64,000 nt of DNA from Earliella scabrosa (taxonomy: Eukaryota > Basidiomycota > Agaricomycetes > Polyporales > Polyporaceae): NCBI GenBank assembly GCA_022605405.1, contig JABYQQ010000007.1:186001-250000 (forward strand), written 5' to 3'. A program made the position numbers and the translations under genes. Below are positions 1-64,000 of the stretch, piece after piece (the stretch's first letter is position 1; every line of letters begins with the position of its first letter). The notes beneath the pieces were generated by a model. The model was not told where the DNA came from and ran no database searches. It was given only the letters and a program-made list of their open reading frames with translations.

Positions 1-2874
1 TCGATGGAATGCTCGGCAGGTCGCGTTCAGTACGGCGACCGTTGCCCTGCAGTCCGGATCGTAGCCACCCTCGTACGCGTGCACGCAGATAGTCTTGAGG
101 ATATATGGGCAGTCAAGACAACGGCGGATGCTCGAAGACATGCTGACCGAGGCGGAGAGGGGGACAGAGGAGGAAGAGGCGAAGGGGGTTAATGCTTGCG
201 TTAGAGAAACGACAGGACACTTACCTTGATATATCCCGACTGCTCGGATATGTGTATGGCTTTCCCCGCTGCGCTATCAACACTTTAAGGGAGAGAGAGT
301 AAACGCCTCGCGACGCACAGGGATGGTCCGTCCCAGTGCACACCCGATACTGGCAGGAGTGTTTGAGCAGAACGCGAGCCGGCCTTCCTGCGAGCCAGAC
401 CGGGAGCAGCAGCCATGCGCTGGGCAAGCCGTGGCTGTAATTGTATGTGGCAGATTCGAATGAAGCGGAGCCCAAGAGAGGCCGCGGCGGCGTGCCGCCT
501 GCCTGTCACGGTTCACCTGTTCGAGTTCCCAGACTGGGCAGGTGTGCGCGAAGCCAGACCGCACGGCGGCAGGTGCGAGGAGCCAGGGAGCCTGTGAGCG
601 CGGACGCACGCCTGCCCCAGGTCCCTTCGCACATTCGGGAAGCTCGCCGCGTCCGTGTCGGCGGAAGGAGGGGGATGATGTCAACCTCCGATGCGAAACG
701 GAGAATCGCAGCCCTCGCAGCCTGTCGCCGCCCCGTTCCACATCAAAATCACTCACTGGGAAGATGCGCCCCGGCGTCGCTGTTGCGGCTAGATGCCCTC
801 GATCGACGACCGCCTGGACCACACGATCGAGTGGGTTGTTAGCGGCGCAGGTACAATGTCATGGTCCGCGCTCCATGGCGGGTCCGAGCGCCAGCAAGCG
901 TCTCGAGTCGGGTGGTGTATATCCGCGTGCGCAGTGGGCTATCTGAGAGATCTTGCACTCAATCGCAGGAGCCTACTTCGATCACCCGAGTGAATGGCTC
1001 ACGGGGTACCTATCAGCGCGCGCAAGGATTGTTCTGGATTCCACGAATACCATGCCGAGTCGTCACCGTTTCCACCTCCATTGAATGGAGCTGCAGACGG
1101 CTCGCCAAATGGTTCTTAACCTTGCGAGATGAACGCCACGGATATTGGGAAGAAGGGGTACGTTATGAGCGCAGGCCGACCGGTTAGTCAGCTAGCACAC
1201 GCCTACGGGCTGGTCGGAGTAACCGACCAACGCGGGTTCTGGTCTTCGAGACCGGCGTAGCCCATGTATCAGGTGTACACCTCGTTCGGTTGTCGTAAGG
1301 TCGCGTTGCACCAACGTATTACGCTGTAGCATTTAGTGTCTGATCGTGTGGCCGTGATATGATAGGCCCATGGTCGCACAGCGCATCATGCTAGGCATCT
1401 TCCTGATAGTATCCCGCTGCTACGTCAACGTATTCATGGAACAGTGGCCACTCAAGGGCCCTCGAACCAACCCAATCCACTCACAGATACGTTATCCGGA
1501 TCTTGGGTAGTATGTTCTCGCAGGAAGAAGGACTGTGCGGAGCGCAGAACAGTTCTCAGCGCAGATCCATACCCACGGTGGCCATCGCAGCCAGCGGGCC
1601 GTGGCTGTCTTGCCGTTCTTGACTTCGAAGCGCGGCTTCGATCCGTCGTCGTCCTGCGAATTCACTTGATGACCGCTGGGGTAGTTCGAGAACCTCCGAC
1701 GGTGTCGGAGGCTGGCATAATGCGGGTTTGGGCGCACGACGAAGATCAGCGGGTTTATGTACTAGGACGCACCAGTGGCACGCGTACTAGGCAGCACCCG
1801 CGCATATGCATCCTTGCCCCATCTTCCCTCGTCCTCTGATGAGTATAGATGGGCTGCTGCAGCTGCTACTTCATCTTGCTGGTAAGCTCCTTCTCGCGAT
1901 CTCGACGGAGTGCATGGTTGACGTGGGAGATGTCAGACCGCAACTCGCCAAATTGGTCGTGTGGAGGCTTCCTATTCAACGCCAACCAAGACGTGGACAA
2001 CAGAATAGCCGAGCCAGCGTCTGATGCTGAGCGTCGCCGCTGAACGTCTGTGGACTATTCAGTTCCTTGTAGCCGTCATATAAGTAGTATTCATGGGGAC
2101 CTGATCCGTGCGTTGGACTATTACCCGAGCTGCATGTACGTGATCAATACACACCTTTCCTTACCGATTGATAGAGAGAATGTCCTTACGCATGCTGATC
2201 ATGAGGCCAGTGGTGTCGAGAGCGAGAGGTTAAGTCTGAAATGGGCCGTAAACGCATAGATACTAGAGAGATGACATATTAGGCGCTTGAATCAGAAGGT
2301 TCCAAGTTAACTTCCAGACATCCATGTCATGATGGGTATTCTCACACTTTCGTAACTCACCTATGTCGTGTGAGCGGTGTGCCTGTGCTATAGGGTAATT
2401 GCATATGGTCAGTGCCACCGAAGGGGCTGAGGGATGTTAAGATGTCAGAGATCCGGTCAGAGTAAGTATCTATCCCTCTACACGAACTTCTGTCAATCAT
2501 TCAGTGCTTACCACGTGCCTAGTCCGGGTCTCACTTATATTTTGCCTCGAGTCCCACCCAGTACTTGCTTTCGTCGTCGTCTTGACTCTTAGTACTCTGT
2601 ATGGGGATCCTTACCGATACTTACAGGCTTGCTTGAACTTGAAGAGAAACAAACCGTTGGCCGCCGGTCTATGCCGTGTGGCTGTGTGAATGACGTCGAG
2701 GACTGGGCGGCTGCGGACTGGCTGCGGAGGTCATTCTCGAGAGCTCCATGACTTGCTCCATGTCCCTGTCTGCGGAGGGCCAGGCCTTCCGGAGGCCATG
2801 CTCCGACACAGACCCTCACAATCAGCTCACCAACTCGCTCGTCCTCACTGTCTCCCACGACGAACTGACGCACC
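1..2874. other. Gene-poor stretch, nothing assigned
   Basis: This 2.9-kb stretch contains only short, overlapping open frames on both strands, the longest about 180 codons on the minus strand near 277-822. None shows recognisable motifs, and none is extended by convincing splice sites. I see no repeats, RNA gene or transposon ends. The last few hundred bases must hold the promoter of the epsin gene that starts at 2875. Confidence 0.5.
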
Positions 2875-4891
2875 ATGGCCGCCCTCCAGACACTGGGCAG
2901 AAGCGCACTCCGCGTCACCAAGAACTACAGCAAGGGCTACTCACCGACACAGATCAAGGCTCGGAATGCGACCTGTAACGACCCCTGGCCCCCTTCGGGG
3001 AAGGAGATGTACGAGCTCGCGCAGATGACCTACAATCCGTGCGTGTGTTGTGTTTTCTTTTGCGTTCTGGACGTGTTCTGACAAGCTGCAGGAATGACTT
3101 TGTCGAGATCATGGAGGTCATAGACAAGAGACTGAACGACAAGGGCAAGAACTGGAGGCATGTCCTCAAGGTGAGTGATCGAGGTGCCTGGTACTCTCCA
3201 CGCACCACCTTCGCCTTCATCTCCCTATCTGCAAATGTCCTATGAAGCCCAAGGATTCGGACATATGTTGACATACTCTCTGTCATTCCGCAGTCCCTCG
3301 TCGTCCTCGACTATCTCCTCCACTCTGGTTCCGAGAACGTCATCCTCTACTGTCAAGAGAACCTCTACGAGATCAAGACCCTCCGCGAGTTCCAGTACAT
3401 CAACGATGAGGGCCGCGACGAAGGCGCAAACGTCCGGCAGAAGGCGTCAGACATCACCAATCTCCTCACTGACATGGGCCGCCTGAGACGAGAGCGCCAG
3501 ATCCGTGCCCGGATGCGCGACCGGCTCGGGGGCCGCAGCTCCGCGGAGACTGACCCCGAGAGCGAGGACCCCCTGCCGTATCGTCGGCGGCCCCGTCCGC
3601 TGCCTAATGGGCTGCAGAGGGTTGCGGATGACGAGGATGAAGAGCTGAAGCGGGCGATCGAGGAAAGTTTGAAGAGCGCTGCTCAGGAGCGTGCTACTGC
3701 GGAGGACAAGGATCTGGAGCGCGCGATTAAGCTCAGTCAGGAGGAAGAGGAGAACCGGAAGAGGCTGGTCGAACAGAACGCTGCCGCTCTGTTTGATGAC
3801 AGCAATCAGCTGTGAGTCCTGCCTGTCTTTTTTGGGTGGACGTGCTGACCGACGACGTTGTACAGACCACCGCCTGCCCCTCAGACGCAGTCTCAGCTCA
3901 TTGATGCTTCACTACCCCTTCAATACGCTACATCTGGCGTCCAACCCCAGTTTACGTCTCTGGTGCCTCAATACACCTCCATCCAGCCACAGTTCACTTC
4001 ATACAATCCCTACCTACAGATGGCGCAGCAAGAAGCGATGCAGGTAAAGTCATACAATACCCATCTCGTATCACACTCAATGTTCACCTCACGCTCAGGC
4101 GGAGTATATGCGTCAACAAGCCGAGTACGCCCAGCTACAACAGCTCCAAGCCCAACAGACTGCCGCGGCGCAGCAAGTCGCGTTCTTCCCACAACCACTG
4201 ACAGAACCCCAGCAGCAGCAGCCAGTCGTACCACAACCAACAGGCTTCGGCTCCAACAATCCCTTCGTCTCGCACTCGGCCACTTCCCCCACATCTCCCA
4301 CCCTTCCTCCGCGCTCCACATCGCTCCCGTCGGTGGCGTTCAACTTGCCTGGCACGTACGACGGTCGCGAGCCCGAGAGGCACGGTCGCGCACGGACGGA
4401 GGACGAGAGCCGCGAAAGCGAGAGGGAGAGAGATAGCGCGTTCCTGCGTCCGTTCTCGACTGGGACGGAGCCCCCGCGCCGGAGGTCCGGCGGCGAGCGC
4501 GAGGACGCGCGCCTCGCGAGCCTGTTCGCGAACTACACCGGGGACGGGGTGGACACGTTCGGGAACGTTGGGCAGCTGCGGTGAGTGTCCAGTCTTGTCT
4601 GCTTCGCACATATTCTATCCTATCCCGCGTTTTTCGCGCGCATATGTTGTTGTTATGGTTGGTTGTTGCGCGGGGAGGTGCTGATGCGTTTCGCATTGCA
4701 GGTTTGGGCAGACGGTGCATGGGCGGCTCGCGGCGCAGAAGACGGGGATCGACGGTCAGTCGCCGACGAGGAGCCCAAGCCAGAGCAACAACCCGTTCTT
4801 GCACCCTCCTCCGTCTCCGGGTTCGCAGCCCGGTCGCGGGCAAGAGCCGCAGATGGGGGGAGAGCGGGAGCAGAACCTGATCGATTTCTAA
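2875..4891 (+). CDS. Epsin (Ent1/Ent2-like endocytic adaptor)
   Basis: Epsins bind PI(4,5)P2 through an ENTH domain and link ubiquitinated cargo and clathrin at sites of endocytosis. The model begins at an ATG in a CACCATGG context. Exons run about 2875-3038, 3092-3170, 3294-3811, 3866-4042, 4099-4581 and 4702-4891. The N-terminal 140 residues are a clear ENTH domain (SNDPWGP-type segment read as CNDPWPPSG, then RLNDKGKNWRHV and QFQYINDEG-like REFQYINDEGRDEG). Two ubiquitin-interacting motifs follow (DEELKRAIEESLKSA and DKDLERAIKLSQEEEE). A long Gln/Pro/Ser-rich linker then carries NPF motifs (SNNPF twice, for EH-domain partners), and the protein ends in LIDF, a C-terminal clathrin box. All expected parts are present, so the identification is secure; the intron borders are inferred from frame and GT-AG consensus. 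Confidence 0.93.
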
Positions 4892-5516
4892 GTTGCGAGT
4901 CGTTGCGTTGGCGTCCTCCATTCGATATCGTTATGCCCGCTCGCGCTCTTTATTTTACAACCTACATTATGCTTTGCGCTGACATTTGGACGCTTGCTGG
5001 CTGACTATTTGTATCCATGTTATATTGCTAGCACACTCTCGCCGTAATGTATCAAATTTGTAGCATCTCTAGCGTTGGACGCGTTCCGTCATTGGGCATA
5101 GCTCAGTAGACGGTGAGTATCTCCAGTTCACGAGTTCCCGTCATGTTCATGCCTGATATGATTCTTGCATCGGCTCAACGCGCACAGAGTATCAGGACTG
5201 TGGCCTATCGTGCCTTCGAATGAGGTGATTGCGAAACTGATGAGCGAACCGTTTTGAGAGTCTCGTACTCAGGGCCCCGCCCATTTGCGCACTGTGGGTT
5301 CCCACATCGCGACCTGCTTCAGATTCTCCCGAGTCCCACATCCCGAAGATACGCAGCGCTCGTACACATGCACAGAGGGACGACGCGCGCCCCGACAAAA
5401 GTCCTTCTCAAAACGCCATATTGTGCTCTACCTATCGCGACCCAAGCTGAAGCACCAAACCCACCACACGCACCACCCACACGCTCACTCATCACGTACA
5501 CCGCCCCCTCCAACCG
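4892..5516. other. Intergenic, nothing recognised
   Basis: This is the 3' flank of the epsin gene and the 5' flank of the dienelactone-hydrolase-like gene. A tRNA-like start at about 5095 was examined and rejected. A reading frame in phase with the downstream enzyme stays open across 5254-5516, so some of this may be 5' coding sequence of that gene. Confidence 0.4.
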
Positions 5517-6908
5517 ATGTGTGAAGCATCGTCTCCATCGACACCAGCCTCAGGCCTCAGATCCGGATTCGCTCGCAGGGCCATGCGGCGCCTGCTGCAC
5601 ACGCACCATACCGCACGCTGGTGTCGCCCGCGGGACGGTCGAGGTCATCGCCGGCTTGGACACATACGTCGCGCGGCCGCCGCGCCATCGTGCTCTGGAA
5701 TGTACAAACCCGGAGGAGGCGGGGGAGCAAGCGCTGAGGCTGAAGGTGATCCTATTCTTCGCGGACGTGTTCGGGCCACTGTACGTCAACTCGAAGCTCG
5801 CGATGGACTACTGGGCGGACGCGGGTGCGTACCCATCCACATTGCCTCGGACATTGGACGATGGAGGGTGATGGCTGACGCAAGGACAGGGTTCCTCGTG
5901 CTCGGCGTGGACTACTTTGAGGGGGACTCGTGCGCGCACCACGAGGGCGAGCCGGGGTGGGACGTGGACGAGTGGGTCGTGCCGTTCCGGACGAGCGCGG
6001 CGCGGATCACGCCGCCGTGGATCGAGGCTGTCAGGGCGCGGTACGGTGAGTCGTCGTTCTCGCTCGTCGGCGACGGCGGCGGTGGCGTTCGGGGAGAGAC
6101 ATGATATGTCACTCACCTGTGTTGCAGGTGGCCCGCGGACGCGGTTCTTTACTGTAGGCGAGTGTCGCGCCTTTCTTGGTCGGGCCTGAGTGCCCAGGGA
6201 GGGAGAACGCTGAACCTGAGTGCTATAAACGATGGAACGTGAACGTTTGAACGTTTGCAGGGTACTGTTTTGGCGCGCCGTTCGTGATGGACCTCCTGGC
6301 GACGGACTGGGTCACCGCAGGTGAGTGGGCATACGGATACCCACACAGACACCAGAGCGCGACTCAGTTCTCCACGTCCACGCCCCCCAGGCGCGTTCGC
6401 GCACCCGGCGTTCCTGCACGAGGACCACTTCCGGAACATCAAGAGTGAGTGCACCCTCGACGTGCGCGCACACACACGCCCGGCTGACACCCACGCCCCC
6501 ATTCGTACACAGAACCGCTCCTGCTTTCCTCGTCCGGTACGTTCTGCGCTGCGTCCGCCCCTGTGCCATCGCTCTCTAACGCAACATGCGCCGCGCCTGG
6601 CCCGCACAGAGGACGACTTCACGTTCCCGCTCCCCGCGCGGCGGCGCGCAGAGGAGATCCTCGTCGCGCGAGGCGCGGCTTACACGATCCAGGTGTTCAG
6701 CGGCGCGCGGCACGGGTTCGCGACGCGCGCCGACCCTGCGCTCCGGGCGGAACGTGAGTGCCCCGTTCCTTCTGGAGCGATGGGTGAGATGGATGCGTGT
6801 GTATATGCATGCTGACACGCCGTTTTTGGTTGGGTCTGGACAGGGTGGGCGAAGGAGGAGTGTGCGCGGGCGACGGTGTGTTGGTTCGAACATCATGCGC
6901 GGGCGTGA
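5517..6908 (+). CDS. Dienelactone hydrolase family protein (alpha/beta hydrolase)
   Basis: The family hydrolyses cyclic esters and related carbonyl compounds with a Cys-Asp-His triad. After splicing, the protein reads from a CGACC-containing N terminus through the TYVARPP region and VILFFADVFGPLYVNSKLAMDYW, then VDYFEGD. The nucleophile motif is GYCFGAP, the acid region is SSSEDDFTFP, and the catalytic His is in the segment FSGARHGFATR. It ends WFEHHARA. About seven exons are needed, with introns near 5825-5887, 6046-6127, 6158-6260, 6321-6390, 6445-6512, 6539-6609 and 6749-6842. The 6158-6260 intron only keeps the frame if it has a GC-AG border. The 5' end is unresolved: the domain is supported from about 5580, and the ATG at 5517 is in another frame, so an extra small intron or an upstream start is required. 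The exact substrate is unknown. Confidence 0.72.
6158..6260 (+). other. Probable GC-AG intron in the DLH-like gene
   Basis: The exon ends ...ACT GTA G and the next begins GGTACTGTTTTGG. Joining them with a GC donor (GCGAGT) yields V-G-Y-C-F-G-A, the family's nucleophile motif. The nearby GT donors at 6154 and 6161 put the Cys motif out of frame. Confidence 0.7.
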
Positions 6909-8863
6909 GCTCATGTGTGGAAGGGGAGGGGAAGACGGAGGGGCTGAGATGGAGGCGGTGGCGGTGGTGGGGTTGGGAAGGCGGGTACGTCGAGGATAGA
7001 AGTTCGGCTCCATGGTCGAGAGCTAAGATCTAAGGTTCAGTTTGGGTGACGGGGTAGGGAAGGTCGAGTCTTAATGCATTACTGAATGGCATTGCCACGA
7101 GCATGAGAGCAGGAGGAGGGGAACGTTCGTTGAGGCCATCGAGACTTCGTAGGAGCTTGAAGGACAGATTCCTGTTGGGAACGACAAACGCAAAACAGAC
7201 CTCGATGCCGGGTACGTACGTACTGAGCTCGTGCCTATCATCCCTCTTAGAAGATCATCACACATACGTCGAAGAAAGCCCTGCGAGGACGCCGTTACAT
7301 CGGTCGTAGACCTTCGGAGCGTTCAAATAGGTTCAGATCTAGGGCACTGTCGGTACCTCGGATGTCGACTGGGGGAGAGCTGCGGTACGTAGTATGAGCA
7401 AACCAGTTTCAGTGGATATTGCGCACATAGAGGTCTGGCGATGATAGGAGTGCTTGCAGATTGCAAGCTGCGCACGCTAATATTCTGGAAGAGGACCTGT
7501 GGGGCTATAGTGTGTTGCGGCCCCGCCGATCGGGGACGCCACACCAGTGGTGGTGTCCTTCCGCCGGTTGTTCTAGTTTGTGAGTCTCAGTCATGCATTC
7601 GGCCTTGAGGGATTAGGCAGACTGAGACACTGACAGATGCAATGTGCACCCCGACCATGCCGGTCGCGAGCAACCCTAAAAAGTTGAACTGTGGCTCCAC
7701 GCTCAGCTGGCAGTGGAAACTTGGAGTTGGGTTGACCCATCGTCGGTTTCACCTGACTGTGCTTCGCTCCTGGCAGATACCAGATCTTCGAGTGAGTTGC
7801 AACTTGCCGCGCATGCAAGCATGTACGGTGAGGTGGGCGACATGTATATACTTGGCGGCATGAGGGTCCACGCTTGGCGTGTGGCTTGCTTGTCCTGAGA
7901 CTATCCACGAGCAACACGAGCACTAATATACGGGTGGAAGTGTCTCCTGTTTGAGGTATGAGATGCCGCCAGGGAACTTGTTCAAGTCAATTGTTCAGTG
8001 AGATGACAGTTGCGCATACAGTCATTTACCGGTCCTCTAGTTGATGGAAAGATTCGAGCCGCACCCAGGACTCGGAGCTTCTTACCATCGGACTCATCCG
8101 AGTCGGGGCCAGGTAATTTGAGTGCCTGTTCCTCTACAACCCGCGTTGCTGCAGTGTAACAGTGTTGCTGATGAGGATGACAACGATGCGTCCGACTTCG
8201 CAACGCGCTGTGCAGCGGGTGTAATTAAGTACGAGGGCGGCCGCCAAGTCGATTGCCTTTGCGGACGCGGTGGCGGGAGGCCCTGGGCTGGCGCTTCGGG
8301 TGATGGTGGCGTCGGGATATCCTCGTGGGCCGAACCCAGTGACTGGTCGCCGTTTTCTGCATTTTACTTCTGGGGCCTGATCCTGGCTTGGTGGCGGGCG
8401 TTGGTCAGAAGACTGGAAACAACCCTGCTTCCGCCATTTGAGGTGATGAAGACGAGCAGGAGCAAGAAGTTGAGCGTGGAGGAGGACGAGAAGCTCTCAG
8501 TGGGAGGCTACAGAGTCGGGCGCGGCGGATGGAGGCATTGGCGGGGGCGGCGGGAGGGCCCCGACGGCTCGCGATGGCGGGCGGAGACGAGAAGACGACG
8601 GACTCTGGAGTGGACGAAAGGGAACAGAGCCGACGGATCTGGGTGCCTCGTGTCGAGATCTGATGAGTGGGGAGGGCGGCCAATGAGATTGGGTTTGTGG
8701 CACCGATCGGGGCTCTGATCTGGAAGGCGGGGGCAAGCGACGTCAAGGGCGGGGGCCGCCGAGGCCGGGGGACGACGACCGCCGCTGTACAAAACAGCAC
8801 GAGTCAAGGCGGCGGGCGCCCCTACCAGCCCAGCGAGTGCGAGAGCCTGTGTCGGTGTGCAAG
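6909..8863. other. Gene-free interval
   Basis: Nearly 2 kb between the dienelactone-hydrolase-like gene and the DUF6534-like gene. Open frames here (for example about 8122-8718) have biased, low-complexity translations and no recognised motif. I see no repeats or transposon ends. The last few hundred bases should contain the promoter of the following gene. Confidence 0.5.
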
Positions 8864-11772
8864 ATGCCTTCCGTGCCCTATGGCACCTTTGCAAGCCCAG
8901 AGTCCGTCATGGCCGCACTCGCCCACCTCGCCCCCCGCCAGGACGCCCCGCCCGGGGTCGACCTCCACAAGCAGCTCGCAGAGTCCATGGGCGCCGTCCT
9001 CATCGGCAGCCTCATCGCCCTCTTGTTCGTCTCTTTTTTTCTCCTCCTCCCCGTGGCGCGCTGGTGGCTTTCCGCTCACGCTCCGTCCGCACGTTTGACA
9101 GCCTCTCGGGCGCAGTCTGGATGCAGGTCTTCCTGTACTGGCAGCTGTACCCCAAGGACGCCCTCCGGATCAAGATCATGGTGCGTGCATACTTCCAAAA
9201 CCTTCTTTCACCTCCTCGCATCCGCTGAGCGCTCGTCTCTGCCGCCGCAGGTCATGTTTGTCTGGTAGGCCGTCTCCCGACACTCTTCTGTCGCCCGAGC
9301 TCACCTCGCGCGCAGGCTGCTAGATACTCTCCATTCGGTTATGACCATCACTGCAAACTGGCAGTATCTCATCGACGACTTTGGCAAATGGGAGACCATC
9401 GACCACATAGAATGGTGCGTCTAGTTCACCCTTGCATACCTACTCGTACTCACACCTATCTGTAGGTCAATAGCCGTATGTCGTCCTCTCACTCGCTTGT
9501 TTGCCTCCACTCACTTATCTCCCGAAAGGTCTCGGTCGCCCTGACAGTACGTCTCCCTGGCTTAACCTTCCGCTACTCTCCGTCTAACGCGCACCCAGGC
9601 CTCGATCACCTTCTTTGTACACTGGTACGTCGCGCACCCAATCCCCAGCCCAGGGCGCGGTCGCTCACCTCTCTGCAGCTTCTTCATCCACCGGATATAC
9701 AGCTGTGAGTTCCTCACCCACCCACCGGTTGTCCCCTGCCCCAACGTTGCTGTCCAGTGAGCCGCGGCAACTGGTATATCACCATCCCTCTGGTACGCCG
9801 CCTGCCCTCTCTCCACTCGTCGCTCGCGATCGAACTGACCGCTCGCAGGTACTGCTAGCGCTCGTCCGTCTCAGTACGTCTGTCTCCTCGTGACTCGTCG
9901 TTCTGCGACGCGCAAAGCTCACCGCCTCCCACTACTACCGCGCACTCGGACAGTCGCCGCGTCAAGTAAGCCGCTCTCGTCGTTCACGTTCACGACCGAA
10001 CGCAGTACTAACGACCGCCCGTGGTACCACAGTCTCGACATCAGAAATGTGCGTGTCCCCGCACTCCGCAGTGGCGGTCGGGTACGGACCATAGGCTGAC
10101 ACCGGATGGATGGCTGCAGGATCGACTTGGAGAGCTATGAGGGATTCGTCACCGGTTACGACGTGAGTGCTGCCGCTTGGTCTCTCTCTGTCTCTCTCTG
10201 CGCCCGCTATCGTTTGTCCGTCCGCCCTTTCGTCGTCATGCATTCCTCCCCACCCCATCTGCTCGCACGCCTCCGCTCGCTTGAGGGGGACATCTCTTGT
10301 AGCCCACCAAGAGCTCGCATGGTGGCGCCCCTACCTGCTCTTCCTCCTCATCGACTAGAGTTACTGACCAACGACCTGCACCGCAGTTCGTGTTCACGAT
10401 CGGTCTCTCGACCGCGGCCTCCCTCGACATCTTCATCACCGCCGGCCTGTGCTACTTCCTCCGGCGCGGCCGCTCGGGGCTCGGGAGGTGTGTGTTTAGC
10501 TCATGTTCTCTCTCCCCTCCTCCTCCCCTACCCTCCTCCTCCCCTACCCTCCTACTCCCCTCCCATCCACCCCTCTCCGTCCGTCTCCCGTTTGCCGTCC
10601 GTTGTCCTTGCCCCCTTCCTTTACTGCTCCCTGCACTCCCGACCGCCCACCCAGCTCGTGGCAAGGACGCGGACATACACCCACACTGACTGCCTTCCAG
10701 CATGGACAAGATCATTGACTCGATCACGCTCTACACGGTCGAGAACGGGATGCTTACCTGGTGCGTCTCCCTTCCATTTCCCTCCTCTCCGTCGCTGTTG
10801 CTGACTGACGGCGGGGATAGCGTGACGACCGTTGTGTCTCTGATCTGCGTGAGTTCTTTTAGTTGCGAAGGCGCGTGAGGGGCCACTGACATCTGGGGTG
10901 CCGGTCGGTTGTGCAGTGGCTGACGATGCCGACGAACCTCATCTTCCTCGGACTACACTTTGCGATCAGCAAGCGTACGTCCTCCGTTTTCCATCTCTTC
11001 ACCCGTGCTCCCTTGAGACTAACGACACCGTCCGTCCGCGCGCAGTGTACGCGAACTCCTTCCTCGCAACGTAAGTCCCCCTCCCCCCATCGCCTCCCCG
11101 TTCCCTGCTCTTTGCCCCCTCCTCGCTAACACACACGCCCGCGCGCAGACTGAACGCGCGCAAGTCTCTCCTGAACCGGTCGCACGGGTCGAACGACCAC
11201 CCGCTGCCCGTGCTCTTCCCCTCCACTTTCCACTCCCGGCGCGCGACAAATGTGTGGTCCCAGCAGACCCATGGCGAGACTCGGGTGCGTGTGCTCCTCC
11301 TCTTACTCTGCTCTGCTCTCCGTCCCTTCGCTCCTTTTTTCGCTGTTCTGTGTGATTTTCCTCGCCCGTTTGCTTCGCGATGCGGCCCTTCTTTTGCTCG
11401 CGGAGTCTCGTGCGCCCTCTCCCTTCATTCCCCCCTGTTCATTCTGTCCAACGCAGACCGTCGCCCTCCCCGAAGACGACGCGTCCCCGCTTCCTGCCGC
11501 CCCTCCAAGCCGAGACGAGATGAGACGCTGACGTGACCTTGCCCCGACGCCCTGCCTGCCCCTCCCCCATGTCTCCCCTTCCTTCCACGCCCCCTCTCCC
11601 GCCCTGTATCTCCAACCCGACGCACGCGGAACAGCTGCAAGTGACGGTGGAGAAGACGGTGCAGCACGAGATCGAGCCGGAGCCGAGCGCGAGCTCGTCG
11701 CGGGAGGGCGCGGGGATCGACATCTCCAAGAGCCCGCCGCCCGCGCGCGCGGTGTACCTCCCGAGCGAATAG
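8864..11772 (+). CDS. DUF6534-like multipass membrane protein, micro-exon gene
   Basis: The spliced protein follows the pattern of a large Agaricomycete family of seven-helix membrane proteins (DUF6534). It has GAVLIGSLIALF, then WMQVFLYWQLYPKD, FVWLLDTLHSVM, VALTASITFFVHCFFIHRIYS, ITIPLVLLALVRLIAAS, FVFTIGLSTAASLDIFITA, VTTVVSLICWLTMPTNLIFL and the family hallmark SKLYANSFLATLNARKSL. The cytosolic tail ends near AVYLPSE. About 17 exons are needed, several very small (9466-9475, 9529-9546, 9599-9624, 9679-9704). The start could be 8864, 8837 or 8909; I chose 8864. The tail is uncertain: reading on from exon 11459 gives an early stop at 11531, while splicing to 11634 gives a longer acidic tail. 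Function of the family is not established; a receptor-like role is only a suggestion. Confidence 0.8.
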
Positions 11773-12568
11773 ACCTGACGTGGACGTGTACGCGTGTACG
11801 AGCGAGTGTCGGATCTAGATGGATGGTGGATCGGGGGGTAGACGGGGAGGACGTGTACTGACTAGCTTTGAGGCCTCTCCCCTTTGCGCAGTGTATGTCC
11901 CATGTATATCTTACCTTATACGCTTCCCTTCTTTTTTTCTTGGCTGGTTTGTTGTTGGCTTGCTTGCTTGCTTAGCGCACGACGGCCGAGTCTTTTTTTT
12001 TCTTCCGAGCTCGTCCGTTCGTCTCGCGATCGTTACTCTACACCCGGATATACGTACTCCCTCACGTGCTTTATGCTACGCTAGTTCTGCACTGATTTGC
12101 TTGTGCTGGCGGCCCGGTCTCGTCTCGCTTCGTCTGGGTGTACCAGTGGTTAAAGGCCGTTGTTCCCACTGCTGCTCGGTACGTGATACGAGTCGTCCGA
12201 CGCGGCATGGGCGCCTATAGGTACTTAGTTCTGGTGATGACGTCACCATGGTCGCCTCGCGGCGGTACTCACGGTCTGACTCTCAGGCTTGCGCTGGTTC
12301 AACTGCTCGCCCTCATCAAGGCCCCACGCGCGGCATCCTGCTCAGGCCACCTGCACCTCACCGCTTGCGTCACTCGACAGACGAGAGTGTACATATAAGT
12401 TGTTCGACCTGTGCCTCCGAGTCGGTCCCTTCTTCCTCTTCTCCCGTCAACTTCGCGAGCAGTCTTCTTCGAAGAGTACACCGACTAGATCTAGTCCAGT
12501 CGCGATCACTCTTAGTATTACGCGGTCGTCGAAACGTTCACGCCGCGCCAAATCTCACCCTCGCAAAC
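11773..12568. other. Intergenic with promoter of the HAD gene
   Basis: The region has pyrimidine-rich tracts around 11930-12010 and no supported gene. A TATA-like element (ACATATAAG) at about 12391-12399 lies roughly 175 bp before the ATG of the HAD hydrolase and is a candidate core promoter. Confidence 0.4.
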
Positions 12569-13388
12569 ATGGCAAAGGTACCCTACCAGTGACTTAACCG
12601 TCCACGGTCTGCTCGCGCTGACATGACCGCAGATCAAGCAGATCCTCTTCGACTGCGACAACACCCTCGTCCTCTCCGAGCACCTCGCCTTCGAAGCCTG
12701 CGCCGAGCTCGCAAACGAGCTCCTCGCCGCCCACGGTCTCCCAGACCGCTACACCCCCTCCTCCCTCCTCGCCGCCTTCGTCGGCCAAAACTTCCGCGGC
12801 ATGCTCCTCTCCCTCGCCGACAAACACTCCCTCACCATCGCCCCCGCGGAGCTCGACGCGCTCGTCGACCGCGAACTCGGCGCCGTCATCGAGAAGCTCG
12901 AGGCGCGCGCCGAGCCGTGCCCAGGCGCCCCGGAAGTGCTTGCCGCCCTCGCCCAGGAGGGCACATACGGCCTCGCGGTAGTGTCCTCGTCCGCGCTCCC
13001 ACGCGTCGAGGCCTCGCTCCGCAAAGTCGGGATGGACCGCTACTTCCCCCCTGGGACCGTGTTCAGCGCGGCGAGCTCCCTGGAGAAGTCGACGTCGAAG
13101 CCGGACCCGGCCGTGTACGTGTTCGCGTGCGCGCGCCTGGGGGTGCGCCCGGGGGAGTGCGTCGCGGTCGAGGATAGTAGGAGCGGGGCGACTGCGGCTA
13201 AGAATGCGGGGATCCCGCTGGTGGGGTATGTGGGCCCGTATGAGGAGGGGGAGGAGAGGGAGAGGATGGAGAGGGTGTTGAGGGAGGAGTGTGGGGCGCG
13301 GTATGTGATGCGCGATTGGAGCGAGTTCTTTGAGGCGTTGAAGGTGGTCGAGGCTGGGCTAGCCGAGTCTGAGTCTGAGGCGTCGTAG
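12569..13388 (+). CDS. HAD-superfamily hydrolase (beta-phosphoglucomutase-like)
   Basis: A short first exon (ATG GCA AAG) is followed by a 55-nt intron at 12578-12632 and one long exon, giving about 253 residues. All four HAD motifs are visible: FDCDNTL (nucleophile Asp and general acid/base Asp), VVSSSA (motif II Ser), KPDP (motif III Lys) and VEDSRSG (motif IV acidic residues). A helical cap lies between motifs I and II, as in the subclass I group that includes beta-phosphoglucomutase and glycerol-3-phosphatase. The enzyme probably dephosphorylates a small phosphometabolite; the substrate cannot be read from the sequence. The C-terminal approximately 25 residues are acidic (ending ESESEAS). 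Confidence 0.85.
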
Positions 13389-14251
13389 ATGAGGGGGACG
13401 CGCGCGGGTGTGGTTGGTGGGTGTCTCTTGTCAGAATTGTGCGGATGGGCGAGAGACTCACTCTATCACCCTGCAGGGCGGGCCGCAAGTGTGGACGACG
13501 CCGAGTGGGGCAGCCTGACAGTGAGATCATGGAGACTCTTGGAGACGACAGCTGGCGAGGAACACGTCGCATGTGTATCGTTCAGCGCGCCTCCGAGCAG
13601 AACGGGTGGGTCCGAAGTACTCATCGAGACCTCAGGCCTCCGCGTCCGAGTACTAGTCTGGTACTAGTTAGCCTGCCAGTGGGGCGCCAACGTCGATAGT
13701 GGGTGTGCCGGGGGTTGGTCGCGCAGGTCGAGATATATATCTGGAGCTCCCACGGCTGAGCTCAGTAGCCCCATCAACCGACTCGTATGTATGATATGCA
13801 TGCTGCCAGTACAAGCAGCATTTGTACGATATGATAGACATGATGACAGCCACACCCTGGAACAAAGATCTCGTAGCAATCAAGTCCGAGTCAGGGCGCC
13901 GACATGCGAATGTTGCCAACTGTATGACACCCTCCAACAAGACTCGGAGTCTGAGAACGGTGCGAGGTATAGTACAAGGTAGTATGTTTCCTTCTAACAA
14001 CTTTAACCTCCCGGAGTTAGTCTGAACATGATCAGATCGCCAAGCAGAAGAGCGTATATGTTATGGTAGAGGTAAGGAGTGAACGGAATCAGAGGGCGCA
14101 AATAGTATATGGGGGAGCTCCGAGGTCACCAAAGCCAGAGACATCGAAGTCGAATAACAGAATAGAGCGAGGACGAGGATAAGTGAGAGGGGTAAGCCCT
14201 ATGTCCAACAAAAGAGACCCCGCCAACCCCCCGTCATCCGAGGAGTTGTGG
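13389..14251. other. Intergenic, nothing recognised
   Basis: About 860 bp between convergently arranged genes (HAD on plus, coiled-coil protein on minus). It contains only short chance frames and should hold both 3' ends. Confidence 0.45.
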
Positions 14252-15991
14252 TCAATGCAGCTGGAAGATATGACTGCTCTCGCTCGGCGCGGCAAGGCTA
14301 TATCGCTCGCACTCGTCGTCGGCGCGCACCCAGAGCGCCACGAGCGTCCTGCGCGCGGCGTCGCGGCTCTCGTGCGCCTCGAACTCGACCATCCGGCAGT
14401 ACTTTGTGCACTCCTGCACCCAGACCGCAAAGTTCGTGAGCCGCTCGAACACGGCGTCCTGCTTCTGGACCATGATCTTGACCTGCGCTGCATGTGCGCG
14501 CGCACGTGTCAGCTTCCGGAGAGCAAGGGCAGGAGTGGGTGGGTAGGAGTGGAGAGGGAGAGGAAGGGGAGCGTAAGAATGGGACAGACGTACGCGTGAT
14601 GCCCATCGCGAGGACCCGGCCGCCGTACATGAGGTTGTAGAGCTGCAAGGCTTGGAGGAGGCCCGTCTGCTGCAAATCCTCGCACGACTGCTCCTCGTCG
14701 CGCTTCAGGAGCTCCCAGTGCGGCTGCAGCGCCTTGACGCACTCGTTGAAGCAGATCTGTGCCTTCTCCGCCCACGCCGCCGCCTCTGAGGAACGGGGCA
14801 AGAAGCAAGAGAGATCGTCAGACTCAGAGCCTACTAGAGGACTCGGACGGGACACCGAGGCAGCTCACCGCGGTACGTCTCCTGCCTGCTCTGCTCGTCG
14901 CCGACGATGGCCTCCCACCTGCTCTTCTTGGGCGAGCAGACCGCGTCGAGGAGGTCCATCGCCTTGGAGTAATGGTGGTGCGCGGACTGGATGGCGTTGC
15001 ACGCGTGCTTGAGTGCTTCCGTCGTCGCTTTGCTCTACAACACCACGGCCTCGCATGAGCTACTGACACGCAGGACCAGCCAGGAGGCTACTCACATCCA
15101 AATATGCCTGATCGCGCGCCCCGACGGTCCTCCTCGCCTTTGTGTACTCGTCGGCGTAGTTGCCGTGCCCATGTCCACTTGAGCTCAGGCTCCTACGCCA
15201 TAGTGAATACACACGGCTTCTAGAACCTCTTCAAAAACACTCACGTGGAGCTCGCCCACGAGATAGGCCTGCCGTCTCCGAGCACCTTCCTCAGCTCCTC
15301 GAAATGCGTGTCGAGCCGCTCTGCGGCCTGCTCGGTCGCAGCAATCTATAGGGCCGAATAAGTCGGAATCCACAGACGCCCACGCGGAGGTCGGCACCGA
15401 AGACGCGTACGCAGTACGTACCCGCTTGTTGAGGGCCTCCAGCTGCTCCTCGAGCTCTGCGACGCCTGGGACTGTCTCCGGCGGAGGCACGTCCGTAGAA
15501 GAAGAGGGCGGCGAGGTAGAGAGAGCCCCATCAACGGTCTTTCGTCTGCCAAACGGGATGTTGAGGAGGGACGGCTTGCGCTTCGTCTTCGGACTGCCAA
15601 TGCGGGGAACCCAGGTCATAAGGATGAACGGCAAGTCGACAACCCGCGGGCCTGACCCACCCGCCCACCTCCCGCCATGTGGAGAGAGAGAGATAGAGAC
15701 GCACCTTCTCTGTGCCTGGTCCCGCCGCTTCCTCGCAGCACGCAGCATCTCCTCGCACCGCTCCTTCGCGCGCAGGTCGACGAACAGCCTTTGCGTCGCC
15801 GCGTCGGCGATCTTCCAGTTCTCGTACGTGCGCGAGAGCTGCCACTCCGGGTGCGGCGCGAAGTAGCTCGAGCTTGAGGCGTAGCCGGAGTCGACGGTGG
15901 TGTCCATGCTTGTGCGCGAAGCATGGGAGCCGGTGTGTCCGTAGGGCCGAGAGATGGGGGAAGACGGAGAGGGAGGGCCGTCGGTTGGCAT
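14252..15991 (-). CDS. Hypothetical coiled-coil cytoplasmic protein
   Basis: I do not recognise this gene. The start is the ATG at 15991. About seven exons can be joined, with first-exon sequence WQLSRTYENWKIADAATQRL, a second containing SLLNIPFGRRKTVDG, and a last ending SESSHIFQLH. Except for a Ser/Pro-rich head (the first 40 residues) the protein is rich in amphipathic helix: KERCEEMLRAARKRRDQAQ, ELEEQLEALNKR, then a 200-residue helical C-terminal half with HHHYSKAMDLLDAVCSPKKS and ALQPHWELLKRDEEQSCED. This pattern would suit a BAR-like or other helical-bundle protein, but I see no diagnostic signature. There is no signal peptide or membrane segment. Confidence 0.6.
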
Positions 15992-16762
15992 GGAAGAGTA
16001 GGTGAGAGAGGGAGCGCGAGCGACTGCCGTGGCTGCACGGAGAGGTGACAGATCTGATCTTCGCGCTCGATGATGGAGAGTAACGCTAGAAGCCTGTCGG
16101 TGGGTAGCCGAGGGAAGTAATTGTTAGTGCGGGTGTGAGATGAAGCAGAGTGAGGAAGGGACGGGGAAGACGAGGGAGCTATGTGCGCCCGTCCGTAATA
16201 TAGGAAGAAGTGAGAAAGGCACAGACTGGAGGCCGTTCGCGGGGCCGGCCAGAAGGCGAGGGATGCGGTAGAGTCACCATGAAGCGGGGGAGATGAAAGG
16301 CCACTACCTGGAACAGCGGGGAGGGAAGCCTGCTGTCGTCCCTTGCACGTTCGTCCGTAAACCACGCCCATTGGATCTACACGCGCCCATAGCATCGAGC
16401 GCCCATACCACCTCTGCCAGCTTCGTGGCGTGTTGGAAGTGAAGCTTGGCGAGTAACCGGCAAGAAAGACATTCCAGCTGCGTCACTGCTCTCCCACGAA
16501 CAGGTAATGAACAACTCTAGATATCGTTGAGAAGCAGGACTGCCAAGAATACACACCGGTTAGGTACACGATACTATGCTTATGTCGTCCGAAACCTTCC
16601 TATCTTCGAACAAGAGCAATGAGCGGAGCGAATGCATCAAGACACGTTCCCCGAGACCGACCTTCGGATACCCGCCCTCATAGTCTACAGAGTTCGTTAC
16701 TCCCACCTTCATTCCGATCTTACACCATCTCGCAACGTAGCCGACCCTTCGACTCGGAACCA
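15992..16762. other. Intergenic, nothing recognised
   Basis: This is the promoter side of the minus-strand coiled-coil gene and the 3' side of ATG101. A minus-strand open frame continues upstream of 15991 (to about 16395) but its translation looks non-coding. Confidence 0.4.
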
Positions 16763-18040
16763 TTATACCACCTCCACCCCGCCCACTCTCACCGATATCT
16801 TGATCGGGAACGGCGAGATTCCAGTCGCGTTCGTGATGAGAGGCACTGCAGACCGGCCCCGCTCGGACGAGGCGTGCGTCAGCATCGTCTGCAGGCTCTT
16901 CGTCAATGTCGCCGCCAGATCCGCGTTGAACTTCTGTCGCTCTGTATGGATAAACCGTCGGCTTGGGTATCAGCATCTGTGTCGACTGCGTACAGGCGGT
17001 GCGCCGCGAGGCACTGCTAGGGTCGGAACGAATCGAGGAGTGAGACGTACCTCGATCTGACGGCTGACGGATTTCGGCATTGAGCACCCTGCGTGCGCAG
17101 CATGAACGGGCACGTATAGCCAATGGAGCGACAGACCCGCTCACCACTGCTCCCAGGGAATCTCCTCCTAAACGACTAGTCAGCAAAACAAACCCTGGTG
17201 GAATGATGAACGACAGTAGACAACGATCATGTCGCAGCCGCAGATTCCTTTATACGTGTCCGCCTCCTCTCACCAACAAGAGTGGACTCTGACAGGACTC
17301 TGCAGAATCGCACAAACAAGGTATACCAACGCACCTCTCGCATAAGGAACCACGTACTTCGAGGGCGCTTCTCCGAGAACGTCACCAAAATCTGCCGATG
17401 GGACGTGTCAGCGAGGATGCTCAGACAGACTCGGGCATGCCTCGGCCATGAAGGTGCCGCCACACACAGAAGACCCTTCGCCCTCCCGCCCGCCGTCACC
17501 GAAGCCGAAGTTCGATGGGAGAGAGAGATGTGGTGCAGAAGTCTGCATACAAGGACACGCACCTGCCCACGCTTGTTCGCATCGCCCTCGACGGCCTTCC
17601 AAAACGCGTCCACCTTTTCCTCCACGAGCAATCTCATCTCTTCGTCGTCCACACCCGGCTGTGCGCGAAGGTCCCTTTCGGTCAGTTCCTTGCCCAGCAT
17701 TCGAAGCCCGCCTGTACCCGGGTCCCTCCTGTTCGGCTGAGGGGACTAGGGCCGTACACCCTACACTGGGCGGCGCGGAAGCGGACACGCACCATCGTCA
17801 CGTCGAGCACCTCAAATGTCTTTGGTTTGACCGTCCCGAACAGCCTATGGAACAGGATCGAGTGCAGCATCGCTCCAAGGACTTCCTTCGTCTGCTGCCG
17901 GTCGAGGACCTGCCTGCCTATGCATCAGCTGTTGCTTCTAATCTTGCGCGGGAACACCCGGATGGGGATGGGCAGAGCGGCGCACGAGCATCGGGCGGGC
18001 ATACCAGGTCAATCGTGATTGTTGGGTGTCCCGCGTTCAT
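16763..18040 (-). CDS. ATG101: Autophagy-related protein 101 (Atg101, HORMA domain)
   Basis: Atg101 stabilises Atg13 in the Atg1/ULK1 initiation complex in organisms that lack Atg29/Atg31, which includes basidiomycetes. The minus-strand model starts MNAGHPTITIDL at 18040. After a first intron it reads DRQQTKEVLGAMLHSILFHR, then LFGTVKPKTFEVLDVTM. Further exons give VEEKVDAFWKAVEGDANKRG, ILVTFSEKRPRSTWF (the W-F pair is in the position of the WF-finger loop), EIPWEQWVLNAEIRQPSDR and finally KFNADLAATLTKSLQTMLTH, then SSERGRSAVPLITNATGIS, ending VRVGGVEVV. These segments are diagnostic for Atg101. At least seven short exons are involved. It is divergent from the THO1 gene, 365 bp apart. Confidence 0.92.
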
Positions 18041-18405
18041 CAGTGTACTTGGATAGAGTCAAAGTCGCAGTATCTCCGGCGTCGTCCGAGTGGTATGTGG
18101 GTCAAGGCCTGATAAGAACCGTGATGCTGGTAGAGGGGTCGTGAGTAGGAAATCCTAGGGACTCGGACTGAAGCTTGGGTAAAAGCAGGCTCAGAGCAGC
18201 CTTGTAAAAGACTCCAAGGTCCCTCCGGCCCGAGGCCCGTATGAGATATATATAGCAGGTCATTCGCACGGTCACAATGGTTAGGTAGTCGGACCGGCGC
18301 TTGCGTCCTACGCTCATTCGTCCCCTTCCCTAAGCTCTCTCTCCAGTTTCCCCCGTTTCCGCCCGAATTCGTCTCTTCTGGAGACATCATTCAGAGCTGG
18401 GCGAA
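18041..18405. promoter_or_regulatory. Divergent promoter of ATG101 and THO subunit 1
   Basis: These 365 bp separate the two start codons and must hold both promoters. An ATATATATAG element at about 18246-18255 is a TATA-like candidate about 155 bp upstream of the THO1 ATG. A pyrimidine-rich tract lies at 18320-18360 just before that start, as is common in fungal promoters. Confidence 0.5.
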
Positions 18406-21003
18406 ATGCAGGCTGTGGAACAAAACCTGAAAGCACTGCTTGCCACGCTTCCCCCTCCGCCACTGGAGCGACACAACCTTGATACGCTCGTGGAACGCAC
18501 ACTATCCCAGACACAGGCCACTGCGAACCCGGAGAGCTGGAAGAATCGTTGGGAGTATGTGTTGAGAAATGAGATTCTGCAACTGGCTGTATGTTATTCT
18601 GTTCTCAGCCTCCGATTTGCATCACCTACGACGCATACAGGCGACCGAGGGCAAAGCCCTCGTGGATCCTAACACCAAGTACTATGAGCAGCTGAACGAC
18701 ATGCTCGACTTGATTCTGACCTTTACGGAGCACGGTATGTATCCTTGGCTACTCATCCACCTGACCAGAACAGGCGAACTCACGCGTCGCAGACGCATGC
18801 GAACAGATCTTCCCGTTCACGGTCCTCCAAGATCTACTCGAGACACAAACCATCTTCTCCTGCTCGCACATCTTCTCCTGGATCGAGGCGCGCGCAGCCC
18901 GCCTGACGGAGGGCATGGTCCCGCAGAAGGGCAAGGCACTCATCCTCCTCCGCACCCTCAATGACCTCCTCCGCCGCCTGTCGAACACGGGCGCGACGAC
19001 GATGTTCTGCGGGCGCATTCTCACGTTCCTCAGCCAGGTCTTCCCCCTGGGCGAGCGCAGCGGAGTGAACTTGAGAGGCGAGTACGGGCCAATGTGGGAC
19101 GGGCCTGGGGCGAAAGGCGTGGATGGTGGCGAGGAGAAGCCTGAGGCTGTGAAGGAGGAGGGTGGGGCCGAGAAGGACAAGATGGACGTGGACGACACGA
19201 AGGAGGACGAAGCGGCGGCGGTGGCAGAGAAGCGGAGGAAAGAGAAAGAGGGTGAGTATTCTGTGGTGATGTATGGGTTCCGAATGTTGACACCGTGCAG
19301 AGTTGTACCATACGTTTTGGTCCCTCCAGCTGCCCTTCTCTCGTCCGCACCTGTTTGCAGAGCAAGCGACGTTCGCGTCCTTCAAGGATGCAGTGACCAA
19401 GATTCTGCCGGTCATCAAAGAGGCCACCGCGAAGGACCGCGCTCTGATGGGGAGCAAGTCTAACCACGCTCACTCATCCGGCCCTCTCAAGCGGAAGCGC
19501 GAGCCAGGTGCGACGGAGAGCCCGGCGAAGAGCGAATACTACTTTGCCAAATATCTCACAAGTCCAGAGCTACTTGACCTCGAGGTGAGAAGTCGCGCTC
19601 CAGTAGCTCTATGTATCGTGCACCGACCACAACCCCGCTAGATCGCAGACACGCACTTCAGGCGACAGTTCCTATTCCAGCTGCTCATTCTGCTTCACCA
19701 CCTCCTCACGTTCACCCCAGCTGCAAAGACGGCATGGTCCACTGTGCGCAACCGGTCGTTGCAGATCGACTTCACGCTCGAGGCCGTGGACGCGCAGTGG
19801 GTGCAGGAGGCGATCGCGCGCGCGACGGAGGAGCTGCGGCAGACGGCGCCGAACGGCCGCATGTTCGCGGAGACGGTGCAGGTCATTCTCGAGCGCGAGA
19901 AGAACTGGGTCAAGTGGAAGAACGAGCTCTGCACGCCGTTCGACCGCGAGCCGTGGCGCGAGGAGATCGAGGTGGATGGCGAGAAACGTAGAGTTGGGCT
20001 CGAGGAGGCCACGGAGGGCGTGCGGAAGAAGATGCGGATGGACCCCGAGCCGTGGCCGCATCGGTATGGGAGCGCGGCGTTGACGGAGATCTGGGAGATG
20101 GGTTATCGGGATCTGACGGATTTACAGCACCCTTTCCAGTGAGTGCAGCGCCGACATCTCATGCACTCGCTCGGGGACACACACTGACGAGTCTCTCTGT
20201 AGACCTGGCGATGTCAAGGACTTTGTTCGCAAGATCAAGCAAGAGGACGCGCGAATCAACTTGCGCAGGCAGCAGCTCACCAAGCAGGCCGAACGCATCG
20301 CCCAGGCCCGCGCAAAAGCTGCTGCACTCAAGGACGGGGCGACCGCGCCTGGGCTCCCCAGCGCAGCGAATGCCATTCCAGCCTCTGCATCACAGGATGC
20401 GCTCTCACCGCCCAAGCCGAGCGCGCCAAGCACGCCGACGCCGCTACACCCCTCGCTGCCTGCGAAGCCTGGAACAGCACCAGGGGAGGCGTCGCCCGCA
20501 CGCGTGTCTACACCGAACTCTGGTCCAGCCACCCCCACCCCCGCGGCCGCTCCAGAGCCACCGGCCATCGTGCTACCGCCAGACGACCTGATCCAGAAGT
20601 ACGAAGAGGTCAGTCGCGTTATGCCATATCATTATCATATTCTCGCTGTGTGGGCGAGGAGAGGGACTGACCGGACGCATCACAGAACAAGGAGCGGTGG
20701 TCTTGGCTTGCGCTCAGGACGGCCCGCGACCAGTATCTGCAGCACTTTGGGCGGATCGGCACGGGCGACGTCATCATGCTCGCGCAGGAGATCGAGAAGG
20801 AGAAGGCGGAGCGCGAGAAGGCTGCGGCCGAGGCTGCTATCGCCGCGACGCAGGCTTCTGCGAGCCCTGCGCCTCCTACGACGGCGGGCGAAGGTGATGG
20901 GGCGAAGGTCGTCAAGGGAGAACCTGGGGAGAATGCCGCGAATGGAAACGCTGGTCAGGGCCAGAAGGATGGGGAGGGTGATGTGAAGATGGAGGAGCGA
21001 TAG
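18406..21003 (+). CDS. THO complex subunit 1 (THOC1/Hpr1-like)
   Basis: The THO complex couples transcription elongation to mRNP assembly and export in the nucleus. The protein starts [15 protein letters not shown] and is all-helical, with exon joins near 18587/18640, 18734/18792, 19251/19302, 19583/19642, 20141/20202 and 20608/20685. Diagnostic parts are the [19 protein letters not shown] segment, [26 protein letters not shown](G)ERSGVN, a later [16 protein letters not shown], and the [19 protein letters not shown] block typical of the THOC1 C-terminal region. A disordered Pro/Ala linker and an acidic tail ([10 protein letters not shown]) follow. Length is about 690 residues, in family range. 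It shares a short divergent promoter with ATG101. Confidence 0.88.
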
Positions 21004-21504
21004 GTGGCTGGAGGCTGGAGAGCGAGCACAGGCAACATCTCGCTGATCGTCCCTTCTGGCGGTCTGCGGTACTGCGTTCGGCGTATGGAAATGGGAAGTG
21101 CCTTGATTGTTGATTGGCTCATCTTGGTGTTCCATATGACATATGGTCAGCTGGGGACATTTGTCGCGACTAGTATGACGACATGGTACGCAGGGGAGCC
21201 AGGTCTGTCGGAGTCCTCAGTCTCGTCCTCTCCTCAAGACTCTCCTCCTACATCGAACGGCTCGGACGTGTGTCTAGACGGCCTAGACAATGCGTTGGTG
21301 CTTGTGTGGTGGTCCAATGTCGGGCTTGAGTCGTAGAGAGATCCAGTTCGAATTCCAGGCTGGTGGCGGACCGTACCTGCGAGCGACTGCGATCGTTAAG
21401 CGCGAGACGGCCCGAAGGCAGCGAATCGATAAATAAGAAGTGCACCTCTTCCTCCTGGTTTTCAATCGCTACTACTACCTACCCTCTCGCGACCCCACAC
21501 AACC
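21004..21504. promoter_or_regulatory. Promoter region of the GALE gene
   Basis: About 500 bp without a gene. An AT-rich element GATAAATAAG at about 21428-21437 lies some 70 bp before the start codon and is the best TATA candidate. No other feature was recognised. Confidence 0.45.
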
Positions 21505-23118
21505 ATGCCTGAACCTCTCAAAGTCGGTCTTGTGTTATCCTCGCGTTGCTTTCTTCCTTACCGTCACACTTTAGCGAGTCTTGGTCACCGGCGGTGCAGG
21601 CTACATCGGTGCGCACGCTCTGCCTCCAGGCGATCCCGTGTCTGACTAGAATCCCTCGCATCGTTCTCATCTCTCTATCGCGGATCTCGTACCCCCTCGC
21701 GGCCTGTCGCGTACCTCTCTCGGCTTCATCAGGCTCGCACGTCATCTTCGCGCTTCAGGAGACGCGCCGGTACAAGGTCATCTCCGTCGACAACCACCAC
21801 AACTCGTCGCCCAAGGCCCTCGAGCGTGTCGCACAGATCGCGCGAGATGCTCTCCCTGCGGACGCGTCCGAGCAGGACAAGGACAGCGCGGAGATCGACG
21901 CGTTCACGGCTGACCTCACGAAGCGCGACGAGGTCCGCAAGGTGTTCGAGAAGTATGGAAAGGGCGGAATCTGGGGTGTCGTCCACATCGCGGTGCGTCT
22001 TCATGTCTCCATCCAGCAAGATGTGACCGGGCTGATTAAGCTCTCGGGCGACGTAGGCGTACAAGGCCGTCGGCGAGTCGACCGAGATCCCCCTGACCTA
22101 CTACGAGAACAACGTCGCGGCGACGGTCTACCTCCTCCAGCTCATGTCCGAGTTCGACTGCACGCGCATCGTCTACTCGTCCAGTGCGACTGTCTACGGC
22201 ACGCCCCCCGTCATCCCTATCCCCGAGACGACCCGCCTCGAGGCGCACAGTCCGTACGGGAAGACGAAGGTTATGTGCGAGACGATCATCTCAGATCTCT
22301 GCGCCGGTGAGTGTCTATGCTATGTCCGCACGCCGCCCCTGCCCATTACTGACATTCTTGTGCGACAGCTGAGCCACAACGCTTCCGCGGCGTGTCATTA
22401 CGTTACTTCAAGTGCGTCTAGCGTCTACCAGCGAAGTTGACACCACTATGCTAACTTGACTGTCCGTACGTCAGTCCTGCGGGCGCGCACCCCTCAGGCC
22501 TCATCGGTGAGGCTCCGATTGGACGTCCCGGAAACCTCTTCCCCCTGCTGGCCGCAATTGCGGTCGGCACCCAACCCAACGACCTGAAGGTCTTTGGCAA
22601 CGACTACCCCACCCCCTACCCGTGCGTATTCTCTCCACCTCGCGGCCCTCGCTTACTGACCAGTGCACTCCTCGAGCAGCGACGGCACCTGCGTGCGGGA
22701 CTACCTCCACGTCCTCGATCTCGCCAAGGGCCACCTGCTCGCCCTGGACGGGCTCGCGCCCGAATCCAAGATCTTCGACGACTGCCCGACCGAAGCGCGC
22801 TACAAGGCGTACAACCTCGGCCGTGGCAAGGGCATGAGCGTCCTCCAGATCATCGAGGCCATGCGCAAGGCGACCGGCTTCGACTTCAAGTACGAGATCG
22901 TCGGACGCAGGTGAGCAGCCCTTTCCTCTCTTTCGTGGCTGGGACGGCGCTGAATGTGCTGGGATGTGAATAGGAAGGGCGACGTGCCTGACCTCACTGC
23001 GGACCCGACTCTGGCTGAGCAGCAGCTCGGGTTCAAGGCGGAGCAGGACCTCGAGACGATGTGCAGGGACCTTTGGAACTGGCAGACGAAGAACCCCAAG
23101 GGCTACGACAGCGAGTGA
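21505..23118 (+). CDS. UDP-glucose 4-epimerase (GALE/Gal10 epimerase)
   Basis: This NAD-dependent short-chain dehydrogenase interconverts UDP-glucose and UDP-galactose in the Leloir pathway. The first exon gives MPEPLK, and after an intron the protein continues [20 protein letters not shown], the Rossmann nucleotide-binding loop. It then has [18 protein letters not shown], the SSSATVYG segment, and the catalytic Tyr-Lys pair in SPYGKTK. The substrate-loop segments [20 protein letters not shown] and [20 protein letters not shown] follow, and the end is [14 protein letters not shown]. About eight exons are needed. It is a stand-alone epimerase with no C-terminal mutarotase domain, unlike budding-yeast Gal10. 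All key residues are present. Confidence 0.94.
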
Positions 23119-23675
23119 GCGACACTCGTCCAACCCTCAGGCCTCAGCCCGCAACTGGCGAGGCGGAAGAAAGAAGTAGACATCTGACTGTAATCTACCA
23201 TGCGACGACTCCGGGCCCTCCGGGGCTCACGGACGGACGGACATTAGTACATACCATGCACTCCGATGTGTGATCAGAGACGTGTTAGCTAGAAGTCTAT
23301 ATGCAGGGTGTACAGTACTACTACCATGCGACCAGCTGTACGGCTGTAATGAATGCGCTGGATCCTTGACTATCCGCATGCTCCGAAATCTCCGCCCGGA
23401 CGTCCTGACGCTGTGGTCGGATCGTAGGTTTGTTCCTGCGCTGCATCCTCGACGGACGGCATTACGCGCATGCATGCTTGCTTCGAGTGTCGAAGTTATG
23501 AGGGACTAGAACGTACGCTCCGAGCACCTCATACTCACCATCCGCATGCCTGAATCATGTGTGGACTGAGCAGGCCCACTACGATCCTTTGATCTGGGTA
23601 TCTGGATGAGCCTGTCTGCTCGCCGAGGATGAGACGAGAATGCACACCGTCTTATCACCGATTCCCCACAACTGG
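23119..23675. other. Intergenic, nothing recognised
   Basis: Convergent 3' flanks of the epimerase and the small minus-strand gene. Only chance frames are visible. Confidence 0.45.
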
Positions 23676-24029
23676 CTACTTAGGCGCAGCATCTCGCTCG
23701 CTCGCCTCAGACTGTCCGGCAGCCCCAGCGAACCCTGCGACCTCATTCGGGCCCCCTTCCGCCTTCTCCTGCGCGGCCTCGAGATCGCTCAACAGGGTGT
23801 CCAAATTGCCGATGATCCCGTCCAGCCGCTCCTCGACGCCGTCCGCGAGGCCCTCTGCAGCCTCTAGTCTCCGGAGGAGCTCCTCGACGCTCGCGGGGTC
23901 GGCATCGGCAGAGTCGGGGTCGTTGAGGTCTTGCGAGAGGAGGCGGGTGAGGAGCGCGATGTCGGCCTCAAGTGATGATGCGCTCTTGCCGTTCTGCGAG
24001 ATAGTCTGGCCGGATTGTGTAGAGGACAT
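23676..24029 (-). CDS. Small acidic coiled-coil protein, unknown function
   Basis: A single-exon, 117-residue frame starting MSSTQSGQTISQNG. It has one central helical stretch with heptad-like spacing (ADIALLTRLLSQDL, then VEELLRRLEAAEGL and RLDGIIGNLDTLLSDLEAAQ) and a disordered Gly/Ala/Glu tail. There is no signal peptide or membrane segment. The size and layout resemble small helical subunits of complexes such as BLOC-1 or kinetochore assemblies, but nothing specific identifies it. It is divergently transcribed from EXO84 with about 300 bp between the starts. Confidence 0.65.
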   Translation of the reverse strand: MSSTQSGQTISQNGKSASSLEADIALLTRLLSQDLNDPDSADADPASVEELLRRLEAAEGLADGVEERLDGIIGNLDTLLSDLEAAQEKAEGGPNEVAGFAGAAGQSEASERDAAPK

Positions 24030-24331
24030 GATGATAGGACAGTTGAGAGTCTGGAGACCAGTGAGGACATGCAGTTCGACCAGAATGGTAATCCAGACGC
24101 CCGTCTATGGATGGGCGTCTGATGTCTGCGTCCTTTCAGACCGAATACGATCAAGTTGTGCCGCCACCTCGATACACCCCTCAGGCTGCTCAGCCAATCA
24201 TTACTGTCTCGCCCACCTGTTTTCTTTGGCTGTGCTTGTGTTGATTCCAAGACCAAGTTTCTTCCTGCTGAATCGCTCTCGGTCGGGCAGCTTGGCAACC
24301 GTCCTCTAACTGCGCACGACCACGCTCCAGC
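24030..24331. promoter_or_regulatory. Divergent promoter of the small coiled-coil gene and EXO84
   Basis: Both start codons face away from this 302-bp gap. No clear TATA box is seen. Confidence 0.35.
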
Positions 24332-26978
24332 ATGCAATCGCTACGAACCCGGAAGCCCTCGGAATCGCGCGTGCCCAAGGTCGCCCAGCGGTCGGGCACG
24401 ACGCGCCGCCCGAACCCTGTCGCTCGCGACCCGGAGCGGCGGGCGACGCGGGTCGGGGAGAAGATGAAGAAGCGGATGTCGATGCGGTACGCCGACATCT
24501 CCCTGCCCACCGACGGGCTCGTCCCCGATGTGCCGGCGCTGCCCCTCGGGATGCGCGGGGGGCCGGGGTCGTATATTACGCAGGGACAGGAGCAGCAGAG
24601 GTACACGGAGGAGCCTGCGGAGGACCCGATGGTTGCTGAGCTCAGGCTGCTGGACAAGGACGAGTTTGACCCGGATGCTTGTGCGTATGGCCGTGCTGCT
24701 GCTGCCTCGATCGGCGAGAAGATGACACTGCGTGGGTGTGCTAGACATCAAGCTGAAGCTGGCGAATTCGACCGAGTCGGAGCTTCGCTCCCTTCAATCG
24801 TCGCTGCAAGGCCAGAAGGACGGTGTTGCAGTAGACCTACAACGCAATGTGTTCAAGAAGTTGGTGTGCTCCTCTAATTATACATCTCATCCCTCTCAAC
24901 CAAGAATACAGCTACGCAGAATTCATGCTCGTGTCAAAGGAAGTTAGCACGCTGGAGAACGAGATGCTCGAATTCAAGGAGGCTCTGGCAGAGTGGAAGG
25001 GCATGCCATCACTTCTCCATATCGACGACTCCGCATCCGTCGCAGGTATGTTCCTTCATATCGCATGTCCGTCTGTCCCGCAAACACAAGCTATTGACAG
25101 AGCGACGTCGGAATGTCCGCTCGTCCATCGCGGATCTCCGAGTGCTCTACGCAAACCAGATGCAGAACCTCCACATGCAGATCGAAGGCTCGTCCAAGTT
25201 CGTCCCCACGACCCCAGGCAGACACGTCGTCACGGAAGTCGACAACGTCGTCGCCCTCAACCCTGCTACCTACAAGGTAGATCATTCGGTACGGTTCGTC
25301 CTGCTCGACGACGCCGTCCTCGTCGCACGCAAGCGCAAGCGGCGAAACAATGCGGAGAGCGATAAGCTGGTAGCTGAGAAGTGCTGGCCGTTAAACGAAA
25401 TGCTTGTTCTGGACACGAAGGATACACCCAGTACGCATTCGATTCTATGCTAATGAGACAAGGACTCATGAAGCTGCGCAGGCATGACAAACGTATTCAA
25501 GATCAGGCATGGCAAAGAGACGCACGTCTACCGAACGGATATTGCCGCAGACAAGAAGAACCTTCTCTCGCAGTTCCGGCATGTAGCAGAGGAGCTCGCC
25601 GCCAAGAAGCGGAAAGAGCGCGAGGGCGAGCACCAACGCCGGAAGAGCATGTGGATGGGAGACGTGAGTAGCTACCCAACTCGCTCAACTCGTGTGGTAA
25701 CCAACCATGTCCGGTACCCCAGCGCGGCTCCATGGCATTTGGCGACAACATCCCAGGCATGCCACCAATTCCAGAATGGATGAACGACCTCGCGAGCAAG
25801 GCGGGCGATATCGGCGCCACGGCCAAGGAGAAGACCGAGCGCGACGCGCGCTGGATCGGCGACTGGTCCGACGAGCTCACCGTCGCGACCGCGCTGCGCG
25901 AGTGGGACAAGGCCGTCGCGCTCGTCGAGGAGGGCGAGTCGAAGCTCGGGATCATGCCGCCCCTCGCGGCCAAGCTTACTCCGCTCAAGGCGTCGCTCAC
26001 CGCTGCGCTTCTGCAGAGCCTTTCGGTGCCGTCAAACCGCAAGAGCACTGTCGTGAGCCTGATTGGGCTGCTGGTCAGGCTGAAGGCGGGTGCGGCGGCA
26101 CGGAGCACGTTCCTTGCTGCGCGGGCAGACGTCATCCGGAAGTGTGTGCGCAAGATCACGTTTGAGGGACATATTGGGTCGTATATCGCCAACCTCGCGA
26201 CCGTGGTGTTCACGGGCATCAAGCACACCGCGGACTGGTTCCTCGCGAGCTTCAAGGAGAACGAGGTCGCAAGTAGTGAGTGACCATAACCGCGCACCCA
26301 TGCTTGTTATATTGACGCTGCACAGGCTTCGTCGAATGGGCAAAACAGCAGATCGAGGTGTACGCAGAGATGTTCAGGAAGCAGGTCTACAGCTCCGACA
26401 TCGACCCGCGCACCATCGACGACGCGATCCAGATCACGCACCTCCAGAGCAAGAAGCTCCTCGAGGAGTACGGCATCGACTTCCGCTTCCTCCTCGACAA
26501 CCTCCTCGTCGAGAAGCCCAAGGACAACGTCCGCCCGCCCACGTACCGCGCACACACCGAGCGCACGCCCGACCCGATACACACCCCTGTGTCCACCCCC
26601 GTGCGCTCCCGCTCTCCTGCCATTCCTGCTGCTTCGACACCCTCTCGCTCTCGCACGCCCGTCCCCGCGGTCCCGCCCATCCCCTCTGCCGCTGCGATGC
26701 CGGCTCTTGCCGTACCCACGCCCGTGTCCGCCTCTCCTAACAGGTCGCCGTCCTCATCAAGGCTGCGCTCGCCGATACCTCCGCCGCGCACGGCTAGCCA
26801 GGCGTCGTTCAGGAGCCAGACGCCGACGAACGACGGTGTAGGCGCAATGCCTAGTAGATCGGTGAGGGGCAGTCCTGCGCCTCCTCCGCCGAGGTCGAGG
26901 GACCGTCCGGGTAGTGCAGCAGGTCAGCGGCCGCAGGGGCTGGAGCCACCATCGAGGAGACAGGGCGGGATGTTCTGA
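24332..26978 (+). CDS. EXO84: Exocyst complex component Exo84
   Basis: Exo84 is a subunit of the exocyst, which tethers secretory vesicles at the plasma membrane. The N terminus is basic and disordered (MQSLRTRKPSESR). A coiled-coil region follows (LDIKLKLANSTESELRSLQS, then YAEFMLVSKEVSTLENEMLE and FKEALAEWKGMPSL), which is the Vps51/Exo84-type helical start. A PH domain is visible around DNVVALNPATYKVDHSVRF, VLLDDAVLVARKRKRR and FKIRHGKETHVYRTDIAADK. The C-terminal helical repeats include DELTVATALREWDKAVALVE and FEGHIGSYIANLATVVFTGI. A Pro/Ser/Arg-rich tail of about 130 residues ends the protein. About seven introns are needed. Gene length and domain order fit fungal Exo84. Confidence 0.88.
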
Positions 26979-27014
26979 GCGACCTAGGAGAATTTTCTGT
27001 TTGTTGTACCTGTG

Positions 27015-27490
27015 CATGTAACTTATTCGGTTCCAACGTTGACGGACGGATGATGCTCGAATCGAAGGGTATCATTGATTTGCGCAGACGACATAGCAGA
27101 GCAAATTCTTGCAACTACCATAATATTCCTGTTCCCTTTTCCTGTCCGGCGCAAGGCCCTCAGAGGCTGGGACAGACCCCGAACGTGAGCTAATGCAACT
27201 ATCCCACAGCGCTGCCCTAGGAGCAGTGACCGACTGACCTGACAATCGCCTCGATCTCGAAGAGTAGATTGTCTGCACATCCCGGAGAAATTGCAACATG
27301 GTGCAGGTGCTCTCTCAAAGAGAGGGAGCGCGACCTGGACCGCAGACCACGCGGGCTTGTGGTCCCCAAAGAACGCGGCGTAGAATCTAGATCGCGTTGA
27401 CGGCCTTGAAGTCGTCCATGTTGTGCAAGAAGACCTGCAACCAGCGCGGACGACGTTCGCTACGGCCCAGAGCACGCAGAGTCAAGCAGT
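27015..27490 (-). pseudogene. Decayed tandem copy of the 3' part of ridA
   Basis: This interval resembles 27491-27930 at DNA level. Both begin with an ATGTAACTTATT(C/T)GG(T/C)TCCAAC block, share the CCTCAGAGGCTG and ACGTGAG(C/T)TAATGCAACT blocks, and include the last ridA exon ([12 protein letters not shown] minus-strand segment at about 27390-27425). In the copy the coding part is broken: about 45 bp of unrelated sequence interrupts the EIEAIV segment near 27262-27330, and several indels shift the frame. It lacks the first exons, so it is a partial duplication and not a functional gene. Confidence 0.75.
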
Positions 27491-27713
27491 GCATGTAACT
27501 TATTTGGCTCCAACGGTGAGATGGACGGACGATGCTTGAGGCACAAGGTCTCGGTCCGTATGACCATACAGTGCGCAGAAGACATAAGTAGCAGAACACC
27601 TTCTTTCAATTCCCTTTCCCTTTTTGCTGTTCCGGCGCGACGCGCTCTCACGTCCTCAGAGGCTGCAGACAGACCCCGGACGTGAGTTAATGCAACTCTC
27701 CCACAGCGCTGCC

Positions 27714-28359
27714 TTAGCAGTGACTGACTGACCTGACAATCGCCTCGATCTCGAAGAGCGCGTCGAGAGGGAGCCGCGCGACCTGGACGGCAGACCGCGC
27801 AGGCTTGTGGTCCCCAAAGAACGCGGCGTAGATCGCGTTGACGGCTTTGAAGTCGTCCATGTTGTGCAAGAAGACCTGCAACCAGCGCGAACGACGTTCG
27901 GTACTCCACACATGCGAGGCCCGGAGGACGCAGAGTCATGGGGCGGTGGGGGAGGCAGAGGCGATAACGAGATGAAGACGCACCGTCGTCTTCACGACCT
28001 TCCCGAGCTCTCCTCCGCCCTCCTCGACGATCGCCTTGAGGTTCTTGAGAGCCTGCGTCGCTTGCGCCTCGACGCCGCCCTCAACCTGCGAGTCATAAGT
28101 CGTCATATACCCAGTCAGCCGTGTCCGAACGTCATGCACGCGGGACACTGACCATCTTGCCAGTCGAAGGGTCCAGCCCGAGCGAACCAGAGCAGAAGAG
28201 CAAGTTACCGAGGCGCACAGCCTGGGAGTAGGGGCCTACCGCCCCGGGTGCATCTGTGCGCGACGCAGCGTCGTCTCAGCGAGTGCCTGAGTATACGAAC
28301 AAAGACTGACTCGAGGTAGAGACGAGCGAAAGAGAGGCGTGAGTGGTGATTGTGCTCAT
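27714..28359 (-). CDS. RidA/YjgF/UK114 family reactive-imine deaminase
   Basis: RidA proteins hydrolyse reactive enamine/imine intermediates from PLP enzymes and protect amino-acid metabolism. The minus-strand model starts [16 protein letters not shown] at 28359. The second exon gives [20 protein letters not shown], then [14 protein letters not shown]. The next has [20 protein letters not shown], then [15 protein letters not shown]. The last has [20 protein letters not shown], then [19 protein letters not shown] and FEIEAIV, including the active-site Arg in the VARLP segment. About four exons are needed. The stop at 27714 gives a slightly unusual tail (RSVSHC); the GTCAGT there could also be a splice donor. 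An in-frame ATG at 28497 would add a 46-residue Arg/Ser-rich leader. Confidence 0.88.
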
Positions 28360-28795
28360 GGTGCGGGTTTTCGGGCGCGGGGTGCGACTTGCGACGGATG
28401 CATCGTGCTTTTGTACTGAAAGCCTTCCGCGTGACCTAAACCCGCGTGCGGGAACACGGAAGGGCGATACGGAGAGAAGACGACGAGACGAGTTCATGAC
28501 CTCCAGTTTGACTCGTACTAAGTGCGTTCACTAAGCTAATCGAATGACTAAAGCAACCGATTAGTAATGACCACGCCCGCTTAAGTTCTGAATAATCGGG
28601 GTCAAACTGGGCGCATTGAGAACCGCCTCTCTGAAGCTGGATCAACATGACTTCGGCATAGGGATCAGAGCAGTTCAGCATTGCAATTGGAGGTAGTTGA
28701 ATGGTTCTTCGAAAGCTAAAAGTACAACTTGCAAGTATGGGCAGACAATATGCGAAACTGAACATTATCCAGTTCATCGAGAGCAATGCACCCGC

Positions 28796-29796
28796 TCACC
28801 GGCGGAGATACTGTCCAATGGTGGGCAATGCCTTCAAGCCGACCATAGCCGCAGTGGCGAGAGCAGTCCAACCCAATCGCGCCGGCCACGGACCTGCCCC
28901 TGCGACACCCATCTGGCCCACCGCAACTGCGACCACGTCGTAAAGCAACACACTGCCGAACATAGGCGATGAAAATGTAGCAGCGATGGGGAAGAATGTG
29001 TAAGTCAGGGCTTGTATGAAACTCGATGGTGGTGCGCGGTAGCGCTGTACGGATCAATGAGCAACGGCTCGGAGAAATACAATATATGGACTCACTAGAG
29101 CCACTCCGCCGTTGTCGATGAAGTCCAGCACGCCAATGCCCGCGAACGTCTTTGCGACGACGTGCGTTAACAGATGGAGCGTAGGGCTGGAAGGCGTGAG
29201 AGGAGGAAGAGCCGCCACAGCCGCTAGCTGGGATAGTGTGTTGATGGTGACGAGTGCTTGGGATGCGATGAAATTCTGGCGAAGCCAGAAGTACAACCAG
29301 CCAGCTACCTCACGGGGTCAGCGCGATCCTGACGCAGCAGGCCAATAGCGACGCACCGATGCAGAAATTTCCAAGCGCATATATCGGAGCGTAGTTGACT
29401 GCGACCTTCCACGCGTGTTCCTCCTCCTCGGAGGTTGTTGGGTTCAACATGGGCTGCGTCGGGCCCCTGATGCGCTTCTTAGGCGACTTGGAGGGGATAG
29501 CCTGGTATCCCTGACGAGGCGGCTGGTGATGGAAGAGCCGACGGATCCAGGCAAGCTGGAGTACAACTTGTCCGGAGAAGAATGCTGCGATGAACCACGG
29601 GTTTGGAGAGAACGCAAAGTGATTCTGACACAGACTTGTCAGACAATCGTGCAAGGTGTCACAGGAGGAAACTACTTACAGCCTCCGCGACGTCCTTCAT
29701 ATTCGGCGTGCTGATCATGCCGTATGTCTGGACGCCGAAGTTGACGAGGAAGGAGCTCACGGTGAGCGCGCGTGCGCGAGAGACGTCGTTACCCAT
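28796..29796 (-). CDS. Multipass membrane protein of unknown function
   Basis: The start at 29796 reads MGNDVSRARALTVSSFLVNF, then GVQTYGMISTPNMKDVAEA. After an intron comes FSPNPWFIAAFFSGQVVLQL, a basic loop of about 45 residues, and VNYAPIYALGNFCIG. Further exons give WLYFWLRQNFIASQALVTIN, then LSQLAAVAALPPL, HVVAKTFAGIGVLDFIDNGG and a final hydrophobic stretch VLLYDVVAVAVGQMGVAGAG ending TIGQYLRR. I count about six to seven membrane segments and no catalytic motif. It looks like a conserved fungal integral membrane protein but I cannot name the family. Confidence 0.7.
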
Positions 29797-30174
29797 GGCG
29801 ATGATAGTGGGATAGAGAGAGAGGTACGCGACCGTTGACCGAGTGCGCGAGTATATATTGCGACTGGGAGCAGCGGTGACGAGACTGACGACGGGTCGAT
29901 GCTGGGTGATGTCATACCCGCACGCGATCGCCGATCATCCCTCCTCTGCGCTCATGCCCGATTGCATCCATTTCAGGACCGTTAGGAATACATACAAACA
30001 CTAGTGGGTATCGTCCACAGCCGTGGCCAGGCTTACATCTCTGAGGGGGCGGATGGCGGTCAGAGGGACCTAGACTTCGCCCGAGATCAGGGAATACTCA
30101 CATATACGTACATCCGTCCAGTCCAGCCCACCATCCACAACTTGCCCTGTTCTGACCCGCAGACTGTCCGAATA
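29797..30174. promoter_or_regulatory. Promoter of the membrane-protein gene; 3' flank of family gene A
   Basis: A GTATATATTG element at about 29850-29859 lies roughly 55-60 bp upstream of the minus-strand start at 29796 and is a TATA candidate. Nothing else was recognised up to the stop codon of gene A. Confidence 0.4.
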
Positions 30175-31704
30175 TCACGCAGCGGCCGCGCGCTGCTTGA
30201 GACCTTCTCGTACCAGTAAACACGCAGACAAGTCTAGTCCCTCGTCTGCGAGGCTCTTCTCCAGCCTGTCGAGAACCGCGTCCGAAAGCCGTCCCAGCGC
30301 CTTCATTCGCGCCTCGTCTTTGATTCCGACGTGTCGCAACGCATCCGCGAGGTCGGCTGACAGACCCATGTCCAGCAGGAACCGTTCTACTGCGTCCTCG
30401 TGCGACGGGGGCGGGGGTGCCGCGGCTACAACCTTGGACTTAGCCTTCCCCTGAATCTTCGTAGCGGCTGGTTTGGGTTTTTGGGATTTCACTTTGCTTG
30501 CAATTGGCCTGAATGTGAGCCCTTGTCGTGCAATCGTGTCGGGCGAAGACGGCTGAGGTGGGTTTGCCTGTTTGCCTTTCTCGGAGTGGAGATGCCAAGT
30601 CGGATTGGTGTACCCGCGATGAACGAGCCCGTTGACATGACTGACAAAGTTCCTTAGAGTGTACCCCGGCCCCGTGCATATGATCTGCGAGTGCGCGAAG
30701 AAGAGCCGATCAGATGTGCCACTGCGCGAACGGTGCGCAACCGTCACATACCTTGCTATCCGGACATATGAGGCACTTCACGCCCCAGCGGGGCCCATCT
30801 TCGAGGTAGAAGACCTTCAGTCTCACATTGGGATGCTCGCGTTTCACGTCCGTGATCGCCTTCTGGAGCCACGACGGTCTCTATAGAACGCGTCAAGCGT
30901 GTGAGCTGTACAAGGAGGTACTCCGATACTCACCTCAGGCGGGTGTACGGGCTGCTTCTCTGCCCGTTTGCTGGGAGAATGTGCGCTCGTGGAACCCTTC
31001 GGGGCACCAGTCGGATGAGAACGATCGGACACAGCACCATGTGTCTCCTGCGAAGGACCCGCGACGGGATGCTGAGATCGTGCGTTACGCGTCGGAGATT
31101 CTACAGCACTCTGTGCGACCTTCTTCTTTGCGAGAGGCGGTGGGCGGCGGGGGAGGACAACCGAGTCCATGAACATGCGGCGGGAGCGTTTCGGAGGGGG
31201 AGACCCGACTTTACTCGGAGACGGAGGCGCGTGCTCCGAGTCCGAAGACACGTAGAAGACCTCGGGTTTCTTCTCCTCGTCGTCATCCGAATCATACGTG
31301 GCACGGCGAGCATGTACATCGTCCGGGAACGCGCTCGGGGAGCCCGCGCGAGGATGAGGGTCTACTACTTGTGTGCACGGCAGCGACTTCAGAGGGCGTC
31401 ACGTCAGCCCAGTAGTCACGCTGCACTCACATTCAGTCTCCTTGCCATGCAGTCGCGCGGACTTGCGAGGCTTCAGCGTTTCCTCCACTTCCACTTCCTC
31501 CTGCTCCTGCTCCCGCTCCCGACGCTTGCCTTGACTAGTACTAGAGTGCTGGTCCAAAGGGAGCGCGCGCAAGTCATTGTCGTGTTCTTCCTGTTTTATC
31601 ATGTCGCTCGGTTCTTCTTTAATGTCTTCCTCTTCGACGTCGGAGCTGAGGAGATATACAACGTTGAGTGCCGCGCTGCTCGCAGAGGACTGGGCGCGCG
31701 ACAT
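30175..31704 (-). CDS. Family protein A: SIM-like motifs, C2H2-like finger, novel C-terminal domain
   Basis: I do not recognise this gene from known families, but it has three paralogs in this window. Exons (minus) are 31704-31431, 31367-30934, 30880-30752 and 30684-30175, giving 448 residues. The N terminus has two hydrophobic-acidic SUMO-interacting-motif-like patches (VVYLLSSDVEEED at residues 15-27 and VFYVSSDSE near 125). A disordered Lys/Pro/Ser stretch follows. The third exon starts RPSWLQKAITDVKREHPNVR and ends WGVKCLICPDSK. The fourth supplies IICTGPGYTLRNFVSHVNGL and VH, together a C-x2-C-x19-H-x5-H finger. The last 70 residues form the shared helical domain (VERFLLDMGLSADLADALR, VGIKDEARMKALGRL, LLVREGLK). 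Nuclear location is likely from the basic patches; function unknown. Confidence 0.75.
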
Positions 31705-32969
31705 GTCCGTGCGCGAAGGGTGTCACCGCGACTGCAATTGTGACTGGTATAGTCCCGTATCGTCAAGCGTCGCCTGCAAAAACGAGAAGCCCTAGACTCT
31801 CGAGCCAGATGTACTTCGTGGGTGGTTGAGAACATGCATGCAATGATGCCGTGGCAGGCGATTCAACCAGATCCAGATCTAAGTCCACGTGGAATTAGCG
31901 CCAAGGTCGTTCTAGCGCTTGCCCAATAGCGACGTATCTCCCCACTTGACTCTCTACCTCTTGTGTTGCAGCGTTTCACCTGTGTGGAGAACTATGACTT
32001 CCATGATGATTGGGAGGACTTGCTACAGACAAGCGTACAGCATGGAGTACTGAAACCGAAGTCGAAACGCACTTACAGTTCAGACTCTGAAATTCTGCGA
32101 CTGTCAAGAACGATTTGCACAGTCCGTGTTTACAGGAAATCGGAGGCGATGTCCACTTGTGCGTGTTCTCCATCTTCTCTACTGCTGAAGCCTCTCACTG
32201 ACTCCGGATTGAACCTTGAAGTGCCTGAAGAGCATTCGTCCGATGAACATCATGGCAGTGTGCGGGGGCGCACACCTGAACGCAGTCATCGAAACTGGGT
32301 TCTTGGATCTCTCCAAAAATCTATATTCTTTCTAGAGCTCTCGGAGAAGCATGCAAATGCCGGACCCAACGAATCACTCGGTCACGGCGCTTTTACCGCT
32401 GTTGTCGTAACTCGTCACTACGGGTGTTCCGTGTATACCGCGTCCAATGGCAACGATGCTCACCAACGTTTGAATGTCAGGCGGTTGGGTCTACTTCTCG
32501 AGATGGCTTCTACAACTCATTGCGTTCAAAGTACCGTGCCTCGCTCGATTGACCTTTTTGGCAAGCCGGGCTCCCTTCATTTTCTGAACACTCAACACTA
32601 GCCTTGGGTTCCGCCATCGTACGTTCCATACGCACGGAGACCAAAAATTAGCTCTGAGCGTACGGTACCACAAGGCGGCGATGATGGATGGTTAATGGGG
32701 CATTATATTGCCCCGAAACTGACGACATCTGGCCGCAGTGACCCCATCCCGACAGATCTTCCGGTGGTTCGTTGCTTTTTGCTCGCCATCATCTTTCGAC
32801 ATCTCGTTCGGGAGCTAACGTTACGAAAATATCACGACTTGTTCCGCCTTCATCGCGGCTCCAGACACTCATGATAGCACGCTCTTGAAAGCAGCGCTAC
32901 CCGCCTACTGCAAGTCACACACCCGTTCAAGCCACCGGTACTGTTGTCACAACCCAAGCGTACACAGCA
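31705..32969. other. Intergenic, possible weak ORF
   Basis: This covers the promoter side of gene A and the upstream region of the first secreted-protein gene. One plus-strand frame is open from about 31963 to 32601; its first ATG is at 32149 (150 codons). Its base composition is lower in GC than neighbouring genes, and no motif or splice support is visible. I do not call it a gene. Confidence 0.35.
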
Positions 32970-33389
32970 ATGTTCTCCGAACTCACCCTCCTCATCTCCA
33001 TCCTCGCCCTCACCGCGCGCGTCAACTCCATCCCAGCACCCCTCCCCACAAACAACACCGTTCACCTGGAGCCCGCCGCCATCGCCGCCGCACGCCTAAC
33101 AGCCCTCGTTCCCGCATCGGCAGCGGCCAACCCCACACTCCTCACGTGCTCCTCCCCAGGCTGCACGGGCGGATGCTCCCAGCTCTCGCTCCTCAATGCG
33201 GTCGGCAAATGCTTCTCCACAGTCCCCTTCACCTCGATGTTCCTCAGCGACCCGTCGTTCGTTCTCCCGCTCGGCGTCGTCGAAGTCGCGCCGGGAAACT
33301 ACGCGAACTGGGTGGCGCTCCCGCATCAGGGGGTCTGCTACAATCTCATCGGGGGGCAGTTCCGCCAGTACGGGGTCCGGAATATCTAA
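32970..33389 (+). CDS. Small secreted cysteine-containing protein 1
   Basis: A single-exon 139-residue protein with a classical signal peptide (MFSELTLLISILALTARVNS, cleavage probably after VNS). The mature part has a Cys cluster LLTCSSPGCTGGC, a further Cys in GKCF, the block APGNYANWVALPHQGVCYNL and an ending FRQYGVRNI. A second gene of exactly the same length at 38000-38419 shares this pattern. The family is not one I can name. Small secreted proteins with conserved cysteines in fungi are often apoplastic or substrate-interacting proteins, but no specific role can be read here. Confidence 0.8.
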   Translation: MFSELTLLISILALTARVNSIPAPLPTNNTVHLEPAAIAAARLTALVPASAAANPTLLTCSSPGCTGGCSQLSLLNAVGKCFSTVPFTSMFLSDPSFVLPLGVVEVAPGNYANWVALPHQGVCYNLIGGQFRQYGVRNI

Positions 33390-33722
33390 CCGCTTGGTTT
33401 GGGACTCGGGTGAGTGATGAGTGGTTTATGCCCAGGTAGCGTCGATCTCTGATGCACGGCTGGTAGGTCTGTATGTGTGCGAGTTGTCTCTGCTTATGAA
33501 TGTACCGCGTCGGATTACACATTCTGCTCTCATGATGTGTATGCGCGCGCCAACTGAGATGTTGCCTAGCCATTCTTGGCCCGGTAGGTAAACCCAATCG
33601 AACGCGCTCCCTCCGTATTCGTGCGCGTTTGCTTCCGTATGACCTAACCACGGAGCCTATCTCTGAACATGATAAACGCGTCAGTGGCCGGACAGCCTCA
33701 TCACCCATCCTCACCAATCTCT
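33390..33722. other. Intergenic, nothing recognised
   Basis: The 333 bp between the secreted-protein gene and the FAD monooxygenase; contains the monooxygenase promoter. No TATA box is obvious. Confidence 0.35.
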
Positions 33723-35585
33723 ATGGCTAAGTTCACTGTGGCTATCGTGTGCGTTCCATTCTAACAGCCTGTGGTGATTCTGAAGTGACTGACCTGGGCT
33801 TTCAACCGCAGGGGCGCGGGCATGAGCGGGCTCGTCTTCGCCATCTCCCTCCGGAAGCTCGCGCCAGACGTCGCGTTCGACATATACGAAGCGGCCTCTG
33901 AGCTGGGGGAGATCGGTGCGGGCATCGGCGTCCAGCCGCGTGCGTGGGCTGTCATGCAGGCCATCGGGCTCGAAGACGCGTTGCTGAAACTCGCCGGAGG
34001 TGGAGAGCGTCGCGGTCTGTCTCCGGTACAGTTGCTGCGGGGCACCCAAGGCTGACATATCATTACTCTGGTTGTCGCAGCCGTCACAGTCACCCATCGC
34101 AAGTCCGATCAAGGCGAAGGGATCAACTTCAGCCAGAAGGAGGTCACCGGTAAGCCATCCGCAAGCGGTGACTCTCCATGAATAATGACGGTGCTGACTT
34201 GAGACCCCTGCTAATGCTAGAGACGAGCTACACGTTCCACCGTGCCGACCTCCAGAACGCCCTGCTCGAGCACCTCGGCTCCGCGGCCAACCTGCATCTT
34301 GGGAAGCGTCTTGTCTCTTACATCCAGCCGGGTGACCGGAATGGGACTGCTTGCCCGATAGAACTTCGATTCCAGGACTGCGCAGGGGCGGTGTGCGACG
34401 TCCTGGTAGGCGCGGATGGAGTGCGATCGGCTGTGAGAGGAGCTATGTACTCCCAACTCGCGGACGCTGCGTTTGAGGCGGGACGAGAGCAAGAGGCTAC
34501 GGCACTGAGAAGTCATGTTCGCCCGGTACACTCGGGACTCGTCGTGTACAGGTCTCTGATCCGGAAGGAAGACCTGTCTCAGGAGGAAGGGGCGCACCCC
34601 GCGCTGAACAGACAAGGGGTCATGCTGGTCAGTCATATTTCACGACCTCTCAAGCGAACCTGCCCTCACCGTGTTTTGCGCACAGTATTGCGGGAAGAAC
34701 AAGGTACAGGAAACGTAGTCGACAGACTGCTTGTGACATGGACTGATGGATGCCGTCGTGGTTCAAGCACGTTGTCACGTATCTGGTCTCTCAAGGTCGT
34801 GCGATGAATGTCCTGGTCGATGTCGCAGAAGGAGAGGAAGGGACTGTGTATGAGGGCCCATGGACCGCCTCTGCCCGGAGCGACGAAGTTGTCAAACAAT
34901 TCTCCTGCTGGGAGCCGGACGTTCAGCAGATTATGAAGGTGAGCCAGACGACAGTGCCTTCACGTACCCTCGATGAACTCACATCACCCCGGGCGTAGCA
35001 TTTTAGTCCCTCGTCGAAGTGGACGATCGGGGTCGTGACCAAGTTGCCAACGTACGTTCATGGACGAGTCGCTCTGATGGGAGATGCGGTGCGTCCCTTT
35101 GTGTAGTATGCATACGCGATGGCGACTCACCTACGAGCGCAGGCCCACGCTATGACACCATATCAAGGCGCGGGTGCAGGACAAGGGTTTGAGGTGAGCT
35201 ACCCAGTAGTACCCACAGTCAGTACACCTTCTAACCCTTCTAGGACGCGTACATGCTCGCACAACTCCTCGGACGACCCGACGTCGACAGGCGCACACTC
35301 CCGGACGCGTTGAGAGCGTACGACGAGGTCCGACGGCCGTTCTCCCAGAACGTCGCGCAATGCTCCGACATGGGCGGGAAAACGATGCAGCTCCGAAGTC
35401 CGGAGTTCGTCGCACTCACGGGAGAAGAGAGCGCGACGGGAGATGCGCTTTCGCCGGAACAACTCCGAGAGATTGGCGTTGCAATCGAGCAGGCGAGTGA
35501 GTGGCGATTCGCTTCTACCATCGAGGAGGACAAGGTGTACGCTTTCCGTAAGCTCGAGGAAGCCATCGGTGGCAGGGTGCGATAG
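33723..35585 (+). CDS. FAD-dependent monooxygenase (salicylate hydroxylase-like)
   Basis: Class A flavoprotein monooxygenases use NAD(P)H and O2 to hydroxylate mostly aromatic substrates. The start is MAKFTVAIV, and after a 60-odd-nt intron it reads GAGMSGLVFAISLRKLAP (the FAD-binding GxGxxG-type loop) and IYEAASELGEIGAGIGVQPR. Later parts include TSYTFHRADLQNALLEHL, VCDVLVGADGVRSAVRGAMY (the DG motif) and, across an intron at 35089-35141, ALMGDAAHAMTPYQGAGAGQ (the GD motif binding the FAD ribityl chain), followed by FEDAYMLAQLLG. The end is KLEEAIGGRVR. All three family motifs are intact. Lignin-derived aromatics are plausible substrates in a wood-decay fungus, but that is inference. Confidence 0.87.
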
Positions 35586-35972
35586 ACATGTGGTCCCTCT
35601 GGGAGCACGACAACCAATACAATAATCGTGATACCGACTAGGTTATGGATTCGCCCGTACCGTCGTCCTCGTCGTAGAGGGCCAGAGAGAGAACATGGGA
35701 GTCGACAGCTTCGCGACGCGTCTGCAGGGGGTGTCACGTGTAGCGCGCATTCGGAGCTTGGGCTGAGCGTCTATGCGCGGAACTTGTGTTTCCGACGACA
35801 TTCCCGCTGACCTCATAGGCTCGCCCGACCAGACGTGGGGCCCCGGATTTGTTCTCTGTTCATCCCACACGACTGCCAGCATACGCTCTCCCGTACTCTC
35901 CTACAGCCACATCCTCCGTTAACAACACAGCTTGAAGAGACTTGATGAACTAGACAATCTACTGTCTCTCGA
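35586..35972. other. Intergenic, nothing recognised
   Basis: The 387 bp between the monooxygenase stop and the carrier start. No TATA box or repeat is evident. Confidence 0.35.
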
Positions 35973-37212
35973 ATGCCCACCGATGGATCTCCGAAGGACA
36001 GGCAGAGCCTACACTACGTCGTCCGCTCAGGTGTTGCAGGAGGAATTGCGGGTTGTGTCGTACGTTGTTCATTTCTGCAATCCAACTCTGCATGATGCAC
36101 GTACCCTTACAACTCGCGCGCAGGCGAAGACCGTTGTCGCGCCTCTGGACAGAGTCAAGATTCTCTTTCAGGCGTCGAACCCGGACTTCCAGAAGTACGC
36201 AGGTGCGCATCTTTTTGTCTTCTCTGCTTGAGAGCGACATACAGACTGTCTCGGACAGGAACATGGAGCGGGGCATTCCGTGCGGCTGCACAAATCTACT
36301 CCGAGAACGGTGTCCGTGGCCTACTCCAGGGCCATTCTGCCACCCTTCTCCGCATCTTCCCGTACGCGGCCATTAAATTCATGGCGTACGATCAGTTAGA
36401 AGCCGTACGTCCTATACTCTACCTCCCTCATTGCACCAAGTGTTCTCAGCCCGCTGTTAGGTACTTATGCCGACGCGCGAGAAACAAACCAACGCTCGCC
36501 GTTTCATCGCCGGTGCAGCCTCCGGTATGGCCCATCTTCCCGTCCACGCTTTGCCTGCAGCTTGTCTCACACCATACCCTACAACGCACCTATAGGCGTG
36601 TCATCCGTCTTCCTCACCTATCCCCTCGAACTCATCCGCGTCCGCATGGCTTACAGTACCCGCCATACTTCCAACCCGACAACCCGCCCGTCCTTCCTCT
36701 CCGCCATGCGCATCATCTACGCCGAGGGTCCCTCGCGCTCCTCCACCGCCGTAGAGAGCACCTCGCAGAACCTCTTCGCGCGCTTCCCCATCCTCAAGTT
36801 CTATCGCGGATTCACCGTCAGCGTCGCAGGCATGATCCCCTACGCCGGCACGTCCTTCCTCGCCTGGGGCTTCCTCCGCTCCAAACTCCTCCCGCCCAAG
36901 CCTTCTTCCTCCCCGTCTTCCTCATCGCATAAGAGTAAGCCGGTCACGGACCTCGCGTTCGGCGCCGTCGCGGGCGCGCTCGCCCAGACGGTCTCGTACC
37001 CGTTCGAGGTCGTCCGGCGGCGCATGCAGGTCGGCGGGCTCACGCAGCCCGACCGCTGGCTGCGGTGGTCGGAGACGGTGCGCGTCGTGTGGGAGACGCG
37101 GGGCTGGAGGGGGTTCTATGTCGGGCTGAGCATTGGGTATCTGAAGGTCGTCCCGATGACGGCGGTGAGCTTCGCGGTGTGGCAGGCGATGAGACCTGTG
37201 CTTGGGATATGA
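35973..37212 (+). CDS. Mitochondrial carrier, Leu5/SLC25A16-42 type (CoA transporter)
   Basis: This carrier family moves coenzyme A or related nucleotides into the mitochondrial matrix. The start reads [20 protein letters not shown], then [28 protein letters not shown] across an intron at 36062-36123. The three solute-carrier repeats are marked by [15 protein letters not shown] and YPFEVVRRR. The segment [20 protein letters not shown] and the [25 protein letters not shown] region are typical of Leu5. About five exons are needed. The third repeat is preceded by a low-complexity Pro/Ser/Lys insertion ([15 protein letters not shown]) that looks like an extended matrix or cytosolic loop. The C terminus is [10 protein letters not shown]. 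Confidence 0.9.
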
Positions 37213-37999
37213 ATCCTGAGGCGATGGAGGCGAGGCGGGGAATACTGCTATGCCTCCAGTAAGATCCGTAATGTATCCGTAGTGCACGCTGATCCAGACG
37301 TCACAGATCGTATATCGTAGACGGCGCCTCGCTGACGCCCTTGAGGGCGGTCGTCGTAAGTGCCATTCCATATGTCCAGTCTGGAGACCATGCAGCGGCT
37401 TCAATCAGTCGTGACTAGTAAGTCTCCCTCAGATAGCTGGTCGAAGGCATTGCATTGGTGGGCTGTATGATGGGTGGGGGCGAGAGGTCTGGTGTCCCTG
37501 CAAGTGTATCGGTGGGTGCGTACCAACTGTCCCTGTCGGACAGTTGCCGTGTTGACATTCTCGCATATAGCTTTTGCATTGTTGCAACAGGACAGACCTC
37601 AACTTCGTGCCGACTGGTCCGTGAGGACTTCCAACGGCACTTACTGTATGCATCTTATCCTGATCTCGTGAACATGCTCGACTGTGATGGATACGAAGCC
37701 TTCCATGTGGGTCGTCCACGTCGTCGGGAGCTGAACGCAACTGCGAAACGCCTCCTTCCGTGTCAAAGGTAGATTGACCCAAGCCAGGGCAGGAAGTCCT
37801 GCGAGCGCAGGTATAGGCAAGGAAACGCTTTGTTCGGGGCATCTCCGTCTAGCATGGACCTTCTCCTCAGCATCCGAACGTTGCACCCTGCTCTGGGTCA
37901 GGGACATCCGGAGATTCAACACTATAAATGCAGGAAGGCCTCGAGCCATGCATCGCAGCAGAGTAGCCATCCTCCAGACCAGACAACACCTACTCAGAT
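37213..37999. promoter_or_regulatory. Intergenic with TATA box of secreted protein 2
   Basis: About 790 bp with no gene. A good TATA box (CTATAAATG, 37922-37930) lies 70-80 bp before the ATG at 38000. Upstream 37213-37700 contains nothing I recognise. Confidence 0.55.
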
Positions 38000-38419
38000 A
38001 TGCGCTCCATGCTCCTTCTCCTCGCCCTCGCCCTTGCCACGTGCGCGAACCCCGTCCCTTTCCCCACCATCGAGACCACTCCCCACACCTCCCCCTACCT
38101 CGAGCCCTCACTCGTAACCCCCGCGCTCGCCCACGAGCTGTCCATCGCCGCGTCGACGACCCCAATCCTGCTCACATGCCCGACGGCGGACTGCCGCTCC
38201 AACTGCCTCGCATGGTCCCTCCAGGGCGCGGGCTACCACAACTGCTTCTGGGCCGGCGACTTCATTTCCTTCCAGCTGCTCGACCCGAGCCGGCTGCTCG
38301 GCACGCACGTCGACATCGCACCGAACGATTGCACGGGCTGGCTCGCGATCCCGCAGCAGGGCGTGTGCTACAACATTCGGGGCGCGGTCTTTCACCAGTA
38401 TGGCACCTTTGACATTTGA
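38000..38419 (+). CDS. Small secreted cysteine-containing protein 2
   Basis: A single-exon 139-residue paralog of the protein at 32970-33389. The signal peptide is MRSMLLLLALALATCANPV. The mature part has LLTCPTADCRSNC, NCFWAGDF, IAPNDCTGWLAIPQQGVCYN and ends FHQYGTFDI. Compared with paralog 1, the Cys cluster, the DPS-x2-LG-like segment, W-x-A-x-P-x-QGVCYN and the F-x-QYG ending are conserved; this copy has an extra Cys before GWLAIP, giving an even number for pairing. A TATA box sits about 75 bp upstream. Confidence 0.82.
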   Translation: MRSMLLLLALALATCANPVPFPTIETTPHTSPYLEPSLVTPALAHELSIAASTTPILLTCPTADCRSNCLAWSLQGAGYHNCFWAGDFISFQLLDPSRLLGTHVDIAPNDCTGWLAIPQQGVCYNIRGAVFHQYGTFDI

Positions 38420-38878
38420 GGCAGGTGCAGCACGGTCAGTAGGTTCCCCTGCCATGCGGAAATCCTTTAGACAGCACATCACTGACTTCTTATCCATTCA
38501 CGCATTCAGGCAGGGTGACGGAGCGCTGTAAAGGGTCTAGGTCAATCGGATATGAACGTGGTAAACTCAGTCAAGGGACCTCAGAATGACATCTTCTGTC
38601 GAGTCCTTCACCAAAATCCCGTGCTTGTCCCACTGCGCAAGCCAGCCAGTTGCATCATCGTTTGGGCAAAACCATCGACGTGGTCGATCTAGGTTGGTCT
38701 GCGTTTCATACGAGTGGCGTAACAATGTTTGTTTGCGGCCAAACTGTGGCTTTGGCCGCTATGACCGCTGACCAGCTGGTCAAAGCGTGGTCCATGTCAC
38801 AGGACGCGTATATAACCAGACCTTCTAGCCATCCCTCTCCCTCTCCATTCGCACACTCTCAGACACCACAACCCAAGC
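38420..38878. promoter_or_regulatory. Promoter region of the hypothetical gene at 38879
   Basis: A canonical TATATAA element at 38809-38815 lies 64 bp upstream of the next start codon, followed by pyrimidine-rich sequence. The remaining bases hold nothing recognised. Confidence 0.55.
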
Positions 38879-39540
38879 ATGCCTCCCCAGCGCAAGGTAC
38901 GTCCAGATAGCCCCCACCAACAGTCCACAGCAGCTTACCGCGAACACAGGCCCTTGCCCGCCGCACGGCCCTCCTCACCGGCTCGTTCTACGACAAGTCG
39001 GGCGCAATCGGGGACGGCCTGCCCTCGCCCACTCTCCCCTCGCGCGACCCAGACCGCGACTTCGACGTCCACATGGGGCGCGCGGCCGCGGCAGCCGCAG
39101 CAGACTCGGACGACGAGTACACGCTGAGCGGCTACGGCGAGATGTCGACCGACGAGCCGTTCATGCTCCCGCCGTCCCCGACGCAGACGATCAAGTACCG
39201 CTACCGCGCCTACCGCCCCAAGCGCGCGCGCCTCGGCAAGAAGTACCGCCTCGGGGCGGACGGCCGCACGCCGCTCAAGACCAAGAGCAGCGCGTACCAC
39301 GCCGCCTCGGACTACGCGTCCATCCTGGGGCCGTACCTCTCCGGGTTCCCTGGCCGCTCGCCGAAGCGCGACTTCCAGGCGCTCATGCACAAGTACCGCG
39401 ACTCGGCCGAGGGCTGGCGCGACTCCGACACGTCCATCTCGCCCCGCAAGACGTACTCGGACAAGACGTGGTCCGGCAGCGTCCCGTCGACGCCCAAGAC
39501 CACGCCGCGTCGCGCCATCGTCGGCTCTGCGCGTGCGTGA
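38879..39540 (+). CDS. Hypothetical basic/disordered protein
   Basis: Two exons: MPPQRK, an intron at about 38897-38949, then a long exon beginning ALARRTALLTGSFYDKSGAI. The protein is about 203 residues, with an acidic patch (DSDDEYTLSG) and then a Tyr/Arg/Lys-rich stretch (IKYRYRAYRPKRARLGKKYR). A Ser/Thr/Pro-rich tail contains several SP/TP sites (GRSPKRD, SISPRKT, STPKTTP) and ends RAIVGSARA. No enzyme motif, signal peptide or membrane segment is visible. It converges on COG8. A strong TATA box upstream supports it as a real gene. Confidence 0.7.
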
Positions 39541-39747
39541 AGGTCCGTCGGCGAAGGGTGCCGGTAGGCTTGTCAACATTCCAACTTTGAATGAAGGCGA
39601 GGAGTGAATGAGGAAATGGTCGAGGTTGTCAACGTTGAAGGCTCGGAAGGGGCTGGACCCGAATTGCGTACGCTCCTTTGTGTCGTCTGAAGTGTATCGG
39701 TATCAGTACTCGATTGTGTATCATACTGCAGCGAATGTCCATCACCG

Positions 39748-41493
39748 TTATGTCCGTTCTCCCGACCGTCGGAGCCACTCCTCCCACTCCCCCAGCACCC
39801 CGGCCAGGTCCTCTCCCACCGCGAACGCGCCCTCGTCCATCTTCGCGCCGTACACGCCCTCGACCAGCGCTCTCCGCATGAAAGGCACAAAGACCTTGAC
39901 GTAGGCCATGCCCGTTGCGCGCACAGCGTCCTCCTCGCGTTTGGCATCTTCCGCGTTCGTTGTCCCATGCGCTCGCTCGTCCGATGCGGACCGCGCACAC
40001 ACGAGCAGCATGATCGCGCCGTGCGCAAGGGACCGCTCGAGGACGACCAGGAGCTCGGAGAGCAGGCTTGCAGGGGCCAGCAGTCGCAGCCCGTTGAGCG
40101 CGGTCAGAAGAGCGTTCGTGTATAGCGCGAGAGGAGGGTAGGAGACGAGGATTGACGGTGGAGTGTTCGCAGCTGCTGATGCTATCGCGGCCACCTGTGA
40201 CTCGTTGGGTACGGGCGGTGATGCAGCCACTGAGGGAGCGAGGAGGAACTGGGTCGGCTTCCTCCGCGGTGTCGGTCCTGTTCGTGAGCGCGGCTTGGTC
40301 GTATCCTCGGTATCGATAGCGCGACACCACGCATCGGTTGCCTCTTCGAACTCGCGCACAACGCCCTTGCGCACTGCAGTGACGAACAGGGGGCCGAGGG
40401 CACCGCGAAAGTCCATCCCGACGCGTGCAAAGGACGTCGCACAGTACGTGAGCTGCGTCAAGAGCGAAGTGAGGAGGGAAGGGTCTGCAACGAGGGGAAG
40501 GGTGTCGCGCAAGAGATCGAGCAGGCGGCGGACGTGCAGCGTCGTGAACGTGGTGAGAAGGACGTGGAGTTCGGAAGGTGCGGGCTCTGCACCTTGCGGG
40601 CGGTCAAGGAAGATGGTGGTGTACTGGGTGACGACGTCGTGCACGCCTTCGCGCCAAGCATCCACATACCTCTTCAGGTATCGCGCCTGAGACTCCCGCT
40701 CCCGCTCAACGCTGCCCTCCCCGGCCATGCCCTTCTCGACCTCGACAGCACGGAGTGTCCCGTCCAGGTAGGTGCTGCGCCCTGACAGAAAAGCCAGGGC
40801 GAGCTCTTGCTCTGATAGGACGTCCATTTTGCGTAGGAATCCAACCGCACGAAACAGGGCAGGTAGTTTGGCCTGTTCGTGAAGGACACGGAGCAGCTGG
40901 GCGAGCATCGAGTGGACGCGGGTGTCGCAGTCCGCCTTCACCGACTGCACGAGAGGGTTGGTAGGGAAGCGTGTGGCCAGCGTCGCCGCATGTTGGGCAA
41001 GCAAGAGAGCATCCGCATAGTTGTGATTGCGCACGGATGTTTCGAGGAGCATGGGGAGAGAAAGCACGTCGTGTAGCTTGTCATGATGCTCGAGAACGAG
41101 TGCTGCCTTCCGCCGCGACGAGAGCAATGTCCGCGAGTCCTGTGCGAATGTTCGCGCACTGGTTTCGAGAGTCGGAAGAGACGATAGCAATGATGAGAGA
41201 GAAGACGAGAGCGCGTCGAGGGATGATGAGAGGGTGGATGTTGTGGCGTGCAGCGAGAGGAAAGTCGGGTAGGACGTGTAGCACAACGTCGTGAGCGCGT
41301 TGGTAAGCTGCGCAGACGACGAAGCGAGTTCTGTGGGCTCTGCCTCGAGTTCGTGAAGCGAGAGCGAGGTGAGATGGGCGATGTAGGGTGCGGCCTCCGG
41401 CGAGGACAACGACGAGGACAACGTTTCTTTCGATGAAGAGGCTAGTATTTCCGGGAGGGTATGGAGGTCGCCGTCATGCACAGCGGCAGCCAT
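39748..41493 (-). CDS. COG8: Conserved oligomeric Golgi complex subunit 8 (Cog8)
   Basis: Cog8 belongs to the COG tether used in retrograde intra-Golgi transport. The frame is uninterrupted over 581 codons, from ATG at 41493 (MAAAVHDGDLHTLPEILASS). A longer frame upstream only starts at a GTG. Family features are the PEAAPYIAHLTSLSLHELEA opening, a Ser/Leu-rich coiled-coil (SSLDALSSSLSSLLSSL), LLETSVRNHNYADALLLAQH, LLRVLHEQAKLPALFRAVGF and LRKMDVLSEQELALAFLSGR, then YLKRYVDAWREGVHDVVTQY. The total length fits fungal Cog8. It is notable as a long intronless gene among intron-rich neighbours. Its start is 214 bp from the ATG of divergent family gene B. Confidence 0.9.
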   Translation of the reverse strand: MAAAVHDGDLHTLPEILASSSKETLSSSLSSPEAAPYIAHLTSLSLHELEAEPTELASSSAQLTNALTTLCYTSYPTFLSLHATTSTLSSSLDALSSSLSSLLSSLPTLETSARTFAQDSRTLLSSRRKAALVLEHHDKLHDVLSLPMLLETSVRNHNYADALLLAQHAATLATRFPTNPLVQSVKADCDTRVHSMLAQLLRVLHEQAKLPALFRAVGFLRKMDVLSEQELALAFLSGRSTYLDGTLRAVEVEKGMAGEGSVERERESQARYLKRYVDAWREGVHDVVTQYTTIFLDRPQGAEPAPSELHVLLTTFTTLHVRRLLDLLRDTLPLVADPSLLTSLLTQLTYCATSFARVGMDFRGALGPLFVTAVRKGVVREFEEATDAWCRAIDTEDTTKPRSRTGPTPRRKPTQFLLAPSVAASPPVPNESQVAAIASAAANTPPSILVSYPPLALYTNALLTALNGLRLLAPASLLSELLVVLERSLAHGAIMLLVCARSASDERAHGTTNAEDAKREEDAVRATGMAYVKVFVPFMRRALVEGVYGAKMDEGAFAVGEDLAGVLGEWEEWLRRSGERT

Positions 41494-41706
41494 AGCAGCA
41501 GTCTGCGTGCCGTCGTCGTTGAGATGGAGGTGCACGTCGTCCTCGTCGTTTAGCGCGACGCTCTCGTCGTGGTGAAGGAGAGAGAGAAGTCCTACAAGCG
41601 CCCATCCGGTCTTTCTCCTCTACATCATAAGTATCTGTGCTTATACTTCGTCGACGACTCGGACTCGACGTCCATCCCATCTGAAGCTTCTCTGATTGTC
41701 GACGCT
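41494..41706. promoter_or_regulatory. Divergent promoter of COG8 and family gene B
   Basis: A 213-bp gap separates the two start codons and must serve both genes. No TATA box is evident; the minus and plus frames both remain open into it from non-ATG codons. Confidence 0.45.
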
Positions 41707-42868
41707 ATGGTTGGACGAGTCGACTCAAGACGAAGTCCTCATCGTGACTATATCCTCATCAGCTCGGACGAAGAGGACAGTCAGGACGTGGAGATGAATG
41801 CCTCGCTGATGGAAAGAGGGCCACATAATACTGACCAAGAGGCGACCCCAAATGGTGAGAGTATGATGCATATATTATCGTAACATCTTGCTTAAACCGT
41901 GTCGTAGATCGACATGCTCAGCAATTCGCATACACCGAAGTGCGCAACGAAGCTTCGAGCCATGGTTTGGCCGGCCATCGCACCACGTTCGATGGAGGAG
42001 AATGTCCCCCCTCACAGCACCTCATTGTCGACTATTTAGAGGGGCGCGTCAAGAGCGAGCACGTAGACAACAGGAGGTCTACCACGCTAGCGAGCGTCCC
42101 GCCTGAGGGGACTTATGGCTCTCAGGTGACAGACACCAATGCCGACCAGGTACTACTGGGTTGTGATTCTCCTTACTTCATGCACCTACTCTTACACCCG
42201 TGAATAAGTCATATGGCAAATCATCGAGACAGGAAGAGAACTCGGAGTATCAGGACGGCACTGTCCAAGCTGGAGCTCGAGACTACCTAGAACACCACGA
42301 GAACTCTCAACCATTCGACCTCGGACTTCCTGGCACCATCGAAGTGCGACGCAGCCCGACAGATAGTGAGGCGGAGGTAGATGAGCTGATTGACGACTCG
42401 CCCGAAGACACTCCGAATGGCCCGGAGTATCACACCTCTGTGTCGGGCATCGCTGCTACAGCCAGCTCCTCTACGTTCCCCTCCTTGTCCCTCCTACGAG
42501 TCACCGATCACTATGCTCAGCACACAACTCGACCTGCTGTCGCTTCTGGGTTTCCTGGAATGCCGGAGAACCAGGACGGAGCGCCCAGAGACGAAGCACC
42601 TCGTGCTGCCCATTTGAACCCTCCGCCTCTTCCTCTCGGAGACCCGGTCGTACGATTCCTAGAAGAAGTCGGTCTCTCGGCTGATATGGCAGGGACTTTG
42701 CGCGAGGTGGGTATAACCGACGAACGCCGGATGCGTGCCTTGGGCGCCCTTCATCACTCTGCGTTGGAGGGACTCCTCAGGCAGTTGCGGACGATGCACG
42801 TCGACTACACAGCTCGTCTGTTGATTCGTGAAGGACTGAAGCGGCGGGCGGCGCAGCTTGGTGGGTGA
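41707..42868 (+). CDS. Family protein B: SIM-like motif and novel C-terminal domain, no zinc finger
   Basis: A paralog of A, C and D. Exons 41707-41854, 41908-42149 and 42209-42868 give 349 residues. The start is MVGRVDSRRSPHRDYILISS, followed at once by the acidic patch DEEDSQDVEMNAS. This matches the hydrophobic-SSD-acidic motif of gene C, including a shared (E/L)-x-NAS just after it. The middle is disordered and acidic (SPTDSEAEVDELIDDSPEDT). Unlike A, C and D there is no P-x-WL module and no CxxC/HxH motif. The last 73 residues are the shared domain (VVRFLEEVGLSADMAGTLRE, VGITDERRMRALGAL, LLIREGLKRRAAQ). Its neighbour gene C starts only about 300 bp downstream on the same strand. Confidence 0.72.
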
Positions 42869-43174
42869 GTGCGGATGTCGAACTTGGAATTCCATGTTGT
42901 GATGACGTGTGTCGTATTCTGCATGTAGGGTCCGAAAGCATCTGCAATCGAATGTGTGCACGCTGATCCACGGCCATTACGGAACACGGAGACTGCGCGA
43001 ACGTAATGGACGGCGATCAACCGTCATAGGCCTCAATCACGAGACGCATACTTACGCCGGTGCTTAAAAGCCAGCACCTCAACTGGTAACAGAGTGGCAC
43101 ATCTGTCCCTCCGGCACTTCCAGGCGCACTCAACACAACCATACTGCACATCCGTCTCTCACCGTCTCCCGCGC
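42869..43174. promoter_or_regulatory. Short spacer between family genes B and C
   Basis: About 300 bp containing the 3' end of B and the promoter of C. No clear TATA box. An in-frame upstream ATG at 43094 could extend gene C by 27 residues. Confidence 0.4.
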
Positions 43175-46100
43175 ATGCAACGATCCACGCAGACCCCAGA
43201 CGTGGACGATCCGGACTCAGAATCCGACATCTCGGACGTCTCGGACGTCTCAGAGTATATTGGCAGTCTTGGTCGAGGCCGCCAATCTGCGTCACCTGCG
43301 CGAGCGACATCTGCCAGGTTGCGCGGTATTGAGGCGCGCTGTGAGTCGACCTGCTCTTTCGATGTATCATGCAACGGATATACTGACCTTTGGTAGTCAT
43401 ACGTACCTCTATTTCACCTGATCGCATCATCCGACGCCGCCGTAAGTTACGGCGGTATGGCTTCGTCTCGCCGGATCCGTGCCAGGTCATTGACCTGTCT
43501 TCAGATTCCGAAGATCCCGAGGACGAGCTCAACGCCTCGGTTGCGGGACCGCCTAGGAAGCAGGCTCGCATGATCATAGCGCGCGATCGATTCCCTGGAT
43601 TACGGTCACCTGAATATTCCAGTTCCTCTGGCGCCATCTGCGCCAACGTAGATGTCGTTCAACGGTCCACAAGCACGGAGACCTGCACACGCCCGTTCGC
43701 GTGTCCACTGGGCCCTCCAATTGGACGCAAGGTCGATACTTTTTCAACGAACAGATGTGGTCAAGTGAGTCTTATCTTCTATTGTGCGTCCGCAAAGCTG
43801 ACATGTTGGAAATCATAGCGTCCAGTCTGGCTTCGCTATGCTCTTGGAGAGCTGTACAATCAGTTTCCAAATATCCGTTTTGTGACAAAGCAACGCGTGC
43901 GTTACCTCAGTCATGCCGATCAACCCGATACCTGGCAGATCGAATGCAGAGAATGCAAGGACCTCGTCGTAAGGCACTGGTGACTGGCATCTCACTCTAT
44001 ACATTCGTTGACAGCTCTGTAGATCATCGGCGCAGGCCCTGGGAAGACCCTCGGTCGTCTCAAGAACCATATCGAACAACTCCACTCAGGCCTTCGAGTC
44101 CAGGCTTGCGCGGGAGCCCATTCAGTAACAATCCACAGTATTGTGTACCATTCTGGCTCACTAAACGCCAGGATTGTGGCCCATTCGAGTTCGATCGAGT
44201 GAAATATTTTAATTTGTTGATGGCCCGATCGAATATGTATCAGCTTCCCAATAGATAACTTCGATCGAACGGCTCTGAGCAGCCTAATAATGGGTCTGCA
44301 CACCCACCCAGCTGTCAGATAAGTAATGCCCGGGCGGCGGGGGCGGCGGGCGGCAATTCACCGGGCAGAATTCAAATGTATTGGTTGAGTCCGATCGACT
44401 TGAACAAGTTGTTTTGCTGATAGTTCGATCGGATATGCCTCAGCTACCCAATACAGCATCTCGATCGAACAACTTGTGAGTGACGCTGAGGGTGGCTATC
44501 AGTAATGGATCTACACATCCGCCCGGTCAATAATCCAGATAATACCTGGGCGGCTACCCAGCAGGGCCGGGCGGGCAGTATATGTGGACACACTACTATG
44601 TTCGATCGACATAATGCAGTTGCTTGGACGGTGTTCCGATTGGCCTAATGTAATGGATTAAATAGTATTTCGATTGATCTGATATACTTGCTTGAGTTCT
44701 GTTCCGATCGAATGGCCACATGGCTTGGTGACTGGCATCGATCGGACCTTGTATTTATGTCAATACTGTGGCCCGAACGAATCCATTACCATCACTGTGA
44801 TTATGGCCCGAACGGATTTACATACTTTGCAGCAAATTGATGTTGATCGAATGTACAATATTGCCTTTCTACTGGTCCGATCGAGGTCATCGCATGGCCA
44901 AGAAGACAAGTCGATCGAACACACATTTGTTTATAAATCTGAGACATGTTCATAAATGTGTTTAGAACGAGCCAACAACATGAGCAGTTACTATGTCCGA
45001 TCGAAAATGCATATGGTGAAGCCATGTGTTTGGATCCACACACTGTTGTGACCAGATATACAATTCAATCGAAATGACAGCATAGTCAGAGGTCTACTTC
45101 GATTGGATAATTGGTTGGCCTGTTACAGGATTGCTAGACCCGCCCGGGAAATGACCGGGCCAGAACTGAGGGCGCCCGGAGTGGTCTATGTTTTTGTTAC
45201 AGTATTACTAGACCCGCCCGGGAAATTGCTGGGCCAGAACTGAGGGTGCCTGGAGTGGTAGACATTTGTATTGTAGTGTTACTAGACCCGCCCGGAAAAT
45301 GACCGGGCCAGAACTGAGGGTGCCCGGAGTGGTAGACATTTATATTGTAGTGTTTCTAGACCCGCCCGGGAAATTAGTGGATTAGAACTGAGGGTGCCTG
45401 GAGTGGTAGACATTTATATTGTAGTGTTTCTAGACCCGCCCGGAAAATTCCTGGGCCAGAACTGAGGGTGCCCAGAGTGATATACATTTTTATTGTAGTG
45501 TTACTAGACCCGCCCGGAAAGTTCCCGGGCCAGAACTGAGGGTGCCCGGAGTGATATACATTTTTATTGTAGTGTTTCTAGACCCGCCCAGAAAATGACT
45601 GGGCCAGAACTGAGGGCGCCCGGAGTGGTAGACATTTGTATTGTAGTGTTACTAGACCTGCCTGGAAAGTTCCCGGGCCAGAACTGAGGGTGCCCGGAGT
45701 GATATACATTTTTATTGTAGTGTTTCTAGACCCGCCCGGAACATTCCTGGGCCAGAACTAAGGGTGCCCGGAGTGATATACATTTTTATTGTAGTGTTTC
45801 TAGACCCGCCCAGAAAATGACTGGGCCAGAACTGAGGGCGCCCGGAGTGGTAGACATTTGTATTGTAGTGTTACTAGACCTGCCCGGAAAATTACCGGGC
45901 CAGAACTAAGGGTGCCCGGAGTGGTAGACATTTATATTGTAGTGTTCCTAGAACCGCCCAGGAAATTAGTGGGTTAGAACTGAGGGTTATATCACTCCGG
46001 GCACCCTCAGTTCTGGCCCGGGAACTTTCCAGGCAGGTCTAGTAACACTACAATACAAATGTCTACCACTCCGGGCGCCCTCAGTTCTGGCCCAGTCATT

Positions 46101-47867
46101 TTCCGGGCGGGTCTAGAAACACTACAATAAAAATGTATATCACTCCGGGCACCCTCAGTTCTGGCCCGGGAACTTTCCGGGCGGGTCTAGTAACACTACA
46201 ATAAAAATGTATATCACTCTGGGCACCCTCAGTTCTGGCCCAGGAATTTTCCGGGCGGGTCTAGAAACACTACAATATAAATGTCTACCACTCCAGGCAC
46301 CCTCAGTTCTAATCCACTAATTTCCCGGGCGGGTCTAGAAACACTACAATATAAATGTCTACCACTCCGGGCACCCTCAGTTCTGGCCCGGTCATTTTCC
46401 GGGCGGGTCTAGTAACACTACAATACAAATGTCTACCACTCCAGGCACCCTCAGTTCTGGCCCAGCAATTTCCCGGGCGGGTCTAGTAATACTGTAACAA
46501 AAACATAGACCACTCCGGGCGCCCTCAGTTCTGGCCCGGTCATTTCCCGGGCGGGTCTAGCAATCCTGTAACAGGCCAACCAATTATCCAATCGAAGTAG
46601 ACCTCTGACTATGCTGTCATTTCGATTGAATTGTATATCTGGTCACAACAGTGTGTGGATCCAAACACATGGCTTCACCATATGCATTTTCGATCGGACA
46701 TAGTAACTGCTCATGTTGTTGGCTCGTTCTAAACACATTTATGAACATGTCTCAGATTTATAAACAAATGTGTGTTCGATCGACTTGTCTTCTTGGCCAT
46801 GCGATGACCTCGATCGGACCAGTAGAAAGGCAATATTGTACATTCGATCAACATCAATTTGCTGCAAAGTATGTAAATCCGTTCGGGCCATAATCACAGT
46901 GATGGTAATGGATTCGTTCGGGCCACAGTATTGACATAAATACAAGGTCCGATCGATGCCAGTCACCAAGCCATGTGGCCATTCGATCGGAACAGAACTC
47001 AAGCAAGTATATCAGATCAATCGAAATACTATTTAATCCATTACATTAGGCCAATCGGAACACCGTCCAAGCAACTGCATTATGTCGATCGAACATAGTA
47101 GTGTGTCCACATATACTGCCCGCCCGGCCCTGCTGGGTAGCCGCCCAGGTATTATCTGGATTATTGACCGGGCGGATGTGTAGATCCATTACTGATAGCC
47201 ACCCTCAGCGTCACTCACAAGTTGTTCGATCGAGATGCTGTATTGGGTAGCTGAGGCATATCCGATCGAACTATCAGCAAAACAACTTGTTCAAGTCGAT
47301 CGGACTCAACCAATACATTTGAATTCTGCCCGGTGAATTGCCGCCCGCCGCCCCCGCCGCCCGGGCATTACTTATCTGACAGCTGGGTGGGTGTGCAGAC
47401 CCATTATTAGGCTGCTCAGAGCCGTTCGATCGAAGTTATCTATTGGGAAGCTGATACATATTCGATCGGGCCATCAACAAATTAAAATATTTCACTCGAT
47501 CGAACTCGAATGGGCCACAATCCTGGCGTTTAGTGAGCCAGAATGGTACACAATACTGGTACTACCATTTCTACTGAACTCTGTGTGCGCGGACCGGTGC
47601 CCACAGCCCTCGACCTCTGGCACGACAACCGATACGGATGGGCACGTGATGCTCCGTTTCCTTCAGAAGCAAGGGCTCTCGTCCGACGTCGAACCTGCCC
47701 TCAAGACCGTCGGCATCACTGATCTTGCCCGCATGCGGGCCTTGGGAGCCCTTCCTGATGCTGCCCTCGATAGGCTCGAGACTGCATTAGCGGGTGAGGG
47801 ACTCGACCTTGCCGCACGGCTCCTCATCCGCGAAGGGCTCCGCGACTGCGCCAATGTACGAGCCTGA
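43175..47867 (+). CDS. Family protein C: SIM-like motif, basic block, C2H2-like finger, novel C-terminal domain; intron holds a 3.4-kb palindrome
   Basis: Exons 43175-43340, 43397-43764, 43819-43968, 44023-44124 and 47607-47867 join in frame to 348 residues. The N terminus is acidic (DSESDISDVSDVSEYIGS). Exon 2 has SISPDRIIRRRRKLRRYGF and the SIM-like CQVIDLSSDSEDPEDE. Exon 3 starts RPVWLRYALGELYNQFPNIR and ends ECRECKDLV. Exon 4 gives IIGAGPGKTLGRLKNHIEQL and H, completing C-x2-C-x19-H-x4-H. The last exon ends in the shared domain (LRFLQKQGLSSDVEPALKTV, GITDLARMRALGALPD, LLIREGLRD). The fourth intron, 44125-47606, contains a complete palindromic element; without it the intron would be 59 nt. 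A Copia element starts 39 bp after the stop. Whether the gene is still expressed is not known. Confidence 0.75.
44136..47558. mobile_element. 3.4-kb palindromic (foldback-like) element in an intron of gene C
   Basis: Positions i and 91694-i are complementary from 44136/47558 inward. The arms are 44136-45706 and 45988-47558 (1,571 bp each), essentially identical where compared by eye, with one mismatch noticed near 45590. The outer ends read CAGTATTGTGTACCATTC and its complement. Each arm has an AT-richer outer part studded with CGATCGA-type motifs, a GGC-rich spot near 44331-44354, and an inner block of 74-bp repeats. No transposase-like frame is visible. Identical 80- and 87-codon frames on the two arms are by-products of the symmetry. 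No target-site duplication is obvious. CAG...CTG ends hint at a hAT relationship; this is only a suggestion. Confidence 0.85.
45134..46560. repeat. 74-bp minisatellite, two head-to-head blocks
   Basis: Units start with CTAGACCCGCCCGG and contain CCAGAACTGAGGGTGCCCGG. Successive CTAGACCC starts at 45134, 45208, 45282, 45356 fix the period at 74 bp. The left block (to 45987) has about 11-12 units, and the right block (45988-46560, inverted) about 8. Unit variants occur in the same order from the outside inward in both arms (for example GAAATTAGTGGATTAGAAC in the fourth unit), so the arms arose by copying, not by independent expansion. About 3.8 extra units (45707-45987) form the central loop. 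Confidence 0.9.
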
Positions 47868-47906
47868 ACATGACGACGATGTGAGAACATATCCGGATAT
47901 GTCGGA

Positions 47907-48505
47907 TGTTGAACAATGGACTACGAACAGTAGACGCGCATTAGGCGCTATGGGCACTGCTTCTTACGATAGATCTTAGGCTGTGCTTCTTTCTTTCCAT
48001 ATTAGGTATACGTTGTACGATACACATGGTTACTAGGCTTCTCTTTTGTCCAGTCCATTCCAGTGCGTTCTTCTACACTCCGGACTCTTCTTAGACTGTT
48101 CCAGATCGTCCTTGTGACCATACTTTGTTCTCCATTTGTCGTTATCTTTGTTCTGTCTGAGTCATCCTTCGTCGCTCCTTACTCATCCTCGACTCACTCT
48201 GACTCAGACACATCACATGCCCTCCTTACTATCGCTTACTCATGCAGCTCCTTTACGGTATATAAGGAGGACTCTCTGGGACTCGTCTCCTCAGTCTTTC
48301 ACTCACTGACTGAGGAGTAAGTACTCGTCTTACCTATGCGTTCATATGCTCTTACTTACAAGTACCTGTGTAGCTTGTCTGTCCGCTCACTTACTAGGTA
48401 CTTGGCATTATGCTAATATAGTCTTTCACTCACTGACTGAGGACTTGTCTGTCCGCTCACTTACTAGTCGCTTGCGACATCGCCTCACAGGTTCTCACTC
48501 CATCA
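47907..48505 (+). repeat. 5' LTR of the Copia element
   Basis: Starts TGTTG and ends ATCA. It contains a TATA box (GTATATAAGG) at about 48258-48267, a candidate RNA start region just after, and a repeated CTTGTCTGTCCGCTCACTTA segment (about 48371 and 48446). The sequence immediately downstream, GGTTATGAGCCC, is where a primer-binding site would be expected. Confidence 0.93.
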
Positions 48506-49454
48506 GGTTATGAGCCCTGCGCTCTGACCGTTGCTAGTCGTCACATCGCGCGCACCCGACGACTTCTACCCTCGTGCACATCCTCCACTAACTCCTTAGC
48601 TCTTGACTGTGCCCGCCGACACTGCTGCCAGGGGGACATTCCTGCGCTCGTGACGCAGCCCTGAGCGCTCTTTAGTAGTCACATAGCTCGTAGTATCGTT
48701 GTACAACCTATTGTGCTCTCGAGGCACACGGGTCTTTTTGGATATCCCTCAGCCAGGCCACGCACTTGCGCCCGCCAGCTGTTGTATCCGGGGTGTCATC
48801 ACCTTTGGAGCCGGAGGACAACCGTTCGGACCCTCCTTACGATACCATTTTCATACATACGTTGTAGCAGACTCTTTCTGGGCACAGTTGGCAACTTCTA
48901 CCCTTGGCATTAGCATATCCGACTTGCTGGTGTTTAAGGTTCACCTGAACAGGTGTTCATCTCTACGTTGCCTTTGCACGAGGCTTTCCAAATCATCGCA
49001 ATCTTGAACCTGTCGCAGCGACACAGTGGCTTCATCAGACGACGAACCGTTTGATTGTAGTCACTCATACCATCGGCACGACCGCGTTGACCAAAGGGAC
49101 GTCTTCTGGGACGAGTCAGATAGAAGGTGGTACTACTGCGAACGACAACCGTGTCCTAACCGGGAGTCGGAAGTAGCTCAACCAGACAACTGCACTGTAC
49201 CTCGTCGTAACGTACCTATCGCTCCTGACCAGGTCTGCCGACCACGAACACCGGACACATCCTCGTCATCCTCATCCCCTGCTTCGTCTGAGCACGAAGT
49301 TGCAAATATCCTCGAAGATCCTGCGGAGCCTCCAGTCCCAACTCCTCTCCCTTCTATCGTTATCTCTCCGCCTACACCGACTCTCCCTCCTCTACCAGCC
49401 CTAGATCTCATCGTCAACCAGCCTGACTCAACCGACTTTGTCTACTCCTTCACC

Positions 49455-52400
49455 ATGTCGGAAGCTGGAATGGAAAAGAGTCTTCCTCAGCTCCACGGGC
49501 AGGAAGGCTACAAGGAATGGGCTCGTCAGATGAAGGGCTATCTCATGATGATCGATGCATGGGATATCGTCAGCGGCACGGAGAGTCAACCAGCTGCCAC
49601 TGATGCGGCTGGTCTCAAGGATTGGAAGAAGAGAGATTCCCGTGCAAGTGGTATCCTCATGTACAAAACCACTGCCGAGGTAGCCAAGTGCTATGAAGGG
49701 AAGAACACCTCGAAGGAGATCTGGGATGCCCTGAATACGACCTACGAGAAGACCGACAATGGGTACAGTTTCTCCCGCTTCGAACGGCTTCTCAACTATC
49801 CTCGTTTCAACGAGAACAAGTCGATCGTCGACCAGGTCCAGACCTTCATCGGGCTGATGAACGAGCTTACCACAGGCTCCACCAACACCCTCGCCGAGCA
49901 TATCAAGGTCTACTGGCTCTTCTCCAAGATGCCGGATTCCTATCGCCCATCGATCTCCACTATCCTCCACACCACGGCTGAGACGGACCTGACCCTTGAA
50001 AAGGTTAAGCCGAAACTCAAGCTCGAGGACTCCCTTCGTGGTACATCGATCGGTCAGGCAAACAAGATCTCGAAGCCGAAGTCCAAGCCCAAGCCCCCTT
50101 GCGAGCATTGCGGTAAGACGAACCATGACTCGTCGAACTGCTACAAAAAGTTCCCGGAGAAAGCTCCGAAGCGGAACAAAGGCAAGGGCAAGGACAACGG
50201 CAACGGCAACGGGAATCAGTCAGGTGGATCTGGGAATAATAATGGACATAACCACGCGCACACTCTAGCAGCCTTTGTACCTGTATCTACGAGCACCATC
50301 AACAAGATCTCCTTTTCAGCTTATAAGGCGGACAACGCCAAAGACATGGACCTTGAGCGAACCACACTCTGGCTCATGGATTCTGGAGCATCTCAACACG
50401 TTACTGGCTGCCTCGAGGACTTCACTGAGTACCGTCCATATGACACACCTGTTCTGTTTGGCACCGCCCAGGCAGGTAGTGACGGACATGTCCAAGGACT
50501 CGGTGAAGGTACGGTCAAAGGATACACTTATGTGGAAGGCAAACGGGTCTCCTTCACACTTCAGAACGTCTGCTACGTTCCAGCAGCAGGCAATACCCGT
50601 CTGTACTCCACTGGTGTCATCGAGCGCGCGAAGGGGTTCATCTATCAAGGGGGATACTACATGAGGATCTTTGACTCAAGGCCGGAAGGCTTTGTCGAAT
50701 CTGGCAAGACGGTTAAGGTTGTCGGCAATGAGGTGGTTACTGCCCACTACGCCGCATCACACAACCTATACTACTTTCTGCTTGAGAATGCCGAACGTGA
50801 TCTCAATGCTGCGTCCCACACTACACTCGATCACGACCTTGCTCATCGTCGCTGGGGTCATCCTGGCAAGGAAGCGGTCAAGCGTCTTCCTGATGCAGTC
50901 AACGGTGTAGATGGCATTGACTCTAGTTCATCGGACAAACCATGCGAAGGATGCGCGAAAGGCAAAATGCATCGCCGTCCGTTCCCTCCGTCTTCGAAAC
51001 GCGTCTCGGAACCATGCGAACCCGTCCACATGGATGTCGCTGGGCCGATGAGCACCTCGATTGGTGGTTACAGCTACTTCTGCACCTTCATCGATGACTA
51101 CACCGGTCTCGCCTGTGTCTACTGCCTGAAGCGTAAATCCGATCAGGAGGCCGCTTTCAAGGAGTACAAAGCCTGGGCTGAGACACAGACCGGTCGTAAG
51201 ATCAAGAAGGTACGATCCGATCGAGGGGGGGAATATCTGTCCGATTCGTTCGAGTCATTGCTACGCGAATTCGGGATCGAGCACGATAAGACGTTGCCTG
51301 GCTCGCCTCAGCAGAATGGACGTGCTGAACGCTTCAACCGGACCATTGAGGAGAAGTCACTCTGTATGCTTCACCAAGCCGGTCTCTCTCATGGTTTCTG
51401 GAAACTCGCACTTGAAGCAGCCGTTCACATCTATAACCGTCAGCCAATGAAACGACTCAAGTGGCAATGCCCCATCACACTCTGGACCGGTAAGAAACCG
51501 GACGTCTCATACTTCCGTGTGTTTGGGTGCAAAGCCTATGTACATGTGCAGAAGGACAAGCGTCATGGGAAGCTCGACGTGAAGGCAGTCGAGAGGACGT
51601 TTGTGGGCTATGAACCGGGTTCAAAGGGGTATCGTCTATGGAACCCGACTGCCCACCAAGTCGAAGTATCTCGCGATGTGATCTTCGATGAGGACGTATT
51701 TCCTGCACGTGCAGACACCGGCACTCGTCGCGCTACCCCCGACGACAGTCCGTTCCCTGCTCAACCGTCAGAGGATTCTTCCAATGACGATGTTGATCTC
51801 CCTGTTCCTCGTGATAACGACGAACCTCCTCCTCCCGCTCCGCCACAAGACCCTGCTCCTGCTCCGCCCGAAGCTGAACCGCAGCCGCCGCAACCACAAC
51901 AGCCTCCGCCGCCTCCCGCTCAGATTCCTAAGCCGAATCATCGTCGCGGACGTCATCCTCCTGCCGCAGGAGATGCCCCTTCTCCTCGTCGCTCTGAGCG
52001 ACAGACCAAGGGTGTCCCTTCAAAGGCACGGACCGAGGACAACGTGTACGGTGATGAACCTCCCGCTCAGATAGATGCTAGGACCGATGCGGATGGTGAA
52101 CAGGCTGAGGCACAATCAATACTCGCGTTTATCCATTACTCTCGGTACAAGTCTGGTATTCCTGAGCACCATAAGGATGCCATGGCTAGACCGGATCGCG
52201 AACATTGGAAAGCGGCTGAGCGAGCAGAGTACGAATCACTAATGGCTAATAAGACATGGGTCTTGGTTCCTCGCCCAAAGGACCGATCCGTCGTCACATG
52301 CCGTTGGGTCTATGATCGGAAGTCAGATGGTCGCTACAAAGCACGTCTTGTAGCTAGGGGATTCACGCAGGTCTATGGGAAGGATTACCATGAAACCTTC

Positions 52401-54279
52401 TCACCCGTCGCTCGTTTCGAGTCCATCCGTTATCTCTTTGCGCATGCTGCCCTAGAGGACTGGGACGTCGACGCGATGGATGTAAAGACTGCGTTCCTCA
52501 ATGGCGACCTTGACGAGGAGGTCTACATGGAACAACCGGAAGGGTGGGTCGCGAAAGGCAAAAAGGATCACGTTTGTCTGCTTAAGAAGGCCATCTACGG
52601 TCTCAAGCAAGCCTCTCGCCAGTGGAATGTCAAAATCCATGACTCGCTCGTTCAACAGGGATTTGTTCGGACGTACTCTGATGCCGGAGTCTACGTATAT
52701 CGCCGACAAGGGGGGGATTCAGACCCTGATCATGTCACTATCATTGTCTTGTATGTCGACGACCTACTTCTCATGGGGAAAAGTCGTGTACAGATTGACA
52801 AGGTCAAGAAGGCGCTAGGCAAGCAGTACAAGATGACGGACTTAGGTCCGGTACAGCGATTCCTTGGTCTACGCATACGTCGAGATCGTCAAGCTAAGAC
52901 ACTCGACATCGACCAGGAAGAGTACATCGAGGCTATTCTGGAGAACCATCAGATGGCTAACTGTACGCCTGTGCGCACTCCTCTTCCCTCTGGTGCCGTG
53001 CTCGAAGCCGCTCAGACGGAGGCATCGGCAAAACTTCTCAAGCGTTTCCAGAGCTTGATGGGCAGTCTTCTCTATGCCTGTCTTGGGACGCGACCCGACA
53101 TCGCGTTTGCCATCAGCCGTCTCGGTAAATACAGCGCTAACCCCTCGGAAGCACATCTTCACTATCTCCAATACGTGCTTCGCTATCTCCGGGGGACTTC
53201 ACATTATCGTCTGCGCTATGACGGAGCGTCTAATCAGTACTTTCAGTTCCGGAGTTGCAACCCACCCGTCTATTAGACGTCGTGGGTTGCAACCCACGCG
53301 CTTAGCACTGTTCCCCCCATAGCCCACCGCGGACTTGTCATTCTCGCCGGCTGCCGTCCTCCATGGAGGGCGTTTTGCGCCGTCGTCGGGCCCCCGCCTG
53401 TTGCTGGCGCTCCCACGTGTGCCGCCTCCCGCCTCCCGCTCCACGTTGAGGACCGGCGTCTAACCCCGCCCCTCGTAATTCATTCAAACCCCCAAAGGGA
53501 GCCGGGGTGATTTAATCGCGCGAACGAGGCTTTAGTGTGCCCGCCTGAGCGCGACCGGCTCGGGGGACCCCCCGAGCGCAGCGAGGGAGGGGAGGGAGCG
53601 CGAATGGCGGGTCCTCTTCGCGCACGGGCTGGAAGTCAGGACTGACTCCAAAGGGACTTAGCGAGTCACTGGGCGGCTCGCAAGCGAGACGATGATGCCA
53701 AATATGGCGGGATTTTCGTTAAGCGAGTGGGTTGCAACCCACGACGTCTAATAGACGGGTGGGTTGCAACCCCGGAACTGAAGTCCCTCGTCTAATGCCG
53801 GTTTGACCGCGTTTTCCGATTCAGACTGGGCAGAGGATCGCGATGATAGGCACTCGCAAACTGGCTTCATCTTCAAGATGGCAGGTGGCGCAATCTCATG
53901 GGCGTCGCGACGGCAGCCGACGATTTCGCTCTCTTCTACTGAGGCGGAATACAAGGCAGCGTCAGACACCAGCCGCCAGATGATGTGGCTAAGGACGTTT
54001 GGAGATGAGTTAGGGGACGACATGAGTGCGTCTACGCCCATGTGTATGGATAACCATGGCGCGATCTTCCTCTCTGAGAACCCAGCCATCGACAGGCGTA
54101 CCAAGCACATAGAGGTCCACTACCATTTTGTGCGCGAGTATCTCGCCAGTGGGAGTATGGACATCTATTACATCGCGAGCAAGGAGAATCTGGCAGATGC
54201 GCTAACGAAGAATGTCACCTTCTCTGTGGTTGACTACTTCGTACAGCACTCTGGTCTCATTTCTTCCTCCGCGTCTTGA
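49455..54279 (+). pseudogene. Copia Gag-Pol polyprotein, interrupted
   Basis: The first ATG in frame is at 49455 (MSEAGMEKSLPQLHGQEGYK). Gag ends with a zinc knuckle CEHCGKTNHDSSNC (CX2CX4HX4C). Protease motif WLMDSGASQHVTG follows, then an integrase with the HRRWGHPG His region, and DDE residues in HMDVAGP, RSDRGGEY and RFNRTIEE. A Pro-rich linker precedes reverse transcriptase (ARLVARGFTQ, MDVKTAFLNGDL and the YVDD box in LYVDDLLLMG). RNase H residues appear after the insertion (FSDSDWAED, SSTEAEYKAA, DNHGAIFLSENP). The frame stops at 53276 inside the inserted element, and the RNase H part resumes at 53797. About 143 open codons precede the ATG (49026-49454) and include WDESDRRWYYC, which looks coding. 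Confidence 0.93.
53235..53788. mobile_element. hAT-like non-autonomous element inside the Copia RNase H region
   Basis: The 8-bp sequence CGTCTAAT occurs at 53227-53234 and 53789-53796. Removing the element and one copy restores an in-frame Copia segment (DGASNAGLTAFSDSDW). The element's ends carry inverted repeats with TTCAGTTCCGG(A/G)GTTGCAA followed by CCCACCCGTCTA and its complement, reaching about 60 bp inward. The interior is GC-rich, with no protein-coding frame of note. An 8-bp duplication is the hallmark of hAT transposons, so this is best described as a hAT-type MITE. Confidence 0.88.
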
Positions 54280-54281
54280 AC

Positions 54282-54290
54282 GAGTGGGAG
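54282..54290 (+). other. Polypurine tract of the Copia element
   Basis: GAGTGGGAG lies immediately before the 3' LTR, as expected for the plus-strand primer. Confidence 0.7.
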
Positions 54291-54889
54291 TGTTGAACAA
54301 TGGACTACGAACAGTAGACGCGCATTAGGCGCTATGGGCACTGCTTCTTACGATAGATCTTAGGCTGTGCTTCTTTCTTTCCATATTAGGTATACGTTGT
54401 ACGATACACATGGTTACTAGGCTTCTCTTTTGTCCAGTCCATTCCAGTGCGTTCTTCTACACTCCGGACTCTTCTTAGACTGTTCCAGATCGTCCTTGTG
54501 ACCATACTTTGTTCTCCATTTGTCGTTATCTTTGTTCTGTCTGAGTCATCCTTCGTCGCTCCTTACTCATCCTCGACTCACTCTGACTCAGACACATCAC
54601 ATGCCCTCCTTACTATCGCTTACTCATGCAGCTCCTTTACGGTATATAAGGAGGACTCTCTGGGACTCGTCTCCTCAGTCTTTCACTCACTGACTGAGGA
54701 GTAAGTACTCGTCTTACCTATGCGTTCATATGCTCTTACTTACAAGTACCTGTGTAGCTTGTCTGTCCGCTCACTTACTAGGTACTTGGCATTATGCTAA
54801 TATAGTCTTTCACTCACTGACTGAGGACTTGTCTGTCCGCTCACTTACTAGTCGCTTGCGACATCGCCTCACAGGTTCTCACTCCATCA
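54291..54889 (+). repeat. 3' LTR of the Copia element
   Basis: Same length and, by eye, same sequence as the 5' LTR, including the TATA box (about 54642-54651). It is followed by the TCGGA target duplication. Transcription reading out of it would proceed toward family gene D, 487 bp downstream. Confidence 0.93.
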
Positions 54890-55375
54890 TCGGAGTCTCT
54901 TCCGAGAAGGCGGTGCGTGTTTGGTGTTTCGACGATCGGTGATTTTGTTTTGTTAGGGATGTCATGTCATTCGAAGCCGAGACGAAGAGTCTTGTTGCGG
55001 AAGGCCGGACCCCCTCTTCTGCCAGTTATCCTCTGTACGAATGAAGAGGCGTCGCAAGTGAGTGCATGCATACTTTTGTAGTGGTAGCGTCGTGACATTG
55101 GTCAGCACAATTTATTCCGGCGTAGTTCATGTTCCTCCATCGTGCCTCAATCGTCCAGGGTCCTTCGATCGTGTTCCGATTTGTCAATTTGTGGTCCTGA
55201 AGCGGCTGCGGCACCAGGCAAAGGTGACATGAAACAATATCGGGCAACGGAACGCCCTACACCGAGAAGCATATCTTCTCTCATCTCCGTAATCCAGGTG
55301 CTCTTGCTCACGACACCGCTCTCTCTCTCTGTCGCGATTGTCGACCATACGTTGTAGGCATCTCTCCCATATGTC
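54890..55375. other. Spacer between the Copia element and gene D
   Basis: About 490 bp formerly contiguous with the 3' flank of gene C. It contains the promoter of gene D; no TATA box is clear. Confidence 0.4.
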
Positions 55376-56705
55376 ATGGGCCAAACAGAATCGCAGATGG
55401 AGATGACAAGGGAGGAATCTGAGGAGTTGGGGTCAACGCAGGTGCGGAGTCAACTCGCTGGTAGTCACAATCATTGAACACTGACATCGTTCCTTCAAAC
55501 CTTAAGGATACGGAGACCACTCTCCGTGACCAGGAGCATTCACAGGGACTAGATCGGATAACATGCGACGCTGAAGACTCGCAATCATCGCGCGGCCGCG
55601 GCCATTACAGGGAGAGTCTGCAGCGCACATCCGCTCGCCAGCGCGGCATCCCTGCCCGCGGTGAGCATATATTGAACTTCCCTGGTAGGCGACTCTCTAC
55701 TCATGCTGGAAAATCTGTGCCACAACAGAGATCCGAACTTCAATCTCGCCTGACCGTGTTCTCCGTCGACGACGCAAGAAACGCCGCATAGGATGGACAC
55801 CTGAGGAAGAGGACCTGATTGAGCTACACTCAGGCTCTGATCAAGAGCTGGAGCCTGAGCGTGACGATTCCATGCGAACACAGCAGAGTTCACAATTGTC
55901 GACGACTTCAACGGGCTCCACGACACTCCCCCGTACTGTTGCTCATGTGACTCCACTTTCGTGCCCACGCCGTCGTTCCCGCGTTGCTCTGGCGTCTCAT
56001 GCTTCAATTGACCGTCGGAGAGTCCTTCCAAGGCGCTCTCAGCCGAACGGCCATCCGGAAGGGGTGAGGATGGAGCGTTCCGGTGGATATACGATCATGC
56101 TAACTCGTCGCAGCGTCCTCAGCCCCCACCATGGCTTCGCCTCGCAATGGGAAACCTCTACGTCGCCTTCCCGCTGGTGCGTTTTGTCCTTCTTCCGAGG
56201 AGCTCAGGCTTGGGTCCGGAGTGTCCCAGGAGCTGGCAGGTCCAGTGTCAACATTGCAATACAAACCCAGTACGTCCATGTAGCCACGCGTATATCTTGG
56301 CTCTAACTATGTCGCGTTCTCCGTCTACGGCTCCAGCTCTTCCCGGCAGGACCAGGTCAGTCCCTTCGTCACTTCATCGACCATCTAATCTCTACCCACC
56401 GCCACCTCCGCTCCGCCGCCGCGTCTGAGGGTGGCATGCGTGCAGGAACCGGCGATCGCGAGCGCAATAGCGGCCGACCTGTCGTCGAGCGATTCCTGGC
56501 CGAGTACGGTCTGCGAGCAGACATTGCGCCGGCCCTGGAAGCAGTCGGTATCATCGATGAAGCTAGGATGCAGTCGCTCGGACGTCTGTCTGACGAAGCT
56601 CTGGACAAGCTTGAGCGCGGGCTGGCGGAGCAAGGCCTTGACCTCGCAGCCCGCCTGCTCGTCCAAGAGGGTTTGCGCGCCTGTGCACGACAGGCCCGAC
56701 CGTGA
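55376..56705 (+). CDS. Family protein D: SIM-like motif, basic block, C2H2-like finger, novel C-terminal domain
   Basis: Exons 55376-55441, 55507-55660, 55729-56063, 56114-56269 and 56337-56705 join in frame to 359 residues. The start is MGQTESQMEMTREESEELGS. Exon 2 ends TSARQRGIPAR, and exon 3 begins (E)IRTSISPDRVLRRRRKKRR then EEEDLIELHSGSDQELEPE. This is a near copy of gene C's TSARLRGIEAR, SISPDR and SIM region. Exon 4 has RPQPPPWLRLAMGNLYVAF and ends WQVQCQHCNTNP. Exon 5 supplies LFPAGPGQSLRHFIDHLIST and H, giving C-x2-C-x19-H-x4-H. The C-terminal domain is VVERFLAEYGLRADIAPALE, VGIIDEARMQSLGRL, LLVQEGLRACARQ. Same exon count and same intron phases as gene C. Apparently intact. Confidence 0.78.
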
Positions 56706-58299
56706 GTAGTGATCGAGGGCGCAGCTAGGGTAGGAAACTGTCAGTGCGGCTGCGCCGTATCGGACAATGAAGGTGCTTTCCTCCAATAGCGTCTGAACGT
56801 TGAACACGCATCGACACACCCAGACTTCTGGTTGTAAGGTAATAATGCCTATCGTAAGCACCTCTACTTCCCAGTACGTGCCTAGTCGCGCACACGGGGT
56901 GCTTTGTTAGGGTGAGTTGGAGCTTCCCTCCTCAAGTTTCATGATGCCTGCACTTGTTCCATCAGTTGGACAACGCTGTAATCTTGGAGTTGTTGCCCCG
57001 TATGTACTTCCATGACGTCCATCAGTAATTCCCAAAAAGTCTGGCGGTCTGGCGGTCTGACTGGACGCCACTATCGGGCGCTTAAGGCGATCTACCGCAT
57101 GCAGAGCTCATTCTGCATGAACGGCGACAGCGACGGGCAGATATACGAGCTAGAACTTGAGAATATACGTACCAGGTCACACCGCTCACTTTCTGCTTGC
57201 GTCGGGCTGGAGGTCCTATCGATACAGCTTGAGAAAGGCAGGGCCATGTTCAAAACCAATGCTTGAATTTTGCGGCTTGCTGTGGGCTGTCGATGAAGAC
57301 GAAAACAATCAGAGGTTGTTAGATACACATAGGTCTACCGATCTACGAAGTTTGGTGGAGATGCGTTCAGTGTGAGGGAAGTTATGAAGTGAAGAGTGGC
57401 GGAAACGAGAATGTCTGAATGGCCCGAAACGGATGTCTGAAGTCTGAGCGTCTGACGGGTCTGATTGCATCAAATCGCCTATCTGAACGTATCTGAACGT
57501 ATCTGAAATGTCTGAATCAGACGATTCAGACTTTTTGGAAATTACTGATGTCGGGCCAAGCCGAACGGATGTATCGACATGTGGTCCAGCGCGTCAACAG
57601 TCTCGGTACCGGCCCATCGGTTGTCCGCGGTGGACGCATTCGAGGATCTGCCATCCTTGCCGGAGGTTCTGACAGTGAGTGTGTATATGTTCTTACACAC
57701 CTGGAAGCTTCAGCGCTGATCCACGCGTCCGTTCAAACGGTATAGTGCTATGGCAGTAAGTCTCTCACATGTCCACATGCGCTAAGGGCCTGATTGTCTC
57801 TTCCATGCACCTACTGTATGCACTGATTCTCATCTTCTCGAGGATCAGGAGAACACGGCGAACATCGATGACCTCGAACTCGGAGAAACACCGAGCCGGC
57901 GGCTAGGTGTGCGCTGACCCCGCTTCCCCGGACACATGACATCAGTGGAGAAGAGGTGGATGAGAACTGATACCGCGGCTAACATCTGCGCTGTTCATGT
58001 GCATGCGGTCCCATGGCGGGAAACTTACGACAGACTACAGGCTGGAGTGCTGCTTTCCCCGGACCGCATTGATGCACTCGCGGTCCGCTTGCTCTCAACC
58101 TTCGCACTGCGCGACGAAGTCAGGAGTGCATAGAAGTTCTCGCGGAACCGACGCCCAAACATACACACGCTCGTGCGGACGGTCGACCGTCGTATAAGAA
58201 GCGAGCTTCGCAGGATGGGCCCCGTGAGCCCCCCGCTTCCGATCTCCCTGTGGAACCTCCCACAGGACTAGGACCTCGAGCTCCTCCGCCTCTACCACG
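56706..58299. other. Intergenic with a MITE and unassigned frames
   Basis: Apart from the MITE at 57023-57547, the stretch has short frames at 57548-57745 and 57936-58133 that I cannot connect into a convincing gene (one candidate exon reads ENTANIDDLELGETPSRR near 57851). They may be remnants of a decayed gene. The last 150 bp contain the promoter of the sugar transporter, with a candidate GTATAAGAAG at about 58191. Confidence 0.4.
57023..57547. mobile_element. hAT-like MITE, 525 bp
   Basis: Terminal inverted repeats: CAGTAATTCCCAAAAAGTCT at 57023 and the complement of CAGTAATTTCCAAAAAGTCT ending at 57547, with one mismatch. Inside, short GTCTGGCG and TCTGAACGTA-type repeats lie next to the ends (57042-57063 and 57395-57520). 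No transposase frame. An exact 8-bp target duplication is not visible (ACGTCCAT and ATGTCGGG share four positions), so the flanks may have decayed. Confidence 0.8.
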
Positions 58300-60448
58300 A
58301 TGGGTGTCCCAACGAACCGCAAAGCTGTCCTCCTCGCGGCTTTTATCGCGTTTGGTGCGTCACATGCTCTATGGTGAATGTGTCGAAGATGAACTGACAG
58401 CTCCGGCCTGCAGGAGGCTTCCTCTTCGGATATGACATTGGTGTCATCTCCGTAAGTTCCAATCGACTACACGTTCTTGCTTCGCGCTCACGAGGATCGA
58501 ATAGGGATGTCTCATTATGGAAGACTTCGTCGAGAGGTTCGGAGAGCAGAATTCAGACGGGACATGGGTTCTGTCGAGTTCAAGACAGTCTATCATCACA
58601 TCCTTGCTATCTGCTGGGTACGTCCGCATGTATGGTCTGCTGGGTGTCGCCTGTTGGTGACGATGGTCGCCGGGCAGCACGTTCGTGGGTGCACTCGCGC
58701 AAGCATTCACCTCGGATCGCTTCGGTCGCCGGGGGTCCATTCTCATCTGGTCTGCCATCTTCACCGTCGGTACCGCCGTCCAGACAGCTACCGTCCACTC
58801 CGTCGCCCAGATCACGATCGGTCGTTTCATTGCTGGCATGGGAGTCGGCGCGTTGTCAGGTACGCTCGCATCCTTGGCTTTCACGATCCTAGACTGACTC
58901 TGACTCTGCGGACAGCTATCGTCCCACTCTACAACGGCGAGACCGCCCCGAAGGCCATGCGTGGTATGCTGCTCGTCTTGTATCAGCTGCAAATCATCAC
59001 CGGGTAGGAGCACGAGCTCTCTTCTGTCCATAGACGCATTCTGACCCTTTATGCACAGTATCTTCCTGAGCTACATCATTGACATGGGGACGCACGCGAT
59101 CCCAGGTCCTGCTTCATGGCGCATCCCCGTTGGTCTGCAGATGCTCTGGGGTGCGATCCTGCTATCAGGAATCTTCTTCCTGCCGGAGTCTCCGTACGTG
59201 CCCATCGCACTCAGTTCATGATATGTCAGGCACTGACGAACACCTTACAGACGTCACCTCCTGGGTACTGGTCGAGGCGACGAAGCACGTCGCGTTGTTG
59301 CAGAACTCAACAGCTTGCCTCAGGACGACCCCGTCGTATTAGAAACTATCGAGCAGCTCGAGATTGGCATCCGCGCGGAGAACGAGGGCGGCAAGGCAAC
59401 CTGGATAGAGTGCTTCTCGAAGCGCAACATGCTCTACAAGCGCACGATCAACGGCATGATGCTGATGTTTATCCAGCAGCTTAACGGCCAGAACTTCTAT
59501 TGTATGTCTCCCCGGTCATAATAGCCTATAGCGCACATCTGTAACCTGACAACTTGACAGACTACTACGGCGACACTTTCTTCAAGAGCGCTGGTACCGA
59601 GTACGTAGTACGATCATGTTGTGACCTGCAGCATTACTGATGCCTTCGTTCAGCCTCAACCCCTACGCTATCCAATCCATCCTCGGAGGCATCTCCGTTG
59701 TGGGAACTGTCCCGGCACTGTACCTCATTGAGACCTGGGGTCGCCGTAACGTATGTTTTGCGCCTTGCCTATCTTGATTAATTGCTGACATGCTACTACT
59801 AGTCCCTGCTCACCGGGTCGATCATGGAGGCAACATGTGCCATCATCGCTGGTCTTGTTGGACATTATCTGCTCGCAGAGCCGGGTACCCCGTCAGAGTT
59901 GCTCACGCCACGCAACCGTCAAGGCGGCGATACCTTGATCGCCTTCGCCGTCCTGCACGTCTTCTCGTTCTCGATCTTCTGGGGACCCACGCCGTGGGTG
60001 TACCTGGGCGAGAGCTTCCCGCTGCGTGTGCGCCCGAAAGCCATTGCGCTGGGCAGCGCGACGAGTGCGTATCTTTCTTTTTGTTCTCGCCACCGTCCCC
60101 TCTCCTTGACGAAACGCTGACAAAACTCTTGGTACATCCTACCCTCACCCCGCCGCAGACTGGCTGTGGAACTTCCTGCTCAGCTTCTTCGCGCCGCACA
60201 TCGCGGAGAAGATCGGGCCGCTCATCTTATTGATCTTCTTTGGGATGCTCGTGTTCGGTTACGTCTACGTGTACCTCTTCATCCCGGAGACGAAGGGCCT
60301 CAGTCTTGAGGAGGTCGACGAGATGTACCGCTCGGGCGTGAAGCCGTGGCACTCAGCCGGGTGGCGGCCGAGCGAGAAGGAGCCACATGTTCAGGCGGTC
60401 ACTGACGTGAAGGAGGACAGGGAGAAGGGCGATGAGGAGAGCGCATGA
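58300..60448 (+). CDS. MFS sugar transporter (hexose/monosaccharide family)
   Basis: A 12-helix major-facilitator sugar porter in the plasma membrane. The start is MGVPTNRKAVLLAAFIAFG, then GFLFGYDIGVIS after an intron. Diagnostic motifs are DRFGRR in the helix 2-3 loop, GRFIAGMGVGALS, YNGETAPKAMRG (PxxxxE region), FLPESPRHLLGTGRGDEA, FIQQLNGQNFYYYYGDTFFK in helix 7, LIETWGRR in the helix 8-9 loop, and the PETKGLSLEEVDEMY signature after helix 12. About ten introns are present. The tail is hydrophilic (KEPHVQAVTDVKEDREKGDE). The exact sugar is not predictable by eye; QQLNGQNFYYYYG fits the high-affinity hexose group. Confidence 0.92.
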
Positions 60449-60922
60449 GGGATTCTCTGCGGCCAGTATGTGATCTGGACCCCCATACGGCCTCACTGCA
60501 CGATCTCTACTACAAGTTAAACCAGTTCCGAGATGACCTGCTAAGATAGTAGCACTTTTGACACGCCCTGATGACACTTACAATGTTGTATCATTACCAC
60601 AAGTCACGCATAGTTCCGCAGGTTACCTTACCACCCTCACACGAACAGCACACACCTTCCAAGACGTTGAAGTTCGGAGGAACCTTGAGCGCTTCAATAT
60701 CTGGCGGAGTCACAGCTAGTCACACTACGTTACCGTGACAGGCGCGCGTGAGCGTGACACGCAAACTGAGCAGGTCGCTCTAACTTGTCTCCGACCCGTT
60801 AGTACTCGTCTCAGACTCGTCTACAGTGCTGCTGGCCTGTAATCTCTGCTGGGCTGTCTTGGGGACATACCCGTCTGCAACTTTTGAACGTTGCGCTGCT
60901 CCTAGACTTTCTGGGGCGTCGT
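60449..60922. other. Intergenic, nothing recognised
   Basis: About 470 bp between the transporter and the Dus2 gene. No TATA box is clear. Confidence 0.4.
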
Positions 60923-62512
60923 ATGTTCAGTCTCCACTTGCACCTCTCGCGAACTTTCCGCTCGCTGTCCAAAGGATTTACGACCAGTATGTCTCGTCGC
61001 TCGCAACCACCTTCTCCTGACCCCTCTCCCCGGGCTTCGAAGAAACCAAGACTGGAATATGGCCCCCTCACATCCGACGACTACAAGAACGGGCTCATGC
61101 TCGCACCTATGGTCAGATCAGGCGCATGTAAGCACCTTGCGAAAGTTCCTTTCTGCCCTGGCACTCACACATCTCCTCAAGTGCCGACGCGTCTTTTCGC
61201 GCTGAAACATGGTGCGAAGCTCGTCTGGGGTCCTGAGACCATCGACAAAGCAATCTTGCACACAACCCGAGTCGTGGATCGTGAGTCAATGCCAGGTCTG
61301 CACCTCTCCCTCGTTCCTGACTGTCGCGTAGCCGTCACCGGCGTGGTATCCTACCACGGGAAGTCAAAAGCTATATTCACGACGCACCCTATCGAGAAGC
61401 CCTTCCTCATTTACCAGATCGGCTCCGCTGACCCCGAGCTCGCCGTCCAAGCGGCAAAGATGGTCCAGCAAGACGTCTCCGGCTTCGACCTCAACTGCGG
61501 CTGTCCGAAACCGTTCTCCACGCTCGGCGGTATGGGCGCTGCGCTCCTCACGAACCCCGACCTCCTCTGCTCCATCCTCTCTGCCCTGCGCGCAGCCATG
61601 CCCCCAGAGATCACCATCTCGGCCAAGATACGTCTGCTGCCATCTCAGGAGGACACGCTCAAGCTCGTGGAGCGCATCGTGAACACGGGCATCTCGGCGT
61701 TGACGGTGCACTGTCGGACACGGAACATGCGGATGAACGAGAAGGCGAAGATTGAGCGGCTGAGGGAGATCGTCGAGTTTGTGGAGGGGATGGGGAAGGG
61801 CACTGCGGTCATCGAGAATGGCGATTGCTTGGGGTATGAGGATTCGAAGCGGGTTAGAGAGGTCACTGGTGCGTCATTCACCCACTGCACCACTGCTGTT
61901 CAGCCCTGACTGGTCGGGCTCCGTATATCAGGAGCGCATTCTGTGATGATTGCGACCGCGGCAGAGTCCAATCCAACCTGCTTCTCTCCAACACCATTGA
62001 AAGACCTGGACACTACGTTCGTTCCTTCATATATTCGACTGGTACGTCCGACTTTGCTCCTGCCGCTCAACTCGCATTCACAGCCATGATAGTGCAAATA
62101 CCTGGACAATCACTGGTCATCTACGAAGTTCTGTACCTCACAGTTCAAGGGCAAGCACGAGAACACCTCGCGAATGGAGCTGAAAGAGCTCCGGGACGCG
62201 ATCGTTCACGCGAAGAGCTACGACGACATGGAGAGTCACGTCGCTCCATGGACCGGTGAACAGGAGTTCGCACAGATCGTCGAGGCGATCGAGAAGCGTG
62301 GCGGGCAGCGCGCACCACCAATACCTCTCGAGCTTGTCGCTCTCCCTCCCACCCAAACGCTCACTTCTACGGTCGGCGAGACACAAGAAGATCGAAGGGG
62401 GCAGGGGCTTAGGTCAGAACAGAGTGAGCTCCCTATGCCTTCCATGTCGACCACTGCCAGTGTCCTTGGGTTAGACGTAACCCCGCCCACATCTCAGGCG
62501 ATCGCGGTCTAA
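60923..62512 (+). CDS. tRNA-dihydrouridine(20) synthase, Dus2/Smm1 type
   Basis: FMN enzyme that reduces uridine 20 in the tRNA D-loop using NAD(P)H. The core begins NGLMLAPMVRSGA (FMN site), interrupted by a short intron near 61128-61181, then PTRLFALKHGAKLVWGPETI. After a second intron come KSKAIFTTHPIEKPFLIYQI and GSADPELAVQAAKMVQQDV. The catalytic Cys is in LNCGCPKPFSTLGGMGAALL. TVHCRTRNMRMNEKAKIERL and VIENGDCLGYEDSKRVREVT follow, then AHSVMIATAAESNPTCFSP across an intron. A C-terminal helical region (KYLDNHWSSTKFCTSQFKGK) and a disordered tail end the protein. The family core is sharply Dus2-like. The ATG at 60923 gives a 22-residue leader before a second ATG at 60989; the true start is uncertain. 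Confidence 0.9.
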
Positions 62513-62812
62513 TGGATATGTTCTGTTGTCTTCGCTTGTAGGATCATACCTTAATCTTCTGCACTGTAGCAAATAGCAACCTCTGCGAACCCGCCATATG
62601 ACCCTAACCCTCGACTCATCAGATTCTCCTTAAGCTTTAGACCTAATCTGGAAGCTCGAAGTCTATCTCCTGCAGTGTATGCCGGCGTTCGCCGCCACAA
62701 AGCAACTGGCTGCGGAGGTTGAACGTTAATCGTGAGCTCCGTCTCTTCTGTCAACCACCATCTGTAGCCCTTCGAAAAGCCCGATTATCCTCACATCACA
62801 CCATCCGACTCT
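62513..62812. other. Intergenic, nothing recognised
   Basis: About 300 bp between Dus2 and the last gene; no clear promoter element. Confidence 0.35.
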
Positions 62813-64000
62813 ATGGACGTGAGTTCCTCGTTCGAACTCGTTGAAGAGGATCAGCTGCCAGACGCCGAAACGCTCGCCACCCTCAACACCAACATCCATC
62901 GCGACTTCCTTGCGATATTCCCTGAAGGTTACAATGCGACGATGTTTGTGATGGCCCTGCAGGTGGTGCAAAAATATGGTGGCTTCGTCCAGATGTCACC
63001 TACATCCTCAAACCTGGGATGGGTGATCGCGCACCTCAATAGCCTCTCTGATATGCTCAAGGATGCGTACGAGAAGGCAGACTATACCGTCGTTTTGCGG
63101 ATTAGTACGTCCTTGCTTACCTCCACACTTGCCAGATACGCTCATTCTACCGCGTTAGAGGAACTGCGCGTACTCCCCGAGCCGCGGATCGTCTCCCTTG
63201 TGCCCTCACTTGGCCTGCACAGTATGTACCCCAGATCTCGACTTCACATCAGGCACTTACAAGCTCGCTAGCCGTGATTGAGAGCTGGCGTGTCCCGTTC
63301 ATTGGAAACGCTCACGAAGCCTACATGGACATTCTTCGCGATATGTACGGCAAATCCGCGCGCAGCTTTGGGGGCGACTGGTATGTGGTCCATGCGTCCA
63401 TCATGCAGAGCTCCGGTTCGGGCAAGTCGCGTCTCATCGACGAAATCGCTAAGCACATCTTCACAATCCCGATCAACCTGCGTTCACTTGCGGATGCAAC
63501 CCGTAAGCTCCGAGTCGGCCCTTTTCCATGTGTGTATGCGCACTCATCGTGCATCGTGCATCCTTCAGGTGATGTTGCATCAAGCTACCCTCCCCCTGAC
63601 AGTGCTGTACATGACTTGCTTACAAGTTGGACAAGCGTGAAGCATGAAGAGGTGCTCCGCCTGCGGTTTCACGCTTTTCTGCGGGCAGTGTTCCAGGAGA
63701 CGGCAAACGAATTGCGTCGATGTCTGACCTCCAAGCGTCCCAACCAGAGCCTTGCCGCTCACTGGCGCCAACACCTAGACAGTGCCAACAACAGGGAACA
63801 ATTCTACGACAGGGTGGTTGCGATCGCGGTCTGTCTCCGTTTTTTACAAAGAATGGTGTGACCGCTGAATGCTTGCTGTACAGAAAGCGATAGCTGAGGA
63901 GAACAGCGAATTAGAAGCCGCGATGGCGCAAGCAGTAATGTGCTCTCCACTTGTGGAATTTCCTGTCCTGACAGACGGATCGCACAGGATGCACAGCAGC
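62813..64000 (+). CDS. Large P-loop-containing Agaricomycete protein, partial
   Basis: The start is MDVSSSFELVEEDQLPDAET. The first exon is helical (NIHRDFLAIFPEGYNATMFV, then MALQVVQKYGGFVQM). After introns near 63103-63160 and 63222-63272 comes IESWRVPFIGNAHEAYMDIL, then VVHASIMQSSGSGKSRLIDE, in which GSGKSR is a Walker A-like nucleotide-binding loop. HIFTIPINLRSLADAT follows. The next exons are helical (LRLRFHAFLRAVFQETANEL). The gene continues past the window edge. Proteins with this SSGSGKSR and PINLR arrangement are common, often multicopy, in mushroom genomes; function is unknown to me. No stop codon is reached in the model, so the C terminus is missing. Confidence 0.7.

Follow-up and report, generated by a model that had tools for sequence, protein, structure and literature searches.

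The C-terminal module of fungal Snf5 (SMARCB1), a subunit of the SWI/SNF remodeller, is composed of a P-x-W helix, a C-x2-C motif, a GPG-x-T-L motif and spaced histidines, and the same elements recur in the same order in a small gene family clustered in the genome of the polypore Earliella scabrosa, within a stretch of 64,000 nucleotides, C7:186001-250000 (the window, by which we mean the whole of the DNA analysed). The likeness to Snf5 extends to gene structure, in that the finger intron is identical and a second intron lies close by upstream, each in phase 0; unlike Snf5, the family members, genes A to D, have no detected SNF5 domain (PF04855) and carry a predicted SAM-fold domain in its place. 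Compared with the SAM-domain transcription and chromatin proteins LEAFY, Polyhomeotic and p63/p73, the family has no sequence similarity above the Pfam cut-off and a different finger, and its likeness to SAM domains is one of predicted fold. CGGBP1-type (hAT) proteins likewise combine a small BED-like finger with a small C-terminal domain, but the family's finger is Snf5-related with a shared intron, and its C-terminal fold is predicted to be SAM-like. Domestication of CGGBP genes from hAT transposons reportedly includes one case in the fungus Rhizophagus (PMC8097297). Our analysis supports a lineage-restricted family whose proteins combine a Snf5-type finger with a SAM-fold domain.

Splicing by script from the DNA reproduced the four related genes proposed in an earlier note on this DNA (Table 1), at 448 (A), 349 (B), 348 (C) and 359 (D) residues. 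The spliced frames of A, B and D have no internal stops, and neither has that of C, which comes to 347 or 348 residues by choice of one donor (348 with the splice of the earlier note and the better donor of intron 3). All introns are GT...AG and 50-68 nt long, except the last one proposed for C, and the joins across the introns of A align with annotated relatives. The common order claimed for the family (SIM-like patch, P-x-W module, finger, C-terminal domain) is seen in A and C; D keeps the order with a degenerate acidic patch, and of these parts B has just the first and the last, lacking the P-x-W module and finger (a finger vestige was looked for in B and none was demonstrated). Three introns occur in each of genes A, C and D, one of phase 1 in the N-terminal half and two of phase 0, of which the first precedes P-x-W and the second interrupts the finger; D has an extra one at its start. 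The matching phases claimed for C and D stand and extend to A; the fourth "intron" of C is instead a transposable element, and A and D have no intron at that site, between finger and C-terminal domain. Local duplication is clear, B, C and D forming a head-to-tail array. In line with the earlier note, no search made returned a named family with the full architecture, yet its component parts, a Snf5-type finger and a predicted SAM fold, are not wholly new.

Table 1. Coordinates of the genes, their domains and motifs, and the associated mobile elements (window positions unless a contig is given).
Feature	Position	Strand	Details
Gene A	30175-31704	-	exons 31431-31704, 30934-31367, 30752-30880, 30175-30684; 448 aa
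A, SIM-like motif 1	31633-31662	-	VVYLLSSDVE
A, second SIM-like motif	about 31231-31260	-	VFYVSSDSEH
A, Snf5-type module, first exon	30752-30880	-	P-x-WL ... C-x2-C
A, Snf5-type module, second half	30613-30684	-	GPG-x-T-L ... H-x5-H
A, SAM-fold C-terminal domain (predicted)	30187-30390	-	
Gene B	41707-42868	+	exons 41707-41854, 41908-42149, 42209-42868; 349 aa
B, SIM-like patch	41749-41778	+	
B, SAM-fold domain (predicted)	42647-42850	+	
Gene C	43175-47867	+	exons 43175-43340, 43397-43764, 43819-43968, last 44023-47867 (split by insert)
C, SIM-like patch	43486-43515	+	
C, finger	43819-43968, 44023-44094	+	
C, SAM-fold domain (predicted)	47649-47852	+	
Palindromic transposable element	44114-47585	none	3472 bp, inside last coding exon of C
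LTR retrotransposon	47907-54889	+	between C and D; LTRs 47907-48505, 54291-54889
Gene D	55376-56705	+	exons 55376-55441, 55507-55660, 55729-56063, 56114-56269, 56337-56705; 359 aa
D, finger	56114-56269, 56337-56411	+	
D, SAM-fold domain (predicted)	56484-56687	+	
Second full palindromic copy	C7:971256-977997 (L017:357-7098)		flanked by TCCTAGA

Across the six paralogue pairs the C-terminal domains share 35 to 44 of 68 residues, and their non-synonymous differences (pN 0.26-0.39) set against synonymous ones (pS 0.76-0.83) mark A to D, by this measure, as old duplicates under constraint; third codon positions carry the largest share of the differences in every pair. The selection that the earlier note suggested from strong divergence shows in the C-terminal domain as purifying (pN < pS) and not as diversifying. 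As assembled here, A and D seem intact, a transposon interrupts C, and B has no finger. It might be argued that A is the sole working gene and B, C and D are decaying duplicates, as C is split and its public model truncated, B lacks the finger, D did not turn up as an annotated protein and is without a strict SIM-like motif, and the genes are known here from sequence alone. We find this doubtful, because B, D and the flanks of the insert in C have neither internal stops nor loss of frame despite saturated synonymous distances, the third-position excess includes the pairs with B and C, and the splice sites are intact.

Structure prediction, which the earlier note had proposed as a check, gave with high confidence five helices resembling SAM domains for the C-terminal 70 residues, with roughly 25-75 residues between them and the finger. 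Among the structure matches listed, 42 of 50 rows are SAM domains, covering the whole domain, and the other eight are RAD51/Dmc1; another match list has NusA at ranks 3 and 4, with BAF also present, and Z is near 8. By hmmscan, the Pfam models SAM_1 and SAM_2 found no match in A, C, D, the last exon of B or the public relatives P0001-P0005. The Z values, together with the RAD51/Dmc1, NusA and BAF matches, leave some room for a generic small helical bundle (of RAD51 N-terminal, NusA or BAF type) in place of a SAM relative; this appears unlikely given the predominance and full-domain coverage of the SAM matches and a weak sequence link to Pfam SAM_2 in a second family of the genome (E 0.017, below the cut-off, in one of six pieces). 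That second family forms a local cluster of its own at C7:1050404-1067752 (L028, L029, L032, L033), where four genes have SAM-like domains in tandem and, at the N-terminus, a different part matched by no Pfam model.

The family is not private to the Earliella scabrosa genome, as judged by sequence matches to five proteins in other genera. Residues 225-448 of A matched these five among 2902 candidates (P0001-P0005, from Lentinus, Cerioporus, Fomes, Daedaleopsis and Polyporus; E 1.8e-41 to 1.4e-32), and a profile search gave six matches among 7994 scored, namely four of the five (without the Fomes protein), the environmental fragment P0006 and the public model of C, P0007; these counts are lower bounds, the search method requiring shared exact words. 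The corresponding part of D found no match among 2367 candidates. The named relatives are hypothetical proteins, P0001 bearing the incomplete UniRef label 'BED-type domain-con...', and the Fomes protein has two C-terminal domains in tandem. The nine-member alignment has 29 invariant columns, and the finger and the C-terminal domain together account for 27 of them. Against the 51.67-Mb genome the C-terminal domain of A gave four matches at E<=0.001, all within this cluster; with the Fomes relative as query, two remote sites on the same contig were matched as well (E 4.2e-5 and 0.007). P0006, a 649-base contig from the ENA environmental data, is nearly identical to the last exon of A and reads back into intron 3, so it is probably genomic DNA of a close strain.

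The P-x-W, W-x3-C and GP motifs and one histidine are common to all eight module sequences, and the second cysteine is present in seven, the exception being the model of P0004. C-x2-C / H-x4-7-H, a ligand spacing of BED and C2H2-like fingers, is found in seven of the eight modules of this putative zinc finger. When a profile of the eight modules was compared with the PDB, Snf5 of 23fj was the best among the 23 sequences listed (E 3.3e-4; its two stretches alone, E 25 and 0.83). SNF5-domain genes of this genome lie on C16 and C18, and on C18 a Snf5-type module (528109-527798, L041) follows the SNF5 domain on the same strand, with what is presumably a GATA-like stretch between them; as it matches residues 667-766 of the 785-residue PDB Snf5 (E 6e-15), we infer from order, strand and match that it is part of the SNF5-domain gene. 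Against the finger profile this C18 module scored 47.2 bits, and none of 2000 shuffles exceeded 9.8. In Snf5, A, C and D alike, the finger intron is in phase 0 and lies exactly four residues before GPG, and an upstream phase-0 intron precedes P-x-W by 3 residues in Snf5, 1 in A and C and 4 in D, a comparison that covers the Snf5 of this genome. These comparisons show that the finger module and the C-terminal module of Snf5 are homologous.

Searches of the genome with single modules reached less far. The Snf5 module found only Snf5 and one match on C3 (E 0.42), and did not reach A, C or D; the first module exon of A found A only, that of C found C and D, and the Fomes protein found C and D. These searches leave the odds of the Snf5 reading unchanged, since the profile and finger-intron results stand. 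By hmmscan, PF04855 found no match at E<=10 in A, C, D, the last exon of B, P0001-P0005 or P0007. In the model of P0001 the finger region forms a helix, three strands and a helix with pLDDT about 80-88 (60.3 for the whole model, pTM 0.26). The C3 match (L044, C3:871693-871842) is weak, with 34% identity, and lies in another open frame. The Snf5 C-terminal P-x-W and finger module (C18:527798-528109) is conserved with the solved Snf5 and matches no Pfam model.

The UniRef label of P0001 and the BED-like ligand spacing might instead point to a domesticated hAT transposase BED finger of CGGBP1 type, with the C-terminal domain being a Hermes-type DNA-binding domain and the proteins transposon-derived DNA-binding proteins. 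Pfam zf-BED (PF02892) had no match at E<=10 in four window sequences and six public proteins (including P0007, the partial model of C), and gave none in three module peptides. Such domestications do exist, Rhizophagus included, and the family has no Pfam match to a Hermes-type domain, although Pfam reportedly misses CGGBP1 itself (PMC8097297). This origin nevertheless seems quite improbable in view of the significant profile homology of the finger to Snf5, the shared finger intron, the failure of zf-BED to reach any of these ten sequences, and the SAM-like character of a C-terminal domain set at some distance from the finger.

On balance we lean slightly towards a polypore chromatin-factor family in which a captured Snf5 finger has been joined to a SAM-type domain. 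The module would derive from the two final exons of Snf5; the finger would dock the protein where the Snf5 C-terminus does, on chromatin or on a partner; the SAM-fold domain would self-associate or pair with the genome's other SAM-fold family; and the SIM-like patches would bring in SUMO-modified partners. The proteins would then serve as oligomerising chromatin adaptors that may compete with SWI/SNF or recruit it, and B could only work via its SAM-fold domain. The nuclear or chromatin role suggested earlier is better founded because the finger turns out to be akin to the C-terminal module of Snf5. In yeast two-hybrid assays Taf14 was bound by the C-terminal region of M. oryzae Snf5 (PMC9861326), a result that makes Taf14 a possible first partner. 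A bolder proposal, to which we give little credence, is that polypores built their own Polycomb-like system, in which the Snf5 finger would bring SAM-fold polymers to SWI/SNF sites, A and D would oppose or redirect the remodeller, B would cap or tune the polymers, and the tandem-SAM cluster on the same contig would supply co-polymerising partners. Under the captured-finger reading, a fragment of a widespread chromatin remodeller could be traced, together with its intron, into a new lineage-specific protein that has an oligomerisation-type fold, and the natural variants (finger plus SAM, SAM alone) allow direct functional tests.

Under our own strict definition of a SIM-like pattern (a hydrophobic core followed by an acidic/serine run), five of nine proteins scanned carry it, namely A (two sites), B, C, P0001 and P0002; it is absent in D, P0003, P0004 and P0005. 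The motif count of A was reached in none of 5000 shuffles; the single motifs in the other four were equalled in about 2-6% of shuffles. At this motif level the patches are suggestive of SUMO binding.

The element in C is a palindrome with fully complementary arms of at least 1571 bp and 74-bp direct repeats in the middle, flanked by a 7-bp target duplication (TGCGCGG at 44107-44113 and 47586-47592); comparison of copy ends gave the termini GAGCCCATTCAG... and CACAGAGTTCAG.... With the element removed, the empty site of C runs from finger to C-terminal domain in one exon (349 residues), as in A and D, which lack an intron at this point; the element therefore entered coding sequence. The identical arms and still-open flanks suggest that the insertion is recent. 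The public model of C (P0007, C8Q76DRAFT_429867, Earliella scabrosa; 232 aa) equals its N-terminal part, agreeing in introns 1 and 2, then reading into intron 3 and stopping before the insert. The earlier note had treated the insert as part of a last intron, beginning at 44125 and 3,482 nt long, whose donor GT lies 11 bases within the element's left end; removal of the transposon as an intron, leaving the 348-residue protein, is very unlikely, for although this GT and a downstream AG give an in-frame join, the remaining introns of A-D are only 50-68 nt, an intron of that length with a perfect 1.5-kb hairpin would be exceptional, and C read straight on into the insert stops after 287 residues.

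A genome search with 576 bases from the start of the element gave nine matches, two of them within the window's own copy. The second full copy (Table 1) has 1,587-nt arms that are 95% complementary, and no open frame in it is as long as 120 residues; on C23 and C40 only one end of a copy shows within the stretches examined, and short matches occur on C24 and C12. The window copy, L017, L018 and L019 represent a family of long palindromes whose target duplications measure 7 bp.

The array of B, C and D is stretched by this palindromic insert and by an LTR retrotransposon, which together occupy about 10.5 kb of the 26-kb span; without both, the three genes would follow one another in the same orientation, spaced by about 0.3 and 0.5 kb, and A lies about 10 kb away on the opposite strand. 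The LTRs are 599 bp and identical, with TCGGA on both flanks, and from its long frame we take the element to be of Copia type. This frame terminates at about 53276, and inverted arms of 80 bp there (53242-53321 and 53703-53782) suggest a further insert nested in the LTR element.
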